Positions 1 to 64,000 of a DNA stretch of 64,000 bases are shown in pieces. The translations under genes were made by a program, and so were the position numbers. Each line of letters starts with the position of its first letter. Within the stretch, counting starts at the first letter, position 1. The stretch spans positions 1,488,001 to 1,552,000 of the forward strand of contig NZ_CP020880.1 in assembly GCF_002157855.1 (NCBI RefSeq), written 5' to 3'. The DNA comes from Sutcliffiella horikoshii. Lineage in GTDB: Bacteria > Bacillota > Bacilli > Bacillales > Bacillaceae_I. The notes below the pieces were generated by a model, which saw only the letters and a list, made by a program, of their open reading frames with translations, was not told the DNA's origin and searched no databases.

Positions 1-2118
1 AGGTTTCTGCAACTTACATTTGAACATGCCAATGATGCCATAATCTTATTCAATGAAAATGTCGAATTTTTTCAAGTGAACCAGAAGGCGTGTGAACTTT
101 TCGAATTACCAAAAGAGGAATTGCTACAACGCAAGTTACATGATTTCCTAGAGTTAATGCCAAAAGAGGAAGTAGAGTATCAGGAAGCACAGTTAAATGA
201 ATTAGGAGAGCTGAAAAATGAGTTAATTGTCCGTTTAGATAACGGGTCAATTAAATTCGTGGAATATTCTGCTGTCCGCAACCCGGATGAAAGTGGATTA
301 GATATATGCATCATTCGTGACATTACCACTAAAAAACAATTAGAAAGAGAATCTAGCAAAAGCAAACAAATGTATCATGATGTTATAAATAGAGCAGTGG
401 ATGGAATTGTGGTGTTTGACAGAGATGGCTTGTTTATCGATGTAAACCCTGCGTTCTGTTCCAATTTCGCCATGCCCAAAATAGACCTATTACAATCAAA
501 GCTAGATGATTTTGTGGAAGACGGATTTCAATATAAGATGACAAAAATATGGCATCTTTTAGATAACCATGGTCGGGTTAGGGGAGAATTGCCGGTAGTT
601 CTCCATACAGGTGAGCGTAAGACCTTTGAGGTCACCATTACTGCGAATATTTATGATGATTACTATTTAGCAATAATGAGAGATGTAACGGAAAAAAGGA
701 ATATGGAGCTGCAGCTGAAAAAAAGCGAAGAGCGATTCAGGGAAATGTTTCAACACGCATTAGACGCGATTGTATTGGTAGATAATAACGGCCAAATAAA
801 ACGGGCAAATCCTGCGGCAAGTAGAGCTTTCGAATTACCTCTTGATGATTTGGTACGCGCGAAGCTTCATGAATTTGTTCCTAAAAATGATAAAAAGGTC
901 TTTTCCATTGTAAAACAGTTTGGGGCAAGAGGTGAAATAAGAGAAGAACTTGAGTTTCATATGCCGAACGGACAGAAGAAGCTATTAGAGTTCACCGCGA
1001 ATAAAGGAATAATCGATGGTTTTAACATGATAATATTTAGAAACGTCAGTGAACGAAGAAAAATGGAGAAAGACTTGAGGGAAAGCGAACAGAAATTTAG
1101 AAAAATTTTCAATAATGCCATGGACGGCATACTTTTATGGGATAACAAATGTAATATTATAGATGCAAACCCCAATGCCAGCAAAATTTTGGGTCTATCA
1201 AAAGAAGAATTAATGAACAATTCCCTTCATTGGTATATTCAACATGATCAGTTGAAAGTAATTCAGTCACAGTGGAAAGAGTGTCCTGAAAGCGAAGAGT
1301 TAAGTGGAGAGGTTTGCTTGGAAGGGGAACGTGGGGCTCAAATCATTGAATACTCTGCCAAGAAAAACGTCATTGAAGGATTGCATATGACAATTTTCCG
1401 TAATATAACGGAAAAAAGGGAAATGGAAAATCAACTTAGGAAGTCAGATACCCTGACCGTCGTTGGAGAGTTGGCCGCAGGAATTGCCCATGAAATAAGG
1501 AACCCGATGACAGCGTTAAAAGGATTTATACAACTCTTACAAAATAGCATGGGAGAAGACCAATATGCCATGTATTTTGATGTCATCACCTCTGAACTAA
1601 AGAGAATTGAATCCATTATTACCGAATTCCTCGTATTGGCAAAGCCACAGGCTATTTCATATCAGAGAAAAAATGCGACAGTCATCATGAAGGAAACATT
1701 GGATCTGTTAAGTGCCCAAGCATCGTTAGAGAACGTTCAATTTATTACATCCATTGAAGAAGGGTTACCCGACATTTATTGTGAACCAAATCAACTAAAA
1801 CAAGTATTTATTAATATACTGAAAAATGCCATTGAAGTTATGCCTAAGGGAGGAACTGTATCAGTTGCCCTTGAAAAAATAGAAGGAGAGCAGGTACTGA
1901 TTTCCATTAGGGATGAAGGAACTGGAATTCCAGAAGATAAGCTGAAAAAGCTTGGAGAACCTTTCTATACGACAAAGGAACGTGGAACAGGGCTTGGGCT
2001 TATGGTAAGCTATAAAATTGTAGAAGAACACAATGGGACCATAGAAGTCAGCAGTAAGCTTGGCAAAGGTACTACCTTCCATATAAAATTGCCGATCGGG
2101 TCACCTACCGTCCATTAA
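1..2118 (+). CDS. Multi-PAS sensor histidine kinase, 5' end outside the window
   Basis: The reading frame is open from base 1 with PAS-like sequence before the first GTG at 76, so the true start lies upstream. Four PAS units follow each other, each ending in a PAC-like segment such as RDVTEKR, RNVSERR or RNITEKR. The dimerisation box follows (HEIRNPM, phosphoacceptor His near codon 495), then a HATPase_c domain with N box (NILKNAIE), G1 (DEGTGIP) and G2 (GTGLGLM). No membrane segment is visible, so a cytosolic sensor is likely. Its position just before ogt and the mtn genes matches B. subtilis kinE, a sporulation phosphorelay kinase; that identity is inferred from synteny. No response regulator gene is adjacent, as expected for phosphorelay kinases. 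Confidence 0.93.
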   Translation, partial: RFLQLTFEHANDAIILFNENVEFFQVNQKACELFELPKEELLQRKLHDFLELMPKEEVEYQEAQLNELGELKNELIVRLDNGSIKFVEYSAVRNPDESGLDICIIRDITTKKQLERESSKSKQMYHDVINRAVDGIVVFDRDGLFIDVNPAFCSNFAMPKIDLLQSKLDDFVEDGFQYKMTKIWHLLDNHGRVRGELPVVLHTGERKTFEVTITANIYDDYYLAIMRDVTEKRNMELQLKKSEERFREMFQHALDAIVLVDNNGQIKRANPAASRAFELPLDDLVRAKLHEFVPKNDKKVFSIVKQFGARGEIREELEFHMPNGQKKLLEFTANKGIIDGFNMIIFRNVSERRKMEKDLRESEQKFRKIFNNAMDGILLWDNKCNIIDANPNASKILGLSKEELMNNSLHWYIQHDQLKVIQSQWKECPESEELSGEVCLEGERGAQIIEYSAKKNVIEGLHMTIFRNITEKREMENQLRKSDTLTVVGELAAGIAHEIRNPMTALKGFIQLLQNSMGEDQYAMYFDVITSELKRIESIITEFLVLAKPQAISYQRKNATVIMKETLDLLSAQASLENVQFITSIEEGLPDIYCEPNQLKQVFINILKNAIEVMPKGGTVSVALEKIEGEQVLISIRDEGTGIPEDKLKKLGEPFYTTKERGTGLGLMVSYKIVEEHNGTIEVSSKLGKGTTFHIKLPIGSPTVH

Positions 2119-2148
2119 AATCGGACAGAAGAAAGAGGGTATCTAGAT

Positions 2149-2637
2149 ATGTATCAATACAGCAGCACCCCAACTCCAATAGGTACTATATATGTTATTT
2201 GTCATGAAGATTATTTAGTTAAAATTGAATTTGATAATGAATTCCTTCAAAAGGATCAGGAAGGTAATTTATACAATTACACACCTAACGATCGATTATG
2301 TGAATCGGCTATATCCCAACTTCAAGAATATTTTGCAGGTAAGCGCTCTGAATTTGAATTACCAATTCAAATGGAAGGAACAACTTTTCAAAAGGAAGTT
2401 TGGAAGGCATTGAGCAACATCCAATATGGAGAAGTAAAATGTTACCAAGACATTGCCAAAGAAATTAACCGACCGTTGGCAGTCAGGGCGATCGGACAAG
2501 CGAACCGAAGAAATCCGCTGCCTATTGTGATACCTTGCCATCGGGTCATTGGGAAGAATAAAGAACTAGTAGGTTATGCTGGAGATAAAATTGGGATGAA
2601 AGAAGAATTGTTAAAATTTGAAGGCGTTTTAGTATAG
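2149..2637 (+). CDS. ogt: Methylated-DNA--protein-cysteine S-methyltransferase
   Basis: Suicide DNA repair enzyme that moves the alkyl group of O6-methylguanine onto its own cysteine. The active-site motif IPCHRVIG is present near residue 127, preceded by the helix-turn-helix region (GEVKCYQDIAKEINRPLAVRAIGQAN with the arginine finger). At 162 residues it has the usual length of Ogt proteins without the Ada regulatory domain. ATG at 2149 follows an AGAGGG site. It lies 30 bp after the kinase and may share its transcript. Identification is firm at the family level. Confidence 0.96.
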   Translation: MYQYSSTPTPIGTIYVICHEDYLVKIEFDNEFLQKDQEGNLYNYTPNDRLCESAISQLQEYFAGKRSEFELPIQMEGTTFQKEVWKALSNIQYGEVKCYQDIAKEINRPLAVRAIGQANRRNPLPIVIPCHRVIGKNKELVGYAGDKIGMKEELLKFEGVLV

Positions 2638-2800
2638 AGCAGAAAAGAATAGAATGTTGAAGCTTTGTGCGATAGTGGTTATGCTGTCGTACTTTTTTTT
2701 GTTGAAAAAAAGTTGTAAGCATGTATCACTTTTTCATTTTCTTCATATAATTTACTAAAACTAAAAAAGTTGCTCAAAGGCAAAACTGGAGATGACCAAA

Positions 2801-2911
2801 ATGGGGAAAAATAATAAAATCATCTTTTATACAGAAGTATTAACCAAACTAAACGTTATCAGTGCGGAAGAAAAAGGATCCATCTTAAATAAAGATAAGA
2901 AAAAAGGTTGA
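2801..2911 (+). CDS. Hypothetical 36-residue protein
   Basis: A short frame with ATG at 2801, a GGAG ribosome binding site at 2788-2791, and TGA at 2909-2911. The product is lysine-rich (starts MGKNNKIIFYTEV, ends DKKKG), has no membrane segment or cysteine, and I do not recognise it. The segment LNVISAEEKGSILNK could be one short helical hairpin of SHOCT type, but that is weak. It ends a few bases before the triple operator of the ArsR gene. It is supported by spacing of the binding site only, so it may be chance. Confidence 0.4.
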   Translation: MGKNNKIIFYTEVLTKLNVISAEEKGSILNKDKKKG

Positions 2912-2918
2912 TTTCACC

Positions 2919-2960
2919 ATCTAATTAGATTACTATCTAATTAGATGATTATCTAATTTA
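2919..2960 (+). promoter_or_regulatory. Triple operator upstream of the ArsR gene
   Basis: The perfect palindrome ATCTAATTAGAT occurs at 2919-2930 and 2935-2946, and a degenerate third copy (ATCTAATTTA) at 2951-2960. The three are exactly 16 bp apart. The last copy ends five bases before the AAGGAG ribosome binding site, so a bound regulator would block transcription or initiation. Autoregulation by the adjacent ArsR protein is inferred from position. Confidence 0.75.
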
Positions 2961-2980
2961 AGGTGAAGGAGTGGATTATC

Positions 2981-3559
2981 CTGCAACTGGATAAACTCGT
3001 CAACTATTATAAAGTCATGGGCGATACAACCAGAATCAAATTGCTGGTCTTGTTATCAACCGAAGAACCGCTAAGTGGACAAGAATTAGCAGAAAGATTA
3101 GGGGTAAAACCACCGACGATTTCCCATCATATTGCTAAGCTAAAAGAAATAAGTGCCGTGTATGAAAGAAGGGAAAAAAACACTGTCTTCTATTACTTAA
3201 ATCAAAAGGCATTGAGACAACATAGTGAAGGTCTTTTTATCGTGTTAGAAAGAAGCGGAAAAGGGGAGAGGACGATGGAAGAGCAAAAAGAGAGAGAACA
3301 GATCTTGCAGAATTTCCTTGCAAAGGATGGGAAATTAAAAACCATCCCGGCGCAAAGGAAGAAAAAATTGATTATATTTGAACATATCCTCAAAGACTTG
3401 GAGATGGGGAAGAAGTACAGTGAAAAGGAAATCAATGAACATATCAAACAATTCCATGAAGACTATGCGACGATACGCAGGGAATTCATTATCAACCATT
3501 ACATGTACAGAGAAGCAGGAATATACGAACTAAACCCAACAGAAATGTGGGCGAAATAA
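2981..3559 (+). CDS. ArsR-type winged-helix regulator with C-terminal DUF2087 domain
   Basis: Residues about 5-85 form an ArsR helix-turn-helix (TRIKLLVLL, then LAERLGVKPPTISHHIAKLK and a wing with EKNTVFYYL). Residues about 115-190 match the DUF2087 family (KLKTIPAQRKKKLIIFEHIL, ending in the conserved REAGIYEL). No metal-binding cysteine pair is visible in the DNA-binding half. Start choice: an upstream in-frame GTG at 2963 has no ribosome binding site, whereas CTG at 2981 lies 9 bases after AAGGAG at 2966-2971 and gives the usual N-terminus (LQLDKLVNYYKVMGD). A non-canonical CTG start is therefore preferred. No transporter or enzyme target is adjacent; the next sequence is a repeat, so self-regulation is the only visible function. 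Confidence 0.85.
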   Translation: MQLDKLVNYYKVMGDTTRIKLLVLLSTEEPLSGQELAERLGVKPPTISHHIAKLKEISAVYERREKNTVFYYLNQKALRQHSEGLFIVLERSGKGERTMEEQKEREQILQNFLAKDGKLKTIPAQRKKKLIIFEHILKDLEMGKKYSEKEINEHIKQFHEDYATIRREFIINHYMYREAGIYELNPTEMWAK

Positions 3560-3618
3560 GAACAAGGGGAAAATTCACCGGGTCATTTAAACTATTAAAC
3601 TTTAGTTGTTTGGTTAAT

Positions 3619-3756
3619 CCCCGCTGTTACTTTCCGCAAATGAAATGGCTGCGCTTTCCGCGGAACGACCTTGAGCCTCCTCGGCAAGCCTGCGGGGTCT
3701 CAACATTGTCGCTACTTCCCCGCAGGGGTCTACGCCATTTGCTTCAATCCACAGCT
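3619..3756 (+). repeat. Dispersed GC-rich repeat, B arm, forward
   Basis: Starts CCGCTGTTAC and ends CAATCCACAGC. The core is GAGCCTCCTCGGC, then GCGGGGTCTCA. It matches arms near 13.7, 29.2 and 37.0 kb. It lies 60 bp after the ArsR gene and about 70 bp before the broken DUF6176 gene. Frames through it are not genuine genes. Confidence 0.9.
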
Positions 3757-3825
3757 AGAAATATTATAGAAATCTATTCTGATTTTGGGAGAACTTAATA
3801 GAGGTTAAAAGGGGAAAATTATAAA

Positions 3826-4170
3826 TTGAACAAAGAATGAACTAGATTTAAAGTTAAAGAAGGTAAATCAGACCGAGTAGATGAATGGATAAAGTTTTTG
3901 AATGATAATATGAAAGATGTTCTTGTTACGTTAGAGGGAGAAAATATGTATGTTGAAACCATTTTTAGAGAAGTTCTAAATGGGGACGAGTTTTTATATT
4001 GGTACTCAGTCCAAGGGGCAGGAGGACAAGAAGTAGACCAATCAGAACATTGGATAGATAAAAAACATTTAGAGTACTGGCATGAATGTATAGACGAAAG
4101 CTTTAATCCAATCGACTTAAAGACAGAAGTGGTTATGAAACCTCAACATGTAAGGAACAGTATGAAATAA
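3826..4170 (+). pseudogene. DUF6176-like small protein gene with early nonsense codon
   Basis: From codon 6 the frame reads TRFKVKEGKSDRVDEWIKFL and continues for about 110 residues of acidic, tryptophan-rich sequence with HWIDKKHLEYWHECID. I associate this with the DUF6176 family of unknown function. A TTG start at 3826 follows AAAAGGGG at 3807-3814, but codon 5 is TGA at 3838-3840 where the family pattern suggests leucine. Translation could restart at TTG 3895 or ATG 3898, losing about 20 conserved residues. The gene sits between a forward B arm and a reverse A arm of the repeat family. The disruption is seen; loss of function is inferred, and a sequencing error cannot be excluded. Confidence 0.65.
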
Positions 4171-4192
4171 TACTAAGCTGTAAATAAGACCA

Positions 4193-4326
4193 CCCTGTTG
4201 ATTGCTGTGGAAGGCGCGCAGACTCCTATGGGAGGAAGGGACGGGGAAGACCCCGCAGGGCAAATAGCCCGAGGAGGGCTTCCCGACCGCCCATGGAAAG
4301 CGAAGCGCTTGGAACGGAAATTAACA
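4193..4326 (-). repeat. Dispersed GC-rich repeat, A arm, reverse
   Basis: Begins CCCTGTTGATTGCTGTGG and ends GGAACGGAAATTAACAG. This is the reverse complement of the A arms near 7.5 and 13.5 kb, with a variant core (GGGAAGACCCC and GAGGAGGGCTTCCC). It lies between the DUF6176 remnant and the end of mtnA. Confidence 0.88.
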
Positions 4327-4361
4327 GAAAGTGTAATTCTAATATAATAAATAATTATCTA

Positions 4362-5411
4362 TTAATCTTTAAAAAGGGTAGGAATGGCTTTTGTGTAGTC
4401 GCCTTTGATGATGCCTTTTTCGGTAATGATGGCGGTAATCAATTCGTTTGGTGTCACATCAAATGCCGGATTGAACACGGATATTCCATCAGGAGCTATT
4501 TGCTTCCCTCCAAGGTGGGTGATTTCCTCTGGGCTTCTTTCCTCAATTTCGATTTCTTCTCCCGTTTCCTTTGATAGATCAAAAGTCGATAAAGGGGCGG
4601 CTACATAAAATGGAATGTCAAAAGCTTTAGCTAAGATGGCAAGTCCATAGGTGCCAATTTTATTTGCAGTGTCCCCGTTTGCGGTGATTCTGTCAGCTCC
4701 GACGATGACAGCCGAAATCTCCTTGGTCTTAATGGTGTGGGCTGCCATGTTATCCGTAATTAACGTTACATCTACACCGGATTGCTGGAGCTCCCAGGCA
4801 GTTAGTCGGGAGCCTTGCAGAACGGGTCTTGTTTCACAGGCAAAAACACTTAAAGGGAAATTCTTTTCTTTTGCCAAATGAAATGGAGCTAATGCTGTGC
4901 CATAACGAGCCGTTGCAATAGAACCTGCATTACAGATGGTCAGCAGTTTATCATTTTTTTGGAACAAGGAAAGTGCATGCTCTCCGATAAGTCTGCATGT
5001 TGCTTCATCCTCTAGCTGGATTTGAATTGCTTCATGGACCAGATTTGTTTTTGCTTCGTTTATGGAAGAAGCTTGCAAAGACACTTGGATAAGACGGTCG
5101 ATTGCCCAAAAAAGGTTGACGGCTGTAGGGCGAGAAGTTGCCAAGTAGTCCCGGTCCTTTCTCAACAGACTTTGAAACTCAGCTAAACTAGCAGTATTAT
5201 AGGAATTAGCAGCGAGTACAAGCCCGTATGCTGAAGTGATGCCAATTGCAGGCGCACCTCTTACTTTAAGGGTGACAATGGCATCAAAGACATCATGAAT
5301 GGTATGCAAATCGATGAATACCGTTTCTTGAGGCAATTTCTGTTGATCTAATAATTGAATATAAGAATCTTTCCATTCTACAGAGAGCGGTAGATTAGTA
5401 GTAATTGACAT
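4362..5411 (-). CDS. mtnA: S-methyl-5-thioribose-1-phosphate isomerase
   Basis: Converts 5-methylthioribose 1-phosphate to the ribulose isomer in methionine salvage. It belongs to the eIF2B-alpha/beta/delta-like family. The family hallmarks are present: RGAPAIGI near residue 52, the catalytic cysteine in [19 protein letters not shown] near residue 160, and the catalytic aspartate in [18 protein letters not shown] near residue 240. At 349 residues it is full length. ATG at 5411 lies 3 bp after mtnK stops, so the two are co-transcribed from the SAM riboswitch at 6.7 kb. The substrate comes directly from the neighbouring kinase. Confidence 0.97.
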
Positions 5412-5414
5412 AAA

Positions 5415-6611
5415 TTATTCATTCCCTTTTATTTCATTCTTAAGAAGTGATTCTACATCTTGAATGTTACGGATGTTTGCTGCATTTTTAATGAGTGTTT
5501 GCCCTAATAACAAAGCTTGTTGTTTTACGGAAATTTTTCGCTTATAAGGTTGGATCGTATCAAGGTCAGCTACATGCGCTAAACCAATGGTTCGGCGAAT
5601 GACCTCACATCCGGCAAAGCCAATTGCATCTGTAAAGACTTTTTTCAGGAAAAAATCTAAATATCCCGGTGTTTGAGTGAAGTGTTCTACGCTTTCCGTC
5701 TTCCATAAATCAGAGAAAGTAAAAGTGAAACCTTCCCAGACTTGATACAAGTGGGAAATGATGCTAGCCCGTTGACTGTCGTCTCTTGTGATTGCTTGTA
5801 AGAGGATATTGGCAAAGAACTGTCCAACATCAAAGCCAATTGGTCCGAAAAATGCAAATTCAGGGTCTATTACTTTCGTATCTATTTCACTAGCAAAGAT
5901 GCTTCCTGTGTGCAGGTCTCCATGAAGAAGTGCTTCTCCGTTTGTCAAAAATGTGTATTTCAACTTTGCTACTTCAAGCTTTAATTCTGCATCATTCCAA
6001 ATTTCCTCAACCGAACCAAGCAGCTCAGGCTCGTAATCATTCGTCTCACTTTCATAAAAAGGATCTGTAAATACTAGATCTTCTGTTATCTTACAAAGCT
6101 CTGGATTTGTAAAAGCCTGTTGGAGTTTTTTCTTGTCCTGTTGATTCAATCCAAAATCAGAAGTGTAAAAAAGTGTTTTCGCTAAATATTCCCCGATATG
6201 CTTAGAAAGAAGCGGAAAGTTCTTGCCCTCTAGAAAGCCATTTCGGACGATTTCCAAATGGGAGAGGTCTTCCATGATCGTAATCGCTAATGCCTCGTTT
6301 GTATAATAAACTTTCGGAATAAGATTAGGTACCAAAGTGGCTGCGTTTTTCAAATAATTCCCTTCTATTGTTGCCCTGTGCAAGGTCAACGGCCAGCTTT
6401 CACCGACAACTTTTGCATAAGGCAATGCCTGTTTAATAATAATACCTGTGTTATTTTCGTCCCTAATGTGAAAGACAAGGTTTAAATTTCCATCACCGAT
6501 TTCACGGCAATGCAAGAGTGCACCTTCTTTAAAGAATTTAAGATCTTGTGCTAGTGTAATTGCGGTCGATTCTGTTAACGGCTCATATTCTGTAGTTGCT
6601 GTAATTGTCAT
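5415..6611 (-). CDS. mtnK: S-methyl-5-thioribose kinase
   Basis: Phosphorylates 5-methylthioribose with ATP at the 1-hydroxyl, the entry step for MtnA. The protein has the aminoglycoside phosphotransferase fold: HGDLHTGS (catalytic loop) near residue 235 and IDPEFAFFGPIGFDVG (metal-binding aspartate) about 20 residues later. Length 398 is typical. It is the first gene after the S-box leader on the minus strand and is followed directly by mtnA. Expression should rise when S-adenosylmethionine is low. Confidence 0.97.
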   Translation of the reverse strand: MTITATTEYEPLTESTAITLAQDLKFFKEGALLHCREIGDGNLNLVFHIRDENNTGIIIKQALPYAKVVGESWPLTLHRATIEGNYLKNAATLVPNLIPKVYYTNEALAITIMEDLSHLEIVRNGFLEGKNFPLLSKHIGEYLAKTLFYTSDFGLNQQDKKKLQQAFTNPELCKITEDLVFTDPFYESETNDYEPELLGSVEEIWNDAELKLEVAKLKYTFLTNGEALLHGDLHTGSIFASEIDTKVIDPEFAFFGPIGFDVGQFFANILLQAITRDDSQRASIISHLYQVWEGFTFTFSDLWKTESVEHFTQTPGYLDFFLKKVFTDAIGFAGCEVIRRTIGLAHVADLDTIQPYKRKISVKQQALLLGQTLIKNAANIRNIQDVESLLKNEIKGNE

Positions 6612-6661
6612 ATTTATTACCCCCGTGTCAAAAATATTTATGATGAGCGGGGCGATTATTC

Positions 6662-6874
6662 AAAAATAAAAGCCCCTTTCCATAAGAAAGAGGCTTGAAG
6701 AGTAGACTTCTCCCCTCTTATCTGCCAGAAATAATTTCTGCTGGAATTAGCACCGTGCCTTATGAACAAATATGTTCGGCGTCCACAAAAGTGTCACGCC
6801 CTGTCTCACAACAGTATTACGGTCGGTTGCTGGGTTTCATCGGGCCAAATCCCTCCACCTGCTCTTGATAAGAG
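6662..6874 (-). ncRNA. SAM-I (S-box) riboswitch with terminator, controls mtnK-mtnA
   Basis: Read on the minus strand, the P1 strand CTCTTATCAAGAGCAGGTGG starts at 6874. The conserved GGCCCGATGAAACCCAGCAACC follows, then GTGCTAATTCC, and the closing P1 strand GATAAGAG ends near 6715. An intrinsic terminator (AGCCTCTTTC, loop, GAAAGGGGCT, T-run) lies at 6696-6662, 50 bases before the mtnK start. SAM binding should terminate transcription. No convincing promoter was assigned upstream. Confidence 0.96.
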
Positions 6875-7143
6875 ATCACAATCATTAAATTGTGAATGTA
6901 TGAAATTGTGTGAAAATTATTGCTTGATGAAAATAATAACAAGACGCTGGGAAAATTGTCAATAAGTTTTTTTGAAAAGCTTTATTACAACCAATTTCAG
7001 ATTTTTTAAATAATTTAACGAAATTGTATGAATTGTTTGGTTAAAACCTTGAAAAATTACTAGTCACCTGTTATTATTAAACTATTATTTTTGTTCGGGA
7101 AATATGGAAAGTCAGAAACATGTTTTCGTCTTGAAATGTTTGA

Positions 7144-7392
<249 letters not shown>

Positions 7393-7406
7393 TGCTAGCC
7401 AAATAG

Positions 7407-7436
7407 AAAAGGACTCCATTGCGGAGTCCTTTTTGT
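7407..7436 (+). terminator. Intrinsic terminator of the cold shock gene
   Basis: Hairpin AAGGACTCC, four-base loop, GGAGTCCTT followed by a T-run, 15 bases after the stop codon. A repeat composite begins 20 bases further on. Confidence 0.93.
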
Positions 7437-7456
7437 TTTAGGAGAATATACAATAC

Positions 7457-7818
7457 AGTCGATTTCCGTTCCAGGCGCTTCGCTTGCCTGCGGGCGGTCC
7501 GTGAGCCTCCTCGGCTGCGCCTGTGGGGTCTCACCTGTCCCTTCCTCCCGCGGGCGTCTGCGCGCCTTCCACTCCAATCAACAAGAAGACTTCATTTATT
7601 TATGGGTTTAGGAAAAGGAATCTAACCGAGGTAGCTGAATAAGCATTAACGCAACATTTAAGCAATTTTCAGCTGTGAATTGAAGCAAATGGCGAAGACT
7701 CCAGCGGGGGAATAACGGTAGGTTGAGACCCCTGAAGCGTTGTGAGGAGGCTCAAGCACCGTCCCGCGGAAAGCGAAGCCATTTGCGGAAAGGAACAGCG
7801 GCGATTCACCAATCAACA
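7457..7818. repeat. Repeat composite: A arm forward, linker, B arm reverse
   Basis: The A arm spans 7457-7582, from GTCGATTTCCGTTCCAGGCG to CTCCAATCAAC. A linker spans 7583-7669 (contains TAGCTGAATAAGCATTAACG). The B arm in reverse spans 7670-7818, from CAGCTGTGAATTG to GGAACAGCGGCG. The B core here is the GACCCCTGAAGCGTTGTG variant. The same three-part structure recurs at 13.5, 43.9 and 60.5 kb. It ends 8 bases before the mtnU stop codon. Confidence 0.9.
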
Positions 7819-7825
7819 AAAGAGA

Positions 7826-8608
7826 TTAATAGTATTGTGGTCTTCGGTCTTCGAAGATTGGGATTCTTTTTCTTACTTCTTCCACCTTCGCCAAATCTAT
7901 TTCAGCTGTAATGATTTCTTCTGTTTCGCCAGCTTCGGCCACAATTTCTCCCCAAGGATCGATAATCATTGAGTGTCCTGCAAAAGCATTCTTCGGATCA
8001 GCACCAGAACGGTTACATGCAATGACATAGCACTGGTTCTCAATGGCCCTCGCAATGAGAAGTGTACGCCAATGATCAACCCTTGCCAAAGGCCACTCTG
8101 CCACAACAAATATCGCTTTTGCATCTTTTGTAGTATGCGCGCGTATCCATTCAGGAAAACGGATATCATAGCAAATAAAGCCAGCACAAGTTTCTCCGTC
8201 AAGTTCAAACATCCCATCTGTCTTTCCGGGCTGAAGGAAATGATGCTCGTCCATTAAGCGGAAAAGATGCAATTTGCTGTATTCCCCAGCAACTTCTCCG
8301 TCTTTATTGACCGTTATCATCGTATTATAAATTCCTTTGTTCGTTTTTTTTGCGACAGAACCGCCCACAATGTGAGTTTTAAGTTCTTTTGCAGCAGATT
8401 TAAGGAATTTGGTAGTGACAAAACCGCCGGAATCTGCAATTTTATCAAGGCGTTCGAGGTCATAACCTGTGGACCAAAGTTCAGGAAGGACAATGATATC
8501 TGGTCGATCCTTACCTGACAATGTCAGTAGTTCACATGCTTTTTCTATATTTGCTTTGGGATCTCCAAAGGCTACATCAAATTGAATACAAGCTATTTTC
8601 CATTTCAT
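7826..8608 (-). CDS. mtnU: Carbon-nitrogen hydrolase (omega-amidase type), methionine salvage
   Basis: Nitrilase-superfamily amidase. The catalytic triad is visible: Glu in LPELWSTGYDL, Lys in YSKLHLF and Cys in FICYDIRFPE. B. subtilis MtnU (YkrU) belongs to the same salvage locus and is thought to deaminate the omega-amide of the keto acid produced by the transaminase MtnE. The frame can be extended to 8656, but ATG at 8608 follows a CGGGGGGA ribosome binding site and gives the family-typical MKWKIACIQFD start, 260 residues. It is divergent from mtnE, with under 100 bp between them that must hold both promoters. Confidence 0.92.
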   Translation of the reverse strand: MKWKIACIQFDVAFGDPKANIEKACELLTLSGKDRPDIIVLPELWSTGYDLERLDKIADSGGFVTTKFLKSAAKELKTHIVGGSVAKKTNKGIYNTMITVNKDGEVAGEYSKLHLFRLMDEHHFLQPGKTDGMFELDGETCAGFICYDIRFPEWIRAHTTKDAKAIFVVAEWPLARVDHWRTLLIARAIENQCYVIACNRSGADPKNAFAGHSMIIDPWGEIVAEAGETEEIITAEIDLAKVEEVRKRIPIFEDRRPQYY

Positions 8609-8706
8609 AATTTTATCCCCCCGTTGAAAAAATACTTTACAAGTTGAATCTAACAATATATGATTTGTGACTAGGATTTCAAGAATTTTTTAAGTAGGTG
8701 AAAAAG

Positions 8707-9879
8707 GTGAAACACTTTCAACAATCTGAATTATTAAATACACTGCCTAAACAGTTCTTTGCTTCATTGGTTGAAAAAGTGGGAAAGGTTGTTGCACAAG
8801 GTCATGATGTTATTAATCTTGGACAAGGAAACCCTGACCAACCGACTCCTGAACATATTGTAAAGTCGTTACAGGAAGCAACCGAAAAACCGAATCATCA
8901 TAAATATTCCCCTTTTCAGGGTCATCATTTTTTTAAAGAAGCGATCGCAACTTTTTATAAACGAGAATATGAAGTGGACATAAATCCAGAAACTGAGGTG
9001 GCCATACTCTTTGGTGGCAAAGCTGGGCTGGTAGAAATCCCCCAATGTTTATTGAATGAAGGGGATACCGTGCTTGTCCCAGACCCGGGTTATCCTGATT
9101 ATTGGTCTGGTGTGGCATTGGCCAGAGCGAAAATGGAATACATGCCTTTAAAAGAAGTATATCATTTTTTACCAAACTATGAAGATATCAATCCGGAAGT
9201 CTTAAAAGCGGCTAAGCTTATGTTCCTCAATTACCCCAATAATCCGACAGGGGCTGTAGCGAATTCTGTATTTTTTAAAGAAACGGTAGACCTTGCAAAT
9301 GAGCACGATATTTGCGTGGTTCATGATTTTGCATATGGTGCAATCGGATTTGATGGAAAAAAACCACTTAGCTTCTTACAAACTCCTGGTGCGAAAGATG
9401 TCGGGATTGAAATCTATACATTGTCGAAAACTTTTAATATGGCCGGATGGCGAGTGGGGTTTGCAGTGGGGAATGAAAGTGTGATCAAAGCGATCAATCT
9501 ATTGCAAGACCATATGTATGTCAGTATTTTTGGCGCGATCCAAGAGGCGGCTGCCACTGCCTTGTTAGATAAACAAACCTGTGTTCAAGAATTGGTAGAT
9601 TTGTATGAGGAGAGACGAAACATCCTTATTCATGGATTACAGGAAATTGGTTGGGAAGTAAAGGCGCCAAAAGGTTCTTTTTTTGCATGGTTAAAAGTTC
9701 CGGAAAGATACACATCTGAGGAGTTTGCAGACAAACTGCTTGAAGAAGCCCATGTGGTGGTGGCACCTGGTATTGGCTTTGGATCCTTTGGGGAAGGTTA
9801 TGTGCGCGTCGGTTTATTAACCAGTACAGAAAGATTACAAGAAGTAGTTCAACGAATCAGAGGGTTAAAGATTTTCTGA
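8707..9879 (+). CDS. mtnE: Aminotransferase, methionine salvage (KMTB to methionine)
   Basis: Fold-type I PLP aminotransferase that transaminates 2-keto-4-methylthiobutyrate to methionine in the last salvage step. Recognisable blocks are INLGQGNPDQPTPEH near residue 40, PDPGYPDYW, LNYPNNPTGAV, and the PLP lysine in YTLSKTFNMAGWRVGF near residue 245. The sequence strongly resembles B. subtilis MtnE as I remember it. GTG at 8707 is preferred over GTG at 8698 because TAGGTG at 8694-8699 sits at correct distance only from the former; this gives 390 residues. It is followed by the S-box leader of mtnW. Confidence 0.95.
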   Translation: MKHFQQSELLNTLPKQFFASLVEKVGKVVAQGHDVINLGQGNPDQPTPEHIVKSLQEATEKPNHHKYSPFQGHHFFKEAIATFYKREYEVDINPETEVAILFGGKAGLVEIPQCLLNEGDTVLVPDPGYPDYWSGVALARAKMEYMPLKEVYHFLPNYEDINPEVLKAAKLMFLNYPNNPTGAVANSVFFKETVDLANEHDICVVHDFAYGAIGFDGKKPLSFLQTPGAKDVGIEIYTLSKTFNMAGWRVGFAVGNESVIKAINLLQDHMYVSIFGAIQEAAATALLDKQTCVQELVDLYEERRNILIHGLQEIGWEVKAPKGSFFAWLKVPERYTSEEFADKLLEEAHVVVAPGIGFGSFGEGYVRVGLLTSTERLQEVVQRIRGLKIF

Positions 9880-9887
9880 ATAGTCTG

Positions 9888-9916
9888 TTGACATAAACTC
9901 AAAATGATGGCATAAT
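9888..9916 (+). promoter_or_regulatory. Sigma-A type promoter of the mtnWXBD transcript
   Basis: TTGACA at 9888-9893 and CATAAT at 9911-9916 with a 17-base spacer, about 50 bases before the S-box P1 stem. Confidence 0.75.
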
Positions 9917-9966
9917 CTCAACTAGAATTTAGTATTTAGATAATTTGAATTTTATATATAATCCAA

Positions 9967-10121
9967 TCTTATCAAGAGCAGGTGGAGGGACTAGCCCGAT
10001 GAAACCCGGCAACCGACTTATTCAGTTAAGCACGGTGCTAAATCTTGCAGCATGAAGCTGATAGATAAGAGGACGTTAGATAGACTAACCTCTTCTTATG
10101 GAAGGGGTTTTTTGTTTTTTT
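9967..10121 (+). ncRNA. SAM-I (S-box) riboswitch with terminator, controls mtnWXBD
   Basis: P1 begins CTTATCAAGAGCAGGTGGAG. The conserved GCCCGATGAAACCCGGCAACC and GGTGCTAAATC blocks follow, and the 3' P1 strand GATAAGAG ends near 10071. A terminator hairpin (AACCTCTTC, loop, GAAGGGGTT with a long T-run) is at 10086-10121, just before the mtnW ribosome binding site. An anti-terminator pairing with the P1 strand is expected. Confidence 0.97.
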
Positions 10122-10146
10122 ATCATCGTTAGAAAGGGTGTACATA

Positions 10147-11391
10147 ATGTCAGAAATTCTAGCAACCTATTTGGTTCATGATCATAACGGGAATCTCGAA
10201 AAAAAAGCGGAAGGGATCGCACTTGGTCTTACCATCGGGTCCTGGACTGAACTTCCGCAGCTTGAACAGGAGCAATTGAGAAAGCATAAAGGCAGAGTCG
10301 TAAGCGTGAAAGAGCTCTCGTCAAATGACAGGGTGAATTCTTATTTAGGGAATACGGTGACACGTGGCATTATCCAAATTGCTTATCCTAGTTTCAATTA
10401 TAGCAATGACTTGCCGGCGATTTTAACCACGGTATTTGGCAAGTTGTCATTAGATGGGGAAATTAAGTTGATTGATCTTGAGTTCAGCAATGACTTGAAG
10501 CTAGCATATCCTGGACCGAAATTCGGAATAGAAGGGCTTCGCTCCATTACCGACGTACATCATAGACCATTTGTGATGAGCATTTTCAAAGGGGTGATCG
10601 GCAGGGACCTTGATTATTTAACGGATCAGTTGAAGGAACAGGCTCTAGGGGGAGTTGATTTCATCAAGGATGATGAAATATTGTTTGAAAACGACCTTAC
10701 CCCTTTTGAAAAAAGGATTACCGAAGGCAAAAGGATTCTAGAGGAAGTGAAGGAAGAGACTGGCCATCGTGCAAGATATGCGGTTAACCTGACAGGCCGT
10801 ACGTTAGAGCTTAAAGATAAAGCAAAAAGAGCGGTAGAATTAGGTGCTGATTTTCTGCTATTCAATGTTTTTGCTTATGGGCTTGATACACTTCAAAGTT
10901 TGGCTGAAGACAAGGAAGTATCCATTCCGATCATGGCGCATCCGGCGGTTAGCGGGGCGGTTACCCCATCAGAATTTTATGGGATTTCCAATGAATTGCT
11001 ATTAGGAAAACTTTTACGCTATGCGGGTGCTGACTTTTCTTTATTCCCATCTCCTTACGGAAGTGTGGCATTGCCGAAGGAACAGGCGCTCGGTATCCGG
11101 GACGCTCTGACAGTAGCAGACAATCAGTTTAAATCGACACTGCCTGTCCCTTCAGCTGGAATCCACCCTGGACTCGTACCCCTCCTTTATCAGGATTTTG
11201 GTAACGATGCGGTCATCAACGCAGGAGGTGGGGTGCACGGACATAAGCTTGGTGGGGCTGCCGGAGCAAAAGCTTTTCGCCAGGCAGTAGATGCGGTAAA
11301 GGCTGGGGAATCATTGACAGCATACGCACAAAAGCATCCGGAGTTAGAGGTGGCCCTCAAGCAGTGGGGAAGTGTGGAGGTTACAACATGA
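10147..11391 (+). CDS. mtnW: 2,3-diketo-5-methylthiopentyl-1-phosphate enolase (RuBisCO-like protein)
   Basis: RuBisCO-like enolase acting on 2,3-diketo-5-methylthiopentyl 1-phosphate; it does not fix carbon. The metal-site block GVDFIKDDE, with the lysine that is carbamylated in this family, lies near residue 175. The phosphate-binding region [19 protein letters not shown] lies near residue 360. ATG at 10147 follows AAAGGGTG, so an upstream GTG is not needed; length 414 is typical. The stop overlaps the mtnX start by 4 bp (ATGA). The preceding riboswitch ties expression to low SAM. Confidence 0.97.
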
Positions 11392-12053
11392 ATGCCAATA
11401 AACAAATGATTTTTTGTGACTTTGATGGAACCATCACCAATAGTGACAATATCATTGCCATTATGAAAAAGTTTGCTCCAAAAGAATGGGACGAAATAAA
11501 AAATCAGGTATTATCTCAAGAAATCTCCATCAAAGAAGGGGTAGGGAAAATGTTTTCCTTGCTTCCTTCTAAGAAAAAGGAAGCAATTACTGAATATATA
11601 CTAGATCACGCTGAGATACGGGAAGGCTTTAATGAGTTTGTGGCTTTTACAAAAGAAGAAGGAATACCCCTTTATATTGTTTCTGGCGGTATTGACTTCT
11701 TTGTGGAACCACTTTTGGAAGGAATGATAGAAGAGGAGAACATCTATTGCAATGGCTCTGATTTTGATGGGGAAACCATAAACATCCTTTGGCCTAATGA
11801 GTGTGATGTGGACTGTGACAACGATTGTGGTTGCTGCAAGCCATCGATTATCAGAAAACTTGTCAAATCTGATACTTATAAAATTGTGATTGGCGATTCC
11901 ATCACAGATTTAGAAGCGGCAAAGCTTGCGGATCAAGTGATAGCGAGGGACTTTCTGATTAAAAAGTGTGAGGAGCACTCCATTGCCTTTTCTCCGTTCG
12001 AAACGTTTTATGATGTGATGGATATCTTGAAAAAACGGAAGGTGACAGCATGA
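11388..12053 (+). CDS. mtnX: 2-hydroxy-3-keto-5-methylthiopentenyl-1-phosphate phosphatase
   Basis: HAD-superfamily phosphatase acting after MtnW. The nucleophile motif DFDGTIT is near residue 10 and the acidic motif [11 protein letters not shown] near residue 165. A cysteine cluster ([14 protein letters not shown]) near residue 145 is typical of Bacillus MtnX as I recall. ATG at 11388 overlaps the mtnW stop, and the gene ends with an ATGA overlap into mtnB, so translation is coupled across the three genes. Length 221 is normal. Confidence 0.95.
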
Positions 12054-12688
12054 GTCATTTTTTAAAGAAATGGACAGAGCTTTCTGAGGTAAAGGAGGAG
12101 TTGGCTTCTCGGGATTGGTTCTTTGGCACCAGTGGAAACCTTTCTATTAAAGTATCAAATACCCCGTTGCAATTCTTGGTTTCCTCAAGCGGTAAGGATA
12201 AAAGAAAGATAACCTCAGAAGATTTTCTGCTTGTGGATGAACTTGGGAACGCGGTCGAAAGCACTGGCTTGAAGCCTTCTGCAGAAACATTGCTACACCT
12301 CGAAGTTTACCGGAAGACGAACGCAGGTTGTTCCTTGCATGTTCATACCGTTGATAACAATGTCATCTCTGAGTTATATGGTGATTACGGTGAGATTAGA
12401 TTTAGAGGACAGGAAATCATCAAAGCTTTTGGTATATGGGAAGAAGATGCAGAAGTAAGCATCCCAATCATAAGAAACCATGCAGACATTCCAGCTTTGG
12501 CAGATGAATTTTCCCAATATATAGATGGAGATGCTGGCGCTGTCCTGATTAGAAATCATGGAATTACCGTTTGGGGAAGGAACGCCTTTGAGGCGAAAAA
12601 ACACCTAGAGGCCTGGGAATTTCTATTCTCCTATCAATTGAAATTATTAAGTGTAAAAAACTTGGTTCAACCAAAAATATCTATTTAA
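12050..12688 (+). CDS. mtnB: Methylthioribulose-1-phosphate dehydratase
   Basis: Class II aldolase-family zinc enzyme that dehydrates methylthioribulose 1-phosphate, the MtnA product, to the diketo compound used by MtnW. Zinc ligands are seen in LHVHTVDNN near residue 100 and in [10 protein letters not shown] near residue 170. SGNLSIK near residue 30 is the phosphate-binding loop. Length 212 is typical. The start overlaps mtnX by 4 bp. After its stop the operon is interrupted by a repeat arm before mtnD. Confidence 0.95.
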
Positions 12689-12722
12689 ATCTTATATAGA
12701 AAAGTTATTCAATAGTTTCCCT

Positions 12723-12853
12723 AGCTGTTGATTGGAGGAACGGGCGAAGACTCCGGCGGGAGGTAGCGGTAGCTTGAGACCCCACAGCGGAGCGAGGAGG
12801 CTCAAGCACACGCCCCGCGTAAAGCGAAGCCCGGTACGGAAATCAACAGCGGT
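12723..12853 (-). repeat. Dispersed GC-rich repeat inside the mtn operon
   Basis: Begins AGCTGTTGATTGGAGG and ends GGAAATCAACAGC, an inverted terminal sequence of about 10 bases. The core GAGACCCCACAGC then GAGGAGGCTC is the reverse of the family core. It combines B-like and A-like ends and looks like a hybrid. It fills most of the space between mtnB and mtnD. Confidence 0.88.
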
Positions 12854-12887
12854 GTTAATAGTGATATAAAATATGGAGGAATATAAC

Positions 12888-13421
12888 ATGGCAGAAATCA
12901 GATTACACGAAACAGATGAAAGAATCAGTGGGAAAGAACAGGTAGAAAGCTTCCTGAATGATAATGAAGTAATCTACGAAAATTGGGATATTGCAAAACT
13001 CCCTCAACATCTACAGGAAAACTTTTCTTTGACTGCTGAGAACAAGGAAGAAATTCTTACAGTTTTTAAAGATGAAATTGCAGCAATTTCCTTAAAAAGA
13101 GGGTACAAGGCACAAGACGTTATCTCGTTATCTGATACAACACCGAACTTGGAGCAACTTCTACAAAATTTCAATAAAGAGCACCATCATACAGATGATG
13201 AAGTGCGTTTCATTGTCAGTGGCCATGGAATCTTCGTTATTCAAGGAAAAGATGGTTCTTTCTTTGATGTAGAGTTAGAGCCGGGCGATTTAATCTCTGT
13301 CCCTCCCAATGTGCGCCACTATTTCACCTTGATGGAGGATCGTAAAGTAGTCGCGGTTCGAATCTTCGTTACTACAGAAGGTTGGGTACCGATTTATGAA
13401 AAAGAGGAAGTAAATAACTAA
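12888..13421 (+). CDS. mtnD: Acireductone dioxygenase
   Basis: Cupin metalloenzyme; with iron it yields formate and 2-keto-4-methylthiobutyrate, which MtnE turns to methionine. Metal ligands are seen in HHHTDDEVRFI near residue 100 and VRHYF near residue 143. ATG at 12888 follows ATGGAGGAA, so the five-residue extension to 12873 is not used. Length is 177. In B. subtilis mtnD follows mtnB directly; here a GC-rich repeat of about 130 bp separates them, so mtnD either depends on read-through of a structured RNA or has its own promoter. Confidence 0.96.
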   Translation: MAEIRLHETDERISGKEQVESFLNDNEVIYENWDIAKLPQHLQENFSLTAENKEEILTVFKDEIAAISLKRGYKAQDVISLSDTTPNLEQLLQNFNKEHHHTDDEVRFIVSGHGIFVIQGKDGSFFDVELEPGDLISVPPNVRHYFTLMEDRKVVAVRIFVTTEGWVPIYEKEEVNN

Positions 13422-13429
13422 TAAAAAAC

Positions 13430-13461
13430 AAATGACTTTGCCTTGGCAGGGTCATTTTTTT
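13430..13461 (+). terminator. Intrinsic terminator after mtnD
   Basis: Complementary arms AAATGAC and GTCATTT around a 14-base loop, followed by a T-run, ending the methionine salvage transcript. A repeat composite follows. Confidence 0.8.
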
Positions 13462-13487
13462 ATAAGAATAAGAAATCTTAAAATCCG

Positions 13488-13845
13488 GTTGATTTCCGTT
13501 CCAGGTGCTTCGCTTGCCTGCGGGCGGTCCATGAGCTTCGCTACGCTGCGGGGTCTCACCTGTCCCTTCCTCCCGCGGGCGTCTCCGCACCTTCCACTTC
13601 AATCAACAAGGTTATACCAATAACAGAAAGGTTAACAAGAAATATCAAAGCGAGTTAACTGAAAAACTATTACGTTGCTTTTAAGCGGTTTCTAGCTGTG
13701 GATTGGAGCAAATGGCGAAGACTCCTGCGGGGGAGTAGCGGCAATGTTGAGACCCCGCAGGCTTGCCGAGGAGGCTCAAGGCCGCCCCGCCGAAAGCGCA
13801 GCCATTTGCGGAAAGGAACAGCGGTGAATACCCAACCAACTAAAG
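13488..13845. repeat. Repeat composite: A arm forward, linker, B arm reverse
   Basis: A arm 13488-13607, linker 13608-13692 (contains GAGTTAACTGAAAAAC), and B arm reverse from 13693 to about 13845 (CAGGCTTGCCGAGGAGGCTC core variant). Same layout as at 7.5, 43.9 and 60.5 kb. It lies between the mtnD terminator and the flavoprotein gene. Confidence 0.9.
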
Positions 13846-13927
13846 TTATTTTATACTACATGACTACTTTATCTGTGTGGAGGGAATATAATGGTAAGAA
13901 CAGTGATGGTTTTAGGAGGTAGGTTAA

Positions 13928-15265
13928 ATGGAACATTTGGTGATAATTGGAGGCATTGCAGGGGGAATGAGTGCGGCCTCTAAGCTAAGAAGACTAAATG
14001 AAACGATAAAAATCAGCGTATTTGAAAAAGATGAACATGTATCTTACGGAGCGTGCGGATTGCCATATTACATATCTGGTGTGACAGAATCTCATGAGGA
14101 TCTGCTAGCAAGAACGGTAGAAGAGTTTGAAGAACGAAACATCGCCGTCCATATTCATCATGAGGTAACAAAAGTAGATCACTCAAACAAAAGGGTAAAG
14201 GTGAAAAACCTTAAATCAGGGGAAGAAACATTTGTTCAATATGATAAACTTTTGATTGCAACAGGAGCCAAACCAATCGTGCCGCCTTTTATCCCGAAAG
14301 AGGCAAGCAATGTTCATACATTGAAGACACTGAATGATGGAATAGAAATGCGTAAGTACTACCAAGATGAAAAAATCAAAAAGGTAGGCATCATAGGTGG
14401 GGGATATATCGGGATGGAGCTTGTCGAAACCATGGTAGAGCTTGGCAAAGAGGTATTCGTCATAGAGCTGCAAAATCAGATTCTGCCAAATTATGATGAG
14501 GATATGGCTAATATTATTGCGGATTCCCTGCAAGATAGAGTGGAAATTCGAACAGGTGAAGAAGTAAAAGAATTGAAAATGTCACAAGGAAAAGTGATAA
14601 GCATTGTGACAGACAAAAATGCGTATGAAGTAGATGCGGTTATTGTAAATATAGGAATTAAACCGAACACACAATTTGTAAAAGAGTTAGGCCTAGATAT
14701 GCTGGAAAACGGCGCAATCATTGTTAATTCCCATCAAGAAACAAGTATTCCATCTATTTATGCAGCGGGAGATTGTGCAACAAGCAATCACCTTCTCTTA
14801 AATAAACCTGTAAACATAGCTCTCGGAACAACAGCCAATAAACATGGGAGGGTCGCTGCTGACAATCTTGCCGGTATTCCAACTAAATTTGATGGCATTC
14901 TCGGAACAAATGTGGTGAAAATTCTAGAATGGACGGCAGCAATGACTGGAATCACAGAAAAACAAGCACAAGAGGAAAACTTGGATGTTGAAACAGTGGT
15001 GATTGAAACAAATAACCATGCCTCCTATTATCCTGAAGCAGAAAAGATTCATATAAAGCTTGTATATGAAAAAGAATCACAAAAGCTCCTGGGCGCTCAG
15101 CTGATTGGAAAAGATAAATCCATTGCGAAAAGGCTTGATGTTTATGCGACAGCTATTACGTGCGGATTGTCGACAAGCAAAATTGCTATGTTGGATTTGA
15201 GTTATGCCCCTCCGTTTGCTACAGTATGGGATGCAGTCCAAGTGGCCGCTAATGCTGCAAAATAG
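13928..15265 (+). CDS. CoA-disulfide reductase-like FAD-dependent oxidoreductase
   Basis: Single-cysteine pyridine nucleotide-disulfide oxidoreductase. The FAD site GGIAGGMSAA is at the N-terminus and the redox cysteine lies in SYGACGLPYYISG near residue 43, the pattern of CoA-disulfide reductases and related NADH oxidases. A second Rossmann motif (IIGGGYIGME) near residue 157 binds NAD(P)H, and YAAGDCA near residue 277 is the FAD ribityl site. A dimerisation domain completes 445 residues. The family keeps low-molecular-weight thiols reduced. ATG at 13928 follows TTAGGAGG. It appears monocistronic, so the exact substrate is open. Confidence 0.88.
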   Translation: MEHLVIIGGIAGGMSAASKLRRLNETIKISVFEKDEHVSYGACGLPYYISGVTESHEDLLARTVEEFEERNIAVHIHHEVTKVDHSNKRVKVKNLKSGEETFVQYDKLLIATGAKPIVPPFIPKEASNVHTLKTLNDGIEMRKYYQDEKIKKVGIIGGGYIGMELVETMVELGKEVFVIELQNQILPNYDEDMANIIADSLQDRVEIRTGEEVKELKMSQGKVISIVTDKNAYEVDAVIVNIGIKPNTQFVKELGLDMLENGAIIVNSHQETSIPSIYAAGDCATSNHLLLNKPVNIALGTTANKHGRVAADNLAGIPTKFDGILGTNVVKILEWTAAMTGITEKQAQEENLDVETVVIETNNHASYYPEAEKIHIKLVYEKESQKLLGAQLIGKDKSIAKRLDVYATAITCGLSTSKIAMLDLSYAPPFATVWDAVQVAANAAK

Positions 15266-15394
15266 TTTAAACTTTTATAAATAAGTTGTGTTAATATTAT
15301 GAATTTTCTTTACCTTAGAAAAGGAATATGCTACTGTTATAGTAGTTTTATAACTTACATATTCTAGAGAGAAACTGCCTAAGGAGTGAGAGAG

Positions 15395-16033
15395 ATGAAG
15401 GTGCGTTATAATTTTGTGCCAAAGCATGATGTGGAGTTTTGCGAACCAACTTACACGGTTAAACAAGCTTATGAGAAAATAAAGGATACCGGCTACAGGT
15501 GCATCCCCATTCTTAGTAATGACGGGAATACATTCTTAGGTTTGGTATATAAAGTGCATTTATTAGATTATCTTTATGAACAAAAAGGTAGTCCCGACGA
15601 TTCAATAGAAGTGCTGGTAAAAAACCAAGATGCTTATATATATGAGGAGGATTCATTCTTCAAAGCATTCTTCACGATTAAACGACTGCCGTTTATCGCT
15701 GTATTGAATGAGGAAAATGAATTTCTCGGGATACTGACACATGCAAATGTCATGGATGTCCTGGCTGACTCATTTGGAATGAAAACTGGTGGGTATACCC
15801 TTACTATCGCTACCATCGAGCACAAAGGAGCGATTAAGGATCTTGTTTCTATGTTAAAGGACGTTAACATAGACGGAATGCTTACACTTGATAACGGAGA
15901 AAAATATTTACGCAGAATTATTGTCAATCTGCCGGCTGAATTGCCAGAAGAAAAACTTAACAAGTTAGTAAAAAAGCTCGGAGAAAAAGAATTCCGAGTC
16001 ACACATGTGGATCAAATTGATGTGCAAAAATAA
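15395..16033 (+). CDS. cbpA: Cyclic di-AMP binding protein CbpA-like (CBS pair plus ACT-like domain)
   Basis: Two CBS motifs occupy about residues 1-125 (VKQAYEKIKDTGYRCIPIL and FKAFFTIKRLPFIAVLNEENEFLGILTHANVMDVL). They are followed by an ACT-like segment of about 80 residues. This architecture matches the Firmicute c-di-AMP receptor family CbpA, which influences osmotic or stringent signalling in Listeria. ATG at 15395 lies after AAGGAGTGAG. Cytosolic, no membrane segment. It is monocistronic and ends at a strong terminator. Function here is inferred from architecture. Confidence 0.75.
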   Translation: MKVRYNFVPKHDVEFCEPTYTVKQAYEKIKDTGYRCIPILSNDGNTFLGLVYKVHLLDYLYEQKGSPDDSIEVLVKNQDAYIYEEDSFFKAFFTIKRLPFIAVLNEENEFLGILTHANVMDVLADSFGMKTGGYTLTIATIEHKGAIKDLVSMLKDVNIDGMLTLDNGEKYLRRIIVNLPAELPEEKLNKLVKKLGEKEFRVTHVDQIDVQK

Positions 16034-16039
16034 GACAGA

Positions 16040-16070
16040 GAGCAGCTTCCAAATTGGAGGCTGCTCTTTC
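16040..16070. terminator. Terminator between convergent genes
   Basis: Hairpin GAGCAGCTTCC / GGAGGCTGCTC followed by TTTCCTC. It ends the CBS gene and can also serve the converging deacetylase gene. Confidence 0.85.
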
Positions 16071-16083
16071 CTCATGAGAATCA

Positions 16084-16857
16084 TTAGTGGAGCAAGATTT
16101 CTTTATCAATTAGAATGTTAGACAATGTGACTATCTCCGCTTTTTCTTGCAATTTAGGGATATATTGCTTTAGCACCCCTGCAGTCTTTTCTCCAACAAC
16201 ACCCACATGACCAATAGCAATGATAGAATCATCCACTTCTGTCTTTTTGATGAGGTGATTGGTTTGCTTTACGATATGATTTGTTGAGTAGACTTCGTCA
16301 AAGAATAATTCATTTTCTAGAAAAGGAACACCCAATTCGGTAGCTAATTCTGCAACAACACTCTTCTTGGTTGTTTTGCTGTCTAAATAATATAGATTTC
16401 TCTCTTTGCAGATTCCTAATATAATTCTCATGATTCGCTTGTCGGCAGTAATTTTTGATCCCATATGGTTATTTATTCCTACTGCATATGGAACAGAATC
16501 GATAGCATCATTCACTCTTTTATAGATTTCTTTATCAGTTAGATTAGAAGTAATCGCACCTGGTCCTAGCCAGCTACTTTTTCCCTTTAATGGTTCCATT
16601 GGAAGATGAAGAATAACTTCATGACCTAAGCGATGAGCCATTTCAGCGTCTTGTTCAGTGGTCGATAGAAAAGGCATGACAGCAACAGTCAACGGAACGG
16701 GTAAATGAAGAATTTCCTCGGTGCCTTTCATGTTATTGCCAAAATCATCAATGACAATAGCCACCTTATTGCTAGAATGAACTTCAGCAGAAGACTTTAC
16801 AGAAGGGAGATAAAGAATAAACACGCTACTCAACAGTACAACTAGTATTACTTTCAT
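16084..16857 (-). CDS. Secreted divergent polysaccharide deacetylase family protein
   Basis: Belongs to the divergent polysaccharide deacetylase (YibQ-like) family. The start of the domain, VAIVIDDFGNN, is near residue 35. MEPLKG and NNHMGSK near residues 95 and 135 are the conserved NHMGS block. An N-terminal hydrophobic segment (MKVILVVLLSSVFILYLPSV) indicates export. ATG at 16857 is preferred to the GTG at 16869 because GGGTG lies between them. The substrate is unknown; a cell-wall glycan role is inferred. It converges on the CBS gene. Confidence 0.85.
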   Translation of the reverse strand: MKVILVVLLSSVFILYLPSVKSSAEVHSSNKVAIVIDDFGNNMKGTEEILHLPVPLTVAVMPFLSTTEQDAEMAHRLGHEVILHLPMEPLKGKSSWLGPGAITSNLTDKEIYKRVNDAIDSVPYAVGINNHMGSKITADKRIMRIILGICKERNLYYLDSKTTKKSVVAELATELGVPFLENELFFDEVYSTNHIVKQTNHLIKKTEVDDSIIAIGHVGVVGEKTAGVLKQYIPKLQEKAEIVTLSNILIDKEILLH

Positions 16858-17091
16858 TACTGCACCCACTTGTCTAATGATATATTCTGTGATTCGACAA
16901 AATTTGCACCGGTTAATTTTTATAGAAGAGAATCTAACGCTACTCTCCCTAGATACTTTGTCCTATTTTTTGCATATTCTTAAAAAATAATTCCTTGAAA
17001 AATATGTCTAACTTTGCGATTCTATTTACATTTATAGAAATTATTGTAATAATTTCTATTGTGGAAATTGATGGAGAAGGGGCGAGTCACA

Positions 17092-17265
17092 TTGTCTTAT
17101 GAAGGGTATGTGGATCAACTGTTATTACTTATCAAAGAGAAAAGGGATACGATGATGGCAGTAGCCAATAAAACTGGTTATATAAGTGAACAAACGGTTA
17201 AATGCAGCCAGGATTTAGATAAGTTGATTTATCAATACCAAGAAATAATATACGAGAAAAAATAA
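17092..17265 (+). CDS. Spo0E family aspartyl-phosphate phosphatase
   Basis: Small helical-hairpin phosphatase that can remove phosphate from Spo0A~P and delay sporulation. The family signature SQDLDKLIYQYQ is near residue 43. TTG at 17092 lies about 9 bases after GAAGGGG and gives the typical start LSYEGYVDQLLLLIKEKR; upstream TTG/ATG codons would add up to 11 atypical residues. Length is about 57. Its place after the mtn region fits B. subtilis spo0E, though this copy lacks that protein's longer tail. A second family member ends this window at 63.8 kb. Confidence 0.85.
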   Translation: MSYEGYVDQLLLLIKEKRDTMMAVANKTGYISEQTVKCSQDLDKLIYQYQEIIYEKK

Positions 17266-17276
17266 TACATAAAAAA

Positions 17277-17297
17277 AACCGTCCAAAGGGAACGGTT
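17277..17297. terminator. Bidirectional terminator
   Basis: Hairpin AACCGTCCAAAGGGAACGGTT between convergent genes; an A-run precedes it, giving a U-run for the minus strand. It overlaps the stop codon of the ZIP gene. Confidence 0.8.
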
Positions 17298-18027
17298 AGA
17301 AAATCTGTGTTAAAAAGATCATAAATAGTAGACCGACAATGAAGGAGTAGGTGGAGGTCGTTTCATTGCCATCACCATGACTTTCAGGAATCAGTTCTTT
17401 ATAGATGATATAAAGCATTGCTCCTGCTGCAAAGGCAAGCCCATATGGGACAAGAGATGAGACCACCGAAGTGAGATAGAATCCTAATAAAGCCATTGGT
17501 ATTTCAACTGCCCCGGTTAAGGTGGCTACAATAAATGCCTTCCATTTAGTAATCCTTTGGTTCATTAAAAATAAAGCTACCAAAAACCCCTCTGGTGCAT
17601 TTTGTAATCCTATTGCAAAAGCAATTAAGTTCCCTGTGTCTGCTGCATCTGATGCATAACTTACTCCGACAGATAGTCCTTCGGGTATATTATGAAGGGT
17701 AATCGCAGAAACAATAAGCATCGCTTTTTGGTCAAAAGCAATACCTTTACGATTATGCTCCAAATCAATATGGGGAATGGACCTTTCTAAAAGGGTCAAA
17801 GTAATTACCCCCAAAAGCAATCCAATTCCTAAAGGAACAAATCCTCCATATGAAAGTGCCTCGGGTATTAAACTCATGGTAGCTGCTGCCATCATGATAC
17901 CAGCAGTAAATGCAAGGAGTGTATCTCTCCATCTGTGAGTCAATGTATTTTTTAAAAATAATATTGGTAATGCACCTACACCCGTTGACATAGCTGCCAA
18001 CACACTGCCTATTAATACTTGTGACAT
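17296..18027 (-). CDS. ZIP family divalent metal transporter
   Basis: Membrane transporter of the ZIP family, probably zinc or iron uptake. Signature HNIPEGLSVGVSYASDA in the fourth segment and GLQNAPEGFLVALF in the fifth carry the binuclear metal site residues. About eight hydrophobic segments over 243 residues. A histidine-bearing loop (IPHIDLEHNRKG) lies in the variable cytosolic region. ATG at 18027 follows AAAGGATAT. No metal regulator is adjacent; an imperfect dyad 70-100 bp upstream may be an operator. Confidence 0.92.
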   Translation of the reverse strand: MSQVLIGSVLAAMSTGVGALPILFLKNTLTHRWRDTLLAFTAGIMMAAATMSLIPEALSYGGFVPLGIGLLLGVITLTLLERSIPHIDLEHNRKGIAFDQKAMLIVSAITLHNIPEGLSVGVSYASDAADTGNLIAFAIGLQNAPEGFLVALFLMNQRITKWKAFIVATLTGAVEIPMALLGFYLTSVVSSLVPYGLAFAAGAMLYIIYKELIPESHGDGNETTSTYSFIVGLLFMIFLTQIF

Positions 18028-18403
18028 CGCATATATCCTTTCTCATCCTTATAAGGAAGATCTCTAATAGAGGTCTTTCATTTTTTATGTAACTAAGGAT
18101 ATTGTACCAATATTATTCTTAGAAACAAGTAAGTCGATTAGAAGAGTTGTTAAATGACATTCATGACAGGACGTCTCTCATCTATCGTCAGACATCTAAA
18201 GCGGATTTGGAGAAAAAATATTAATTTATTGTAAATTTTAATATGAAATTAGCGGTTTAAAAGCAAAAAAATGCAATGAAAAGTAAATATTTTTAACATT
18301 TTGTAAAAAAACAGAAAAAATTGTAGCCGTACCCAACTTCAATTCGTTATACTTTTAATTGTGAGAGAAACACCATCATAATATCTTAGGGGGAAAAAGA
18401 AAC
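18028..18403. other. Divergent intergenic region of the ZIP and phnD genes
   Basis: 376 bp with no plausible gene. It contains an imperfect dyad, TAAGGATATTG to ATTATTCTTA at about 18096-18123, closer to the ZIP gene. Before phnD it is AT-rich, with TATACT near 18348. AGGGGGAAA at 18389-18397 is the phnD ribosome binding site. Confidence 0.5.
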
Positions 18404-19354
18404 ATGAAAAAGTTTTTAACAATCTTTTTGGTTGCAATCCTTGCAATCAGCCTTGCTGCATGTGGCAGTAACAATTCTAGCGGAGAGAACACAAACAACA
18501 ATTCAGGTTCAGACTCTGCTACTGGCGGAGAGCAAATCACTCCAGAAAAAATTGTAATGGGATTTGTACCATCTCAAGAATCCGATACAATTGCTGACAC
18601 TGTAGAGCCATTGGCTGATCGTTTAGGAGAAGAGCTTGGAGTGGAAGTGGAAGGTCGTGTAATGACTGACTATACTGCTTTAATTGAAGCTATGGGTTCA
18701 AATGAAGTTCATGTTGGTTTCATTCCTGCATTTGGTTATGTTTTAGCTAATGAGCAATATGGTGCAGAAGTAATCTTGAAGTCTATCAGATATGGCAGTG
18801 GTACATACAAGGCTCAGTACATCGTAAGAGCAGATTCTGGAATTGAATCACTTGCTGACCTTGAGGGTAAAATTTGGGCATACCCTGATGCTGCTTCTAC
18901 ATCTGGATTCCTATTCCCAGCATCTCAATTAATGGACGAGTTTGACATTGCAAGTGCACAAGATTTACAAACTACCTTTTTCTCTGACACGCTTCAATCC
19001 GGTGGACATGATACAGCTGCAATCGCAGTATACGAAGGAGATGCTGATGTAGCAACGACTTTCGATGATGTTCGTACTGGATTAGAAGAAGAATATCCTG
19101 ACATTATGGAAAAAACAAAGGTCCTTGGTTACACGGATGAAATCCCTAACGATACAATCTCTGTAACAAAAGAATTAGATGATGAATTAGTTCAAAAAAT
19201 TAAAGATACGTTCCTATCTTTTAACGAAGATGAGGACATGATCAAAATCATGAACGAAGTTTACAGCTGGGATGAAATCAGTGAAGCTACTGATGAAGAA
19301 TACAAAGTTGTAAAAGAAACTTATGAGAAATTCAAAGATTCCATTTCTTTCTAA
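18404..19354 (+). CDS. phnD: Phosphonate-type ABC transporter substrate-binding lipoprotein
   Basis: Lipid-anchored periplasmic-binding-type protein. Signal MKKFLTIFLVAILAISLAAC with cysteine 20 as the lipidation site, then a low-complexity Asn/Ser/Gly linker. The mature domain starts IVMGFVPSQESDTI, characteristic of the PhnD family, and includes DLEGKIWAYPD and TSGFLFP (anion-binding helix start). Length 316. It opens a phnDCEE operon. No C-P lyase genes are nearby, so the ligand may be a phosphonate, phosphite or a phosphate ester; this cannot be settled from sequence. Confidence 0.93.
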   Translation: MKKFLTIFLVAILAISLAACGSNNSSGENTNNNSGSDSATGGEQITPEKIVMGFVPSQESDTIADTVEPLADRLGEELGVEVEGRVMTDYTALIEAMGSNEVHVGFIPAFGYVLANEQYGAEVILKSIRYGSGTYKAQYIVRADSGIESLADLEGKIWAYPDAASTSGFLFPASQLMDEFDIASAQDLQTTFFSDTLQSGGHDTAAIAVYEGDADVATTFDDVRTGLEEEYPDIMEKTKVLGYTDEIPNDTISVTKELDDELVQKIKDTFLSFNEDEDMIKIMNEVYSWDEISEATDEEYKVVKETYEKFKDSISF

Positions 19355-19376
19355 TAATTTTATATGATTTGCAATC

Positions 19377-19407
19377 TAGGGGGAGGTTGCTTCCCCTATT
19401 TTGTTTT
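19377..19407 (+). terminator. Intercistronic hairpin between phnD and phnC
   Basis: TAGGGG, 10-base loop region, CCCCTA followed by TTTTGTTTTG. As usual for binding-protein operons, it probably reduces transcription of the downstream membrane genes or stabilises the upstream message. Confidence 0.75.
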
Positions 19408-19436
19408 GTATGTTAAGAATTGAGGGGGTTTGCAAC

Positions 19437-20210
19437 ATGATACAGTTCAAAGATGTTTCCTTGGTTTATCCAAATGGAACACAAGGGTTGAAGAATATTA
19501 ATGTAACCATTAATGAGGGCGAATTTGTGGTAATTGTCGGCTTGTCCGGTGCAGGTAAATCAACATTTATTAGAAGTATTAATAGATTGGTTACTCCCAC
19601 TGATGGAGAGCTAAATGTAGACAATGAAAATATACTAACCTACCGTAACAATGACTTACGAAAATTACGAACTAAAGTGGGAATGATTTTTCAGAACTAT
19701 AATCTTGTAAAAAGATCGAATGTTTTGAAAAATGTACTTGCTGGTCGTTTAGGATATACAGGAACACTACGTTCAACCTTGAATTTATTTAAGAAAGAAG
19801 ATCTCGCCCTTGCTTATGAAAGCTTGAAGCGTGTAAATATAGAAGAAAAACTATATAACCGTGCGGATGAATTGAGTGGAGGACAACAGCAACGTGTAAG
19901 TATTGCCCGTGTTCTGACGCAAAAGCCTAAATACATTCTAGCAGATGAGCCGGTTGCCTCACTTGACCCACCCACCTCTCATCAGGTAATGACGTACCTG
20001 AAAAAGATCAATAAAGAAGATAAAATTACAACCATTGTAAATCTTCATTTTATTGATATGGCAATGGAGTATGCAGACCGAATTATTGGCATGAGAGCAG
20101 GCGAGGTAGTATTCGACGGTCCGGTATCAGAAGTGTCCGAGAAAACTTTCGAACAAATTTATGGGCGTGCAATTCGTGAAGACGATTTGCGCGGAGGTGT
20201 AGAACAGTGA
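19437..20210 (+). CDS. phnC: Phosphonate-type ABC transporter ATP-binding protein
   Basis: ATPase of the importer. Walker A GLSGAGKS near residue 37, Q-loop in MIFQNYNLV, signature LSGGQQQR near residue 148, Walker B ILADEPVASLD and the H-loop HFIDMA. Length 257 from ATG at 19437, preceded by GAGGGGG; the 12-residue extension from 19401 lacks a binding site. It overlaps phnE by 4 bp (GTGA). It works with the two permeases and PhnD. Confidence 0.95.
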   Translation: MIQFKDVSLVYPNGTQGLKNINVTINEGEFVVIVGLSGAGKSTFIRSINRLVTPTDGELNVDNENILTYRNNDLRKLRTKVGMIFQNYNLVKRSNVLKNVLAGRLGYTGTLRSTLNLFKKEDLALAYESLKRVNIEEKLYNRADELSGGQQQRVSIARVLTQKPKYILADEPVASLDPPTSHQVMTYLKKINKEDKITTIVNLHFIDMAMEYADRIIGMRAGEVVFDGPVSEVSEKTFEQIYGRAIREDDLRGGVEQ

Positions 20211-21007
20211 AGCTAGAGGAACAAAAATCCGCACCTTCACTCCTGCCTGCCAAAACGAAAGCCAGAATATCCGTCATATTTGCTGCAGTAATAGGTTTTT
20301 ATATTCTTAGTACTGTCAAGACCGGAGCTACTATTGGAGATCTGCTGGATGGGATCCCAAATATGGGAAGAGTAATCGTAAAGTTCTTTCCGCCGAATTT
20401 CAACGTTTTTGTTCATATAATTGAACCCTTGGCTGTTACCATTCAAATGGCTATTATTGCAACCACTGTTGCAGCCTTTCTTTGTATCCCTTTAAGTTTA
20501 TTGGCTGCACAAAACGTAACATCTAATAAATTTGTATATACATTTGTTCGTTCTCTATTGAATATTTTGCGTACTATCCCGGACTTAGTGCTTGCAGTTA
20601 TTTTCGTTGGTTTATTTGGAATTGGGGTTCTCCCTGGTATTCTAGCACTCATTATCTTTTCATTAGGAATTTTAGCAAAGTTAATCAGTGAAACGATTGA
20701 GTCCGTTGATATGAATCCAATGGAAGCGATGAGCGCATCGGGAGCAAATACATTGCAAAAGATATCATTTGCTCTGATACCGCAAGTGTTGCCTCAATTT
20801 GTTTCATTTGTACTTTATGTATTTGAGATCAATATTCGTGCCTCTGTTGTCTTAGGTTTAGTAGGAGCGGGGGGAATTGGTATTGTATTGAGTCAACAGC
20901 TTAAGTTTTACAATTACCCGAACGCGATGTTAATTATACTTGTAATATTTGTTCTGGTCGTAGTTATTGAATACATCTCAACTAAAATCAGGGAGGCGAT
21001 CGTATAA
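20207..21007 (+). CDS. phnE: Phosphonate-type ABC transporter permease (first copy)
   Basis: Integral membrane permease with about six segments. The cytoplasmic EAA-type loop is EAMSASGANTLQKISFALIPQ near residue 180, the coupling site for PhnC. GTG at 20207 overlaps the phnC stop. Length 266. Its stop codon overlaps the ATG of the second permease (TAATG). It resembles the following gene and probably pairs with it as a heterodimer. Confidence 0.93.
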   Translation: MKLEEQKSAPSLLPAKTKARISVIFAAVIGFYILSTVKTGATIGDLLDGIPNMGRVIVKFFPPNFNVFVHIIEPLAVTIQMAIIATTVAAFLCIPLSLLAAQNVTSNKFVYTFVRSLLNILRTIPDLVLAVIFVGLFGIGVLPGILALIIFSLGILAKLISETIESVDMNPMEAMSASGANTLQKISFALIPQVLPQFVSFVLYVFEINIRASVVLGLVGAGGIGIVLSQQLKFYNYPNAMLIILVIFVLVVVIEYISTKIREAIV

Positions 21008-21804
21008 TGGAACTAGTATTACCTCCCAAAAAGAAGAGATCTGGATTAAAAACGCTGAGAAATTGGGGGATTTTCCTTTTTCTTATCGTGATGTATATTT
21101 GGACTTTTACAGGAATCGATATTGACTGGGGACGCGCTTTTGAAAGAATGATCAATAACTTCCAACGAGTTATTCCGAAATTGTTCAATCCTGAATGGGC
21201 ATCTATTGGGAAAGTATGGACTGCAATGGTAGAAACATTATATATTGCGTTTGCAGGTTCCTTAATGGCAGCAATCATTGCTATTCCTTTAGGGTTTATG
21301 GCTGCTCAAAATATGACAAAGAGTAAGGTTCTTACTACATTTGGCAAATGGGTCCTTAGTGGAATTCGTGCATTTCCAGATTTGATTCTGGCTATTCTGT
21401 TTGTTGTAGCAGTAGGTCCGAATCCTTTTGCTGGTGTACTTGCCATTGCCATCGGATCTACAGGAATGCTTGGGAAATTATATTCGGAAGTATTGGAATC
21501 CATTGATATGAACATAGTGGAAGCAATGGAAGCGAGCGGAGCTAATAAAGTTCAGATCCTGTTTCATGGTGTGATACCGCAAATCATCCCTGAATTCTTA
21601 TCCTATGCTATATATCGTTTTGAGATTGACGTACGTGCTTCAACTATCCTTGGTATCGTAGGTGCTGGGGGTATCGGTACACTTATTCAATTTGCGCAAA
21701 TGAACCGCAATTGGGAAGAGATGGGACTGATCCTTTTGGTCATCGTAGTGGTCGTTACGATCATTGACTTCCTTTCTGCATCAATCCGTAAAAGAATTGT
21801 ATAG
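21007..21804 (+). CDS. phnE: Phosphonate-type ABC transporter permease (second copy)
   Basis: Paralog of the preceding gene. EAA-type loop EAMEASGANKVQILFHGVIPQ near residue 178, followed by ASTILGIVGAGGIGTLI. About six membrane segments in 265 residues. ATG at 21007 overlaps the previous stop by one base. The paired permease layout is common in Gram-positive phn operons. A hairpin at 21817 follows. Confidence 0.93.
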   Translation: MELVLPPKKKRSGLKTLRNWGIFLFLIVMYIWTFTGIDIDWGRAFERMINNFQRVIPKLFNPEWASIGKVWTAMVETLYIAFAGSLMAAIIAIPLGFMAAQNMTKSKVLTTFGKWVLSGIRAFPDLILAILFVVAVGPNPFAGVLAIAIGSTGMLGKLYSEVLESIDMNIVEAMEASGANKVQILFHGVIPQIIPEFLSYAIYRFEIDVRASTILGIVGAGGIGTLIQFAQMNRNWEEMGLILLVIVVVVTIIDFLSASIRKRIV

Positions 21805-21816
21805 TCTCAATTACTG

Positions 21817-21850
21817 TAGGGTTGATCATTATGATCGACCCTATCTTTCG
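21817..21850 (+). terminator. Hairpin after the second permease
   Basis: Near-perfect inverted repeat TAGGGTTGATCAT / ATGATCGACCCTA followed by a short pyrimidine run. The T-run is weak, so read-through into the nucleotidase gene is possible. Confidence 0.65.
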
Positions 21851-21886
21851 TTCTAAAAAAATTATGAGGTAAAGGAGGCATCCGTT

Positions 21887-23467
21887 TTGAAGCTTAATTT
21901 GACTATATTAGAAACAAGCGATGTCCATGGCTCCATCATGCCTATAAACTATGGGAATAATGAATATACACCACTAGGTCTTGCAAAGGTGTCCACCATC
22001 TTAAAAGAAGAGAGAGCAAATGGTGGGCATGTATTAGTTATAGACAATGGAGACCTTATCCAAGGAACGCCATTAACCTATCACTATGTAAAAAAACAAG
22101 ATAATGAAGAAAATCCTATGATACGTGTGTTAAACCATCTTAAGTATGACGCGGCCGTAGTAGGGAACCATGAGTTTAATTATGGCATGGATGTGTTAAA
22201 ACAAGCTGTCGAGTCTTGTGATTTTCCGTGGTTGTGTGCCAATATTTTAAATGAACAAAATGGAAAACCTTTTTTAGGAAAGCCATATATCATTAAACAA
22301 TATGATTCTGTTAAAGTTGCCGTCTTGGGAGTGACAACCCATTATATTCCTAATTGGGAGGACCCATCTCATATAAAAGGCTTAACGTTTGAAGAAGCGT
22401 TAAAATCCACGGAAAAATGGGTCAATTTAATTCAGGAAAAAGAAAATCCAGATCTACTTATAGTCAGCTACCATGGTGGGTTCGAAAAAGATCCTGTTAC
22501 TGGAGAAGTAACGGAAAACCTGACCGGAGAGAATCAAGGCTATGAGATCTGTGAAAAAATAGCAGGTATTGATATCCTCCTCACAGGTCACCAGCACCGT
22601 ACAATTGCCACAACGATAAATAATGTTCTTGTCCTCCAACCCAGCGTTAATGGTCAAATGGTTGGAAAAGCAACCATTTCCTTTGAAAAGACAGATGGTA
22701 AGTGGGAGATTGCGGATAAGAAAGCGGAGTTAATACCAGTAGCACACGTGGAACCAGATAAAAAAGTAATAGAATTAATTCAAGATGATGAAACAGCCAC
22801 ACAAAAATGGCTTGATACACCGATGGGAAAAATAAAAGGCAATATGTTGGTCGAAGATGCACATCAAATTCGCTTAGGCGATAACCCACTAATCGAATTC
22901 ATCAATAAGGTTCAAATGAAGGTGTCCGGTGCAGATATTTCTAATACTGCTCTATTTCATAATAACTCTCCAGGATTTCCACCCAATGTCACAATGAGAG
23001 ATATTGTTTCTAATTATATTTATCCAAATACGTTGAAGGTGATTTTGATTACAGGTCAAGATATAAAAGATGCCCTAGAACGATCTGCCTCCTATTTTAT
23101 GATTGGAACAAACGGTGAGTTAGAGGTGAACCCTACCTTTACCACCCCAAAACCCCAACATTATAATTACGACATGTGGGAAGGAATTGAGTATATATTG
23201 GACATTAGGAAGCCAATTGGAGAGAGGGTTGTGAAATTAGCAAGAGATGGGCGTGATATCGACAGGAATCAAGAGTTCGAAGTGGTTATGAACAACTACC
23301 GTGCAGGCGGTGGCGGTGACTATACTATGTATCGTGACAAGAGGGTAGTAAAGGATATCCCTATGGACATGTCCGAATTAATTGCTAACTATATTCTTGG
23401 AGAAAAGATAATTGAAGCGACAGTAGATCGGAATTGGAAGGTAATATGGAAAGATGAAAACATTTAA
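21887..23467 (+). CDS. Bifunctional metallophosphatase/5'-nucleotidase family protein
   Basis: Two-domain 5'-nucleotidase/UshA family enzyme. The calcineurin-like domain carries the metal ligands: LETSDVHGS near residue 10, VIDNGDLIQGTP, VGNHEFNYG near residue 100, and the GHQHR block near residue 236. The C-terminal substrate domain includes YNYDMWEGIEYILDI near residue 425 and NNYRAGGGGDY. TTG at 21887 follows AAAGGAGG. No signal peptide is visible, unlike most secreted members, so a cytosolic enzyme for nucleotides or cyclic nucleotides is likely. Placement after the phn importer suggests joint use in organophosphate scavenging; that is inference. Confidence 0.9.
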   Translation: MKLNLTILETSDVHGSIMPINYGNNEYTPLGLAKVSTILKEERANGGHVLVIDNGDLIQGTPLTYHYVKKQDNEENPMIRVLNHLKYDAAVVGNHEFNYGMDVLKQAVESCDFPWLCANILNEQNGKPFLGKPYIIKQYDSVKVAVLGVTTHYIPNWEDPSHIKGLTFEEALKSTEKWVNLIQEKENPDLLIVSYHGGFEKDPVTGEVTENLTGENQGYEICEKIAGIDILLTGHQHRTIATTINNVLVLQPSVNGQMVGKATISFEKTDGKWEIADKKAELIPVAHVEPDKKVIELIQDDETATQKWLDTPMGKIKGNMLVEDAHQIRLGDNPLIEFINKVQMKVSGADISNTALFHNNSPGFPPNVTMRDIVSNYIYPNTLKVILITGQDIKDALERSASYFMIGTNGELEVNPTFTTPKPQHYNYDMWEGIEYILDIRKPIGERVVKLARDGRDIDRNQEFEVVMNNYRAGGGGDYTMYRDKRVVKDIPMDMSELIANYILGEKIIEATVDRNWKVIWKDENI

Positions 23468-23571
23468 TAGAACTAGGATTTTACATTTTCTTGAATTTTA
23501 ATTGACGAATCAAGCCAAGTACTATACCATTAGTCTTAATTCAAGATATTTTAAAAAAAGGAATGACTATT

Positions 23572-24024
23572 ATGGCAGAAAGACACGAGCTCGACACTTC
23601 ACTAAAGTTATTTATTGTTCTTTCCAGAGCGTTTCGTGCATTGAATGACAAAGCAAACCAATCTATCCAAAGCTTTAAATTGAATCCAACTGAATTTGCA
23701 GTGCTAGAACTTCTCTATCACAAAGGCGAGCAACCATTACAGCAAATCGGCGGGAAAATATTATTGGCAAGCGGAAGCATCACATATGTGGTCGATAAGT
23801 TGGAAAACAAAGGACTCCTAGTCCGAAAAGCTTGTCCAAAAGACAGAAGGGTAACCTACGCCCAAATAACGGACGAAGGAAAGCAACTACTGAATGAAAT
23901 ATTCCCAAAACACGAACAGCACATCCACACCCTAGTGGACGGCCTTACCCAACAAGAAAAAGAACAAGCCATCCAACTCATCAAAAAACTCGGCCTAAAC
24001 GCCCAACAAAAGACTGACCATTAA
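23572..24024 (+). CDS. mhqR: MarR family regulator, MhqR-like
   Basis: Winged-helix repressor of 150 residues. The recognition region reads LQQIGGKILLASGSITYVVDKLE, and the wing CPKDRRVTYAQIT. The text is close to B. subtilis MhqR (YkvE) as I remember it, including the NPTEFAVLELLYHKGEQPLQQIG block. MhqR represses quinone and catechol detoxification genes; no such gene is adjacent here. Start: ATG at 23572 lies 9 bases after AAAAGGA, whereas ATG at 23563 is too close. Synteny towards clpE and ykvI supports the assignment. Confidence 0.78.
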   Translation: MAERHELDTSLKLFIVLSRAFRALNDKANQSIQSFKLNPTEFAVLELLYHKGEQPLQQIGGKILLASGSITYVVDKLENKGLLVRKACPKDRRVTYAQITDEGKQLLNEIFPKHEQHIHTLVDGLTQQEKEQAIQLIKKLGLNAQQKTDH

Positions 24025-24059
24025 TGGTTGGTTTTTTTTGTGGTTTTTTGTTGTGAAAA

Positions 24060-24094
24060 AAATTCCTTGTGGGGTCAGACCCCACAAGGAATTT
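24060..24094. terminator. Perfect palindrome with 17-bp arms
   Basis: Arms AAATTCCTTGTGGGGTC and GACCCCACAAGGAATTT separated by one base, preceded by an A-run and followed by TCTTCTTT. It can terminate transcription after the MarR gene in either direction. A weaker dyad (ACCATTAATGGT then a T-run) lies at 24017-24038. Confidence 0.75.
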
Positions 24095-24151
24095 CTTCTT
24101 TCATGTCGAATACATATAAGGTGAAGTCTGTTTGTAAAGGGGATAATACAT

Positions 24152-25846
24152 ATGAGATTTGAAGAGTTTGGTTATACTCGTCCTAATATGGATGAGGTGG
24201 AGAAGAGGTTTATGGCTGCTGTAGAGAGGTTTGAGGCGGCAGATTCTGTTGGATTGCAGGAGGAAGCGATTAGGGAGATAAATGATGTGCGGAATCAATT
24301 AAGTACAGATTTTAACTTAGTCTATATTCGTCACTCCATTGATACGAACGATGAATTTTATAAAGAAGAGCAAGATTTCCTCGATGAAATCGAACCTCTT
24401 ACGAAATCTTTAGAAACAAAGTTTTATAAAGCGCTGGTCAAGTCACCGTTCAGAAACGAGCTTGAAAAAAAATGGGGGACACAGCTTTTTGCTTTGGCAG
24501 AATGTGAACTAAAGACATTCGATGATGCGATTATCGAAGACCTTCAACTTGAAAATAAACTTTCAACCAAATACTCAAAGCTGGTTGCTTCTGCAAAGAT
24601 TAATTTTAATGGAGAAGAGCTGACACTGGCTCAATTAGATCCATACACGGAGTCCGAGGATCGTGCCATCCGCAAGCAAGCAAGTGAAGCGAAATTTGGT
24701 TTCTTTCAAGAGAACCAAGAAGAGTTCGACGAAATCTTTAACCAACTTGTTAAAGTCCGTACGAAAATGGCCAAGAAGCTTGGCTACGAAAGTTTTGTGG
24801 AGCTTGGATATGCCCGTATGACCCGTACGGATTATAATGCGGAAATGGTTGCTAAATTCCGAGATCAAGTAAAAGATTCCATCGTTCCTTTAGTAGAAAA
24901 GCTTGCTGAAAGGCAGCAGGAACGTATCGGTATAGATTCCATGAAGTATTATGATGAAGGCTTTAAATTCCAAACAGGTAATGCTAAGCCAAAAGGAACA
25001 CCTGAATGGATCATAGAAAATGGTAAACAAATGTATGAAGAACTGTCTGAAGAGACAAAAGAGTTTTTCCAATTTATGATTGATAAAAACTTGATGGATC
25101 TTGTTGCGAAAAAAGGGAAGGAAGCAGGCGGGTACTGCACCTATATCCCAACCTATAAGGCACCGTATATCTTCTCGAATTTTAACGGAACGAGTGGAGA
25201 CATTGATGTTCTCACACATGAAGCGGGACATGCATTCCAAGTCTATATGAGCCGTGATTTTGATGTGCCTGAGTATAACTGGCCAACTTATGAGGCATGT
25301 GAAATTCACTCTATGAGCATGGAATTCTTCACTTGGCCTTGGATGAACCTATTTTTCAAAGAGGATACAGACAAATATAAGTTCTCTCATCTAAGTGGAG
25401 CGATTTCCTTCTTGCCATATGGTGTCGCAGTTGATGAATTCCAACATTATGTATATCAAAACCCAGAAGGAACTCCTGCAGAAAGAAATCAAGCATGGAG
25501 AGAGATTGAAAAGAAATACCTGCCGGGCCGTGACTATGATGGAAATTCCTATCTAGAAGCAGGTGGTTTCTGGCAGCGTCAAGGCCATATATATCGTACA
25601 CCTTTCTATTACATTGATTACACATTAGCCCAAATATGCGCCCTGCAATATTGGAAGCTTTCACAAGAAAATCCTGAATCTGCATGGACCTCCTATTTGG
25701 AACTTTGCAAACAAGGTGGTAGCAAATCATTTGTGGACTTAGTTAAATTTGCAGGTCTCCGATCTCCGTTTGAGGATGGTTGTGTAGAGTCGGTTGTCGG
25801 CGAGATTGAAAATTATTTAAATGAAGTGAATGATAAAGCATTATAA
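24152..25846 (+). CDS. M3 family oligoendopeptidase
   Basis: Zinc metallopeptidase of the PepF/M3 type, 564 residues. The active-site motif HEAGHAF is near residue 357, with the third ligand downstream in CEIHSMSMEFFTWPW. Cytosolic; degrades short peptides. ATG at 24152 follows AAAGGGG at 24137-24143. It stands alone between two terminators. Family assignment is firm, but the specific paralog is not; B. subtilis PepF proteins are somewhat longer. Confidence 0.93.
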   Translation: MRFEEFGYTRPNMDEVEKRFMAAVERFEAADSVGLQEEAIREINDVRNQLSTDFNLVYIRHSIDTNDEFYKEEQDFLDEIEPLTKSLETKFYKALVKSPFRNELEKKWGTQLFALAECELKTFDDAIIEDLQLENKLSTKYSKLVASAKINFNGEELTLAQLDPYTESEDRAIRKQASEAKFGFFQENQEEFDEIFNQLVKVRTKMAKKLGYESFVELGYARMTRTDYNAEMVAKFRDQVKDSIVPLVEKLAERQQERIGIDSMKYYDEGFKFQTGNAKPKGTPEWIIENGKQMYEELSEETKEFFQFMIDKNLMDLVAKKGKEAGGYCTYIPTYKAPYIFSNFNGTSGDIDVLTHEAGHAFQVYMSRDFDVPEYNWPTYEACEIHSMSMEFFTWPWMNLFFKEDTDKYKFSHLSGAISFLPYGVAVDEFQHYVYQNPEGTPAERNQAWREIEKKYLPGRDYDGNSYLEAGGFWQRQGHIYRTPFYYIDYTLAQICALQYWKLSQENPESAWTSYLELCKQGGSKSFVDLVKFAGLRSPFEDGCVESVVGEIENYLNEVNDKAL

Positions 25847-25850
25847 TAGA

Positions 25851-25883
25851 TGAAGCTGTCGTACTCTCCGGCAGCTTTTTCTT
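25851..25883 (+). terminator. Intrinsic terminator after the M3 peptidase gene
   Basis: AAGCTGTCG, seven-base loop, CGGCAGCTT and a T-run. Confidence 0.88.
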
Positions 25884-26041
25884 TCACTTTTATCGCAAAT
25901 TTTGTAGAATAAAGGGTATACTTTAACCAAAATAGAATTAAATACTCTTAAAATTATTAGTAAAAATCGGTAAGCTACATAAAGATTTTTATGAAGATAC
26001 TACTATTAACATTTTTAGTATCAGAAAAGGAAGTGACTGTT

Positions 26042-27532
26042 ATGAAAACGAATGTATTATTTTCCAATGTTTCCACATTAAAAGTATACGGTGATTTCCC
26101 ATTATCCGTTTCTAATATTTTTTCTGATTCTAGACAAGTAACGACAGATTCAGTATTTGTTTGTATAAAAGGCTACACAGTGGATGGTCACCGCTACATA
26201 TCTTCAGCAATAGAAAAAGGTGCGAGTGTCATTGTAGTTCAGGATATGCCGGAACAATTGGTGGAAGGAATCTGTTATGTGCATGTTCGAGACACAGAGC
26301 GTGCATTAGGTCAGTTGGCAAATGCATTTTTTGATTTTCCATCCACAAAACTTCGCATTGTCGGGGTTACAGGGACAAATGGAAAAACGACGGTTTCAAG
26401 TGTCATCAATAATGTAATGAGAAAAGAAGGATATAAAACTGGGCTAAGCGGTACTATTGAGATTGATATTGATGGTGAAAAATTTGAAAGTAAAAATACA
26501 ACAAGTGACGTTTTAACGATGCAGCGAATGCTTAAAGATATGGTAGAAGCCGGAGTGACCGATGTGGTAATGGAAGTATCATCGCATGGTCTTGTACTTG
26601 GACGTCTTGCAGGAGTGGAATTCCAAAACGGGGTATTCACTAACCTAACACAAGATCACCTCGACTTTCATGGAACGATGGAAAATTATAAAAATGCCAA
26701 AGGACTGCTTTTTGCACAATTAGGTCAAGACATGCGCAAAGACAAAGCAGCCATATTAAATGTGGACGACGCTGCAACCAAGGACTATGTTCAAATGACA
26801 GGTGCTAGAATCATCACCTACGGAATTAAAAATGAAGCCGATTTTAAAGCGAGAGAGATACAATTTTTTGAAAATAAGACAAGCTTCGTACTTGAAACAA
26901 ATTTTGGTGAATTCGAGTTGGAGATCCCATTTGTTGGAGAGTTTAATGTGTATAACATTTTGTCTGTCATTTGCGTTCTATGGGACAAGGGCATGCCGTT
27001 TGAGCGAATCTTGAACCATTTAAGAGAGACTACACCACCAAGCGGAAGAATGCAGACACTTGAGACTGGTGACAAGCGAAATGTCATCATCGATTATGCC
27101 CATACGGAGGATGCAATTGGCAAAGCGTTGGACAGTATCCGCATGTTTTCTAAACACAAAATTATTTCCATTATCGGCACAGGTGGTGGAAGAGACAAAG
27201 ATAAACGTCCTAAGATGGGCAGAATAGCAACTGAAAAGTCGGAATATGTAATCTTTACTACAGATAATCCGCTGGATGAACCTGGCGAAGAAATAGTCCA
27301 GGGAATGGCTGAAGGGGCCGTACATGAGAACTTTGAATGTATTCCTGATCGCGAACAAGCAATCATCCGAGCAGTTGAGATTGCAGGTGAAGGGGACGTC
27401 ATCCTTATTGCCGGTAAAGGTCATGAAAATTATCAGCTGATTGGAAACGAATCCGTTCCATTTGATGAAAAAGAAATTACGCTTAAAGCAGTAAAAGCCT
27501 TTCCACTAACAGAAACCATTCCTACAACATAG
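26042..27532 (+). CDS. MurE-like UDP-MurNAc tripeptide synthetase (orphan paralog)
   Basis: Mur ligase with all three domains. The N-terminal domain has SDSRQVTTDSVFVCIKG, the ATP loop TGTNGKTT is near residue 116, and the carbamylated lysine region YKNAKGLLF near residue 222. The C-terminal domain follows (PSGRMQTL, IDYAHTEDAI). Length 496 fits MurE. The amino-acid recognition motif reads DNPL, not the DNPR of meso-diaminopimelate enzymes. It is away from the division/cell-wall cluster, and the neighbouring gene encodes a deacetylase lipoprotein. ATG at 26042 is chosen over 25991 because AAGGAAGTGA precedes it. It may add a different residue or act on another substrate. Confidence 0.85.
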   Translation: MKTNVLFSNVSTLKVYGDFPLSVSNIFSDSRQVTTDSVFVCIKGYTVDGHRYISSAIEKGASVIVVQDMPEQLVEGICYVHVRDTERALGQLANAFFDFPSTKLRIVGVTGTNGKTTVSSVINNVMRKEGYKTGLSGTIEIDIDGEKFESKNTTSDVLTMQRMLKDMVEAGVTDVVMEVSSHGLVLGRLAGVEFQNGVFTNLTQDHLDFHGTMENYKNAKGLLFAQLGQDMRKDKAAILNVDDAATKDYVQMTGARIITYGIKNEADFKAREIQFFENKTSFVLETNFGEFELEIPFVGEFNVYNILSVICVLWDKGMPFERILNHLRETTPPSGRMQTLETGDKRNVIIDYAHTEDAIGKALDSIRMFSKHKIISIIGTGGGRDKDKRPKMGRIATEKSEYVIFTTDNPLDEPGEEIVQGMAEGAVHENFECIPDREQAIIRAVEIAGEGDVILIAGKGHENYQLIGNESVPFDEKEITLKAVKAFPLTETIPTT

Positions 27533-27546
27533 AAAAAGGATATAGG

Positions 27547-27607
27547 CTGACTAGAAGATAGGCTCACTTAATTACAAAGTGAGTCTCTCGTCTGGTCATC
27601 TTTTTTT
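27547..27607 (+). terminator. Long terminator hairpin after the MurE-like gene
   Basis: Extended stem GACTAGA...GGCTCACTT with AAGTGAGTC...GTCTGGTC around a short loop, followed by seven T. Confidence 0.88.
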
Positions 27608-27668
27608 GGGAGATTATCGTTATTTCTTTGGAAGTATAAAGTCGAAATATACAGGGGATGGAAGATAA

Positions 27669-28580
27669 ATGGGGAAAAAGTTAGTGGTTTTCATGTCTCT
27701 TCTTTTGGTTACAATGGGGTGTGCATCAAACGTAAATACAAGTGTAACTGAACAGAATAATCATAAGAGCAACGTGGTTCAAGAAGAACCACAAGAAGAA
27801 GTTTCAGCAGAAGAAATAAATGAAAATACAGATAGTGAAAGACTAGAAGTAGACAAACAAAAACAGGAGCTAGAGAATCTCACATTAGAAGTAAATGGAA
27901 AAATGTATGGTGAATCGTCGCAATTTTCCGAGTATGTTACAGGAGTTAAAACAAGGCTTAATACAGAGGAAAAAGTCATAGCCCTCACTTTGGATGCATG
28001 CGGCGGTGAAAATGGAAGCGGATATGATGAAGAATTAATAACCTTCCTAATCGAAAACGACATTAAAGCAGATCTTTTTGTCAATGCTAGGTGGATTGAT
28101 GAACAGTATGAGGCCTTTGTGGAGCTTGCAGCAAACCCCCTTTTCACCATCCAAAATCATGGTACAGAACATAAGCCGCTTTCTGTCACTCCTCGGAGTG
28201 CATGGGGAATCTCGAGTACTTCTTCTCAAGAAGAGATAGTAGATGAAATAATGGAGAATCAAATGAAAATATTTGAGATAACAGGAGAAATCCCGCAATA
28301 TTTTCGCTCGGGAACGGCATTTTATGATGACACAGCCGTCCAAATTGCAGAAGACTTAGGGGTTCAAGTGGTAAACTTTAATGTCATTGGGGATGGTGGC
28401 GCAACTTTTACAAATGAGGAAGTATCGCAGGAAATGTTAAAAGCACAACCAGGTTCCATCGTCATTTTACATATGAACCAACCACAAAGTGAGACTGCAG
28501 AAGGAGTTAAAGATGCAGTGCTGGTATTATTGGAACAGGGTTTTAGTTTTGTTCATTTAAATGAATTTGATTTAGAGTAG
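27669..28580 (+). CDS. Polysaccharide deacetylase family lipoprotein
   Basis: Exported lipoprotein: MGKKLVVFMSLLLVTMGC with lipidation at cysteine 18, followed by an acidic linker. The NodB-type domain starts near residue 102 with IALTLDACGG (catalytic Asp) and has QNHGTEH near residue 160 (metal histidines), then FRSGTAFYDD and IVILHMNQP. Length 303. It probably removes acetyl groups from peptidoglycan or another surface glycan. It is separated from the MurE-like gene by a terminator, so linkage of function is only positional. ATG at 27669 follows GGGGATGGAAG. Confidence 0.9.
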   Translation: MGKKLVVFMSLLLVTMGCASNVNTSVTEQNNHKSNVVQEEPQEEVSAEEINENTDSERLEVDKQKQELENLTLEVNGKMYGESSQFSEYVTGVKTRLNTEEKVIALTLDACGGENGSGYDEELITFLIENDIKADLFVNARWIDEQYEAFVELAANPLFTIQNHGTEHKPLSVTPRSAWGISSTSSQEEIVDEIMENQMKIFEITGEIPQYFRSGTAFYDDTAVQIAEDLGVQVVNFNVIGDGGATFTNEEVSQEMLKAQPGSIVILHMNQPQSETAEGVKDAVLVLLEQGFSFVHLNEFDLE

Positions 28581-28659
28581 ATTACAGTTTTGTAACAAAT
28601 GGTTGGAAATCACATATTGAGAAGACAGAGGGTCACGATAAGGGTGGGAGGTTAGTATC

Positions 28660-28992
28660 GTGGCTTGTATGTTTCATGTGGTATTTTCCATTGTGTTGCT
28701 TTTTAATGTTTCGGCGTGTCAATCGAAAACCAAGGTGGAGAACGCCAATTCCATCATGAATGAAAAAATTATCCAAAAGGAAATAGTGGATGGCATTATA
28801 GATCCGGATAATGAATGGAGGGAAACGTTTAGTTTGTTGACCCTTCAAGGTTATACGAGGTACAACTTGATTTTTATCGGAAATTCAGCGCATTCCAAGA
28901 TGAAGTTTTATATACCTGAATTCAAAAGCAGAGGCTTTCGCTTTTACAGAAGAGGACTAGGACTCGACCTGAACAAAGAACTAGACATTTAG
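28660..28992 (+). CDS. Small lipoprotein of unknown function
   Basis: GTG at 28660 follows GTGGGAGG. The N-terminus is hydrophobic and ends in NVSAC, a lipobox with cysteine at residue 20. The mature part (about 90 residues) is basic and soluble, with SAHSKMKFYIPEF and ending in GLGLDLNKELDI. I do not recognise the family. It lies 80 bp after the deacetylase and upstream of a large repeat cluster. Coding is supported by ribosome binding site plus signal peptide. Confidence 0.65.
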   Translation: MACMFHVVFSIVLLFNVSACQSKTKVENANSIMNEKIIQKEIVDGIIDPDNEWRETFSLLTLQGYTRYNLIFIGNSAHSKMKFYIPEFKSRGFRFYRRGLGLDLNKELDI

Positions 28993-29032
28993 GTGAATAA
29001 CGATTGTCCTTTTATAGCATAAAACAATAGTT

Positions 29033-29541
29033 AGTGGTTAATCGTCGCTGTTCCTTTCCGCAAATGGCTTCGCTTTCCGCGGGACGGTGCTTGAGCCTCC
29101 TCACATCGCTTTTGGCCACTGAAAAAGTCTTTGATGTTAGATTTTTTTAAGACACCGCTGTTAATTTCCGCAAACGGCTTCGCTTTCCACGGGGCGACCT
29201 TGAGCCTCCTCGGCTACGCCCTGCGGGGTCTCAACATTGTCGCTACTCCCCCGTAGGAGTCTTCGCCTATTGCTCCAATCAACAGCTATAAATTATCCAA
29301 AAGATTGGTTACTAGGTTTTTCAGTGGCCTCCAACGCTTCAGGGGTCTCAACCTACCGTTACTCCCCCGCTGGAGTCTAAGCCATTTGCTCCAACTAAGC
29401 GATGCCTACATGCTTATTCAGTTAACTAGGGTTCGTATTGTTTTCGAACCATTAGATAAATGAAGCCACCTTGTTGATTGTAGTGGAAGGCGCGTAGACG
29501 CCCGCAGGCAAGCGAAGCGCCTGGAACGGAAATCAACTGGA
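29033..29541. repeat. Nested cluster of dispersed repeats (inverted composite, damaged)
   Basis: A forward B arm (29043-29111) is split and resumes at 29332-29396. It then continues into a linker read in reverse (ATGCTTATTCAGTTAACT near 29411-29428) and a reverse A arm at 29466-29537 that lacks about 60 bp of its interior. This is the reverse complement of the A-linker-B composites elsewhere. The split is caused by the element annotated at 29112-29331, which carries another complete B-type arm (29154-29289). Confidence 0.85.
29112..29331. mobile_element. 220-bp inverted-repeat insertion carrying a repeat-family copy
   Basis: The ends are a 13-bp perfect inverted repeat, GGCCACTGAAAAA at 29114-29126 and TTTTTCAGTGGCC at 29317-29329. 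Flanks CATCGCTT (29104-29111) and CAACGCTT (29332-29339) look like an 8-bp target duplication with one mismatch. Removing the element and one flank restores the arm sequence seen at 7.7 and 60.7 kb (CTCACAACGCTTCAGG). No transposase is encoded, so it is MITE-like and must have been mobilised in trans. Confidence 0.8.
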
Positions 29542-29562
29542 TCTTATAGTTTTATATCATTC

Positions 29563-29597
29563 AAAAAAGACTGCCCGATATGGACAGTCTTTTTTTA
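29563..29597 (-). terminator. Terminator of clpE
   Basis: AAAAAAGACTG, ten-base loop, CAGTCTTTTTTT, just after the clpE stop on the minus strand. It is symmetrical enough to act on both strands. Confidence 0.88.
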
Positions 29598-29599
29598 GG

Positions 29600-31735
29600 T
29601 TATTTACCGTTTACGCCGATTTGGTTATCTGTAACATCTACATGGATGGTCGCAAGAGCCTCGCCATCCAATAGCAGGTCTGTAATGGGATCTTCGATAT
29701 GCTCTTGAATAATTCTGCGTAATGGTCTTGCACCAAATGCCGGGTTATAACCAAGCTCAATCAGTTTTTCTTTTGCCGCTTCTGAAATTGTAAGTTCACA
29801 ATCACGTTCTTGGCTCAGCATTACGGATAACTCCCCAATCATAATATCCACAATCGCCAATAAGTGATCTTTTTGTAACTGGGAGAACTCGATGATACTA
29901 TCAAAACGGTTTAAAAATTCAGGTTTGAAGTAATTGGATAAGCTTTCGATAACGGATCCCGTTTGAGGCAAGTTCTGTTTTTCAAAGCCTACGGAGATTT
30001 TCTTATCCATCACACCTGCATTACTTGTCATGATGATAACCGTATCTTTGAAACTTACGGTTCTTCCTTGACTGTCCGTAAGTCTTCCATCTTCCATCAC
30101 TTGCAAGAACAGATGGAGAACGTCCGGATGAGCTTTTTCCATCTCATCCAGCAAAATAATGCTGTAAGGGTTTCTTCTCACTTTTTCTGTTAGTTGTCCC
30201 GCTTCTTCGTGCCCGACATAGCCAGGAGGGGAACCGATTAGCTTGGAAACTGCGTGCTTCTCCATATACTCACTCATATCAAAGCGGATATAAGCATCTT
30301 TCGTTCCAAAGAGCTCTTCAGCCAGTGATTTGGTCAATTCGGTTTTACCTACCCCTGTAGGACCAACAAATAAGAATGCACCGATTGGACGCTCTTTTCT
30401 TTTCAAGCCAGCACGGCTTCTGCGGATCGCTTTTGCAATTTTGTTAACAGCTTCTTCTTGACCAATGACTTTTTGGTTCAGGTTTGTTGCAAGGTTTTTA
30501 AGCTTTGCCTGTTCATCCGCCTGCAGTTTACCAACTGGTATTCCTGACATCTCTTCCATGATGAGTTGAATGTCTTCCAATGTCACCTGACCACGCACAG
30601 CATCCGTTTGATCGTTGGAATTTCTTTTTTCTTCAAGCTCTTCCTCTTCGTCTCTTAATTTGGCAGCAGTTTCGTAATCCTCCTTCGATAATGCGGCCTT
30701 TTTTTCTTCCTCAATTTGAGTCAGACGAGCATCAATCTGCTCCAAGTCAATCGTATTTAGCGTTAGATTTTTTCTAGAACCTGCTTCATCTAAAAGATCG
30801 ATTGCTTTGTCTGGTAGGAAACGATCTTGAATGTAGCGGTGTGATAATTCTACGCATGCCTTAATGGCATCTTCAGAATAAGAAACTTGGTGATATTCCT
30901 CATATTTTGATTGAATACCTTTGATGATTTTTAATGCCTCATCCGTAGAAGGCTCTTTCACAGTTACCGGCTGAAAACGGCGTTCAAGTGCGGCATCTTT
31001 TTCAATTTGACGGTATTCTTTTAAAGTCGTTGCCCCGACCAATTGGAGTTCGCCACGTGCCAATGCAGGTTTTAAAATGTTACCAGCATCCATAGAACCT
31101 TCTGCAGAGCCGGCACCAACTATAAGGTGAAGTTCATCTACAAATAATATGACGTTCTTTCTTTTTTGTAGCTCTGCAATTACTTGTTTAAGACGTTCTT
31201 CAAATTGACCGCGAATACCTGTGTTTGCGACAAGGGAGGCTACATCAAGCAAATAAATTTCCTTGTTTTTTAATTTGGAAGGGACATCGCTTTCAACAAT
31301 TTTCAAAGCTAGTCCTTCCACGATGGCAGTTTTACCTACACCTGGTTCCCCGATCAAAACAGGGTTGTTTTTATTTCTTCTATTTAGAATTTCAATTACA
31401 CGTTTAATTTCTTTATCACGGCCAATGACAGGATCAATAAGCCCTGTTTTGGCAATGTTGGTTATATTTTTACCTAGCTCATCAAGAATGCTTTCACCTT
31501 TTTTGCTTCCTATTGGTGGGTTTTGCGCTTTCCCGTTTATGTGGCCTTCCTCATTAGGGGAGCCATTTCCAAAAGGGAAGTCAGAGAAAAAACCGTTTGG
31601 AGTCGGTGATGTCATTTGTGCTCTTACTTCCTCAAAGCAGGAAGAGCATAAGACAAGTTGTGTCTGCTCGTTATTAGAGCGAAATTTAAATTGAATGGTT
31701 GCGTTATTTACTTCACATTTTTGACATTTCATCAT
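29600..31735 (-). CDS. clpE: ATP-dependent Clp protease ATP-binding subunit ClpE
   Basis: HSP100/Clp unfoldase that feeds ClpP. The N-terminal zinc finger (CQKC and CSSC, residues 4-33) distinguishes ClpE from ClpC. AAA1 has GEPGVGKT near residue 112 and [13 protein letters not shown] coiled coil ([18 protein letters not shown]) lies near residue 360. AAA2 has GPTGVGKT near residue 460 and [11 protein letters not shown]. The sensor-2 region [11 protein letters not shown] closes the protein. Length 711. ATG at 31735 follows GAGGAGGTAGC. Two CtsR-type operators precede it. Product acts on heat-denatured proteins, including CtsR in B. subtilis. Confidence 0.97.
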
Positions 31736-31807
31736 TCTGCTACCTCCTCATATTGGTGTGAGATGCTCCATTGTTTTGAAAGGGAAACATGTCACCTTTG
31801 ATAAAAG

Positions 31808-31871
31808 TTTGACTTATTTTGACCTTTGTAGGTTGTATGGATATTATACTTTGACCTTTTTTGACTTTCAA
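31808..31871 (-). promoter_or_regulatory. clpE promoter with two CtsR operators
   Basis: On the minus strand, TTGAAA (31871-31866), a 17-base spacer and TATAAT (31848-31843) form a sigma-A promoter. Operator one, AGTCAAA-N3-GGTCAAA (31866-31850), fills the spacer. Operator two, GGTCAAA-N3-AGTCAAA (31824-31808), lies downstream of the -10. Both match the CtsR heptad direct repeat. Confidence 0.93.
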
Positions 31872-31934
31872 GTAGTTTGCTTTCAGGAATTTAGTGGAAG
31901 CAGAAAGTTATGTTGAAAAGTTCAGAATATTGTA

Positions 31935-31964
31935 TTGACTTTAGTGCTTTCCAGTTGCTATAAT
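31935..31964 (+). promoter_or_regulatory. Promoter of the metY-metX-hom operon
   Basis: TTGACT at 31935-31940 and TATAAT at 31959-31964 with an 18-base spacer, about 90 bases before the S-box P1 stem. Confidence 0.7.
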
Positions 31965-32051
31965 TGCAAAAAGTTTTAGTAATAATTATTTCTCTTTAGA
32001 AATATCGTAGATTATATAACTATTATGTTTTAACGTATTAACCAACTAAAT

Positions 32052-32212
32052 AACTCTTATCCAGAGTGACTGAGGGATCAGGCCCGATGAAGTCCGGCAA
32101 CCTTCAAGAATTTAATTTCTTGAGTTGGTGCTAATTCCTGCAGGCGAAGTAGCCTGAGAGATAAGAGGAGGATTTTTAAACCTCTTCTTAGGAAGGGGTT
32201 TTTATTTTGTTG
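32052..32212 (+). ncRNA. SAM-I (S-box) riboswitch with terminator, controls metY-metX-hom
   Basis: P1 5' strand CTCTTATCCAGAG starts at 32054. GGCCCGATGAAGTCCGGCAACC and GGTGCTAATTCC follow, and the 3' P1 strand GATAAGAG ends at 32167. The terminator (AACCTCTTC, short loop, GAAGGGGTT, T-run) is at 32179-32210. Third S-box in the window. Confidence 0.97.
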
Positions 32213-32238
32213 AAAATAGAAAATTGGAGGAATGTAGG

Positions 32239-33558
32239 ATGACAAAACCAAATTATGATGTGGAAACAGTATTATTGCACGGAGGACAAACGCCAGACCC
32301 GACAACAGGTTCAAGGGCAGTCCCTATTTATCAAACAACCTCCTATGTTTTTGACAACACGGATCACGCTCAAAATCTTTTCGCGTTAAATGAATTTGGC
32401 AATATATATACTAGAATCATGAATCCGACTGTAGATGTGTTAGAAAAAAGACTGGCTCTTTTAGAAGGAGGGGCAGCTGCTGTTGCGACAAGCTCTGGAA
32501 TGTCAGCAATAGCGTTTGCCATTTTAAATATTGCGCATGCTGGAGATGAAATTGTTGCAGCGGAAAATTTATATGGGGGCACCTATAATCTTTTTGCTGT
32601 AACACTGCCTAAGTATGGAATTAAGGTGAAATTCGTAGATGCAACAGACCCTGAGAATTTCCGCAATGCCATTACACCGAAAACGAAAGCGATATTCGGT
32701 GAGATTATTGGAAACCCGAGCTTACGCGTACTGGATGTAGAGGCAGTAGCAAAGGTCGCTCATGATAACTATATTCCGTTGATCATTGACAACACCTTTG
32801 CTTCCCCTTACCTTTGCAATCCTATCAAGTGGGGAGCAGACATCGTTGTTCACTCTGCCACTAAATGGATTGGCGGACATGGAACAACCATTGGCGGTGT
32901 AGTGGTGGATGGGGGGAACTTTAACTGGGACCATCCAAACTTCCCTGGATTCACAGAGCCGGATGAGAGCTACAACGGAATCAAGTATGCACAGACTTTT
33001 GGGAATCTTGCATTCGCTGTTAAGCTAAGAGTCCAACTATTAAGAGACTTTGGAGCGTGCTTAAGTCCTCAGAATGCATTCTTACTTTTACAGGGACTTG
33101 AAACCTTGCATTTACGAGTGGAAAAGCATAACGAGAATGCCTTGGAATTAGCAAAGTACCTAGAAGACCACCCTGCAGTAGAGTGGGTATCATATCCTGG
33201 ACTACCAAATCACCCGGCACATACACTTGCCAGAAAATATTTGGGTAAAGGTAATGGATCCATTGTAAACTTCGGAATTAAAGGTGGGAGAGATGCAGGG
33301 AGAAAGGCGATTGACAGCATTAAACTTTGGTCCCATGTGGCAAATGTAGGGGATGCAAAATCTTTGATTATTCACCCGGCTTCCACCACACATCAGCAGC
33401 TATCGGGTGACGACTTAATCAAGTCCGGTGTAACGGAAGATCTGATTCGCTTATCTGTCGGAATTGAATCACTAAAGGATCTGAAACATGATTTAGATCA
33501 AGCACTTTTCGTTGCTACCGGAAAATCCAAACAAGCTGCAGTCAGTCAAAACATATAG
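32239..33558 (+). CDS. metY: O-acetylhomoserine sulfhydrylase (O-acetylhomoserine aminocarboxypropyltransferase)
   Basis: Cys/Met metabolism PLP enzyme that uses sulfide and O-acetylhomoserine to make homocysteine. Blocks: [10 protein letters not shown] near residue 32, the PLP lysine in [16 protein letters not shown] near residue 210, and the FGIKGG insertion typical of the long MetY type. Length 439 from ATG at 32239, which follows TTGGAGG; the five-residue extension from 32224 is not needed. First gene after the S-box. Substrate is made by the following metX. Confidence 0.95.
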
Positions 33559-33574
33559 AAATGAGTGGGCATTT

Positions 33575-34657
33575 GTGAGCTGTCAAACGGAACATACCAA
33601 TAAGGTATCGATCGGAACGCTGCTTTTAGAAAACGGAAAAAAACTCCCTGATGTGGAGATAGCATATGAAAGAAAAGGAAATCCAACGGGTGAAGTGATT
33701 GTCATATGCCATGCTCTATCAGGAAATCAGGTTTCTGTCGGTTCAAAAGAAAACCCTGGTTGGTGGAATGAATTTATCGGACCTGATTTATATATCGACA
33801 CGAACAGGTACCAAGTTATTACGTTGAATGTTCTTGGCGGTTGTAGTGGCAGTACAGGGCCGATAAGCATAAACCCTGAGACAAATAGAAAGTACGGCGC
33901 AGCCTTTCCTACCGTGACAATCAGAGATATGGTGCATTCTCAGTTTAAAGCCTTGCGAAAGTTAGGAATTGATCGTGTTAAGGCTATTATCGGGGGATCG
34001 CTCGGTGGAATGCAGGTGCTTGAATGGGGACATTTGTATCCTAACTTCACAGAAATCCTCATCCCAATGGCGGTGACCCCTTATTTTACAGACTATGCCT
34101 TGGCATACAATTCAATTGGCCGGCATGCGATAAAATCAGATCCTCTGTGGGATAACGGAAACTATCCTGATGGGACTCTTATTAAAGGGATGGAGATAGC
34201 GAGAATGGTAGGGTTGGTCACATACCGCTCGGAAGGCTTATTTAATGACCGGTTTAACAGGGAAAGGAAAGAAGGAGTTGATATAGAATATCAGGTTGAC
34301 TCCTATTTAAAATACCAAGGCCAGAAATTTTCTAAACGTTTTGATGCAAACAGCTATCTTATTCTTCTTCAGGCAATGGATCAATTTGATCTAGGGTTTG
34401 AAAGAGGAGGATGGGAAAAAGCGCTTGAGAAAGTGAAAGCAAAAGTTTGTATGCTCAGTTTTTCCGGGGATCTTCTTTACCCACCAACTTTAGCAGAGGC
34501 ATTTTTTAAAGAACTAAAAAAACGCAATAAAAATGCGGCCTATGTACAAGTTGAAACTAGGTTCGGGCATGACGGGTTTCTTGTGGAATTTGAAAAATGG
34601 GGACATCATGTCAAAAACATATTAGAGAAAAAGGAAGTGACAGAATGTCTCATTTAA
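33575..34657 (+). CDS. metX: Homoserine O-acetyltransferase
   Basis: Alpha/beta hydrolase-fold acyltransferase that acetylates homoserine. The nucleophile elbow GGSLGGMQ is near residue 146, the catalytic Asp in SFSGDLLYPP near residue 298 and the His in RFGHDGFL near residue 332. CHALSGN near residue 50 forms the oxyanion region. The frame is open from TTG at 33512, inside metY, but GTG at 33575 (giving MSCQTEHTNK) lies 16 bases after the metY stop and has a GAGTGGG-like site. The start is therefore uncertain. Length is 360 with the later start. Its 3' end overlaps hom by 13 bp. Confidence 0.93.
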   Translation: MSCQTEHTNKVSIGTLLLENGKKLPDVEIAYERKGNPTGEVIVICHALSGNQVSVGSKENPGWWNEFIGPDLYIDTNRYQVITLNVLGGCSGSTGPISINPETNRKYGAAFPTVTIRDMVHSQFKALRKLGIDRVKAIIGGSLGGMQVLEWGHLYPNFTEILIPMAVTPYFTDYALAYNSIGRHAIKSDPLWDNGNYPDGTLIKGMEIARMVGLVTYRSEGLFNDRFNRERKEGVDIEYQVDSYLKYQGQKFSKRFDANSYLILLQAMDQFDLGFERGGWEKALEKVKAKVCMLSFSGDLLYPPTLAEAFFKELKKRNKNAAYVQVETRFGHDGFLVEFEKWGHHVKNILEKKEVTECLI

Positions 34658-35850
34658 ATATTGCCATCCTAGGGTTTGGTACAGTAGGCAAAGGCGTTCA
34701 TTATTCCATTAAATCTCACCAAGCAAGGTTAGAACAGGTATTGGGGAAAAGTGTGAATGTGGTGGCAATCCTTGTGAAGAATCTAGAGAAACATGAACAA
34801 TCTCGTGAGGATGGAGTTTTACTTACGACAAACTTCGAAGAAATTTTGAATATTGGGGAACTGGATGTAATAGTAGATGCTATTGTGGGCTGTGAGCCGG
34901 GACACACCTATTTAACACAGGCATTGGAAAAAGGAATTCATGTGGTGACTGCGAACAAGGAAATGTTTGCTCATCATGGAGAGGAACTTCTTGCCCTAGC
35001 CAAAAAGAATGATGTTACGGTAGGGTTTGAGGCAACAGTAGCTGGTGGTGTACCTGTAATACAAACCTTGAGGCAACTTTTGCAGGTGAATCGTGTTCGA
35101 AAAGTTGAAGGTATCTTAAATGGAACGTCCAACTTTATCTTATCAAGCATGAGAAAAGATGGTCATACTTTTGAAAAAACCTTACGAGCTGCACAAGAAA
35201 ACGGTTATGCAGAAGCAGATCCATCTAATGACATTGAGGGGTATGATGCCTATTACAAGGGTGTTGTATTGAGTCAGCTTATCTTTGGGGAAAAACCAGA
35301 GGAGCAGTCAACCATACGCAAGGGTATTACAGACATTACTGCAGACTATGTGGAAAGTGCGGATGAACTTGGATTACGCTTCAGGCATATTGTTACGTTA
35401 TTTAAAGGACAAAAAGGAGTTCAGTGTAAGGTGGAGCCGGTGTTGATTTCTACTGAACACCCATTTTATCAGGTCGATGGAGTGCAAAATGCGGTTTCCA
35501 TAGAGACTGATCTTGTTGGTAATGTTCAACTGCAAGGACCTGGAGCGGGTATGTACCCAACAGCTAGTGCTATTTTAGAAGACATTATCCAGATTAGTCG
35601 CCCTGTTAACTCAGAGCCAGCTTACGTAGTGTATCAGGAGGAAGCTGCAAACTCTTCTAAGTGGGTACTTTTTAATAAGAATAAAAAATTAGAAGTTCCT
35701 TATGATATCAAAGTTTTAGCTCGTCTATCTGATAGAGCGGCTGTCGTTGAAACAGAAGAAGTGGAAAGGATTCTTTTAGAAAACCCATTGCTGGCCTACT
35801 TTGAACTTAAAGGTAATTATCAACATAGGGTTGAAAAAGTTAACGTATAA
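34645..35850 (+). CDS. hom: Homoserine dehydrogenase
   Basis: NAD(P)-dependent reductase from aspartate semialdehyde to homoserine. Rossmann motif LGFGTVGKGV at the N-terminus. The catalytic lysines lie within the conserved block GILNGTSNFIL and PSNDIEGYDAYYK near residue 195. A short C-terminal tail replaces a full ACT domain; length 401. ATG at 34645 follows GAAGGAAGTGA inside metX. As third gene of an S-box operon, this copy appears dedicated to methionine synthesis; a second hom elsewhere, with thrC and thrB, would be expected but is not visible here. Confidence 0.95.
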   Translation: MSHLNIAILGFGTVGKGVHYSIKSHQARLEQVLGKSVNVVAILVKNLEKHEQSREDGVLLTTNFEEILNIGELDVIVDAIVGCEPGHTYLTQALEKGIHVVTANKEMFAHHGEELLALAKKNDVTVGFEATVAGGVPVIQTLRQLLQVNRVRKVEGILNGTSNFILSSMRKDGHTFEKTLRAAQENGYAEADPSNDIEGYDAYYKGVVLSQLIFGEKPEEQSTIRKGITDITADYVESADELGLRFRHIVTLFKGQKGVQCKVEPVLISTEHPFYQVDGVQNAVSIETDLVGNVQLQGPGAGMYPTASAILEDIIQISRPVNSEPAYVVYQEEAANSSKWVLFNKNKKLEVPYDIKVLARLSDRAAVVETEEVERILLENPLLAYFELKGNYQHRVEKVNV

Positions 35851-35886
35851 TCTAATAGCTCGTACAATTCTCTCTTCTTTCTTTCC

Positions 35887-35926
35887 AGCTTGTCTCATAT
35901 ATATGTGACAAGCTGGTTTTATTTTG
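35887..35926 (+). terminator. Terminator of the metY-metX-hom operon
   Basis: CCAGCTTGTC, loop with TCATATATATG, GACAAGCTGG then TTTTATTTT. Confidence 0.9.
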
Positions 35927-35961
35927 GTGGAATGCTTAAGGGAGAAGAGGGTGTGGCAATC

Positions 35962-36984
35962 GTGAAACGCAGCTGGCTTAGTGCTTGTCAAATAGGGGCG
36001 GTGTATGTAGGCACCATTGTAGGTGCGGGTTTTGCTACAGGGAAAGAAATTGTTCAGTTTTTTACGCAATACGGGTGGATCGGATTAATTACGATACTTA
36101 TGAGTGGGTTTTTATTTATTTGGCTTGGGACAAAGATGATGCTGATTTCCAAGAGGATCAAGGCAAATTCCTATAAAGAGTTTAATGAATATTTATTTGG
36201 TATGTCTGCGGGAACGGTTGTCAATCTCTTTATGTTGGTCATTTTGATTTGTGTGGGAGCAGTCATGCTTTCGGGGGCTGGTGCAGTTTTTGAGGAACAA
36301 CTCGGATGGTCATTTCAGCTCGGTTTGCTCCTAACGGTTGTACTTTCTGTCTGTGTGGTTCTTTTTGGTGTAAAAGGATTGGTTGGGGTTAATGTTATTG
36401 TGGTTCCGGTTATGATTATTTTCAGTTTTATCATTGCTGGAAACTCCATTGCAGAAAATGGGTTATCTTTTTTGAGCCTGGACCCTGTAAAGGACAGTTT
36501 AAAGGGTTGGTTGGCACCGTTTATGTATGTGTCATTCAATCTAGCAATGGCACAGCCGGTTCTTGTTCCGCTGGCAACGGAAGCAAAGGATGATTGGGTC
36601 ATTAAACGTGGCGGGTTCATTGGGGGACTTGTCTTGTGTTTTATTTTATTGACGTGTCATATATCAATTGCTTCGCTTCCAGAGTTTCATACGTTTGAGA
36701 TCCCGATGGCGGAAGTGGTGAAGTTGAGTATGCTTTCGTTTTTTGGCATTTATGTTTTTGTGATTTATGGGGAGATATTTACATCGGTTGTTAGTGATAT
36801 TTTTGGGTTGCAGCGGCAGTTGGAGAGTATGTTGAATGTGTCGCGGTATTTGGTGACGGTTGTGTTGGTGAGTATTATTTATATGATTAGTCAGATTGGG
36901 TATGGCAGTTTGATTGAGCATTTGTATCCGTTTTTTGGGTATGTGAGTATGGCGTTTTTGGTGTTGTTGGTGGTGAGGAAGTGA
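35962..36984 (+). CDS. ykvI: YkvI family integral membrane protein
   Basis: About ten hydrophobic segments over 340 residues. The first contains GAVYVGTIVGAGFATGKEIVQFF, an unwound-helix pattern seen in LeuT-fold transporters, which suggests a sodium-coupled carrier. Function of B. subtilis YkvI is unknown to me. GTG at 35962 follows GAGGG at 35947-35951 and gives MKRSWLSACQIG. The longer frame from 35890 runs through the hom terminator and is rejected. The position between clpE and the que genes matches the B. subtilis order. The last 250 bp are unusually G/T-rich on the coding strand. Confidence 0.85.
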   Translation: MKRSWLSACQIGAVYVGTIVGAGFATGKEIVQFFTQYGWIGLITILMSGFLFIWLGTKMMLISKRIKANSYKEFNEYLFGMSAGTVVNLFMLVILICVGAVMLSGAGAVFEEQLGWSFQLGLLLTVVLSVCVVLFGVKGLVGVNVIVVPVMIIFSFIIAGNSIAENGLSFLSLDPVKDSLKGWLAPFMYVSFNLAMAQPVLVPLATEAKDDWVIKRGGFIGGLVLCFILLTCHISIASLPEFHTFEIPMAEVVKLSMLSFFGIYVFVIYGEIFTSVVSDIFGLQRQLESMLNVSRYLVTVVLVSIIYMISQIGYGSLIEHLYPFFGYVSMAFLVLLVVRK

Positions 36985-37002
36985 GGGGGATATGGATAAA
37001 CT

Positions 37003-37132
37003 CCCTGTTGATTTCCGCAAATGGCTTCGCTTTCCGCGGGGCGACCTTGAGCCTCCTCACTTCGTTGCGGGGTCTCAACAATGTCGCTTCTTCCCCCGCA
37101 GGAGTCTACGCCATTTGCTCCAATCAACAGGG
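37003..37132 (+). repeat. Dispersed GC-rich repeat with 11-bp terminal inverted repeat
   Basis: CCCTGTTGATT at 37003-37013 and AATCAACAGGG at 37122-37132 form perfect ends of a 130-bp copy, the cleanest single arm in the window. The interior is B-type (TTTCCGCGGGGCGACC, GAGCCTCCTC, GCGGGGTCTC, CAGGAGTCTACGCC). It starts 18 bases after the ykvI stop. Confidence 0.92.
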
Positions 37133-37188
37133 TGGTTAGGTATCTTCAACGGATATTTTACTAACCGGCTCACTTCCTCAAAAAACTC

Positions 37189-37590
37189 TTATCGTACGAA
37201 TGTAGCGACGATGGCAACGATTGGGATGGCGGTCATTAGGACGTTGCCGATTAGGAAGAATGTCATAAGTTTTTCTTGCAGTGCGGGTGCACCGCTGACA
37301 AGTTCATTCTTTTTTATTAAGTTTAGAATAAAGTTCACTAGTACACTCACTGCCACAATTGTAATTGGGATGAATAAGTTAACAGTGGAATCCATCAATG
37401 TCATAAAGCCGAAGACAATAAGGATAATTGGAAGTGCTTCAATGACAGCTACATAAATGAAGAATCTAGATTGGATTTGTCCAAAGGTTTCTGGCTCTAA
37501 CACAAGTTTCTCCATACTGGAGCGTAAAACAATCGAGATCCCAAAGCTTGCAATTACAGCGGCTATAACAAATAAATACAAAGCATCCAT
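37189..37590 (-). CDS. Four-helix membrane protein resembling ATP synthase subunit c
   Basis: 133 residues with four hydrophobic segments. The loop and second helix (PETFGQIQSRFFIYVAVIEA, followed by LPIILIVFGF) strongly resemble the polar loop and ion-site helix of F-type subunit c (PEA-G-Q, then VEALPII). The key glutamate is kept. The first helix lacks the glycine repeat needed for a tight c-ring, and a second helix pair is added at the C-terminus. ATG at 37590 follows GGAGGGG. It is far from any atp operon. Function unknown; a stand-alone relative of subunit c is inferred. Confidence 0.75.
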   Translation of the reverse strand: MDALYLFVIAAVIASFGISIVLRSSMEKLVLEPETFGQIQSRFFIYVAVIEALPIILIVFGFMTLMDSTVNLFIPITIVAVSVLVNFILNLIKKNELVSGAPALQEKLMTFFLIGNVLMTAIPIVAIVATFVR

Positions 37591-37654
37591 GATATTTCCC
37601 CTCCTGAAATACATAATAAGTATTTATTTTACCTTATAATTTCCAAAAGGGATA

Positions 37655-38260
37655 TCAAAAGTTTAATGGGAAAATAACAAGTAACCATAAATTAAATACA
37701 AGGTGGGAAATGATGACAAGAGTAAGGGAGTTCTTCCATACATATAAGGCACCCCAAACAACACCTGCCGTTGCTGCTGCGGCGACCAACATGGGATTGC
37801 CTGTCCACGTGTGAGCCAATGCGTACAAACATGCCCCTGCTATAACCCCTACTAACATGCCGTATCTATTTACTAGTTTAGATTGAAGATATCTTCTCCA
37901 GAAAATTTCCTCTCCTGGAATAATAATTAGAACCAACATTAAGTAATGCCACCAACTACGTGGGCCTACAATCAAATATAATTCTTCCACAAACGTAATG
38001 AGCGGAAAGGGAAGTACTTTCAGTATTAAGTAAGCAACTAAAAATACCCCATATAAGATCGTCCCTGTTAAGATTCCATACGAAATATCTTGTAAAGAAA
38101 AAAGTCTGTTATTAAGACGAGTAAATCTCTTATCTTTCATACTTACTAAAATAAGGATGAATAGCGAGACAGGAAACAGCATCCAAAAATAATCTGTTAG
38201 CAAAAAGCTAATAGCAAGTAAGAAGTTTGCTAAAACTAAAAACGAAAGAGTCTTTTTCAT
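37655..38260 (-). CDS. CPBP family intramembrane glutamic endopeptidase
   Basis: Membrane protein of 201 residues with about six segments. Motif 1, PGEEIFWRRYLQ near residue 120 (EExxxR type), motif 2, ACLYALAHTW, and motif 3, SHLVFNLW near the end, are those of the CAAX protease and bacteriocin-processing (Abi) family. The substrate is unknown. No bacteriocin gene is adjacent. ATG at 38260 follows a weak AGGAGTAA site. Confidence 0.88.
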   Translation of the reverse strand: MKKTLSFLVLANFLLAISFLLTDYFWMLFPVSLFILILVSMKDKRFTRLNNRLFSLQDISYGILTGTILYGVFLVAYLILKVLPFPLITFVEELYLIVGPRSWWHYLMLVLIIIPGEEIFWRRYLQSKLVNRYGMLVGVIAGACLYALAHTWTGNPMLVAAAATAGVVWGALYVWKNSLTLVIISHLVFNLWLLVIFPLNF

Positions 38261-38368
38261 ATTATTTACTCCTAATTATGTGCTTGACCTTATTTTAACA
38301 GGAAAGCTTCTTATGATAAACGAACATACTATCAAAGAAACACTTAAATTATGTAAGGAGATGGAAGC

Positions 38369-38488
38369 ATGACACAATCAAAAAGCCAACAAGAAAGACA
38401 AAGAAAAGTGAGAAAGCAATCGCAAAATGAACACGGTAAAGTGAAGAGTTTTGAACAACTAGCAGATGAAGCGGGGAAAAATAAATAA
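38369..38488 (+). CDS. Small hydrophilic protein, possibly DUF6254 family
   Basis: 39 residues beginning MTQSKSQQERQRKVRKQ and ending SFEQLADEAGKNK; highly charged, no membrane segment. ATG at 38369 lies after AAGGAGATGG. The SKSQ-ERQ and HGKVKSFEQLADE pattern is one I associate with the short Bacillus DUF6254 proteins, of unknown function. It sits alone between a divergent protease gene and the duplicated membrane protein. Too short for most automatic calls but well supported by its ribosome binding site. Confidence 0.75.
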   Translation: MTQSKSQQERQRKVRKQSQNEHGKVKSFEQLADEAGKNK

Positions 38489-38610
38489 TTTATTGTTGCC
38501 GGTCATTCCTTCCTATAGGGATGACCTCTATTGTTATATGAGCTAGGGGTATATTGTAGGGGTTATAAAAGCATACTATTGGAAGATATTACAGAAATGA
38601 GGCTTAGAGT

Positions 38611-39375
38611 ATGGGGATTCAGCATGAAAAAAAGAGATATGTTGCCATCTTAAGTCCTTATACTACAAGTATTTTGCATTATCGCAAGCCCTTTGTCGTG
38701 GCTTGGTGGGGTGCGGTATTTCCAGGGTTTGGACACTTTATGTTATCGAAATATTTAACAGCATTTATTTTAATTACATGGGAAGTCGTAATTAATTCAT
38801 TGGCTCATTTAAATGAAGCTATATACCTCTCTATGACAGGGAGGTTTGAAGAAGGAATTGCTGTGTTAGACCAACATTGGATCATTTTATATGTGTGCAT
38901 GTATGTATTTTCTATTTGGGACAGTTACCGCCTTACCATAGAAATGAATAAACATTATACGTTAGCTTATCATGAAGGTTTTCCGTTACTCATCAAGAAT
39001 ACATCTTCTATTGAGATTAACGTCCTTGATAAAAAGAACCCATTGCTTGCGATTATTTGGTCTTTATTGACTCCTGGGTTAGGAAATCTATATGTAACAA
39101 GAGTCTTGTCTGTTATTTTTGTTTTAACATGGTGGTTGATTATTACATATCAAGCAAACGTATTTCCAGCCATTCACATGACACTGGTCGGAAATTTCCA
39201 AGGAGCTACCGATATTTTAGTACCGCAATGGTTTTTATTCGTCCCGTCAATTTATTGTTTTGCCGGTTATGATTCCTATGTGAGTGCAGTGGAGCTCAAT
39301 AAATTTATTGATAAATATATATCAAGAGAATTAAAAGAAAAATACCAGGATATTCAGTTTAAAATGCCGATATAG
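38611..39375 (+). CDS. Internally duplicated membrane protein of unknown function
   Basis: 254 residues made of two homologous halves. Half one (about residues 22-112) has KPFVVAWWGAVFPGFGHFML, then W-VVINSLAHLNEAI, then WDSYRLTIEMNK. Half two (about 143-234) has NPLLAIIWSLLTPGLGNLYV, then WWLIITYQANVFPAI, then YDSYVSAVELNK. Each half has about three hydrophobic segments and a PG-G turn. I do not recognise a named family. ATG at 38611 has no strong binding site (TGAGGC). The next gene begins 17 bp after its stop, so they are probably an operon. Confidence 0.8.
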   Translation: MGIQHEKKRYVAILSPYTTSILHYRKPFVVAWWGAVFPGFGHFMLSKYLTAFILITWEVVINSLAHLNEAIYLSMTGRFEEGIAVLDQHWIILYVCMYVFSIWDSYRLTIEMNKHYTLAYHEGFPLLIKNTSSIEINVLDKKNPLLAIIWSLLTPGLGNLYVTRVLSVIFVLTWWLIITYQANVFPAIHMTLVGNFQGATDILVPQWFLFVPSIYCFAGYDSYVSAVELNKFIDKYISRELKEKYQDIQFKMPI

Positions 39376-39392
39376 AAAAGAGCTGGAAAGTA

Positions 39393-39851
39393 ATGTACAT
39401 TTTCGCGACATTTAAATACAACATGGAAATGGAACTTACATTACGTGAATTAGAAGAGCTGGGACTAACGAAAGAGCATATCTTAGTTGTTCCGCTCGAT
39501 AAGATTAAATATCAAACGAAAGCGATTGACTCCATGCATCGTTCAGATGGGAGGAGTTTAATCGATCTAGCTGCTATCTTTGGAATCATCTTTATGCTTT
39601 TAGGGGTTATTTATGGGTATATATTTTATCTCGGTCCCATTCTCTGGGGACTTTTCGGACTAGTATTCGGTGGTGTGTTCGGTTTTTTAGTTGATTATTA
39701 TTTTACTAAAAAAAGTGAAAAAGCACTTAGGAAGCGTGGATCAGATGCGGACATTATCGTTATGATTCAATGTCCAAAAGATCGTCAGGAAAGAATTGAG
39801 GATATATTGTGGAATAACATGGTGCTGGGTGTCGGAATTTTAGAAAGGTAA
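39393..39851 (+). CDS. Membrane protein of unknown function with soluble flanks
   Basis: 152 residues. An N-terminal soluble part (YIFATFKYNMEMELTLRELEELG) is followed by two hydrophobic segments around residues 55-100 with a glycine-rich turn (GLFGLVFGGVFGF). A C-terminal soluble part (DADIIVMIQCPKDRQERIEDIL) completes it. The soluble halves could form one ferredoxin-like unit, as in other stress-related membrane proteins, but this is a guess. ATG at 39393 follows AGCTGGAAAG. Co-transcribed with the duplicated membrane protein and closed by a terminator. Confidence 0.75.
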   Translation: MYIFATFKYNMEMELTLRELEELGLTKEHILVVPLDKIKYQTKAIDSMHRSDGRSLIDLAAIFGIIFMLLGVIYGYIFYLGPILWGLFGLVFGGVFGFLVDYYFTKKSEKALRKRGSDADIIVMIQCPKDRQERIEDILWNNMVLGVGILER

Positions 39852-39865
39852 AACATTATATAGTT

Positions 39866-39901
39866 AAAAAGCCAATCCCAGGAGAGAGGGATTGGTTTTT
39901 C
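39866..39901 (+). terminator. Intrinsic terminator
   Basis: AAAAGCCAATCCC, eight-base loop, GGGATTGGTTTTT. Ends the two-gene membrane protein operon. Confidence 0.9.
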
Positions 39902-39922
39902 GCTTTTATTCCTTTAGAAACT

Positions 39923-41263
39923 TTATATCCAAACACGTTCAAACTCTTTTCCATGTCCGAGGGAAAAACAGAGTTCTTTCAAACATCTATTCAAGCGTTC
40001 TTTTTCCAGTTCAAAATATATTTCGTCTTTAATTGATTCTATTGTATGTTTTGTATATTTCCAAATGGACTCTTTTCGAAATTCAGGTGAATGATCTGAG
40101 ATAATCTTTAGTACGTGAATAATAGAAGTAATAACATCTATATCTGTTTTCCCATAACGAATGATAGGGGAGAACGCAATATCAAGATAATCAAAAAATT
40201 CCGGTGTTTTGACAATCACTCGCAAGTTTCTATACTTATCGTTGAAATAGGGTTGTGGCCCTTGCATAGATGCCAGTTTTGAAAGTAGAGTTCCAAGTTG
40301 CTCGATACAGTGAACTGCTGTGCTTGGATCGTTAATGCCAGACGAAAGCGCCCTTACTCCGATTTCATTTACTTTTCGAATACCAAATTCCACATCTTCT
40401 AAAGGTGCTCGAGCTATGGAGACAGTTATTAAAGCTCGGAAGGAATCTTTATCAATCTTTTTTCCTGACCCCCAGACGGAAAGAAGCGGTGTATGCTCAT
40501 TGATATAATCCCCTTGTTGCCGTTCGACACGGACAATGCAATCTGAATCATAAGCTTCTTTAACCAAGGCATCGACATCAATGTACTGAACATAACCAGG
40601 CTCTTTGCTCATGATAGTGACTGGTTCCTTTGTAGAAATATCCTGACTTTCCCAGTCATCCCATGGCGCGTCGTGAATGGAGGCATCACTTTCTTCAAAC
40701 AATTCTTCCATGCATTCCATCGTTTCTACGGTGATGTTATGGAGTAAATTACTCACTTGGATCCACGTGGTGACATGCTGGATGAAGAAGACGAATACAA
40801 TTAAGCAAAGAATAGCAATTGCAACTGCAAATGTAGGAACAAGGAATAGCTGATCTTCTGTCGTTTCTTTTAAAAAAAGGAGTAAAATAATGCAATAAAT
40901 AAATCCTGCTGTAAATATTCCGAGTACCCTCTGGGTGGAGTGGTCCGTTATGAAGTTTTGCAATGCCCGTGGAGAAAATTCAGAAAGGTAGGTGGTCAGC
41001 ACCACTAAGATGGTAGAGAATGTAATGGTGGTCATCGTTAATAATGACGATGCAATGGAGCTGAGAATGATTTGAGACAAATTGATGTCTGAAAGAAAAA
41101 TGGCTGGTATTTGATTCTCTGCATCTATAGATGAAAGTAAGTAATTATCAAGAAATAATGTCCCGATTGCCAGGAAGAATGCAAATGTCCCATAAAAAGA
41201 GGGTAAATACCAAAAGCTTGTTCTCATACGTAAAAGACTAGCTGAACGTGCCATGCTTAACAC
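39923..41263 (-). CDS. DUF2254 family membrane protein
   Basis: 446 residues. Four hydrophobic segments in the first 170 residues (for example FYGTFAFFLAIGTLFLDNYL and TMTTITFSTILVVLTTYLSE) are followed by a soluble C-terminal half. The conserved block GVRALSSGINDPSTAVHCIEQLG near residue 310 identifies DUF2254, a family of unknown function. ATG at 41263 follows AAGGAGTG. It is monocistronic, divergent from the preQ1 leader. The sequence shows nothing about a substrate. Confidence 0.9.
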   Translation of the reverse strand: MLSMARSASLLRMRTSFWYLPSFYGTFAFFLAIGTLFLDNYLLSSIDAENQIPAIFLSDINLSQIILSSIASSLLTMTTITFSTILVVLTTYLSEFSPRALQNFITDHSTQRVLGIFTAGFIYCIILLLFLKETTEDQLFLVPTFAVAIAILCLIVFVFFIQHVTTWIQVSNLLHNITVETMECMEELFEESDASIHDAPWDDWESQDISTKEPVTIMSKEPGYVQYIDVDALVKEAYDSDCIVRVERQQGDYINEHTPLLSVWGSGKKIDKDSFRALITVSIARAPLEDVEFGIRKVNEIGVRALSSGINDPSTAVHCIEQLGTLLSKLASMQGPQPYFNDKYRNLRVIVKTPEFFDYLDIAFSPIIRYGKTDIDVITSIIHVLKIISDHSPEFRKESIWKYTKHTIESIKDEIYFELEKERLNRCLKELCFSLGHGKEFERVWI

Positions 41264-41370
41264 TCCTTAAAAAATAAGTACTCTAGAAGAAAAAGTAGAA
41301 ACTTGAAAGAAAATATGTTATAGTAACAAAGTTAAATTGAATAAAGTCTTACGCCGATAATGGTGTCAGG

Positions 41371-41450
41371 AGAGGTTCTAGCAAATACCCTCTATAAAAA
41401 ACTAAGGACAGATACCAAACTATATTCCTTAGGATATAGTTTTTTTATTT
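41371..41450 (+). ncRNA. PreQ1-I riboswitch and terminator, controls queCDEF
   Basis: AGAGGTTCTAGC at 41371-41382, loop, CCCTCTATAAAAAACTAAGG ending at 41407 is the near-consensus class I preQ1 aptamer (H-type pseudoknot). A terminator hairpin AACTATAT, short loop, ATATAGTT with seven T follows at about 41419-41447. PreQ1 should shut off queuosine precursor synthesis. Confidence 0.96.
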
Positions 41451-41539
41451 TCTCTGATGTTATGCGCTAGCCTCCATTATTTTTGGTTAGCGTTTTTTGT
41501 ATGACTATAGATATAGATGATTAAAGGAGTGAAGACACG

Positions 41540-42211
41540 ATGAAGCAAAAGGAAAAAGCGATGGTCGTGTTCAGTGGCGGGCAGGACAGCACTACTTGCC
41601 TGATTTGGGCAATGAAGGAATTTGATGAAGTGGAAGCTGTCACATTCCATTACGGACAGCGACATGAACTAGAGATTGATTGTGCAACAAGTATTGCAAA
41701 AGAACTTGGAGTAAAACACCGCATTCTTGATATGTCCCTTTTAGGACAATTAACACCAAATGCCCTTACTAGAGATGATATTGAAATAGAAGAAAAAGAA
41801 GGTGAATTGCCAAGCACGTTTGTAGACGGAAGAAATTTGCTATTCCTTTCCTTTGCAGCTGTAGCAGCAAAGCAGATTGGTGCGAGACATATTGTGACAG
41901 GAGTTTGCGAAACAGACTTCAGCGGGTACCCGGATTGTCGAGATGTTTTTATTAAATCCATGAATGTGACGTTAAACCTTTCTATGGATTACCCATTTGT
42001 CATTCATACTCCTTTGATGTGGTTGAACAAGGAAGAAACATGGGAATTGGCAGATGATCTTGACGCATTAGACTTTGTAAGGACAAAAACATTGACTTGC
42101 TATAATGGGGTTATCGCAGACGGATGTGGTGAGTGCCCTGCGTGTAAACTGAGAAAACGTGGATTGGATGACTACCTTGATAAAAAAAATAAAGGGGTTG
42201 TGTCCTCATGA
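41540..42211 (+). CDS. queC: 7-cyano-7-deazaguanine synthase
   Basis: ATP-dependent conversion of 7-carboxy-7-deazaguanine to preQ0. The PP-loop [13 protein letters not shown] is near residue 12 and the zinc site [16 protein letters not shown] near residue 198. Length 223. ATG at 41540 follows AAAGGAGTG. First gene of the preQ1-controlled operon; stop overlaps queD by 4 bp. The gene set queCDEF is complete for preQ1 synthesis from the GTP-derived pterin, apart from folE, which lies elsewhere. Confidence 0.97.
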
Positions 42212-42645
42212 TGCAACAAATTTACCCACAAGTACAACATGATTTCTGCTATGAGTTAAACAAGGATATGCAAATAGCAGCAGCACACTTTGTTCCAACA
42301 GATGCAGCAGGGAAATGCAGACAGCTACATGGACATACTTACTTTGTCAATGTGACAGTGGCAGGAGACGATTTGGACGAGGCAGGCTTTCTTGTTAATT
42401 TTCAAGTATTAAAAAAACTTTTGCACGATAAATTTGATCACACAGTCTTAAATGATCATAAAGACGTCTTCAATGACCAGGATCCGAATTTTTTCCCCAC
42501 AACAGAAGTGGTCGCAAGAACGATGTGGGAAACGATAGAAATGCATTTGGAGACTCTTCCTTCCAAACCTACCTGTCTTCAAGTGTATGTAAGGGAAACG
42601 CCGACAAGTTATTGTATTTACCGTCCTAAGAAGGGGAAAAAGTAA
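42208..42645 (+). CDS. queD: 6-carboxy-5,6,7,8-tetrahydropterin synthase
   Basis: Makes 6-carboxytetrahydropterin from dihydroneopterin triphosphate. Zinc histidines are in AAAHFVP and QLHGHTYFV, with the catalytic cysteine in GKCRQ just before. EVVARTMWE and the final [10 protein letters not shown] are also family blocks. Length 145. Start overlaps queC; its stop shares one base with the queE ATG. Confidence 0.96.
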
Positions 42646-43364
42646 TGAGCAGTCTAATTCCAGTTCTTGAAATATTCGGCCCTACCATCCAAGGAGAAGG
42701 GATGGTCATTGGCCAGAAAACGATGTTCGTCCGAACGGCTGGTTGTGATTACCGCTGTTCATGGTGCGATTCCGCTTTCACATGGGATGGCAGCGCAAAG
42801 GATGACATAGTGATGATGTCACCTGAAGAGATTTATGAGCAGTTGGTTGAAATAGGTGGGAAAGCCTTTAATCACGTAACTATCTCTGGAGGAAACCCAG
42901 CCCTTTTAAAGAATATCGGGGAACTTGTACAACTCCTTCATGAGAACGATATTAAGGTGGCGCTTGAAACACAAGGAAGCAAATGGCAGGATTGGCTAAC
43001 GGAAATAGATGATCTAACCATTTCTCCAAAACCGCCAAGCTCCGAGATGGATACCAACTTTTCTATACTTGGTGATTTGTTAGAAAGAGTTAAAAACAGT
43101 AGTGTTTCTCTAAAAGTAGTGGTATTTGATGAGGACGATTTGACTTATGCGAAAAAGATCCATAAGTTATATCCGGATGTAGCTTTTTATGTACAAGTAG
43201 GAAATGATGATACAACCACAGAAGATGATCAAATGTTAATCAGCAAATTGTTGGCTAAGTATGAGTGGTTGATTGATCAGGTAATGAATGATGATGAAAT
43301 GAATAATGTCCGCGTGTTGCCGCAATTGCACACACTAGTATGGGGCAATAAGCGCGGAGTTTAA
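42645..43364 (+). CDS. queE: 7-carboxy-7-deazaguanine synthase (radical SAM)
   Basis: Radical SAM enzyme that contracts the pterin ring to 7-carboxy-7-deazaguanine. The cluster motif CDYRCSWC near residue 33 has the canonical Cx3Cx2C spacing. GPTIQGEGM at the N-terminus and ISGGNPALL (SAM site) near residue 85 fit the family. Length 239. Start overlaps queD by one base. queF follows after 17 bp. Confidence 0.97.
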
Positions 43365-43381
43365 TAAAGGAGAGAGTGAAT

Positions 43382-43879
43382 ATGTCAGGAAGAAAAGATT
43401 CAGAATTGGAAGGTGTAACATTGCTAGGGAATCAAGGGACAAGTTATTTGTTCAACTATTCCCCGGATGTGTTGGAAACCTTTGAAAATAAACATCCAAA
43501 CAGAGATTATTTTGTAAAATTCAATTGTCCAGAGTTTACAAGTTTATGTCCCAAAACGAATCAGCCGGATTTTGCCACTATTTACATCAGCTATATCCCG
43601 GGAGAACTAATGGTGGAGAGCAAATCATTGAAGCTGTACCTATTCAGCTTCCGTAACCATGGAGATTTCCACGAGGATTGCATGAATATCATCATGAACG
43701 ATTTAATTGAACTAATGGACCCGCGTTATATCGAAGTATGGGGTAAATTCACTCCACGCGGCGGAATTTCCATCGACCCTTACACCAACTATGGAAAACC
43801 TGGCACGAAATACGAAGAAATGGCCGAGTACCGCCTTATGAACCACGACCTATACCCAGAAAAAATCGATAACAGATAA
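43382..43879 (+). CDS. queF: NADPH-dependent 7-cyano-7-deazaguanine reductase
   Basis: Reduces the preQ0 nitrile to preQ1. The nucleophilic cysteine lies in [16 protein letters not shown] near residue 57, and the family block [16 protein letters not shown] binds NADPH. Length 165, the single-domain YkvM type. ATG at 43382 follows AAAGGAGAGA; the two-residue extension to 43376 is not used. Last gene of the operon; its product is the riboswitch ligand, which closes the feedback loop. Confidence 0.97.
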
Positions 43880-43886
43880 TCCATCC

Positions 43887-43920
43887 AAGAAGACACAGCT
43901 CCCGTTGTGTTTTCTTTTTT
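43887..43920 (+). terminator. Terminator of queCDEF
   Basis: GAAGACACAGC, loop, TGTGTTTTC and a T-run, 10 bases after the queF stop. Confidence 0.85.
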
Positions 43921-43940
43921 TAGTGGTAAGTTTATAGTCC

Positions 43941-44300
43941 CGTTGATTTCCGTTCCAGGCGCTTCGCTTGCCTGCGGGCGGTCCGTGAGCCTCCTCACTC
44001 CGTTGCGGGGTCTCACCTGTCCCTTCCTCCCGCGGGCGTCTGCGCGCCTTCCACTCCAATTAACAAGATATTATCATTCACCGTGGGGTTAATGAAAAAA
44101 AATCCATTCGAGTTCACCGTAATTGCATTAACTTTAAGTTAGTTTTATTTACAGCTGCGGATTGGAGCATATGTCGAAGACTCCTGAGGGAGATAGCGCT
44201 AGGTGGAGACCCCGCAGGCGTGCCGAGGAGGCTCCAGCAGCGCCCCTAGGAAAGCGAAGCCATTTGCGGAAAGGAACAGCGGTGATCAACGGAACAACTA
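43941..44300. repeat. Repeat composite: A arm forward, linker, B arm reverse
   Basis: A arm 43941-44065 (GTTGATTTCCGTTCCAGGCG to CAATTAAC). Linker 44066-44150 (contains CATTCGAGTTCACCG). B arm reverse 44151 to about 44300 (CAGCTGCGGATTGGAGC to GGAACAGCGG). The B arm core is GGTGGAGACCCCGCAGGCG, slightly diverged. Follows the queF terminator by 20 bp. Confidence 0.9.
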
Positions 44301-44385
44301 AATTTTTTAGATAAAAAAGGACCAGAAACTTATACTAAAATCCCTCCCAATTGAAAATAATAGCAATAAACAGGAGGGGACAAAA

Positions 44386-45399
44386 ATGACAAACCATACA
44401 ACAGAATGGTCCTGCGCAGAAACCAGCACACTTTGGACACTTTACCTAAACAACTCCATGTCAGCATGTGTCTTAAGATACTTCCTCGAAACTGTAGAGG
44501 ATAAGCAAATTCGAGCAATCATTGCAAAAGTTTATGATGTAGCATCTTCCAATGAGAATGAACTGAAGGCAATTTTTTGGAAGGAGAAATACCCACTTCC
44601 GTTAGCTTTTTCTGAAAACGACATAAATCTTAAAGCTCCTAGACTCTTTTCAGATACGTTCCAACTAGCTTACGTTTTACAAATGGCCAAAATCGGAATG
44701 GTTACATATGGGGCAAGTCTTAGTGCCATATCAAGGAAAGATATCAGAACGCTTTATACGACATTCATGCAGCGAACAATCGAGATATTTGATACTACAA
44801 CGGATCTGCTATTAGAAAGAGGTTTATATATTAAGAAACCTAGTACGGTTATTCCTGATAGAGCTTATTTAGTGGATGACAAAAAATATTTTAGCGGTTT
44901 AAATCCTTTAGTGAACAAGCGTACATTAAATACAATCGAAGTGACGCACCTAAGTATGAATATTGAAACTAATCAAATTGGAATGCTTCTTTGTACGGCA
45001 TTTTCCCAGACAGCTGTCAACAAGGAAGTACGTGAGTTTATGGTAAAAGCTAAACAAATGGCCCATACACACATAAAAACTTTTGTTGATATATTGTTAA
45101 AGGATGATATTCAAGCACCGATGGCAGCAGATTATTCTGTAACCGCTTCACACATCCCTCCTTTTTCTGATAAGTTGATGATGTTTCATAATAGCTTAAT
45201 GGTGGCAGCTGGCATTGGGAATTATGCGACCGCATCGTCTGCGAGTCAGCGGACGGATATTGCGCTGAAATATGAAAAGCTATCTTCAGAGTCGGTATTA
45301 CTTGCAAAATCTGGTGCAGACATCATGGTTACTAATCGTTGGATGGAAAAACCTCCTTCCTCTGCTGATAGGGAAGAACTGTCTAAAGAGCGTGAATAG
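44386..45399 (+). CDS. DUF3231 family protein
   Basis: 337 residues in two alpha-helical halves, each like a spore-coat-type four-helix (ferritin-like) bundle. Near residue 5 is EWSCAETSTLWTLYLNNSMSACVLRYFL and near residue 185 THLSMNIETNQIGMLLCTAFSQTAVN, the usual DUF3231 double-domain look. No signal or membrane segment. Members are common in spore formers, with unknown function. ATG at 44386 follows GGAGGGG. It is monocistronic or linked to the NAD-binding gene 60 bp downstream. Confidence 0.85.
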   Translation: MTNHTTEWSCAETSTLWTLYLNNSMSACVLRYFLETVEDKQIRAIIAKVYDVASSNENELKAIFWKEKYPLPLAFSENDINLKAPRLFSDTFQLAYVLQMAKIGMVTYGASLSAISRKDIRTLYTTFMQRTIEIFDTTTDLLLERGLYIKKPSTVIPDRAYLVDDKKYFSGLNPLVNKRTLNTIEVTHLSMNIETNQIGMLLCTAFSQTAVNKEVREFMVKAKQMAHTHIKTFVDILLKDDIQAPMAADYSVTASHIPPFSDKLMMFHNSLMVAAGIGNYATASSASQRTDIALKYEKLSSESVLLAKSGADIMVTNRWMEKPPSSADREELSKERE

Positions 45400-45458
45400 T
45401 TGTAGGAAAGCGGTAATTCTGTTATAAAGTAAGTAACAAAGGCAGAGGAGAACCATTC

Positions 45459-46127
45459 ATGAACTCAAAAAGAAGCGCCCTTTTAATTGGAGCAACAGGT
45501 TTGGTAGGAGCGTACGTAAAGGAAGAGATTTTGCAAAATTCTGATTACGCACATCTTACGACATTTGTAAGGAACGATACCAATAAGATGCACCCTAAAC
45601 TAACGGAAGTAAAGATCGACTTCGAGAATATGTCTGTCTATAAGGAACATTTCAAAGTGGATGATCTATTTATTTGCTTAGGGACAACTAAGAAAAAAGC
45701 AGGTACAAAAGAGAGATTTCGTAAAGTGGACTACGACTATGTAGTGGAAGCAGCACGTCTCGCAAAAGAAAACGGTGTAACCAAAATTGCCGTAGTTTCA
45801 GCAATTGGGGCAGATGAAAATTCTAGATTTTTTTACAACCAGGTAAAAGGGGAGATGGAACAGGCAGTATCAGCTGTCGGGATTACGGCTACGTATTTCT
45901 TTAGGCCTTCCTTACTTCTCGGAGATCGGAATGAATTTAGATTAGGAGAAAGGGTTGGAGAAGTGTTAGGTACTGCCATTCAACCCTTATTGCGCGGAAA
46001 GTTACAAAAATATCGTTCTGTTCATGGACAAACAGTTGCAAAAGCAATGGTGAGGTTCTTAAAGGACGGCAGAGATGGTGTTCATATTGTGGAATCAAAC
46101 CTAATTGCTAAAATCGGTGACCTTTGA
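45459..46127 (+). CDS. NAD(P)-binding oxidoreductase, HTATIP2-like SDR
   Basis: Atypical short-chain dehydrogenase/epimerase fold. The nucleotide site GATGLVGAYV is at the N-terminus. FICLGTTKKKAGTKERFRKVDYDYV near residue 75 and the YxxxK pair (YNQVKGEMEQAV) near residue 130 match the HTATIP2/YwnB-like group. Length 222. No substrate can be read from the sequence. ATG at 45459 follows GCAGAGGAG. Confidence 0.88.
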   Translation: MNSKRSALLIGATGLVGAYVKEEILQNSDYAHLTTFVRNDTNKMHPKLTEVKIDFENMSVYKEHFKVDDLFICLGTTKKKAGTKERFRKVDYDYVVEAARLAKENGVTKIAVVSAIGADENSRFFYNQVKGEMEQAVSAVGITATYFFRPSLLLGDRNEFRLGERVGEVLGTAIQPLLRGKLQKYRSVHGQTVAKAMVRFLKDGRDGVHIVESNLIAKIGDL

Positions 46128-46209
46128 CCCTTATTCTATCTTTATAGGAAAAGTTCGTTTTCATTTCAGCGTAGCAGGGAATAAGAAATAAAAAATAGGA
46201 GTGTCCACT

Positions 46210-46524
46210 ATGAGCCAAACGAAAGAGCTAAGAAGAATTCGTAAATCTGGCCATTTAACCATTCCCAAGTCAATTAGAGAACAACTTGAAATTTCCGATG
46301 GCGATGTACTGATGATAATGGAACAACCTTTAGGATTAGTAATGAAACCGATAAATGAAGAACACATTTATAATGAATCCATTGTTTCCAATAACGGAAA
46401 GGTAAACATTCCTATTGAAATTAGGCGTAATCTGAATATTAATGAAGAGACACATTTTTCTGTTCGACTTGATAAAGAAAGAACTGCCGTTATACTGGAA
46501 ATTTTAGAAGAGGAAACGGGCTAG
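46210..46524 (+). CDS. Double SpoVT-AbrB domain protein
   Basis: Two AbrB/MazE swapped-hairpin DNA-binding units in one chain. The first is RKSGHLTIPKSIREQLEISDGD (residues about 8-30) and the second NNGKVNIPIEIRRNLNINEE (about 61-82). Length 104. Usually AbrB-fold proteins have one such unit and dimerise, so this chain may act as a pseudo-dimer. No toxin gene follows; the next gene is ykvS on the other strand. ATG at 46210 follows ATAGGAGTG. Role as transcription regulator is inferred. Confidence 0.82.
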   Translation: MSQTKELRRIRKSGHLTIPKSIREQLEISDGDVLMIMEQPLGLVMKPINEEHIYNESIVSNNGKVNIPIEIRRNLNINEETHFSVRLDKERTAVILEILEEETG

Positions 46525-46528
46525 TATG

Positions 46529-46570
46529 AAAAAGACTTCCCAGGTGTGAATTGGAGAAGTCTTTTTTAGG
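46529..46570. terminator. Terminator between convergent genes
   Basis: AAAAAGACTTC, interior loop, GAAGTCTTTTTT; serves the AbrB-fold gene and, reversed, ykvS. Confidence 0.85.
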
Positions 46571-46577
46571 TTTAGTT

Positions 46578-46760
46578 CTATAATGACTTTACAATTTTAT
46601 AGTTTTTATGATTTACCACGGTTCGTTGTTCCAATTCTAAATCACGATAATTGTTCATATAAGTAAGGTCCACTATGACAGAGTTTTCATTTACTTTCTC
46701 TACCACACCTTGAAGACCTTCACGAAATTCTATGATGTTTCCCACTTCTGCTTTTTTCAA
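46578..46760 (-). CDS. ykvS: DUF2187 family protein YkvS
   Basis: 60 residues, beta-rich, KOW-like barrel: KVGNIIEFREGLQGVV-type opening and VVNHKNYKIVKSL ending. Closely resembles B. subtilis YkvS as I recall. Function unknown. ATG at 46760 follows GGGGGAGAT. Its position some 3 kb after queF matches the ykv gene order in B. subtilis and supports synteny. Confidence 0.85.
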   Translation of the reverse strand: MKKAEVGNIIEFREGLQGVVEKVNENSVIVDLTYMNNYRDLELEQRTVVNHKNYKIVKSL

Positions 46761-46964
46761 CGATATCTCCCCCTAAATAGAGTTCACTGACAGGTAATCT
46801 CTCTGTCTGGCTTTTTTATTTTTGTGAAATAGTGGATTTAAAAAGTGTTACATACAGTTTGCATTATTTTTGCAGAAACGTAAATAGTTTCATGCTATTT
46901 TTTCTAAATTTTCTTTTAATTTATTTTATTTTTACTTTGTGACCGTTACCCGGTAGGGTGCATA

Positions 46965-47048
46965 TATAATAATAGGGCTACCTAATTGCCCCATTCATTT
47001 TATTCCTTATCCCCCATGGAATCCCTTCATTAGAAGGGGTTTTTTTAT
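46965..47048 (+). other. Orphan -10 box and terminator, possible small transcript
   Basis: TATAAT at 46965-46970 lacks a convincing -35 (TTGTGA is 22 bases upstream). About 50 bases later a good terminator (CCCTTC, loop, GAAGGGG, seven T) sits at 47023-47046. No gene of size lies between; a five-codon frame (ATG GAA TCC CTT CAT TAG) is present. It may be a short RNA or a leader relic. The rest of 46761-46964 is AT-rich and would hold the ykvS promoter. Confidence 0.35.
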
Positions 47049-47106
47049 TCTTTAGGAAATTATAAAATAATTGAATTGTGGAAAATCTGCAAAGTAATTC
47101 TTGATC

Positions 47107-47400
47107 GTCGGGATGAAGACCTCGGTGGTGACAAAAAATTGGAAAGGGAGAGGTCCTCATCGCCGTATGAAGACCTGGGTGACGAGAAAACAGGAGGAGA
47201 GAAGTCCTCATCGCCCGTATGAAGACCCCAGTGACGAAGAATCAGGAGGAGAGAAGTCCTCATCGCCCGTATGAAGACCTAAGTGACGAAAAATCAGGAG
47301 GAGAGAAGTCCTCATTGCTCGTCTGAAGACCTCAGTGACGAGAAATCGGGAAGAGAGAGGTCCTCATCGCCAATATAAAGCCCTTGGTGACAAGGGATTT
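47107..47400. repeat. Tandem repeat, 52-bp unit, about five and a half copies
   Basis: ATGAAGACC-type starts occur at 47113, 47167, 47219, 47271, 47323 and 47375 (spacings 54, 52, 52, 52, 52). Each unit contains GTGACGA, ATCAGGAGGAGAGAAG and TCCTCATCGCC. AGTCCTCAT ... ATGAAGACC around each junction is an inverted repeat, so the array can form a row of hairpins. The unit is not a multiple of three, which argues against coding. Confidence 0.92.
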
Positions 47401-47479
47401 TATTGAAATAGTCAAAGGTGAACGCAAAGGAAAGATCCGGCCAAGGTCAATATTTCAAAGCTGTGCGAAAACCGAGAAA

Positions 47480-47537
47480 ACGTTCCAAGAGATTATGATC
47501 TTGGGACGTGGTTTTAGCTCGCGTTAGCGATTTTTTT
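47480..47537 (+). terminator. Two adjacent hairpins, the second terminator-like
   Basis: ACGTTCCAAGA / TCTTGGGACGT (47480-47509) is an 11-bp stem with an eight-base loop. Shortly after, CGCGTTAGCG with seven T (47519-47537) is a short terminator. They close the tandem repeat region before the next gene. Confidence 0.6.
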
Positions 47538-47606
47538 CTGTTTATTTTCACATTAGGCTGTTAGTGATAAAATAAGAGTAGTATTTCGAAAGATGGAGTG
47601 ATAATT

Positions 47607-47801
47607 GTGAATGAAAATTTAGCAGCAGAAATATTAGACAAGCTTAAAAATGGAGAGCTTCATGAATATAGAATTACAAAAGAGGATTTTATGATTTTTC
47701 GTAAAGTGCTGGTTGCCCGTGAAGACTTCAAACACTACAGAGGCATTGCCAAACACAAAGGTGAAGTAGTATACCAATACATGCAAGAAGCAAGAAGCTA
47801 G
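47607..47801 (+). CDS. Hypothetical 64-residue protein
   Basis: Starts MNENLAAEILDKLKNGELHEY, contains REDFKHYRGIAKHKGEVVYQY and ends EARS. Mixed alpha/beta, charged, no membrane segment. GTG at 47607 lies 8 bases after GGAG; an in-frame GTG at 47598 overlaps that site and is less likely. I believe short proteins like this are conserved in Bacillus but cannot name the family. It is followed directly by a repeat arm. Confidence 0.75.
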   Translation: MNENLAAEILDKLKNGELHEYRITKEDFMIFRKVLVAREDFKHYRGIAKHKGEVVYQYMQEARS

Positions 47802-47816
47802 GTGGATACAAAAACC

Positions 47817-48001
47817 AAATTGATCGCAGTGGAAGGCACGAAGACTCCTTGAAAATGCTAGCGCATTTTCTTCGTGCGATGAATCGCTGCCGGAGCCTTC
47901 CTTGTCCTATGGGAGGAAGGGACAGGGGAGACCCCTGAAGCGTTGTGAGGAGGCTCCCGGACCGCCCATGGAAAGCGAAGTGCCTGAAACGAAGATCAAC
48001 T
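47817..48001 (-). repeat. Dispersed repeat, A arm reverse, with hairpin insertion and mosaic core
   Basis: Ends AATTGATCGCAGTGGAAGGC and GAAACGAAGATCAACTG. Compared with the 4.2-kb copy it has about 59 extra bases after GAAGACTCCT, including the hairpin GAAAATGCTAGCGCATTTTC (47851-47870). Its core GACCCCTGAAGCGTTGTGAGG is that of the B arms at 7.7 and 60.7 kb. Its end supplies the stop codon of the sigma-factor gene. Confidence 0.87.
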
Positions 48002-48487
48002 GTTAAGTGTTACCTTATTAATTTCCCTCCTAAGTTTCTTAAGCGCCTCTGCCCGCCAAGACTTAACAGCACTTACCGTAACCTCCTCCTGCCTAGCGAC
48101 TTCATCCAACTTCTTTCCTTTAATAATGCACTCTTCCACCCATTTCCGCTGCTTATCCGTTAAATGGCGAGTATACTCCTCCAATCCCACATCTACAGAG
48201 TCCCCAGTAAAATCAATCCCCTCTTCCGGCATCGCCTCCATAAACATGTGTGTATCTTCCCATCTCACCTCTTTTTTTAAGTGATTAAGCAATTTTCCGC
48301 GTATTGATGAATATGCATAAGAAGTAAATGAACCTTTTCTGCAGTTCTGTGAACAGAAGGCTTCCCATAAAGCAATGGTTGCCTCATGAACGTAACGATC
48401 TTTCTCTTTGTATATATTCAAAGTCTTAATGATATGGTGTATCATGGGAGTGTACTGATTTAATACCTCTTCAAAAGTTGGTTTCAT
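47996..48487 (-). CDS. Small sigma-70 family RNA polymerase sigma factor
   Basis: 163 residues. Region 2 covers about residues 1-75 (NQYTPMIHHIIKTLN, ATIALWEAF, KGSFTSYAYSSIRGKLLNHLKKE). Region 4 covers about 105-155 (LTDKQRKWVEECIIKGKKLDEVARQEEVTVSAVKSWRAEALKKLR). There is no region 3, as in ECF or late-competence-type factors. No anti-sigma gene is adjacent. The last codons and TGA stop come from the edge of the repeat arm, so the C-terminus may have been altered by insertion. ATG at 48487 follows TAGGA. A palindrome lies just upstream. Regulon unknown. Confidence 0.85.
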   Translation of the reverse strand: MKPTFEEVLNQYTPMIHHIIKTLNIYKEKDRYVHEATIALWEAFCSQNCRKGSFTSYAYSSIRGKLLNHLKKEVRWEDTHMFMEAMPEEGIDFTGDSVDVGLEEYTRHLTDKQRKWVEECIIKGKKLDEVARQEEVTVSAVKSWRAEALKKLRREINKVTLNS

Positions 48488-48501
48488 TAGGAGTTCCTAA
48501 C

Positions 48502-48517
48502 GAAAAGCTAGCTTTTC
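48502..48517. promoter_or_regulatory. Perfect 16-bp palindrome upstream of the sigma factor
   Basis: GAAAAGCTAGCTTTTC, 15 bases before the sigma-factor start on the minus strand. It has no T-run in a useful position, so an operator is more likely than a terminator. Confidence 0.4.
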
Positions 48518-48691
48518 TCTATTACCGGTATCTTTACTATAGTGGCCGTTTATTTAGTTGACATGTCAAGATATGAGGAATAAACTGTGAAGTAGCAGTG
48601 GCATATGGCTTGTATAGTTATATGTTATGAAGAGTATGGAGGTTACCTGTAAGAGAGTATCAACGATAATGTTAAAAAAGGGGTAATTGCC

Positions 48692-49018
48692 ATGGAACAT
48701 AAAAAAGAGGATAAACTAGCGAATCAATCAATGTATCTTTGGAAAAATGACGCCGACCGGACAGTACAAGGATTTTTACTATACCCGGAAAACATTCCGG
48801 ATATTCAATATATAAAAAAGTTATTACGTCATATGTATATGGCAAAGGAAATCTTCAAGATGTCGATCTGGTTTGAAGGAGACGTCATCCAAGTTACTGG
48901 TCGTATACAATCTTTCCGCTATAAAGCGAATAAACTTACCATTAAAGATGTGGATAAGAACATCTATCATATTCGTATATTCGATGTGGTTGAGATTATT
49001 AGAAAACCACAAAAATAG
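48692..49018 (+). CDS. YolD-like protein
   Basis: 108 residues. The C-terminal half, SIWFEGDVIQVTGRIQSFRYKANKLTIKDVDKNIYHIRIFDVVEI, has the two beta-hairpin pattern (I-Y-G-I-G-I-K-D ... I-F-DI--I) of YolD-like proteins. These often accompany UV-damage polymerases, but none is adjacent here. ATG at 48692 follows AAAAGGGG. Terminator follows at once. The family call is moderate because overall similarity is pattern-level. Confidence 0.6.
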   Translation: MEHKKEDKLANQSMYLWKNDADRTVQGFLLYPENIPDIQYIKKLLRHMYMAKEIFKMSIWFEGDVIQVTGRIQSFRYKANKLTIKDVDKNIYHIRIFDVVEIIRKPQK

Positions 49019-49024
49019 CAGTAC

Positions 49025-49055
49025 TCAAGAGTCCAAATAGGGCTCTTTTTTTATG
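49025..49055 (+). terminator. Terminator after the YolD-like gene
   Basis: AAGAGTCC, short loop, GGGCTCTTTTTTT. Confidence 0.85.
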
Positions 49056-49162
49056 CCCTTCATTATTGCCTCCATTTAACTACTGGTATATTACATAACT
49101 TTATAGGAAAAATAAAAGGAGAATTGTGACGTCCATTGTTTCCATAGAAAGGGGGGAGTTCA

Positions 49163-50686
49163 ATGAAAAACCTACTGAAAAAACTGTTTACACCTAAAAG
49201 CAGCCAAACATCGAACAAGGTAGAGGATATGTCTGTTACACAATTATTATTACAAATGGAGAAATCTGTTGATTTTTTGAGGTTTACAAATCAGACCAAT
49301 GATGGAAGCAGGAAGGTTTGGATTAACTATTACTATACATTAGTGGATACTGATTTCCTGCATCGTGACATATTACATAGGATTTCTACTAGCCCATGGA
49401 GCAATTTACAAGAATTAAAAAATATTTTACCAATAGAAGTAGTGACCATTAGCTCCGATCCGAAGGAAATAAGAGAAAAGTTATTAACAGGCTTTATTTT
49501 TGTACAGATTGGTGAGAAGGACAAAAAAGGCTTGTTAGTCCGATCGGAATTTGTCCAAACCCGTGCAGTTTCTTTGCCAGAGGTTGAGTTCAGCGTTATA
49601 GGACCTAAAGAATCGTTTGTTGAAAATATAGATTCTAACATAAACCTTATTAGAAGGCGTTTAAGCAGTCCGATGTTAACGGTTGAACAGAAAATGTTAG
49701 GCACCATTTCCAGGACGAGAGTGGGTGTCATGTATTTAGATGGAATTGTAGATAATGAAAATGTGCAAACAGTCATCCAAAGACTTGATGAGGTGGAATT
49801 CGATCATATAAATGACAGTTCCTATATAACACAATTAATATCTGATAACGGTAACACAATATTTCCGCTGCTTCTGGATACAGAGAGGCCTGACCGGATT
49901 GTGTCGGCTTTGACGGAGGGGAAAGTAGTGATCATGGTGGATGGATCTCCTCATGGACTCATTGGACCTACAACGCTTGTGGAATTTTTCTCTTCATTCG
50001 AAGATTATTATTTAAGTTATTGGCTTTCTTCCTTTTTTCGGCTTATCAGGCTGTTCGGTGTTGCCTTTTCCATCTTGGTAACCCCAGTCTATGTTGCAGT
50101 TTTGACCTATCATTATGAATTGATTCCCAAAGATCTACTGAGCACGTTGATTTCTTCTAGACGTGAGGTTCCATTGCCACCTATATTAGAAGCGATTTTT
50201 CTCGAACTAACTATTGAATTACTTAGGGAAGCTGGAGCAAGACTTCCTACAAAAGTTGGCCAGACAATCGGTATCGTGGGTGGGATAGTTATTGGGACCG
50301 CATCTGTTGAAGCTGGTTTGACGAGTAACGTCCTGTTAATTATCGTAGCACTTGCTGCACTAGCATCCTTTACTACCCCTGTTTATAAAATGGGTAATAC
50401 AATCCGACTGTTGAGGTTCCCCTTCCTATTGTTTGCAGAATTATGGGGATTGCTAGGGATTGTGTTTTGCTTCTGTATTTTGGCAGCGCATTTGTTAAGG
50501 CTGACATCTCTCGGAAGGCCTTACTTGGAACCGATTTACCCTCCTAGAGTGAAAGATATGAAGGATGCTTTGTTACGGCTACCATTTTCGATGCAAACAG
50601 AAAGGCCTGGCCAATTAAGAACCAATAAACCTCAAAGAATGGCGAAAATACGAAAAAAACCCAAAAAGGATATTGATGAATATTGA
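49163..50686 (+). CDS. Spore germination protein, GerA family (A subunit)
   Basis: Germinant receptor A subunit, inner spore membrane. The N-terminal soluble part of about 270 residues contains VGVMYLDGIVDNENVQTVI and PDRIVSALTEGKVVIMVDGSPHGLI, both family blocks. About five membrane segments follow (SILVTPVYVAVLTYH, GIVGGIVIGTASVEAG, LLIIVALAALASF, LLGIVFCFCILAAHL). PLPPILEAIFLELTIELLREAGARLP near residue 340 is the GerA signature. A basic tail ends the 507 residues. ATG at 49163 follows AAAGGGGGGAG. First gene of a three-gene receptor operon; the germinant cannot be predicted. Confidence 0.96.
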   Translation: MKNLLKKLFTPKSSQTSNKVEDMSVTQLLLQMEKSVDFLRFTNQTNDGSRKVWINYYYTLVDTDFLHRDILHRISTSPWSNLQELKNILPIEVVTISSDPKEIREKLLTGFIFVQIGEKDKKGLLVRSEFVQTRAVSLPEVEFSVIGPKESFVENIDSNINLIRRRLSSPMLTVEQKMLGTISRTRVGVMYLDGIVDNENVQTVIQRLDEVEFDHINDSSYITQLISDNGNTIFPLLLDTERPDRIVSALTEGKVVIMVDGSPHGLIGPTTLVEFFSSFEDYYLSYWLSSFFRLIRLFGVAFSILVTPVYVAVLTYHYELIPKDLLSTLISSRREVPLPPILEAIFLELTIELLREAGARLPTKVGQTIGIVGGIVIGTASVEAGLTSNVLLIIVALAALASFTTPVYKMGNTIRLLRFPFLLFAELWGLLGIVFCFCILAAHLLRLTSLGRPYLEPIYPPRVKDMKDALLRLPFSMQTERPGQLRTNKPQRMAKIRKKPKKDIDEY

Positions 50687-50707
50687 AATAAGAAGGGAGG
50701 CATGACA

Positions 50708-51811
50708 TTGCAAAAAATTCCAAAGCAGTTCCAAGTTTCATCCTTTTTAGTGTTTTACTTAATTCATAGCACACAGTTTGGAGTAGGAGCACTTGGCTAT
50801 CAACGGGTTATTGCAATGTCTGCCGGCTACGATGCTTGGATGGGTATTATCCTCTTTGGTGGTTTTACACACATCATTGTTTACATGATTTACAAAATTT
50901 GTGAAAAAAGTAACGGAGATTTGGCGAGTGCTCATCGAATGGCTTTTGGTAAATGGATAGGTAACCTATTTAACCTCTTTTTTGTTTTCTACTATATCAT
51001 GACGGCTGTAACCGTGCTACGAACATATATTGAGGTGGTACAAGTTTGGCTATTTCCAGATTTAAGCACGTGGTTTTTTTCATTATTATTTCTTCTCCTA
51101 GTGTTTTACATAATAACAGGCGGATTTCGAGTCATCACGGGGATAGCCTTTTTGGGTGTTATGCTACCCGCTTATCTGTTAATAACTATTGTCCTCCCGC
51201 TTGAATATGCAGATTTTCGAAATTTGCTACCAATATTCGATCATTCACTTAAAGACATCTTTCTGTCAGGCAGGGATATGACTTTAAGTATGCTTGGATT
51301 TGAGACACTATTGATGTTCTATCCATTTATAAGCAAACCGCAACAATCCAAAAAGTGGGCTCATTTAGGAGTTTTTGTCACTTCATCCATCTATCTAATA
51401 TTTGCACTAATCACGTTTGCCTATTTCAGTGAAGGGAAGCTGCAAAAAAATATATGGGCAACGCTCTCTATTTGGAAAATCATTGAGCTTCCTTTTGTAG
51501 AACGTGTAGAATATATCGGAATTGCCAATTGGTGTCTTATTATCCTTCCAAATGTGTGTCTGTTTTTATGGTGTGCTAGCAGGCTTGCCAAAAGAATGAC
51601 CAAACTGAAACATAGGACCAGCTTAATTATAATAACAACTATCGTTTTTATAATCATGAATCAATTTGAAGATAGGAAATTGATTAATGATTTAAACTCC
51701 TATATGGGACAAGTCGGATTTTATATGGGCTATGTGTATATTCCGTTGTTATTTCTAGTTATTACTTTTGTGCATTGGAGAAGGGGGAAAAAAGAAGATG
51801 AGAAAACATAA
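50708..51811 (+). CDS. Spore germination protein, GerB family (B subunit)
   Basis: Germinant receptor B subunit with about ten membrane segments, distantly related to amino acid/polyamine transporters. GVGALGYQR near residue 25 and GFETLLMFYPFISKP near residue 198 are typical. TTG at 50708 lies 7 bases after GGGAGG; ATG at 50702 is only one base from it, so the TTG start is preferred (367 residues). Its 3' end overlaps the C subunit by 14 bp. Confidence 0.94.
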   Translation: MQKIPKQFQVSSFLVFYLIHSTQFGVGALGYQRVIAMSAGYDAWMGIILFGGFTHIIVYMIYKICEKSNGDLASAHRMAFGKWIGNLFNLFFVFYYIMTAVTVLRTYIEVVQVWLFPDLSTWFFSLLFLLLVFYIITGGFRVITGIAFLGVMLPAYLLITIVLPLEYADFRNLLPIFDHSLKDIFLSGRDMTLSMLGFETLLMFYPFISKPQQSKKWAHLGVFVTSSIYLIFALITFAYFSEGKLQKNIWATLSIWKIIELPFVERVEYIGIANWCLIILPNVCLFLWCASRLAKRMTKLKHRTSLIIITTIVFIIMNQFEDRKLINDLNSYMGQVGFYMGYVYIPLLFLVITFVHWRRGKKEDEKT

Positions 51812-52880
51812 TATTAACTGGGTTATTTCAATCTCAATGTGTCTCTTTCTTACAGGATGCCTGGAAAAAGAAATCGTAGATGACATTAATATTGAATCAG
51901 TAGAAGGCTTTGATTTGATTGGAGAGAAAGAAGTGTTGGGTACTTTCGTAGTACCAGTATATCAAGCTGATAAAAAGATCGAAACTGAAACATTTACTGC
52001 GGTTTCCCAATTAAATAAGGATATATTAAGGAGTGCACAGAAAGAATCGTCTGCACCGATTGTCAACGGTAGCTTAGAACTAGTTTTGTTCAACAAAGCG
52101 ATGGCAGAAAAGGGGATCATCCAACTTGTCGATGGCTTACAAAGAGATGCAAGTATCGGAACAGGTTTATACTTGGCAATTGTGGATGGCGAGACAAAGG
52201 AATTATTAGAGCAAAACCTTGGTACAAGGGGAACAGGTGATCATCTGTTTAATCTTGTTAAACACAATATTGACAGAAGAGACGTTCCGAAAACGAACAT
52301 GCACATTTTCCTGTCAGATTATTTTCAAAAAGGGAAAGACCCTAACTTACCTATTTTAAAGAAAACAGAAGATAGTGCAAAAATTGTTGGAGTGGCAGTA
52401 ATGAAAGAAGATAAATATGAAATGACCATTCCAAATGAAAGATTATTTTATTTTAAAACACTTGTGGACAAACATTCCGATGGTACCGTTTCCTTGGGAG
52501 TGGACGGAAAAGAAGAATTCGTTTCTATACGAAGTATTAAGACAGATAGAAAAATTAAAGTGAAATGGGAAGGTGACACTCCTTCTATTAAAATAATAGT
52601 AAGAATGGATGGAGCGGTTAGAGAATATACCGGTAATAAAGTCACTCCTAAGGAACTAAAGGAGTTCCAAAAGTTGTTGGAAGATAAAATCATCAAAGAA
52701 ACAGAATCCATGATAAAAGAGTTTCAGGAAAAAGGTGTAGACCCGATTGGCTTAGGATATGAAGCGAAATCTCGAAAAAGGGGATTTGACTATAAAAAAT
52801 GGAAAGAAGAGACCTATCCAACTTTAACGGTACAAGTGGATGCAGATGTGAGACTTATCAGCACAGGTACTACCGAATAG
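51798..52880 (+). CDS. Spore germination lipoprotein, GerC family (C subunit)
   Basis: Receptor lipoprotein. Signal MRKHNINWVISISMCLFLTGC with lipidation at cysteine 21. The mature protein contains FTAVSQLNKDILRSAQKESSAP and ends in the Ger(x)C region (GLGYEAKSRKRGFDYKKW). Length 360, typical. ATG at 51798 lies inside the end of the B-subunit gene, after GAAGGGGG. Completes an A-B-C receptor operon; the same order as gerA of B. subtilis. Confidence 0.95.
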   Translation: MRKHNINWVISISMCLFLTGCLEKEIVDDINIESVEGFDLIGEKEVLGTFVVPVYQADKKIETETFTAVSQLNKDILRSAQKESSAPIVNGSLELVLFNKAMAEKGIIQLVDGLQRDASIGTGLYLAIVDGETKELLEQNLGTRGTGDHLFNLVKHNIDRRDVPKTNMHIFLSDYFQKGKDPNLPILKKTEDSAKIVGVAVMKEDKYEMTIPNERLFYFKTLVDKHSDGTVSLGVDGKEEFVSIRSIKTDRKIKVKWEGDTPSIKIIVRMDGAVREYTGNKVTPKELKEFQKLLEDKIIKETESMIKEFQEKGVDPIGLGYEAKSRKRGFDYKKWKEETYPTLTVQVDADVRLISTGTTE

Positions 52881-52938
52881 GTCAGATATCCAAGTGTGTT
52901 GAATATACTATGGTAACATCTAATAAGGGGGGCTATAT

Positions 52939-53895
52939 ATGCCTCAGAAGATTCTTTTGTATTGTGACCCTGGTATTGATGATTCATTGGCAATTATTTA
53001 TGCATTGTTGAACCCTGAACTTGAATTGGTTGGTATTGTAACTAGCTATGGCAATGTCGATCAAGAACAAGCAACTCAAAATGTCGCCTATCTCCTGGAA
53101 CTTGGAGGCAAGAAGGATATTGTATTGATTGGCGGGGCGAAAACACCACTATCTGGTGAGTTTACTCCCTATTATCCAGAGATACATGGGGAAGAGGGAT
53201 TAGGGCCAATTAATCCTCCTGATACGATAAAAGGAGAATTATTAAATTTTGATGCAATCTTTAAATTAATTGAGGAATATGGAGAGGAATTGATAATTGT
53301 AGATGTCGGGAGGTCCACTTCGCTTGCCATTTCTTTTAATCTAGCTGGTGCAGAAACAATGAATGCAATTAAGGGCTTTTATTTAATGGGAGGTGCCTTT
53401 CTCACTCCAGGAAATGTAACCGCAGGAGCGGAAGCAAATTTCTATGGTGATCCGATTGCTGCAGGAATTGTGATGGAAAAAGTGAAAAATGGTGTACTCT
53501 ACCCATTGAATGTTACAAAGGAAGCAATAATCACACCTGAGATGATAGATGATATTATTTCAGAAGAAAACAACCCTTATCAAAGCCTTATCAAAGAGAT
53601 ATTTGATTATTATTTTGAAGCTTACCAAAAGCTTATACCAGGAATAGAAGGAAGTCCTTTGCATGATGTCATGACATTATTTGCCGTGACAACGCCACAA
53701 GCATTCAAGTATGTGGAGAAGGAAGTTAATGTGGGGTTAGATGAAGGGAATTTAAGGGGAGTAAGCATTGCTGACTTTCGACCAAGACCAGATGAAAAGG
53801 GAAATAAAGTGACTATTGCACTAGAGGTGAATGCAGAGGAATTCGCTAAAAACTTCGTCAAGGTCATGTCCTCCCCTATTGCAAATGAAGAATGA
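52939..53895 (+). CDS. Nucleoside hydrolase
   Basis: Inosine-uridine preferring hydrolase family. The calcium-binding motif CDPGIDDSLAI is near residue 9, and a family-typical GAEANFYGDPIAAGIV near residue 170 with LHDVMTLFAV near residue 246. Length 318. Cleaves N-glycosidic bonds of nucleosides; base specificity is not evident. ATG at 52939 follows AAGGGGGGC. Follows the germination operon by 58 bp without a clear terminator. Some family members act in spores, so a link to germination is possible but unproven. Confidence 0.93.
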   Translation: MPQKILLYCDPGIDDSLAIIYALLNPELELVGIVTSYGNVDQEQATQNVAYLLELGGKKDIVLIGGAKTPLSGEFTPYYPEIHGEEGLGPINPPDTIKGELLNFDAIFKLIEEYGEELIIVDVGRSTSLAISFNLAGAETMNAIKGFYLMGGAFLTPGNVTAGAEANFYGDPIAAGIVMEKVKNGVLYPLNVTKEAIITPEMIDDIISEENNPYQSLIKEIFDYYFEAYQKLIPGIEGSPLHDVMTLFAVTTPQAFKYVEKEVNVGLDEGNLRGVSIADFRPRPDEKGNKVTIALEVNAEEFAKNFVKVMSSPIANEE

Positions 53896-53986
53896 GTATT
53901 GTAATATTTGGTATTTTCCAGTTCTATAGACTCATCACAATACGTAATATAGTAGTGTATGAAGTTATAGAACTGGAGGGGTGATT

Positions 53987-54364
53987 ATGGGAGTTAGGTT
54001 GATAAAAATTTCCGTTATCTATTTTTTGATAGGGGTCGGCATCGGTTATTATATGTCGACGGCACATGCATACAATTTGACGCCTGTACATGCTCATGTT
54101 AATTTGCTTGGATGGACCGCTTTGACTCTTGCTGGTATCATTTATATTTTATTTCCTGCAGCCGGAAAAACGAAACTTGCTACATGGCATTTTTGGTTAC
54201 ACAATATAGGCTTGCCTTTGATGATGGTTGGCTTGGCATTTGTAGTATACGGTAATGAGTCCTTATTGATATTGACCATTATCGGGGCGAATTTAACCAC
54301 TCTAGCTATTGTATTGTTTGTGATAAATGTCTTAAAGAACGTTAAGCAGCCTGAAAGCGAATAA
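53987..54364 (+). CDS. Small four-helix protein resembling a heme-copper oxidase subunit I fragment
   Basis: 125 residues, four hydrophobic segments. THAHVNLLGW-type sequence (VHAHVNLLGWTALTLAGIIY near residue 30) matches the helix of NorB/cbb3-type subunit I that carries a heme histidine. WHFWLHNIGLPLMMVGL near residue 70 resembles a later helix. The copper-site histidines of a full oxidase are absent. ATG at 53987 follows TGGAGGGG. Similar short proteins are called cytochrome-c oxidase in databases, as I recall; a true oxidase activity is unlikely. It could bind heme. Confidence 0.72.
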   Translation: MGVRLIKISVIYFLIGVGIGYYMSTAHAYNLTPVHAHVNLLGWTALTLAGIIYILFPAAGKTKLATWHFWLHNIGLPLMMVGLAFVVYGNESLLILTIIGANLTTLAIVLFVINVLKNVKQPESE

Positions 54365-54485
54365 CCTCTAAGGTGTCCAGTACCCTAAATGGTGTGCTGG
54401 ATCTTTTTTGTTTTTCAACTATTCCTTTAGCATTGCTTTTGATATGATGAAATGAAAGAGGAATTACTTTAAAGGGGTCGAGAAC

Positions 54486-54830
54486 ATGTCATTTCACCAA
54501 TGTCCAAACTGTCAAGAAGAAGTAAAATATAAAACCAAATTAACCTCTGTCTTTTTTGGGTATCGTCCTATTAAATGTGAGGGTTGCGAAACCGTTTATG
54601 AAGTAGATGAAAAATTCCGTTTTATCTTATCTCTTTATACCGTGCTAATACCGATTCTTATTGCTTATATGCTAAGTGCGATGATGGGGGTTTTACATAC
54701 AAGATGGAGCCAAGTGCTTATAGTGTTAATTTTTGGTTCAGCCGGTGTGTTTTATGCAGCAACCAAAGTGCGTTACAAGAAATCAAAACTACAGCCGGTA
54801 GAGGAAAAGAAAAAACAAAAAGCAAAATAA
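54486..54830 (+). CDS. TIGR04104-type zinc ribbon membrane protein
   Basis: 114 residues. CPNCQEEVKYKTKL near residue 6 and IKCEGCETVYEV near residue 29 form a CxxC-x20-CxxC zinc ribbon. Two hydrophobic segments follow (TVLIPILIAYMLSAMMG and VLIVLIFGSAGVFYAA), and the tail is lysine-rich. This architecture fits the CXXC-20-CXXC family of Bacillus, function unknown. ATG at 54486 follows AAAGGGG. Confidence 0.82.
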   Translation: MSFHQCPNCQEEVKYKTKLTSVFFGYRPIKCEGCETVYEVDEKFRFILSLYTVLIPILIAYMLSAMMGVLHTRWSQVLIVLIFGSAGVFYAATKVRYKKSKLQPVEEKKKQKAK

Positions 54831-54834
54831 AAAA

Positions 54835-54950
54835 GCTCTTTTCTCGAAAATTGTTGCTATTCACCGGTAAAAAGTCGGCAATTGGACTTTTTTCTGATTA
54901 CATACTCTAGAAATCACAAGTAGTATGCTTCGTAAAACAGAGAAAAGAGC
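54835..54950. other. Wide inverted repeat enclosing a hairpin
   Basis: GCTCTTTTCTC at 54835-54845 and GAGAAAAGAGC at 54940-54950 are perfect 11-bp complements. Between them AAAAAGTC, GGCAATTG loop, GACTTTTTT (about 54879-54895) makes a terminator. The first arm starts just after the zinc-ribbon stop. Confidence 0.55.
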
Positions 54951-55020
54951 ACGACAGTAAGTAATATATCGGCTAATTTGAGTTTGCGAAACAGCAACAA
55001 AATTTATGAAAACAGACCAA

Positions 55021-55063
55021 TAAAAAAAACGAGAAGGATTTCGATTCCTTCTCGTTTTTTTAT
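55021..55063. terminator. Strong bidirectional terminator
   Basis: AAAAAAAACGAGAAGGA, four-base loop region, TCCTTCTCGTTTTTTT. It serves the small gene on the minus strand that ends at 55068, and anything reading in from the left. Confidence 0.93.
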
Positions 55064-55067
55064 GTTT

Positions 55068-55223
55068 TTACACCTGATCTAGTACCCAGATCAGGAAGGC
55101 AGCCACTATGACTAGTGAAATAGCATGAAGTACAAAAGACCCGATAAAATCTTTTAAGACAATTAAATAATGGAATTGACTTTTTTTATTATTACGTACA
55201 ATTCTTCTCGCTCTCGTATCCAT
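55068..55223 (-). CDS. Small single-span membrane protein (51 residues)
   Basis: Minus-strand frame, ATG at 55223 after GTAGGAGTGAAG and stop TAA at 55070-55068. The N-terminus is basic (MDTRARRIVRNNKKS) and one hydrophobic segment covers about residues 28-48 (GSFVLHAISLVIVAAFLIW). A strong terminator directly follows. Ribosome binding site, membrane topology and terminator together make it a credible gene missed by length cut-offs. I do not recognise the family. Confidence 0.75.
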   Translation of the reverse strand: MDTRARRIVRNNKKSQFHYLIVLKDFIGSFVLHAISLVIVAAFLIWVLDQV

Positions 55224-55448
55224 CACTTCACTCCTACACACATGAAGAAATTTGTAAGTATATTATACAAAATATTCTCACAAATAATAAGTAATAAAGT
55301 AGAAATTTGTAAAAAAAACTAAATATATGTACACCAGTGTCATTTTACCACATAAAAGAATAAGGGGTATTAATTTTATCGGAATAATGAAAAGGATGTT
55401 TAGGATGAAAACGGAAATCCACCCATTGTAAAATAATTGAAAAAAGGA

Positions 55449-55494
55449 TTGACGTTCTAATTTGTCTTAGTGTACTATCTAACTAGAACACTAA
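55449..55494 (+). promoter_or_regulatory. Promoter and YtrA-type operator of the ABC exporter operon
   Basis: TTGACG at 55449-55454 and TACTAT at 55473-55478 (18-base spacer). TTAGTGT at 55467-55473 and ACACTAA at 55488-55494 form an inverted repeat with a 14-base gap that overlaps the -10. The arms resemble the AGTGTA/TACACT operator of YtrA. The rest of 55224-55448 shows no gene. Confidence 0.8.
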
Positions 55495-55513
55495 AACAGA
55501 AAGGGGAGTTTTA

Positions 55514-56299
55514 ATGAAAACACATGCTTTTAAAGGGTTGATGAGAAAAGAATGGCTGCTATCTAAAAATACTTTTATACTTCTTATTTGTTTCAAGCTC
55601 TTTATTTGGGCTGTTGTATTGAGTGGGAGTGTGCTCACCAATAACCATGAACTATTATATATTGCGACATCCATGATTATCGGTATCCATGTTATTTATA
55701 TCACGATGATTGTTGGGGCAGGACTGAGCTTGGAAGAAAAGTCGCAAATGTGGCTGCATAGCCCTCGTTCTATGTCCATGATCTTAGGCAGTAAACTTTT
55801 GACAGGGATTTTACTCCAAATCACTAGTTTATGTATGGCGTTTCTGTTGTTAGGGATAACAGTAATTTTCTTTTATCCGGGCGGAACTACGGTAAATCTC
55901 TTAACGGCAGGATCTATTTTTCAAATGAGTGTCCTAATAACAGTTAGTGGATTAGAACTCGCTATGTTCTATACGTTTTATTGGGCAATCTACCATTCGA
56001 TGGGGAGGTTCAATTATTTAGCAAAGTTTAAAGTAGTCCTTTTCACGTTATTTATCATTGTTAGCTTCCTTTTGATTCTATTTATAGAAAAACAGTTGTT
56101 GGGAGGATTGCAATCGGTTTTACCTGTTCCAATTGAAATGACAAAATTCATGAATGTCCATATAGGAGAAGATGGTCTTTGGATCAGTTCTGGCGGAGAA
56201 AAGATTTCATGGGTAGGTTTGCTTTTCTCTACATTGAAAATAACTGGACTCTTTTTCCTATCAAGTTGGCTTTTAAATAAGGCGGTGGAAGTAAAATGA
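55514..56299 (+). CDS. ABC-2 type permease-like membrane protein
   Basis: 261 residues with about six hydrophobic segments and the layout of YtrC/D-type permeases (short N-terminus KGLMRKEWLLSKNTF, paired spans). The loop LEEKSQMWLHSPRSMSMILGSKLL before the third span recurs as VKEQKLKMWLYNPNPARSLLSSKLL in the protein at 57.4 kb, showing they are homologous. ATG at 55514 follows AAAGGGGAG. First gene of a six-gene operon; 4-bp overlap with the GntR regulator. Confidence 0.85.
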   Translation: MKTHAFKGLMRKEWLLSKNTFILLICFKLFIWAVVLSGSVLTNNHELLYIATSMIIGIHVIYITMIVGAGLSLEEKSQMWLHSPRSMSMILGSKLLTGILLQITSLCMAFLLLGITVIFFYPGGTTVNLLTAGSIFQMSVLITVSGLELAMFYTFYWAIYHSMGRFNYLAKFKVVLFTLFIIVSFLLILFIEKQLLGGLQSVLPVPIEMTKFMNVHIGEDGLWISSGGEKISWVGLLFSTLKITGLFFLSSWLLNKAVEVK

Positions 56300-56673
56300 C
56301 AGCAAAATACGATGCTGATAAACCAATTTATCTGCAGATCATTGATCGTATAAGTAAAGAAATCGTTCGAGGTGTGTTAAAGCCTGGAGATAAACTTCCT
56401 TCCGTTAGGGAAATGGCCATTCAGTCAGGTGTAAATCCAAATACCATTCAACGAACATACAGTGAAATGGAGAGGATGGAAATCGTGGAAACCAAAAGAG
56501 GGCAAGGGACATTTGTTACGGAAAATGAGGGAATGCTTTTGCATTTGAAAAAAGCCATGGAAACTAAAGTTGTTGAAAGCTTTGTCCAGAGTATGAGGGA
56601 AATCGGTGCATCAGAAAGGGAAATTGTTGAAAGTGTGGAAAGATTTTTGGAGGAGGGGGAGAATCAGAAATGA
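56296..56673 (+). CDS. GntR family regulator, YtrA subfamily
   Basis: 125 residues. Winged helix at about 10-78 (PIYLQIIDRISKEIVRGVLKPGDKLPSVREMA, NPNTIQRTYSEMERMEIVETKRGQGTFV). The short C-terminus of about 45 residues only dimerises and lacks a ligand domain, as in YtrA. Likely represses its own operon through the dyad at 55467-55494. YtrA-type operons respond to cell-wall antibiotics in B. subtilis; the inducer here is unknown. Overlaps the genes on both sides by 4 bp. Confidence 0.93.
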   Translation: MTAKYDADKPIYLQIIDRISKEIVRGVLKPGDKLPSVREMAIQSGVNPNTIQRTYSEMERMEIVETKRGQGTFVTENEGMLLHLKKAMETKVVESFVQSMREIGASEREIVESVERFLEEGENQK

Positions 56674-57362
56674 TCAAATTCGAACAGGTTAGTAAAAAAT
56701 ATGGCAAAGATATTGCGGTGAAGGATGGGAATCTGTCTTTTGAAAAAGGAAAAATCATTGGTTTGCTTGGTCCAAACGGCAGCGGAAAGTCTACCAGTCT
56801 GAAGATGATTGCCGGTTTGGTAAGACCTGATAAAGGTAAGGTGACGGTGGATGGGGAAATAGCCAGCCGCAAGATTGCAAGAAAGGTAGCCTATATGACG
56901 GAACTTGACGTATTTTATGATGCTTTCTCAGTAGAAAACATGGTCAAATTCTACGCCTCCCAATTCGGGGATTTCGACAAAGAGAAGGCGGAAGAGCTTT
57001 TGGTGTTCATGAAACTTGAGCCATCCAAAAAAATAAAAGAGTTGTCCAAAGGTAACAGAGGCAGATTGAAGCTTGTTCTGGCATTGGCCAGGCAAGCGGA
57101 TTACATTCTGTTGGATGAGCCATTTTCAGGATTGGATCCCATGGTGAGAGATTCGATTGTAAAAGGGCTCCTAACCTTCCTCGATTTCGGTAATCAGACG
57201 ATTATTATTGCCACCCATGAAATTGATGAAATTGAATCACTGCTCGATGAAGTGGTGTTAATAAAAAATGGAAACTTTATGGCCCATCAAAACGTAGAAC
57301 ATATTAGGGAATCGGATGGACTGTCGGTTAAAGACTGGATGATTGCAAATTTACAGGAGTAA
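56670..57362 (+). CDS. ABC transporter ATP-binding protein (YtrB-like)
   Basis: 230 residues. Walker A GPNGSGKS near residue 36, degenerate signature LSKGNRGR near residue 131, Walker B YILLDEPFSGLD and H-loop THEIDEI. The LSKGN-type signature is typical of YtrB-like exporters linked to GntR/YtrA regulators. ATG at 56670 overlaps the regulator stop. It probably partners the permeases at 55.5 and 57.4 kb. Confidence 0.94.
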   Translation: MIKFEQVSKKYGKDIAVKDGNLSFEKGKIIGLLGPNGSGKSTSLKMIAGLVRPDKGKVTVDGEIASRKIARKVAYMTELDVFYDAFSVENMVKFYASQFGDFDKEKAEELLVFMKLEPSKKIKELSKGNRGRLKLVLALARQADYILLDEPFSGLDPMVRDSIVKGLLTFLDFGNQTIIIATHEIDEIESLLDEVVLIKNGNFMAHQNVEHIRESDGLSVKDWMIANLQE

Positions 57363-57375
57363 GGGGGGAGAAAGA

Positions 57376-58152
57376 ATGGGTTATTACACGGGGCTGTTAT
57401 TAAAAGATTGGAAGCTTTCGATGAAGGCGCAACTGCAGAATTATCTTTTTATTCTAGCGCTATGGATGTTAGGTGTAGGGTTATCGTTAAGTATGGATGA
57501 GCCGGAAGTTTCTATAGCTATTGGGCTGACTTTAATAAGCATCCATATTTTCTACATGGGAACCGATATGGTTATGAATCTTGTAAAAGAGCAAAAATTA
57601 AAGATGTGGTTATATAATCCAAATCCCGCTCGATCTCTACTTTCTAGTAAATTGCTAATCTCAATGTTCAACTGTTTGCTGTCCATTACTTTTGCCATCC
57701 TTCTGTATGCCATTTCCTGTTTCATCAGTGGCCAGCCCTTTCTTCAAGGCAAGGAAATTATTGAGGGCTTTGCATTAATAGGTACGATTATAGGTGTAGG
57801 TATGTATCTTGCGATTTGGGCCATTTTTTTCTGGTCTCAAATTGCTGTTGCAAAAGGGAAGCGCTTTGAATATGTGCGCATTGCTTTTAGCGGGATAATT
57901 GCGTATTTTATTTTTGTGATACATGAGGGGTTCATGCTTAGTACCTTATATGATCGACTCAAGGATGTTGGCAGTTTTCCGTCCGTATCATTAGGTACTC
58001 TAGTCACAAATGAAACGGAGAATGGGTATCAGGAAATTTCGTTGGGGGTAAGTTTGTCAGAGTTTTCCTTTGGACTGTTTACGGTTTTTCTAGCGGTAAG
58101 TGTTTTGGTTTTTTTCCTCTCAGTAAAAAATGTGAAGAAAATAGAAGTATAA
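57376..58152 (+). CDS. ABC-2 type permease-like membrane protein
   Basis: 258 residues, about six hydrophobic segments. Homologous to the first gene of the operon (shared pre-helix block KMWLYNPNPARSLLSSKLL). ATG at 57376 follows GGGGGGAGAAAG, 13 bases after the ATPase stop; the frame upstream to 57343 overlaps that gene and is not used. Likely forms a heterodimeric channel with its paralog. Confidence 0.86.
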   Translation: MGYYTGLLLKDWKLSMKAQLQNYLFILALWMLGVGLSLSMDEPEVSIAIGLTLISIHIFYMGTDMVMNLVKEQKLKMWLYNPNPARSLLSSKLLISMFNCLLSITFAILLYAISCFISGQPFLQGKEIIEGFALIGTIIGVGMYLAIWAIFFWSQIAVAKGKRFEYVRIAFSGIIAYFIFVIHEGFMLSTLYDRLKDVGSFPSVSLGTLVTNETENGYQEISLGVSLSEFSFGLFTVFLAVSVLVFFLSVKNVKKIEV

Positions 58153-58167
58153 AAGGAGCTATGTAAC

Positions 58168-59085
58168 ATGAGTGATGTGGCAGTAAAGCTTACAAATGTT
58201 TGTAAAGACATAGGTACCAAGGAAATCATTAAAGATGTATCTTTTGAAGTGTATAAAGGAGAAGTGTTTGGCTTTCTTGGACCAAATGGAGCCGGAAAAA
58301 CGACAACCATTCGAATGATGGTTGGATTGATGAGTATCACTTCAGGTGATATACACATCGACGGAGCAAGCATCAAGACCGATTATGAAAAGGCGGTCCG
58401 CCAAGTGGGGGCAATCGTTGAGAATCCAGAAATGTATAAATTTCTAACGGGATATCAGAATTTGAAACAATATGCCAGAATGATGCCCGGGATCACAGCA
58501 GAACGACTGGATGAAGTAATAGAATTGGTTGGATTGACTGGCCGGATCAAGGAAAAAGTGAAGACATATTCTTTGGGGATGAGGCAGCGTTTGGGAATAG
58601 CACAGGCCTTACTACATAAACCAAAAGTATTAATACTTGACGAACCAACAAACGGACTGGATCCTGCAGGTATCCGGGAAATAAGAGACTATTTACGAAG
58701 TCTTGCCAGAGAAGAAGGAATGGCGATTGTTGTTTCAAGCCATCTATTATCCGAAATGGAATTGATGTGTGATAGAGTCGGTATCATCCAAAAGGGTGAG
58801 TTAATCGATATTCAAAGTATCAGGGACTTCATTAACGATGGCGGAAAAACCTTGTATCAGCTGGAATGTGAACCGGTGGAAGAGGCGATGGCATTGATGC
58901 GTGAGATGGATATGACTCATAATCTTGCAGAGGGTAAATTGCAGGCGGAGATAGATCGTGCAGCTGTTCCATTGTTTATCAAAAGTTTAGTAGAAAAAGA
59001 GATTGCTGTATTTGAAGTGAAGGAAGTAACGAAAACCCTTGAAGACAAATTCTTAGAAAAAACGTCACAGGAGCGAGGTGTCTAA
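58168..59085 (+). CDS. ABC transporter ATP-binding protein (BcrA-like)
   Basis: 305 residues. Walker A GPNGAGKT near residue 38, signature YSLGMRQR near residue 133, Walker B VLILDEPTNGLD and H-loop SSHLLSEME. The C-terminal 90 residues have no ATPase motif, as in bacitracin/lantibiotic-immunity ATPases. ATG at 58168 follows AAAGGAGC. Its stop overlaps the next ATG (TAATG). It forms a second exporter with the following permease. Confidence 0.94.
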   Translation: MSDVAVKLTNVCKDIGTKEIIKDVSFEVYKGEVFGFLGPNGAGKTTTIRMMVGLMSITSGDIHIDGASIKTDYEKAVRQVGAIVENPEMYKFLTGYQNLKQYARMMPGITAERLDEVIELVGLTGRIKEKVKTYSLGMRQRLGIAQALLHKPKVLILDEPTNGLDPAGIREIRDYLRSLAREEGMAIVVSSHLLSEMELMCDRVGIIQKGELIDIQSIRDFINDGGKTLYQLECEPVEEAMALMREMDMTHNLAEGKLQAEIDRAAVPLFIKSLVEKEIAVFEVKEVTKTLEDKFLEKTSQERGV

Positions 59086-60053
59086 TGATGAAAAATTTAA
59101 TTCAAAATGAACTAATTAAATGGTTTAGAAGGCCAAGCTTTTATGTGATGAGTGCGATATTGGTATTATTGTCAGCCGTTGGAGTCATTTTTACCATCAT
59201 GATGGGCTCGATGCTTGACGATGCAAGAAGTGAAAGTGGTGCCAATGGCCAAGAGCTTAGCTGGGAGGAATCCTTAGAGCAGGAAAATGAATACCTGGAA
59301 ATGACGATTGAAGAGTCAGAGGAAGGGGATAGAAGCAACCTAGAGCGACAGTTGGCAATAAATGAGCATCGCTTGGAAAATGATATGGAACCTACAACTG
59401 GCAACTCTGTGTGGACATATATGGATGAAAATTTTGGATTGACAAGCCTGGTTACACTATTCGTTGTCATCATAGCTGCAGGTATGATAGCAAGTGAATT
59501 TACTTGGGGGACTATCAAACTCTTAATGATCAGACCGATAAGCAGAAGTAAGATCTTGCTGGCTAAATACATCAGTGTCCTTGTGTTCATAGTCATTTTT
59601 TATACAATTCTATTTGTAAGTACTTTTGTAACCGGTGCTATTGCTTTTGGTTTTGATAGTACGCCTTACCTTTTGTATGCTGGTGGTGAAGTGCAAGAGG
59701 TTCATCCATTTTTATACTTGATCTTGAAAATGGCATTGAGCAGTTTAGGAGTAATTATGTTCGCTACCATTGCTTTCATGATATCGAGTGTGTTCCGGAA
59801 TAATTCGCTTGCAATTGGGATTTCACTATTTCTTTTATTTACAGGAACGCAGATTACAACGCTTGTTGCCATGAAGTTTGAATGGGCCAAGTATTCTCCG
59901 TTTGCCAACATTCATTTTGAATCATTGCTTGAAGGAATGCAAATTGTCCCAGGAGTTAGTTTTGGCTTCTCTACTGTCATGTTTTTAATCTACTTTGTGT
60001 TGCTGCATGTAGTAAGTTTCTGGACATTTGTGAAACGAGATATTGCTGCTTAA
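59085..60053 (+). CDS. ABC-2 type permease (BcrB-like)
   Basis: 322 residues. First span FYVMSAILVLLSAVGVIF, then an external loop of about 75 residues rich in Glu (residues 45-120). Five more spans follow, including TLFVVIIAAGMIASEFTWGT before the conserved WGTIKLLMIRPISR. This is the BcrB/EcsB-like layout of peptide-antibiotic resistance exporters. Tandem ATGs at 59085 and 59088. Last gene of the operon. The acidic loop could sense a cationic peptide, but this is a guess. Confidence 0.9.
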   Translation: MMKNLIQNELIKWFRRPSFYVMSAILVLLSAVGVIFTIMMGSMLDDARSESGANGQELSWEESLEQENEYLEMTIEESEEGDRSNLERQLAINEHRLENDMEPTTGNSVWTYMDENFGLTSLVTLFVVIIAAGMIASEFTWGTIKLLMIRPISRSKILLAKYISVLVFIVIFYTILFVSTFVTGAIAFGFDSTPYLLYAGGEVQEVHPFLYLILKMALSSLGVIMFATIAFMISSVFRNNSLAIGISLFLLFTGTQITTLVAMKFEWAKYSPFANIHFESLLEGMQIVPGVSFGFSTVMFLIYFVLLHVVSFWTFVKRDIAA

Positions 60054-60196
60054 CTTTTTTAGCGGAATGAACTGTTAGATATAGTGTAAGGTAGAGTTTT
60101 AATGGTGTATTCAAGATGTGTATGTGGTATTACAATGATAAGCCCGTTTGCCTTGCCTGTAATTTCGACTAATATTTAACCAAGTAGGTGATGTTG

Positions 60197-60451
60197 ATGG
60201 AACTGGTGAATATTTCGTATATGAAAAAAGGGCAGATACAAGGGTTTTTTGATAAGTTTCCGCATTCCAAGGTACTCTTTTCCCCCATCCGTAAGTATTA
60301 TTTTGTTTCTTATGTGTATTGGGATGAACGGGACCCGATAGTGCTGCAGGAAGATTTGGAGAAAATGGAGCTTCTTTTTAACAGCTATATGGGGAGAGAA
60401 GCGTTTTATCGGAGAAGGAAAAGAGCGGATACTGGAGTGGGAGGTGCCTGA
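60197..60451 (+). CDS. Hypothetical 84-residue protein
   Basis: MELVNISYMKKGQIQGFFDKF at the start, then SPIRKYYFVSYVYWDERDPIVLQED and an arginine-rich tail (REAFYRRRKRADTGVGGA). Soluble, mixed fold. ATG at 60197 lies 6 bases after TAGGTG; GTG 60188 and ATG 60191 are alternatives. I do not recognise it. It ends in its own terminator, whose first arm overlaps the last codons. Confidence 0.65.
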   Translation: MELVNISYMKKGQIQGFFDKFPHSKVLFSPIRKYYFVSYVYWDERDPIVLQEDLEKMELLFNSYMGREAFYRRRKRADTGVGGA

Positions 60452-60476
60452 GGTTTAGGGCGCCTCTTTTTTTGAA
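60440..60476 (+). terminator. Terminator overlapping the end of the 84-residue gene
   Basis: GGAGGTGCC, loop, GGCGCCTCTTTTTTT. The stop codon lies in the hairpin loop. Confidence 0.85.
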
Positions 60477-60488
60477 TGTATAAAGTAC

Positions 60489-60837
60489 GGTTGATTTCCG
60501 TTCCAGGCGCTTCGCTTGCCTGCGGGCGGTCCATGAGCCTCCTAGTCTGCGCCTGTGGGGTCTCACCTGTCCCTTCCTCCCGCGGGCGTCTGCGCGCCTT
60601 CCACTACAATCAACAAGGTGACCTCATTCATCAAAGGGGTTATGAAACAGCACATAACCGAGTTAACTGAATCAAGCATTAACGTTACATTTACGCAATT
60701 TCCAGCTGTGGATTGGAGCAAATGGCGTAGACTCCAGCGGGGGAGTATAGGTAGATTGAGACCCCTGAAGCGTTGTGAGGAGGCTCAAGCACCGTCCCGC
60801 GGAAAGCGAAGTCATTTGCGGAAAGGAACAGCGGCTA
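60489..60837. repeat. Repeat composite: A arm forward, linker, B arm reverse
   Basis: A arm 60489-60614. Linker 60615-60702 (GAGTTAACTGAATCAAGCAT), the closest match to the 7.6-kb linker. B arm reverse 60703-60837 with the GACCCCTGAAGCGTTGTG core. The copy most similar to the 7.5-kb composite. Confidence 0.9.
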
Positions 60838-60891
60838 GTTGAAAAATGCTGTATTATCATAATATTGTCTCTTTTTTGGCAAAAAAAAAGG

Positions 60892-61100
60892 TTCGGACAT
60901 TTTTCTCATTTCTTCGGTCAAATAAACGATGGAATTGGGGAGGGTTTGGACATAATATTTGAGGGTTGGTCAACTTTTAGGGGGTGTTGGGACAATTGAA
61001 TTTTAGGTTCGGTCAATTTCAGCAAAACTTCGGTCAACTATTGAAATTCTTCGGTCAACTTTTCGAAATCTTCGGTCAAAACCTAAAAATCTTCGGACAT
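60892..61100 (+). repeat. Degenerate 21-bp tandem repeat (TTCGGTCAA motif)
   Basis: TTCGGTCAA or TTCGGACAT occurs at 60892, 60913, 61008, 61029, 61050, 61071 and 61092, with decayed copies near 60945, 60965 and 60987. Strict spacing is 21 bp. In the 60984 frame it reads as FGQ every seven residues, but no ribosome binding site is seen. From 61101 to 61267 I see nothing further. Confidence 0.8.
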
Positions 61101-61267
61101 TTGGAACTGAACAGGCATCACCGACCATTTTTCAACTATAAATGCCACCCAAAACCTGTATCAATACCAACCTGCAGTTCAATTCGCTTAATCAATATAG
61201 GCCAACACCTCCGCCTAATAAAGCCAAATAACGATATCTTTCAGCTGCAAAGGAGATGACCTATAGA

Positions 61268-61723
61268 TTAAGATGGTTTGATGATCATCAAGATAAAAAT
61301 GAGAAACCCTAGAATGCAGACTAACCAGTAGAGATTACTGATCTTGTGGAGAGTGGCGTCCTGCTGGGCCGGAAGTTGAGTAGAGGCTCTGTTTTCAGGG
61401 TGCAGCAGCCAACGCTGAAGTTCACTAAGGGCAGGAGAGATAAATCCGATTACAATGACTTGAATGGAAAGATAAATAACAAGGGAACCAAAAAGCCAAA
61501 CTTGGAGAATAGAACCATAGTTGCCAAAGAGAACTAGCAGTATGCCAGTGATTACGGCAAGTGTTCCACCAATTTTAGGGAAGTAGTCAAGTTTGTGTTG
61601 TAATAGGATATTGTGTCGAAGGTCTGAAATGGTCTGATGCTTTCTTAGAAGTATATTTCCGAAAAATGTGGGACCAATTCCGATGACGGCAACCAAGACA
61701 TGAATCAGTACAAGCCATTTCAT
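61268..61723 (-). CDS. DUF2269 family membrane protein
   Basis: 151 residues, four hydrophobic segments. The opening MKWLVLIHVLVAVIGIGPTFFG with the conserved histidine and GP motif is typical of DUF2269, a family of unknown function. ATG at 61723 lies 6 bases after GGGGGG; an ATG at 61729 directly abuts that site and is less likely. Monocistronic, upstream of nothing else on this strand. Confidence 0.85.
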   Translation of the reverse strand: MKWLVLIHVLVAVIGIGPTFFGNILLRKHQTISDLRHNILLQHKLDYFPKIGGTLAVITGILLVLFGNYGSILQVWLFGSLVIYLSIQVIVIGFISPALSELQRWLLHPENRASTQLPAQQDATLHKISNLYWLVCILGFLIFILMIIKPS

Positions 61724-61799
61724 AGGCATCCCCCCAATGCTATTGATACTTCAATATATGAGGGGAATGCCGGATTCATGTTCTTAATACCGATATCTG

Positions 61800-63485
61800 T
61801 TACATTTCTTGAGGTGCCTGAATTCCTAATAAACGCAGGGACTCTTTAATGACGATAGCAGTAGCAGATACCAATGCAAGTCTGGCACCTTTTTCAGCGT
61901 CCTCTTGAAGGAATTTTACATTGCCATACCAACTGTTGAAAGCTTGGCACACATCAACAATATGCTTTGCGACCAACGAGGGGTCGTAGGCCTTGTTTGA
62001 ATTTGCAATTACTTCTGGATATTCTTGCAGAAGTTTTGTCAGTTCCCATGAATAGTTATCACCTAATCCTTTGTCAATGACCTCACCAGTCCACTTGCCT
62101 TTTTTCAAGATGGAGTTAGCACGAGCATAAGTGTATTGAACATAAGGTCCAGTTTCTCCTTCAAACTTCAACATATCTTCGAGGGAAAATTCAACAGAAT
62201 TCACACGGTAGTTTTTTAAGTCATGAAAAATGACGGCACCGACACCAACCTGACGGGCCACTTCCTCTTTATCAGGAAGATCAGGGTTTTTGGATTCAAT
62301 ATTTCTTTCGGCAAGTTGAATTGCTTCTTTCAAGACTTCTTCTAATAACACGACCTTACCTTTTCGAGTGGACATTTTCTTGCCGTCCTTTAATAAAAGA
62401 CCAAATGGGATATGGTGCATTTCTGCTGCCCAATCAAAATTGGCTTTTTTTAACACTTCTTTCACTTGCTGAAAATGAATGGATTGCTCCTGTCCCACGA
62501 CATATAGAGCCTTTGAAAATTGATACACCTTCTTTCTATATAGTGCTGCAGCGAGATCACGAGTTGCATAAAGGGTAGCACCATCCGATTTTTTTATAAG
62601 GCATGGTGGAAGCGAAGGGTCATCAAGTTCCACTACTTGCGCACCATCTGACTCTTTTAACAAGTCTTGTTCTTCTAACATTTGAACCACTTGGTCCATT
62701 TTATCGTTATAAAACGCTTCTCCTTGATAAGAATCAAATGTGACCCCAAGAAGTGCGTAAATTTTATTAAATTCTTTTAAGGATTCTTCCCTGAACCATT
62801 TCCATAAAGATACTGCTTCCTCATTTCCTTCTTCCAGCTGCTTAAACCATCTACGCCCTTCCTCATTTAAGTCTGTATTTACTGCTGCTTCTTCGTGAAA
62901 TTTGACATAAAGCTTTAACAGTTCAGGTATCGGATTCCGGCGGATTTTTTCTTCTTTTCCCCATTTTAGATAAGCAGCAATCAGCTTCCCGAATTGTGTG
63001 CCCCAGTCTCCTAAGTAGTTAATCCGTACGGTTTCAAATCCGGACTTTTCCAGGATGTTAGCGATGGCATTCCCGATCACTGTCGAGCGTAGATGCCCCA
63101 TGGAAAAAGGTTTAGCGATATTGGGCGAGGACAAATCTAAGACGATGGTTTCTTTGTTTTTGAGATGAATCGTGCCATAGTTTTCTTTTTCTTTCAGAAT
63201 TATGTAAACAACCTTTTGTTGGATCATGTCCTTTCTGAAAAAAATATTAACATAAGGACCTACTGCCTCTGTTTTTTCAATCATGGCGTTTCTTAGTTGT
63301 GTTGCAATGTCTGCAGCTAGGAGGGGCGGGGCGGTTCTTTTCATTTTCGCTAATTCGAAACACGGGAAGGACAGGTCACCGTGTTGGGCATGTTTCGGTT
63401 TTTCTAAAAGTTGTGTAATTTTATCTAGTTGTAGTTCAGGGATCACACTATGCAGTGTTTCTGCTGCAAGAGCTGTCAGTTTCAT
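61800..63485 (-). CDS. argS: Arginyl-tRNA synthetase
   Basis: Class I synthetase charging tRNA-Arg. The HIGH-like motif lies in SSPNIAKPFSMGHLRST near residue 125 and the KMSK-like motif in GKKMSTRKGKVV near residue 370. The N-terminal additional domain (HGDLSFPCFELAK) and C-terminal anticodon domain (YTYARANSIL, DVCQAFNSWY) are complete; length 561. ATG at 63485 follows CTAGGAGATGATC. It is controlled by a T-box leader, so expression should rise on arginine starvation. This could be a second copy; B. subtilis argS is not in this region and, as I recall, not T-box regulated. Confidence 0.96.
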   Translation of the reverse strand: MKLTALAAETLHSVIPELQLDKITQLLEKPKHAQHGDLSFPCFELAKMKRTAPPLLAADIATQLRNAMIEKTEAVGPYVNIFFRKDMIQQKVVYIILKEKENYGTIHLKNKETIVLDLSSPNIAKPFSMGHLRSTVIGNAIANILEKSGFETVRINYLGDWGTQFGKLIAAYLKWGKEEKIRRNPIPELLKLYVKFHEEAAVNTDLNEEGRRWFKQLEEGNEEAVSLWKWFREESLKEFNKIYALLGVTFDSYQGEAFYNDKMDQVVQMLEEQDLLKESDGAQVVELDDPSLPPCLIKKSDGATLYATRDLAAALYRKKVYQFSKALYVVGQEQSIHFQQVKEVLKKANFDWAAEMHHIPFGLLLKDGKKMSTRKGKVVLLEEVLKEAIQLAERNIESKNPDLPDKEEVARQVGVGAVIFHDLKNYRVNSVEFSLEDMLKFEGETGPYVQYTYARANSILKKGKWTGEVIDKGLGDNYSWELTKLLQEYPEVIANSNKAYDPSLVAKHIVDVCQAFNSWYGNVKFLQEDAEKGARLALVSATAIVIKESLRLLGIQAPQEM

Positions 63486-63506
63486 TTAGATCATCTCCTA
63501 GTAAAA

Positions 63507-63765
63507 TAAATATAAAAAGCCCGCCTCTTCAAGTTGTTGAAGAGACGAGCTTGTTGTCATGTGCCCGCGGTACCACTCTAATTGCTTTTCACATATTTAT
63601 CAGAAAAGCCGCTTATCATCGTTAAAGGGGATGTGCCCATTTCATTTCAAAAGTGCGCTTCATTCTATAGACTTGCATCAGGCTTTCACCGACCCTGATT
63701 CGCTTTATTTGCCATCTATAGACTACTCTCTTTTTCATCAATGAATAATTTATAAAAGTTTGATG
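63507..63765 (-). ncRNA. T-box leader of argS with terminator
   Basis: On the minus strand, GAGAGTAG opens stem I (about 63731-63724). GAATGAAGCGCACTTTTG at its 3' side holds a putative specifier CGC (63657-63655, arginine). The T-box proper, AGAGTGGTACCGCGGGC, is at about 63580-63564. A terminator (AAGCTCGTCTCTTCAAC, then GAAGAGGCGGGCTT and T-rich tract) lies at 63556-63515, ending 30 bases before the start codon. Confidence 0.93.
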
Positions 63766-63795
63766 TAATTATACACAATTTTTAAAATGATGTAA

Positions 63796-63981
63796 CTATT
63801 TTTTATCTAGTTTTGGTTGATTATGTTGGTGTTCTTCATGGTGTGGAGGAATAAAGACATTTAACATTTCATCAAGCTCTTGACTTAGCCTAACGGTTTC
63901 TACAGATGTCAGTCCAGTTTTAAACGCTGTTTGCATCATTTGGCTTCGTTTTTTCTCAACGGCAAGTTCTACGAGTCTCAT
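63796..63981 (-). CDS. Spo0E family aspartyl-phosphate phosphatase
   Basis: 61 residues. RLVELAVEKKRSQMMQTAFKTGL and the signature VRLSQELDEMLNVF match the Spo0E helical hairpin; a histidine-rich tail (PPHHEEHQHNQP) is unusual. ATG at 63981 lies 8 bases after AAGGAG; the GTG at 63990 overlaps the binding site. Likely dephosphorylates a response regulator such as Spo0A~P. Second family member in the window. Confidence 0.85.
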   Translation of the reverse strand: MRLVELAVEKKRSQMMQTAFKTGLTSVETVRLSQELDEMLNVFIPPHHEEHQHNQPKLDKK

Positions 63982-64000
63982 CCTTATCACTCCTTCTTCA

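What the first reader, a model, noticed from the sequence alone, without database searches (positions are those of the whole stretch)
7457..60837. A composite repeat of about 355 bp (A arm, conserved linker, inverted B arm) recurs at five sites
Composites at 7457-7818, 13488-13845, 43941-44300 and 60489-60837 share arm order, orientation and a linker of 85-95 bp with a common core (GAGTTAACTGAA, AAGCATTAACG). An inverted, damaged fifth lies at 29.04-29.54 kb. A and B arms share a core in opposite orientation, so a transcript of the unit could fold into one long stem-loop. Conservation of the non-arm linker argues that the whole composite, not each arm, moves or is selected.
Basis: partly seen in the sequence, partly recalled or inferred. 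Interest (0 to 1): 0.8.

Follow-up and report, generated by a model that had tools for sequence, protein, structure and literature searches.

The report
Terminator-hugging composite repeat in Sutcliffiella
A repeated piece of non-coding DNA made of two hairpins sits just behind the stop signals of dozens of genes in one group of bacteria, nearly always pointing the way the chromosome is copied, which suggests that it spreads as one unit by a route linked to DNA copying.

Summary
Four intact composites and one broken one lie in the window; 67 A-linker-B pairs were found in the genome among the best 150 candidates scored per arm. Arms outside these pairs are commoner still (82 of 149 A hits, 83 of 150 B hits). 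Three features were unexpected. (1) Composites sit right behind a host intrinsic terminator (46 of 67 with a strict finder; 59 of 346 ordinary gene ends), and 65 of 67 run with replication, against 268 of 348 genes and 46 of 66 terminator-bearing genes sampled. (2) They are rare in the origin-proximal third (5 of 67); single arms are not. (3) At 19 sites shared with a sister species the arms are no more alike than arms at different sites, while flanks and tips are, so arms seem to be exchanged between loci. Filled and empty sites show insertion behind the T-tract; the best-preserved copy ends in its own terminator. The proposed long stem-loop has no covariation support; two separate hairpins do. 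Best reading: a non-autonomous mobile element inserted in a replication-linked way at terminators, mobiliser unknown; REPIN-like, a new variant of a known kind.

The parts
7407..7434 (+). host intrinsic terminator of the cspA-like gene, directly upstream of composite 1
   Evidence: read; same terminator in relatives without an intact element
7440..7457 (+). composite 1, AT-rich left tip (AGGAGAATATACAATACA; consensus AAGAAAGTATAWAATnCn)
   Evidence: column counts over 62 copies
7458..7582 (+). composite 1, A arm (hairpin)
   Evidence: separate hairpin supported by covariation
7583..7670 (+). composite 1, linker (88 nt)
7671..7800 (+). composite 1, B arm (hairpin)
7801..7825 (+). composite 1, AT-rich right tail (element's own terminator not recognisable in this copy)
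13488..13607 (+). composite 2, A arm
13608..13693 (+). composite 2, linker (86 nt)
13694..13823 (+). composite 2, B arm; orthologous site empty in G015, G013, G002, G005, G011
29046..29537 (-). composite 5, broken: A arm with inner deletion, linker, B arm split by a nested B-type element at 29156-29287; behind the minus-strand ORF 29600-31735
43942..44064 (+). composite 3, A arm
44065..44152 (+). composite 3, linker (88 nt)
44153..44281 (+). composite 3, B arm; orthologous site empty in G013, G002, G014
60490..60614 (+). composite 4, A arm
60615..60703 (+). composite 4, linker (89 nt)
60704..60833 (+). composite 4, B arm
49019..49162 (+). empty site here; the orthologous site in G002 holds a complete composite with its own 3' terminator (site X)
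2638..2962 (+). no composite here; the orthologous site in G012 holds one (site Y)
12723..12851 (+). single B arm
37003..37132 (-). single B arm
47907..48000 (-). partial single A arm
3622..3756 (-). single B arm
4197..4325 (-). single A arm, 440 nt from the B arm above with other sequence between

Best explanation
A non-autonomous mobile element of the Sutcliffiella group, about 415 bp in its best-preserved copy: left tip, hairpin A, linker, hairpin B, AT-rich tail and its own intrinsic terminator. SHOWN: it is gained as one block directly behind the T-tract of a host intrinsic terminator, mostly in the gene's direction, without a detectable target duplication; nearly all copies run with replication; many sites are shared between species; copies lose their middle by inner deletions; arms at shared sites are no more alike than arms at other sites. 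INFERRED: insertion happens on single-stranded DNA of the lagging-strand template, where the terminator hairpin of a co-directional gene is exposed; an enzyme supplied in trans recognises the two separate hairpins and the terminator/T-tract; the loss of site-specific likeness in the arms is ectopic gene conversion. The mobilising enzyme is not identified.
For: Filled/empty sites c2, c3, X and Y, read on a tree of seven proteins from 16 genomes: c3 fits one gain in the clade of own, G001, G007, G012, G008, G009, G004; Y a gain in G012; X was seen only in G002 of 12 genomes shown. Context: upstream ORF in the same direction in 60 of 67, stop codon 50-92 bp before the A arm in 44 of those 60; strict terminator within 110 nt upstream in 46 of 67 (T-tract 14-40 nt before A), opposite strand of the same stretch 9 of 67, ordinary gene ends 59 of 346. 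Polarity: 65 of 67; baselines 268 of 348 genes and 46 of 66 terminator-bearing genes; P = 5.5e-6 and 1.4e-8, Fisher against the latter 1.4e-5; dnaA at the contig start. Replication in sisters, with the switch point chosen afterwards: 38 of 40 scored copies in G001, 18 of 20 hits spanning both arms in G002 (counted). Duplicated flanks: 0 of 67 above the 99th percentile of re-paired flanks. Separate hairpins covary. At 19 orthologous sites, true against re-paired identity: A 0.929 v 0.926 (P 0.19), B 0.896 v 0.893 (P 0.25), linker 0.710 v 0.668 (P 0.0002), tips 0.699 v 0.599 and 0.742 v 0.653, upstream flank 0.782 v 0.513 (0 of 5000 each); loop variants agree in 2 of 19 (0.9 expected) and 2 of 19 (2.2 expected). 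IS608 and ISDra2 insert into the lagging-strand template (PMC6006769, abstract and passages).
Against: No transposase is linked: 20 Y1_Tnp loci in 16 genomes carry 0 A or B arms within about 1.5 kb. No phage match; plasmid matches cover at most 34% of the query. No fresh pair: the two most alike of 62 own composites are 93.5% identical. The own terminator is recognisable by motif in only 20 of 62 copies, and a strict finder sees a downstream terminator in 10 of 67. At c2, G003 holds a shortened composite that does have a terminator although its neighbours on the tree G013 and G015 are empty, which points to a second insertion at one site or to loss. Depletion near the origin is not predicted. 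The terminator-bearing baseline is 66 genes and a simple finder. Models were built from copies like composite 1 and only 150 of 1461 and 150 of 1409 candidates were scored, so arms are undercounted.
Confidence: 0.5

Rival explanations
1. A domesticated non-coding RNA or 3' UTR module: copies are kept because the two hairpins and second terminator behind leading-strand genes do something for the host (backstop termination, RNA stability, protein binding), with spread long finished.
For: At 19 orthologous sites arms differ by 7-10% while linker, tips and near flanks differ by 22-30%, so arms are held fairly constant; of nine unpaired positions CTGTCCCTT in the A arm eight are invariant in 30 of 30 copies, as expected of a binding site; a TATAAT-like box with at most one mismatch lies 8-10 nt before the A arm in 30 of 62; the site X copy ends in an intrinsic terminator.
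Against: Presence is patchy, with empty sites or remnants in many relatives; no -35 box in the column counts; no expression data; no Rfam match in the window or at three composite loci tested with a lax threshold.
Confidence: 0.2
2. An ordinary terminal-inverted-repeat MITE moved by a DDE transposase at random; copies behind terminators of leading-strand genes are simply the tolerated ones.
For: Single arms look MITE-like (imperfect GTTGATT...AATCAAC ends) and matches are found in other genera of the order (29 of 45 genomes outside the genus); a B-type element with CACTGAAAAA/TTTTTCAGTG ends is nested in composite 5.
Against: No duplicated flanks at 67 composites (a duplication of T's alone could not be seen); strand choice relative to the upstream gene (60 of 67); leading bias beyond that of genes and of terminator-bearing genes; junction at the T-tract.
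Confidence: 0.13
3. A retroelement-like unit: its RNA, starting near the A arm and ending at its own terminator, is copied into terminator sites by a reverse transcriptase in trans.
For: Own terminator in the complete copy and a TATAAT-like tip; five reverse transcriptase genes within group II introns of two types in the genome, all co-directional with replication.
Against: For the four introns whose edges could be read, the 5' flank is not a terminator; no intron RNA match at composites.
Confidence: 0.07
4. Repeated independent insertion at the same hot-spot terminators, rather than gene conversion, explains why orthologous copies differ.
For: T-tract-to-A distance is no more alike at shared sites than at re-paired ones (4.6 v 4.7 nt, P 0.43, n 17); arms uncorrelated; G003 holds a differently ended composite at site c2 although G013 and G015 are empty.
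Against: Tips and, weakly, linkers keep site-specific likeness; at c2 own, G001, G007, G008 share a right end without the element's terminator.
Confidence: 0.1

Closest known systems
REPIN / BIME with RAYT (TnpA-REP) transposases
   Same: Two related palindromes in inverse order with a spacer, many extragenic arms, single arms as possible remnants, two possible folds (long hairpin or two hairpins), as discussed for REPINs (PMC3116915, passages).
   Different: Arms of about 125-130 nt instead of 20-40; no GTAG tag at an arm end by inspection; no arm near any Y1 gene found; seat behind terminators; replication polarity; own terminator.
IS200/IS605-type single-strand transposition (IS608, ISDra2)
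   Same: Hairpins near both ends, no target duplication seen, replication-linked strand preference (PMC6006769, abstract and passages).
   Different: No transposase gene inside or linked; target is a terminator T-tract rather than a short fixed sequence (the latter recalled); arms much larger (recalled).
BOX / RUP repeats of Streptococcus pneumoniae and bcr1 of the Bacillus cereus group
   Same: Chromosomal, intergenic, structured repeats, composite or mobile in character (search listings; passages; details recalled).
   Different: No sequence comparison was made here; I do not recall that they sit behind terminators or follow replication direction.
Group IIC introns
   Same: Insertion behind intrinsic terminators and link to the replication fork (both recalled).
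   Different: No intron RNA domains at composites; the group II introns of this genome use other sites.

Membership tests
REPIN/BIME (RAYT-associated) | two inverted palindromic units with a spacer, many extragenic copies | tested here: met
REPIN/BIME (RAYT-associated) | units of 20-40 bp ending in GTAG (or CGTC) | tested here: not met
   arms of 125-130 nt, no such tag at the ends (alignments; definition from PMC3733652 passages)
REPIN/BIME (RAYT-associated) | copies next to a RAYT gene | tested here: not met
   20 Y1_Tnp loci from 16 genomes, 0 arms within about 1.5 kb
IS200/IS605-mobilised element | no target-site duplication | tested here: met
   0 of 67 composites with duplicated flanks; sites X and Y; a duplication of T's alone could not be seen
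IS200/IS605-mobilised element | strand bias relative to replication | tested here: met
   65 of 67; 38 of 40 in G001 with a switch point chosen afterwards
IS200/IS605-mobilised element | cognate Y1 transposase | tested here: inconclusive
   one unlinked Y1 gene (open frame 233 aa) in the own genome
Group II intron derivative | intron RNA match | tested here: not met
   no match at composites in the window or in L001, L007, L088; real introns do match
DDE MITE | terminal inverted repeats plus target-site duplication | tested here: not met
   no duplicated flanks at 67 composites
Known Rfam structured RNA | match at gathering score | tested here: not met
   (whole window)
bcr1 (B. cereus group) | sequence similarity | not tested
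   bcr1 sequence not at hand

The most novel reading that the evidence does not exclude
A terminator-to-terminator mobile non-coding unit: it lands behind a host terminator on the lagging-strand template, brings its own terminator so that transcription still stops, and is thereby harmless enough to reach dozens of copies; its hairpins are kept uniform across the chromosome by continuous exchange between loci. It would be a class of mobile element defined by transcription-termination hairpins as target and as own end, moved by a still unknown enzyme.
Probability: 0.35. Interest if true: 0.75.

Novelty: new variant of a known kind. Interest (0 to 1): 0.6.

Why it matters
Few bacterial repeats show at once where they insert, which way they face and how they evolve afterwards. 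Here terminator targeting, near-complete co-orientation with replication, depletion near the origin and loss of site identity in the arms can all be counted in one genus with filled and empty sites. That makes replication-coupled insertion of non-autonomous repeats testable in a Gram-positive host, and offers a natural system for ectopic exchange between dispersed short repeats.

Tried and rejected
Link to a RAYT: no arms near any of 20 Y1 loci. Group II intron target: the four introns whose edges could be read (of five) are not behind terminators. Target duplication: none at composites; one single A element (L199, of 20 tested) and A-bearing elements in G003 and G006 do have the terminator hairpin on both sides, so that class is different. 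Long joined stem: favoured by energy, not by covariation. Promoter: TATAAT-like tip but no -35 seen. Named RNA families: none. Literature: searches listed no description of this repeat; most subscription papers are not held, and stem-loop families of Bacillus halodurans in PMC2267715 (passages) were not compared by sequence, so it may still be in print. PMC4666352 (abstract) had no bearing. A paper on orientation of transposable elements cited in PMC6006769 could not be opened.

Rows dropped: five of the 67 pairs (L062, L087, L096, L097, L098) were left out of the column counts, and five of 67 gave no usable pieces (62 left); all 67 are in the orientation and position counts. The pair at 1492197 (linker 440 nt) and the broken composite 5, both against replication, are not in the 67; with both the count is 65 of 69. 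Only 20 of 73 single A and 20 of 81 single B arms were fetched for context; hits of 50 bits or less (8 of 82 A) were left out there. In one search only 10 or 11 candidates per genome (9 in one) were scored and the match list was cut.

Full report
WHAT IS THERE. The window lies at 1,488,001-1,552,000 of a 4.28-Mb contig. Contigs of sister genomes in the same genus match by length records titled Sutcliffiella horikoshii, S. deserti, Bacillus horikoshii FJAT-14233 and Bacillus sp. RO1/RO2. Each intact one has an A arm of about 120-125 nt, a linker of 86-89 nt and a B arm of about 130 nt.

GENOME-WIDE. Covariance models of the two arms gave 149 A and 150 B hits in the own genome, with 150 of 1461 and 150 of 1409 candidates scored. 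68 A-B pairs lie on one strand within 1 kb, 67 within 300 nt; 53 of the 67 have a linker of 80-94 nt, and 82 A hits and 83 B hits are outside them, so arms alone are the commoner state. Of 61 genomes searched with composite 1, 45 matched, 16 of 16 in the genus and 29 of 45 outside it; outside the genus the best E was 5.9e-25, as for single arms inside it, though those coordinates were not listed. An exact 27-nt pattern across the linker/B junction gave 51 stretches in records titled S. horikoshii, S. deserti, B. horikoshii and Bacillus sp. RO1, RO2 and CHD6a, the last not placed by me. Phages: no match; plasmids: 13 records, at most 34% of the query.

WHERE IT SITS. The ORF upstream runs in the same direction in 60 of 67 copies, its stop codon 50-92 bp before the A arm in 44 of the 60, median 68; the ORF downstream may face either way. 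The stretch before the A arm is usually a host terminator that differs from copy to copy, then the tip AAGAAAGTATAWAATnCn. A strict finder hit 46 of 67 copies, T-tract 14-40 nt before the A arm, against 9 of 67 on the opposite strand and 59 of 346 ordinary gene ends; downstream on the same strand it hit 10 of 67.

WHICH WAY IT FACES. dnaA starts at the contig start, so replication runs outward from coordinate 0. Of the 67, those below 2.01 Mb are on the plus strand except one divergent copy (435,657), and those above 2.22 Mb on the minus strand except one (2,361,303): 65 of 67. In a sample of 20 x 20 kb, 268 of 348 genes and 46 of 66 terminator-bearing genes are co-directional with replication. 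Single A arms: 37 of 73; single B arms: 57 of 81. With the switch point chosen afterwards, 38 of 40 scored copies in G001 and 18 of 20 in G002 fit one switch of strand. Composite 5, against replication, follows a minus-strand ORF.

POSITION ON THE CHROMOSOME. By distance from the origin in thirds, composites number 5, 31, 31 (P = 6e-7 for the first); single A 23, 29, 21; single B 24, 26, 31; G001 2, 21, 17 if its contig also starts at the origin. I have no good explanation for this depletion.

FILLED AND EMPTY SITES. A tree of seven proteins groups own, G001, G007, G012, G008, G009 and G004, with G013 and G015 next, then G003, then G002. Site c2 is filled in own, G001, G007 and G009, partly in G008 and G012, cut by a contig end in G004, and empty in G015, G013, G002, G005 and G011; G003 holds a shortened composite with its own terminator there, and G006 another element. 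Site c3 is filled or decayed in own, G001, G004, G008, G009 and G012 and empty in G013, G002 and G014. Site X is filled only in G002 of 12 genomes shown; that copy is 414 bp from the host T-tract to the end of its own T-tract and ends in GTACCGGGCGGTTTCTGCCCGGTTTTT. Site Y holds a composite only in G012 of 15 shown. So insertion happened more than once in the history of the genus. At c1 several relatives keep only the left end of A next to the right end of B, or an A arm without its top: the palindromes go by inner deletion. No duplicated flank was found at 67 composites.

STRUCTURE. Two separate hairpins: 98.1% of cells paired, 12 pairs changed on both sides against 3.5 in shuffles (0 of 500), slid controls 0-4. 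One joined stem: 97.7% paired, 1 doubly changed pair against 1.1 (408 of 500), slid controls 0-3. The energy fold of single copies nevertheless favours the joined form. Of nine unpaired A-arm positions CTGTCCCTT (columns 109-117) eight are invariant in 30 of 30 copies.

HOW IT EVOLVES. Of 30 G001 composites fetched, 19 lie at sites orthologous to own composites by both flanks. True pairs are clearly more alike than re-paired ones in flanks and tips, weakly in the linker, and not detectably in the arms; loop variants agree as by chance. I read this as ectopic gene conversion centred on the arms; repeated insertion at the same terminators is the main alternative. Arms also differ less (7-10%) than linker and tips (26-30%) at the same sites, which conversion alone does not fully explain; some constraint on the arms is likely. 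The two most alike of 62 own composites are 93.5% identical, so no very recent copy was seen.

MECHANISM. Shown: unit insertion, seat, direction, decay, loss of site identity in the arms. Inferred: lagging-strand single-stranded target, enzyme in trans, gene conversion. IS608 and ISDra2 use the lagging-strand template (PMC6006769, abstract and passages), and REPINs have been proposed to be moved by a RAYT that sees the REP doublet (PMC3116915, passages). No RAYT link was found here, so the resemblance is in how it may work, not in family membership.

VERDICT. It is best called a REPIN-like composite repeat with terminator targeting; function beyond spread is unproven.

Noticed in passing
L105 and L121 (G003), L110 (G006): A-arm elements with ends such as CAGACTGTTGACAAAG / CTTTGTCTACACACTGA sit in terminators; at L105 and L110 the terminator hairpin is present on both sides.
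   Followed up: partly
L199 (own genome, 989363 +): Single A element with a perfect 28-bp copy of a terminator hairpin on each side.
   Followed up: partly
window 29156-29287; L067, L070: A B-type element with CACTGAAAAA/TTTTTCAGTG ends is nested in the tip of the B arm of composite 5, and its right end is seen in two other copies, as if hairpin tips were its target.
   Followed up: no
own genome 346914, 565948, 3245402, 3259945, 3848762: Five group II introns of two types, all co-directional with replication.
   Followed up: partly
own genome, single A arms with score 50-125: 27 of 36 of these lower-scoring single A arms face against replication, the reverse of composites.
   Followed up: no
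window 47111-47422: Tandem array with a 52-nt spacing, five overlapping 104-nt copies.
   Followed up: no
window 6715-6874, 9966-10071, 32054-32167, 41366-41411: Three SAM riboswitches and one PreQ1 riboswitch.
   Followed up: no
L031 (own genome 4006055 -): Lone Y1 transposase gene beside a GGGGTCTGACCCC-type hairpin unrelated to this repeat.
   Followed up: partly
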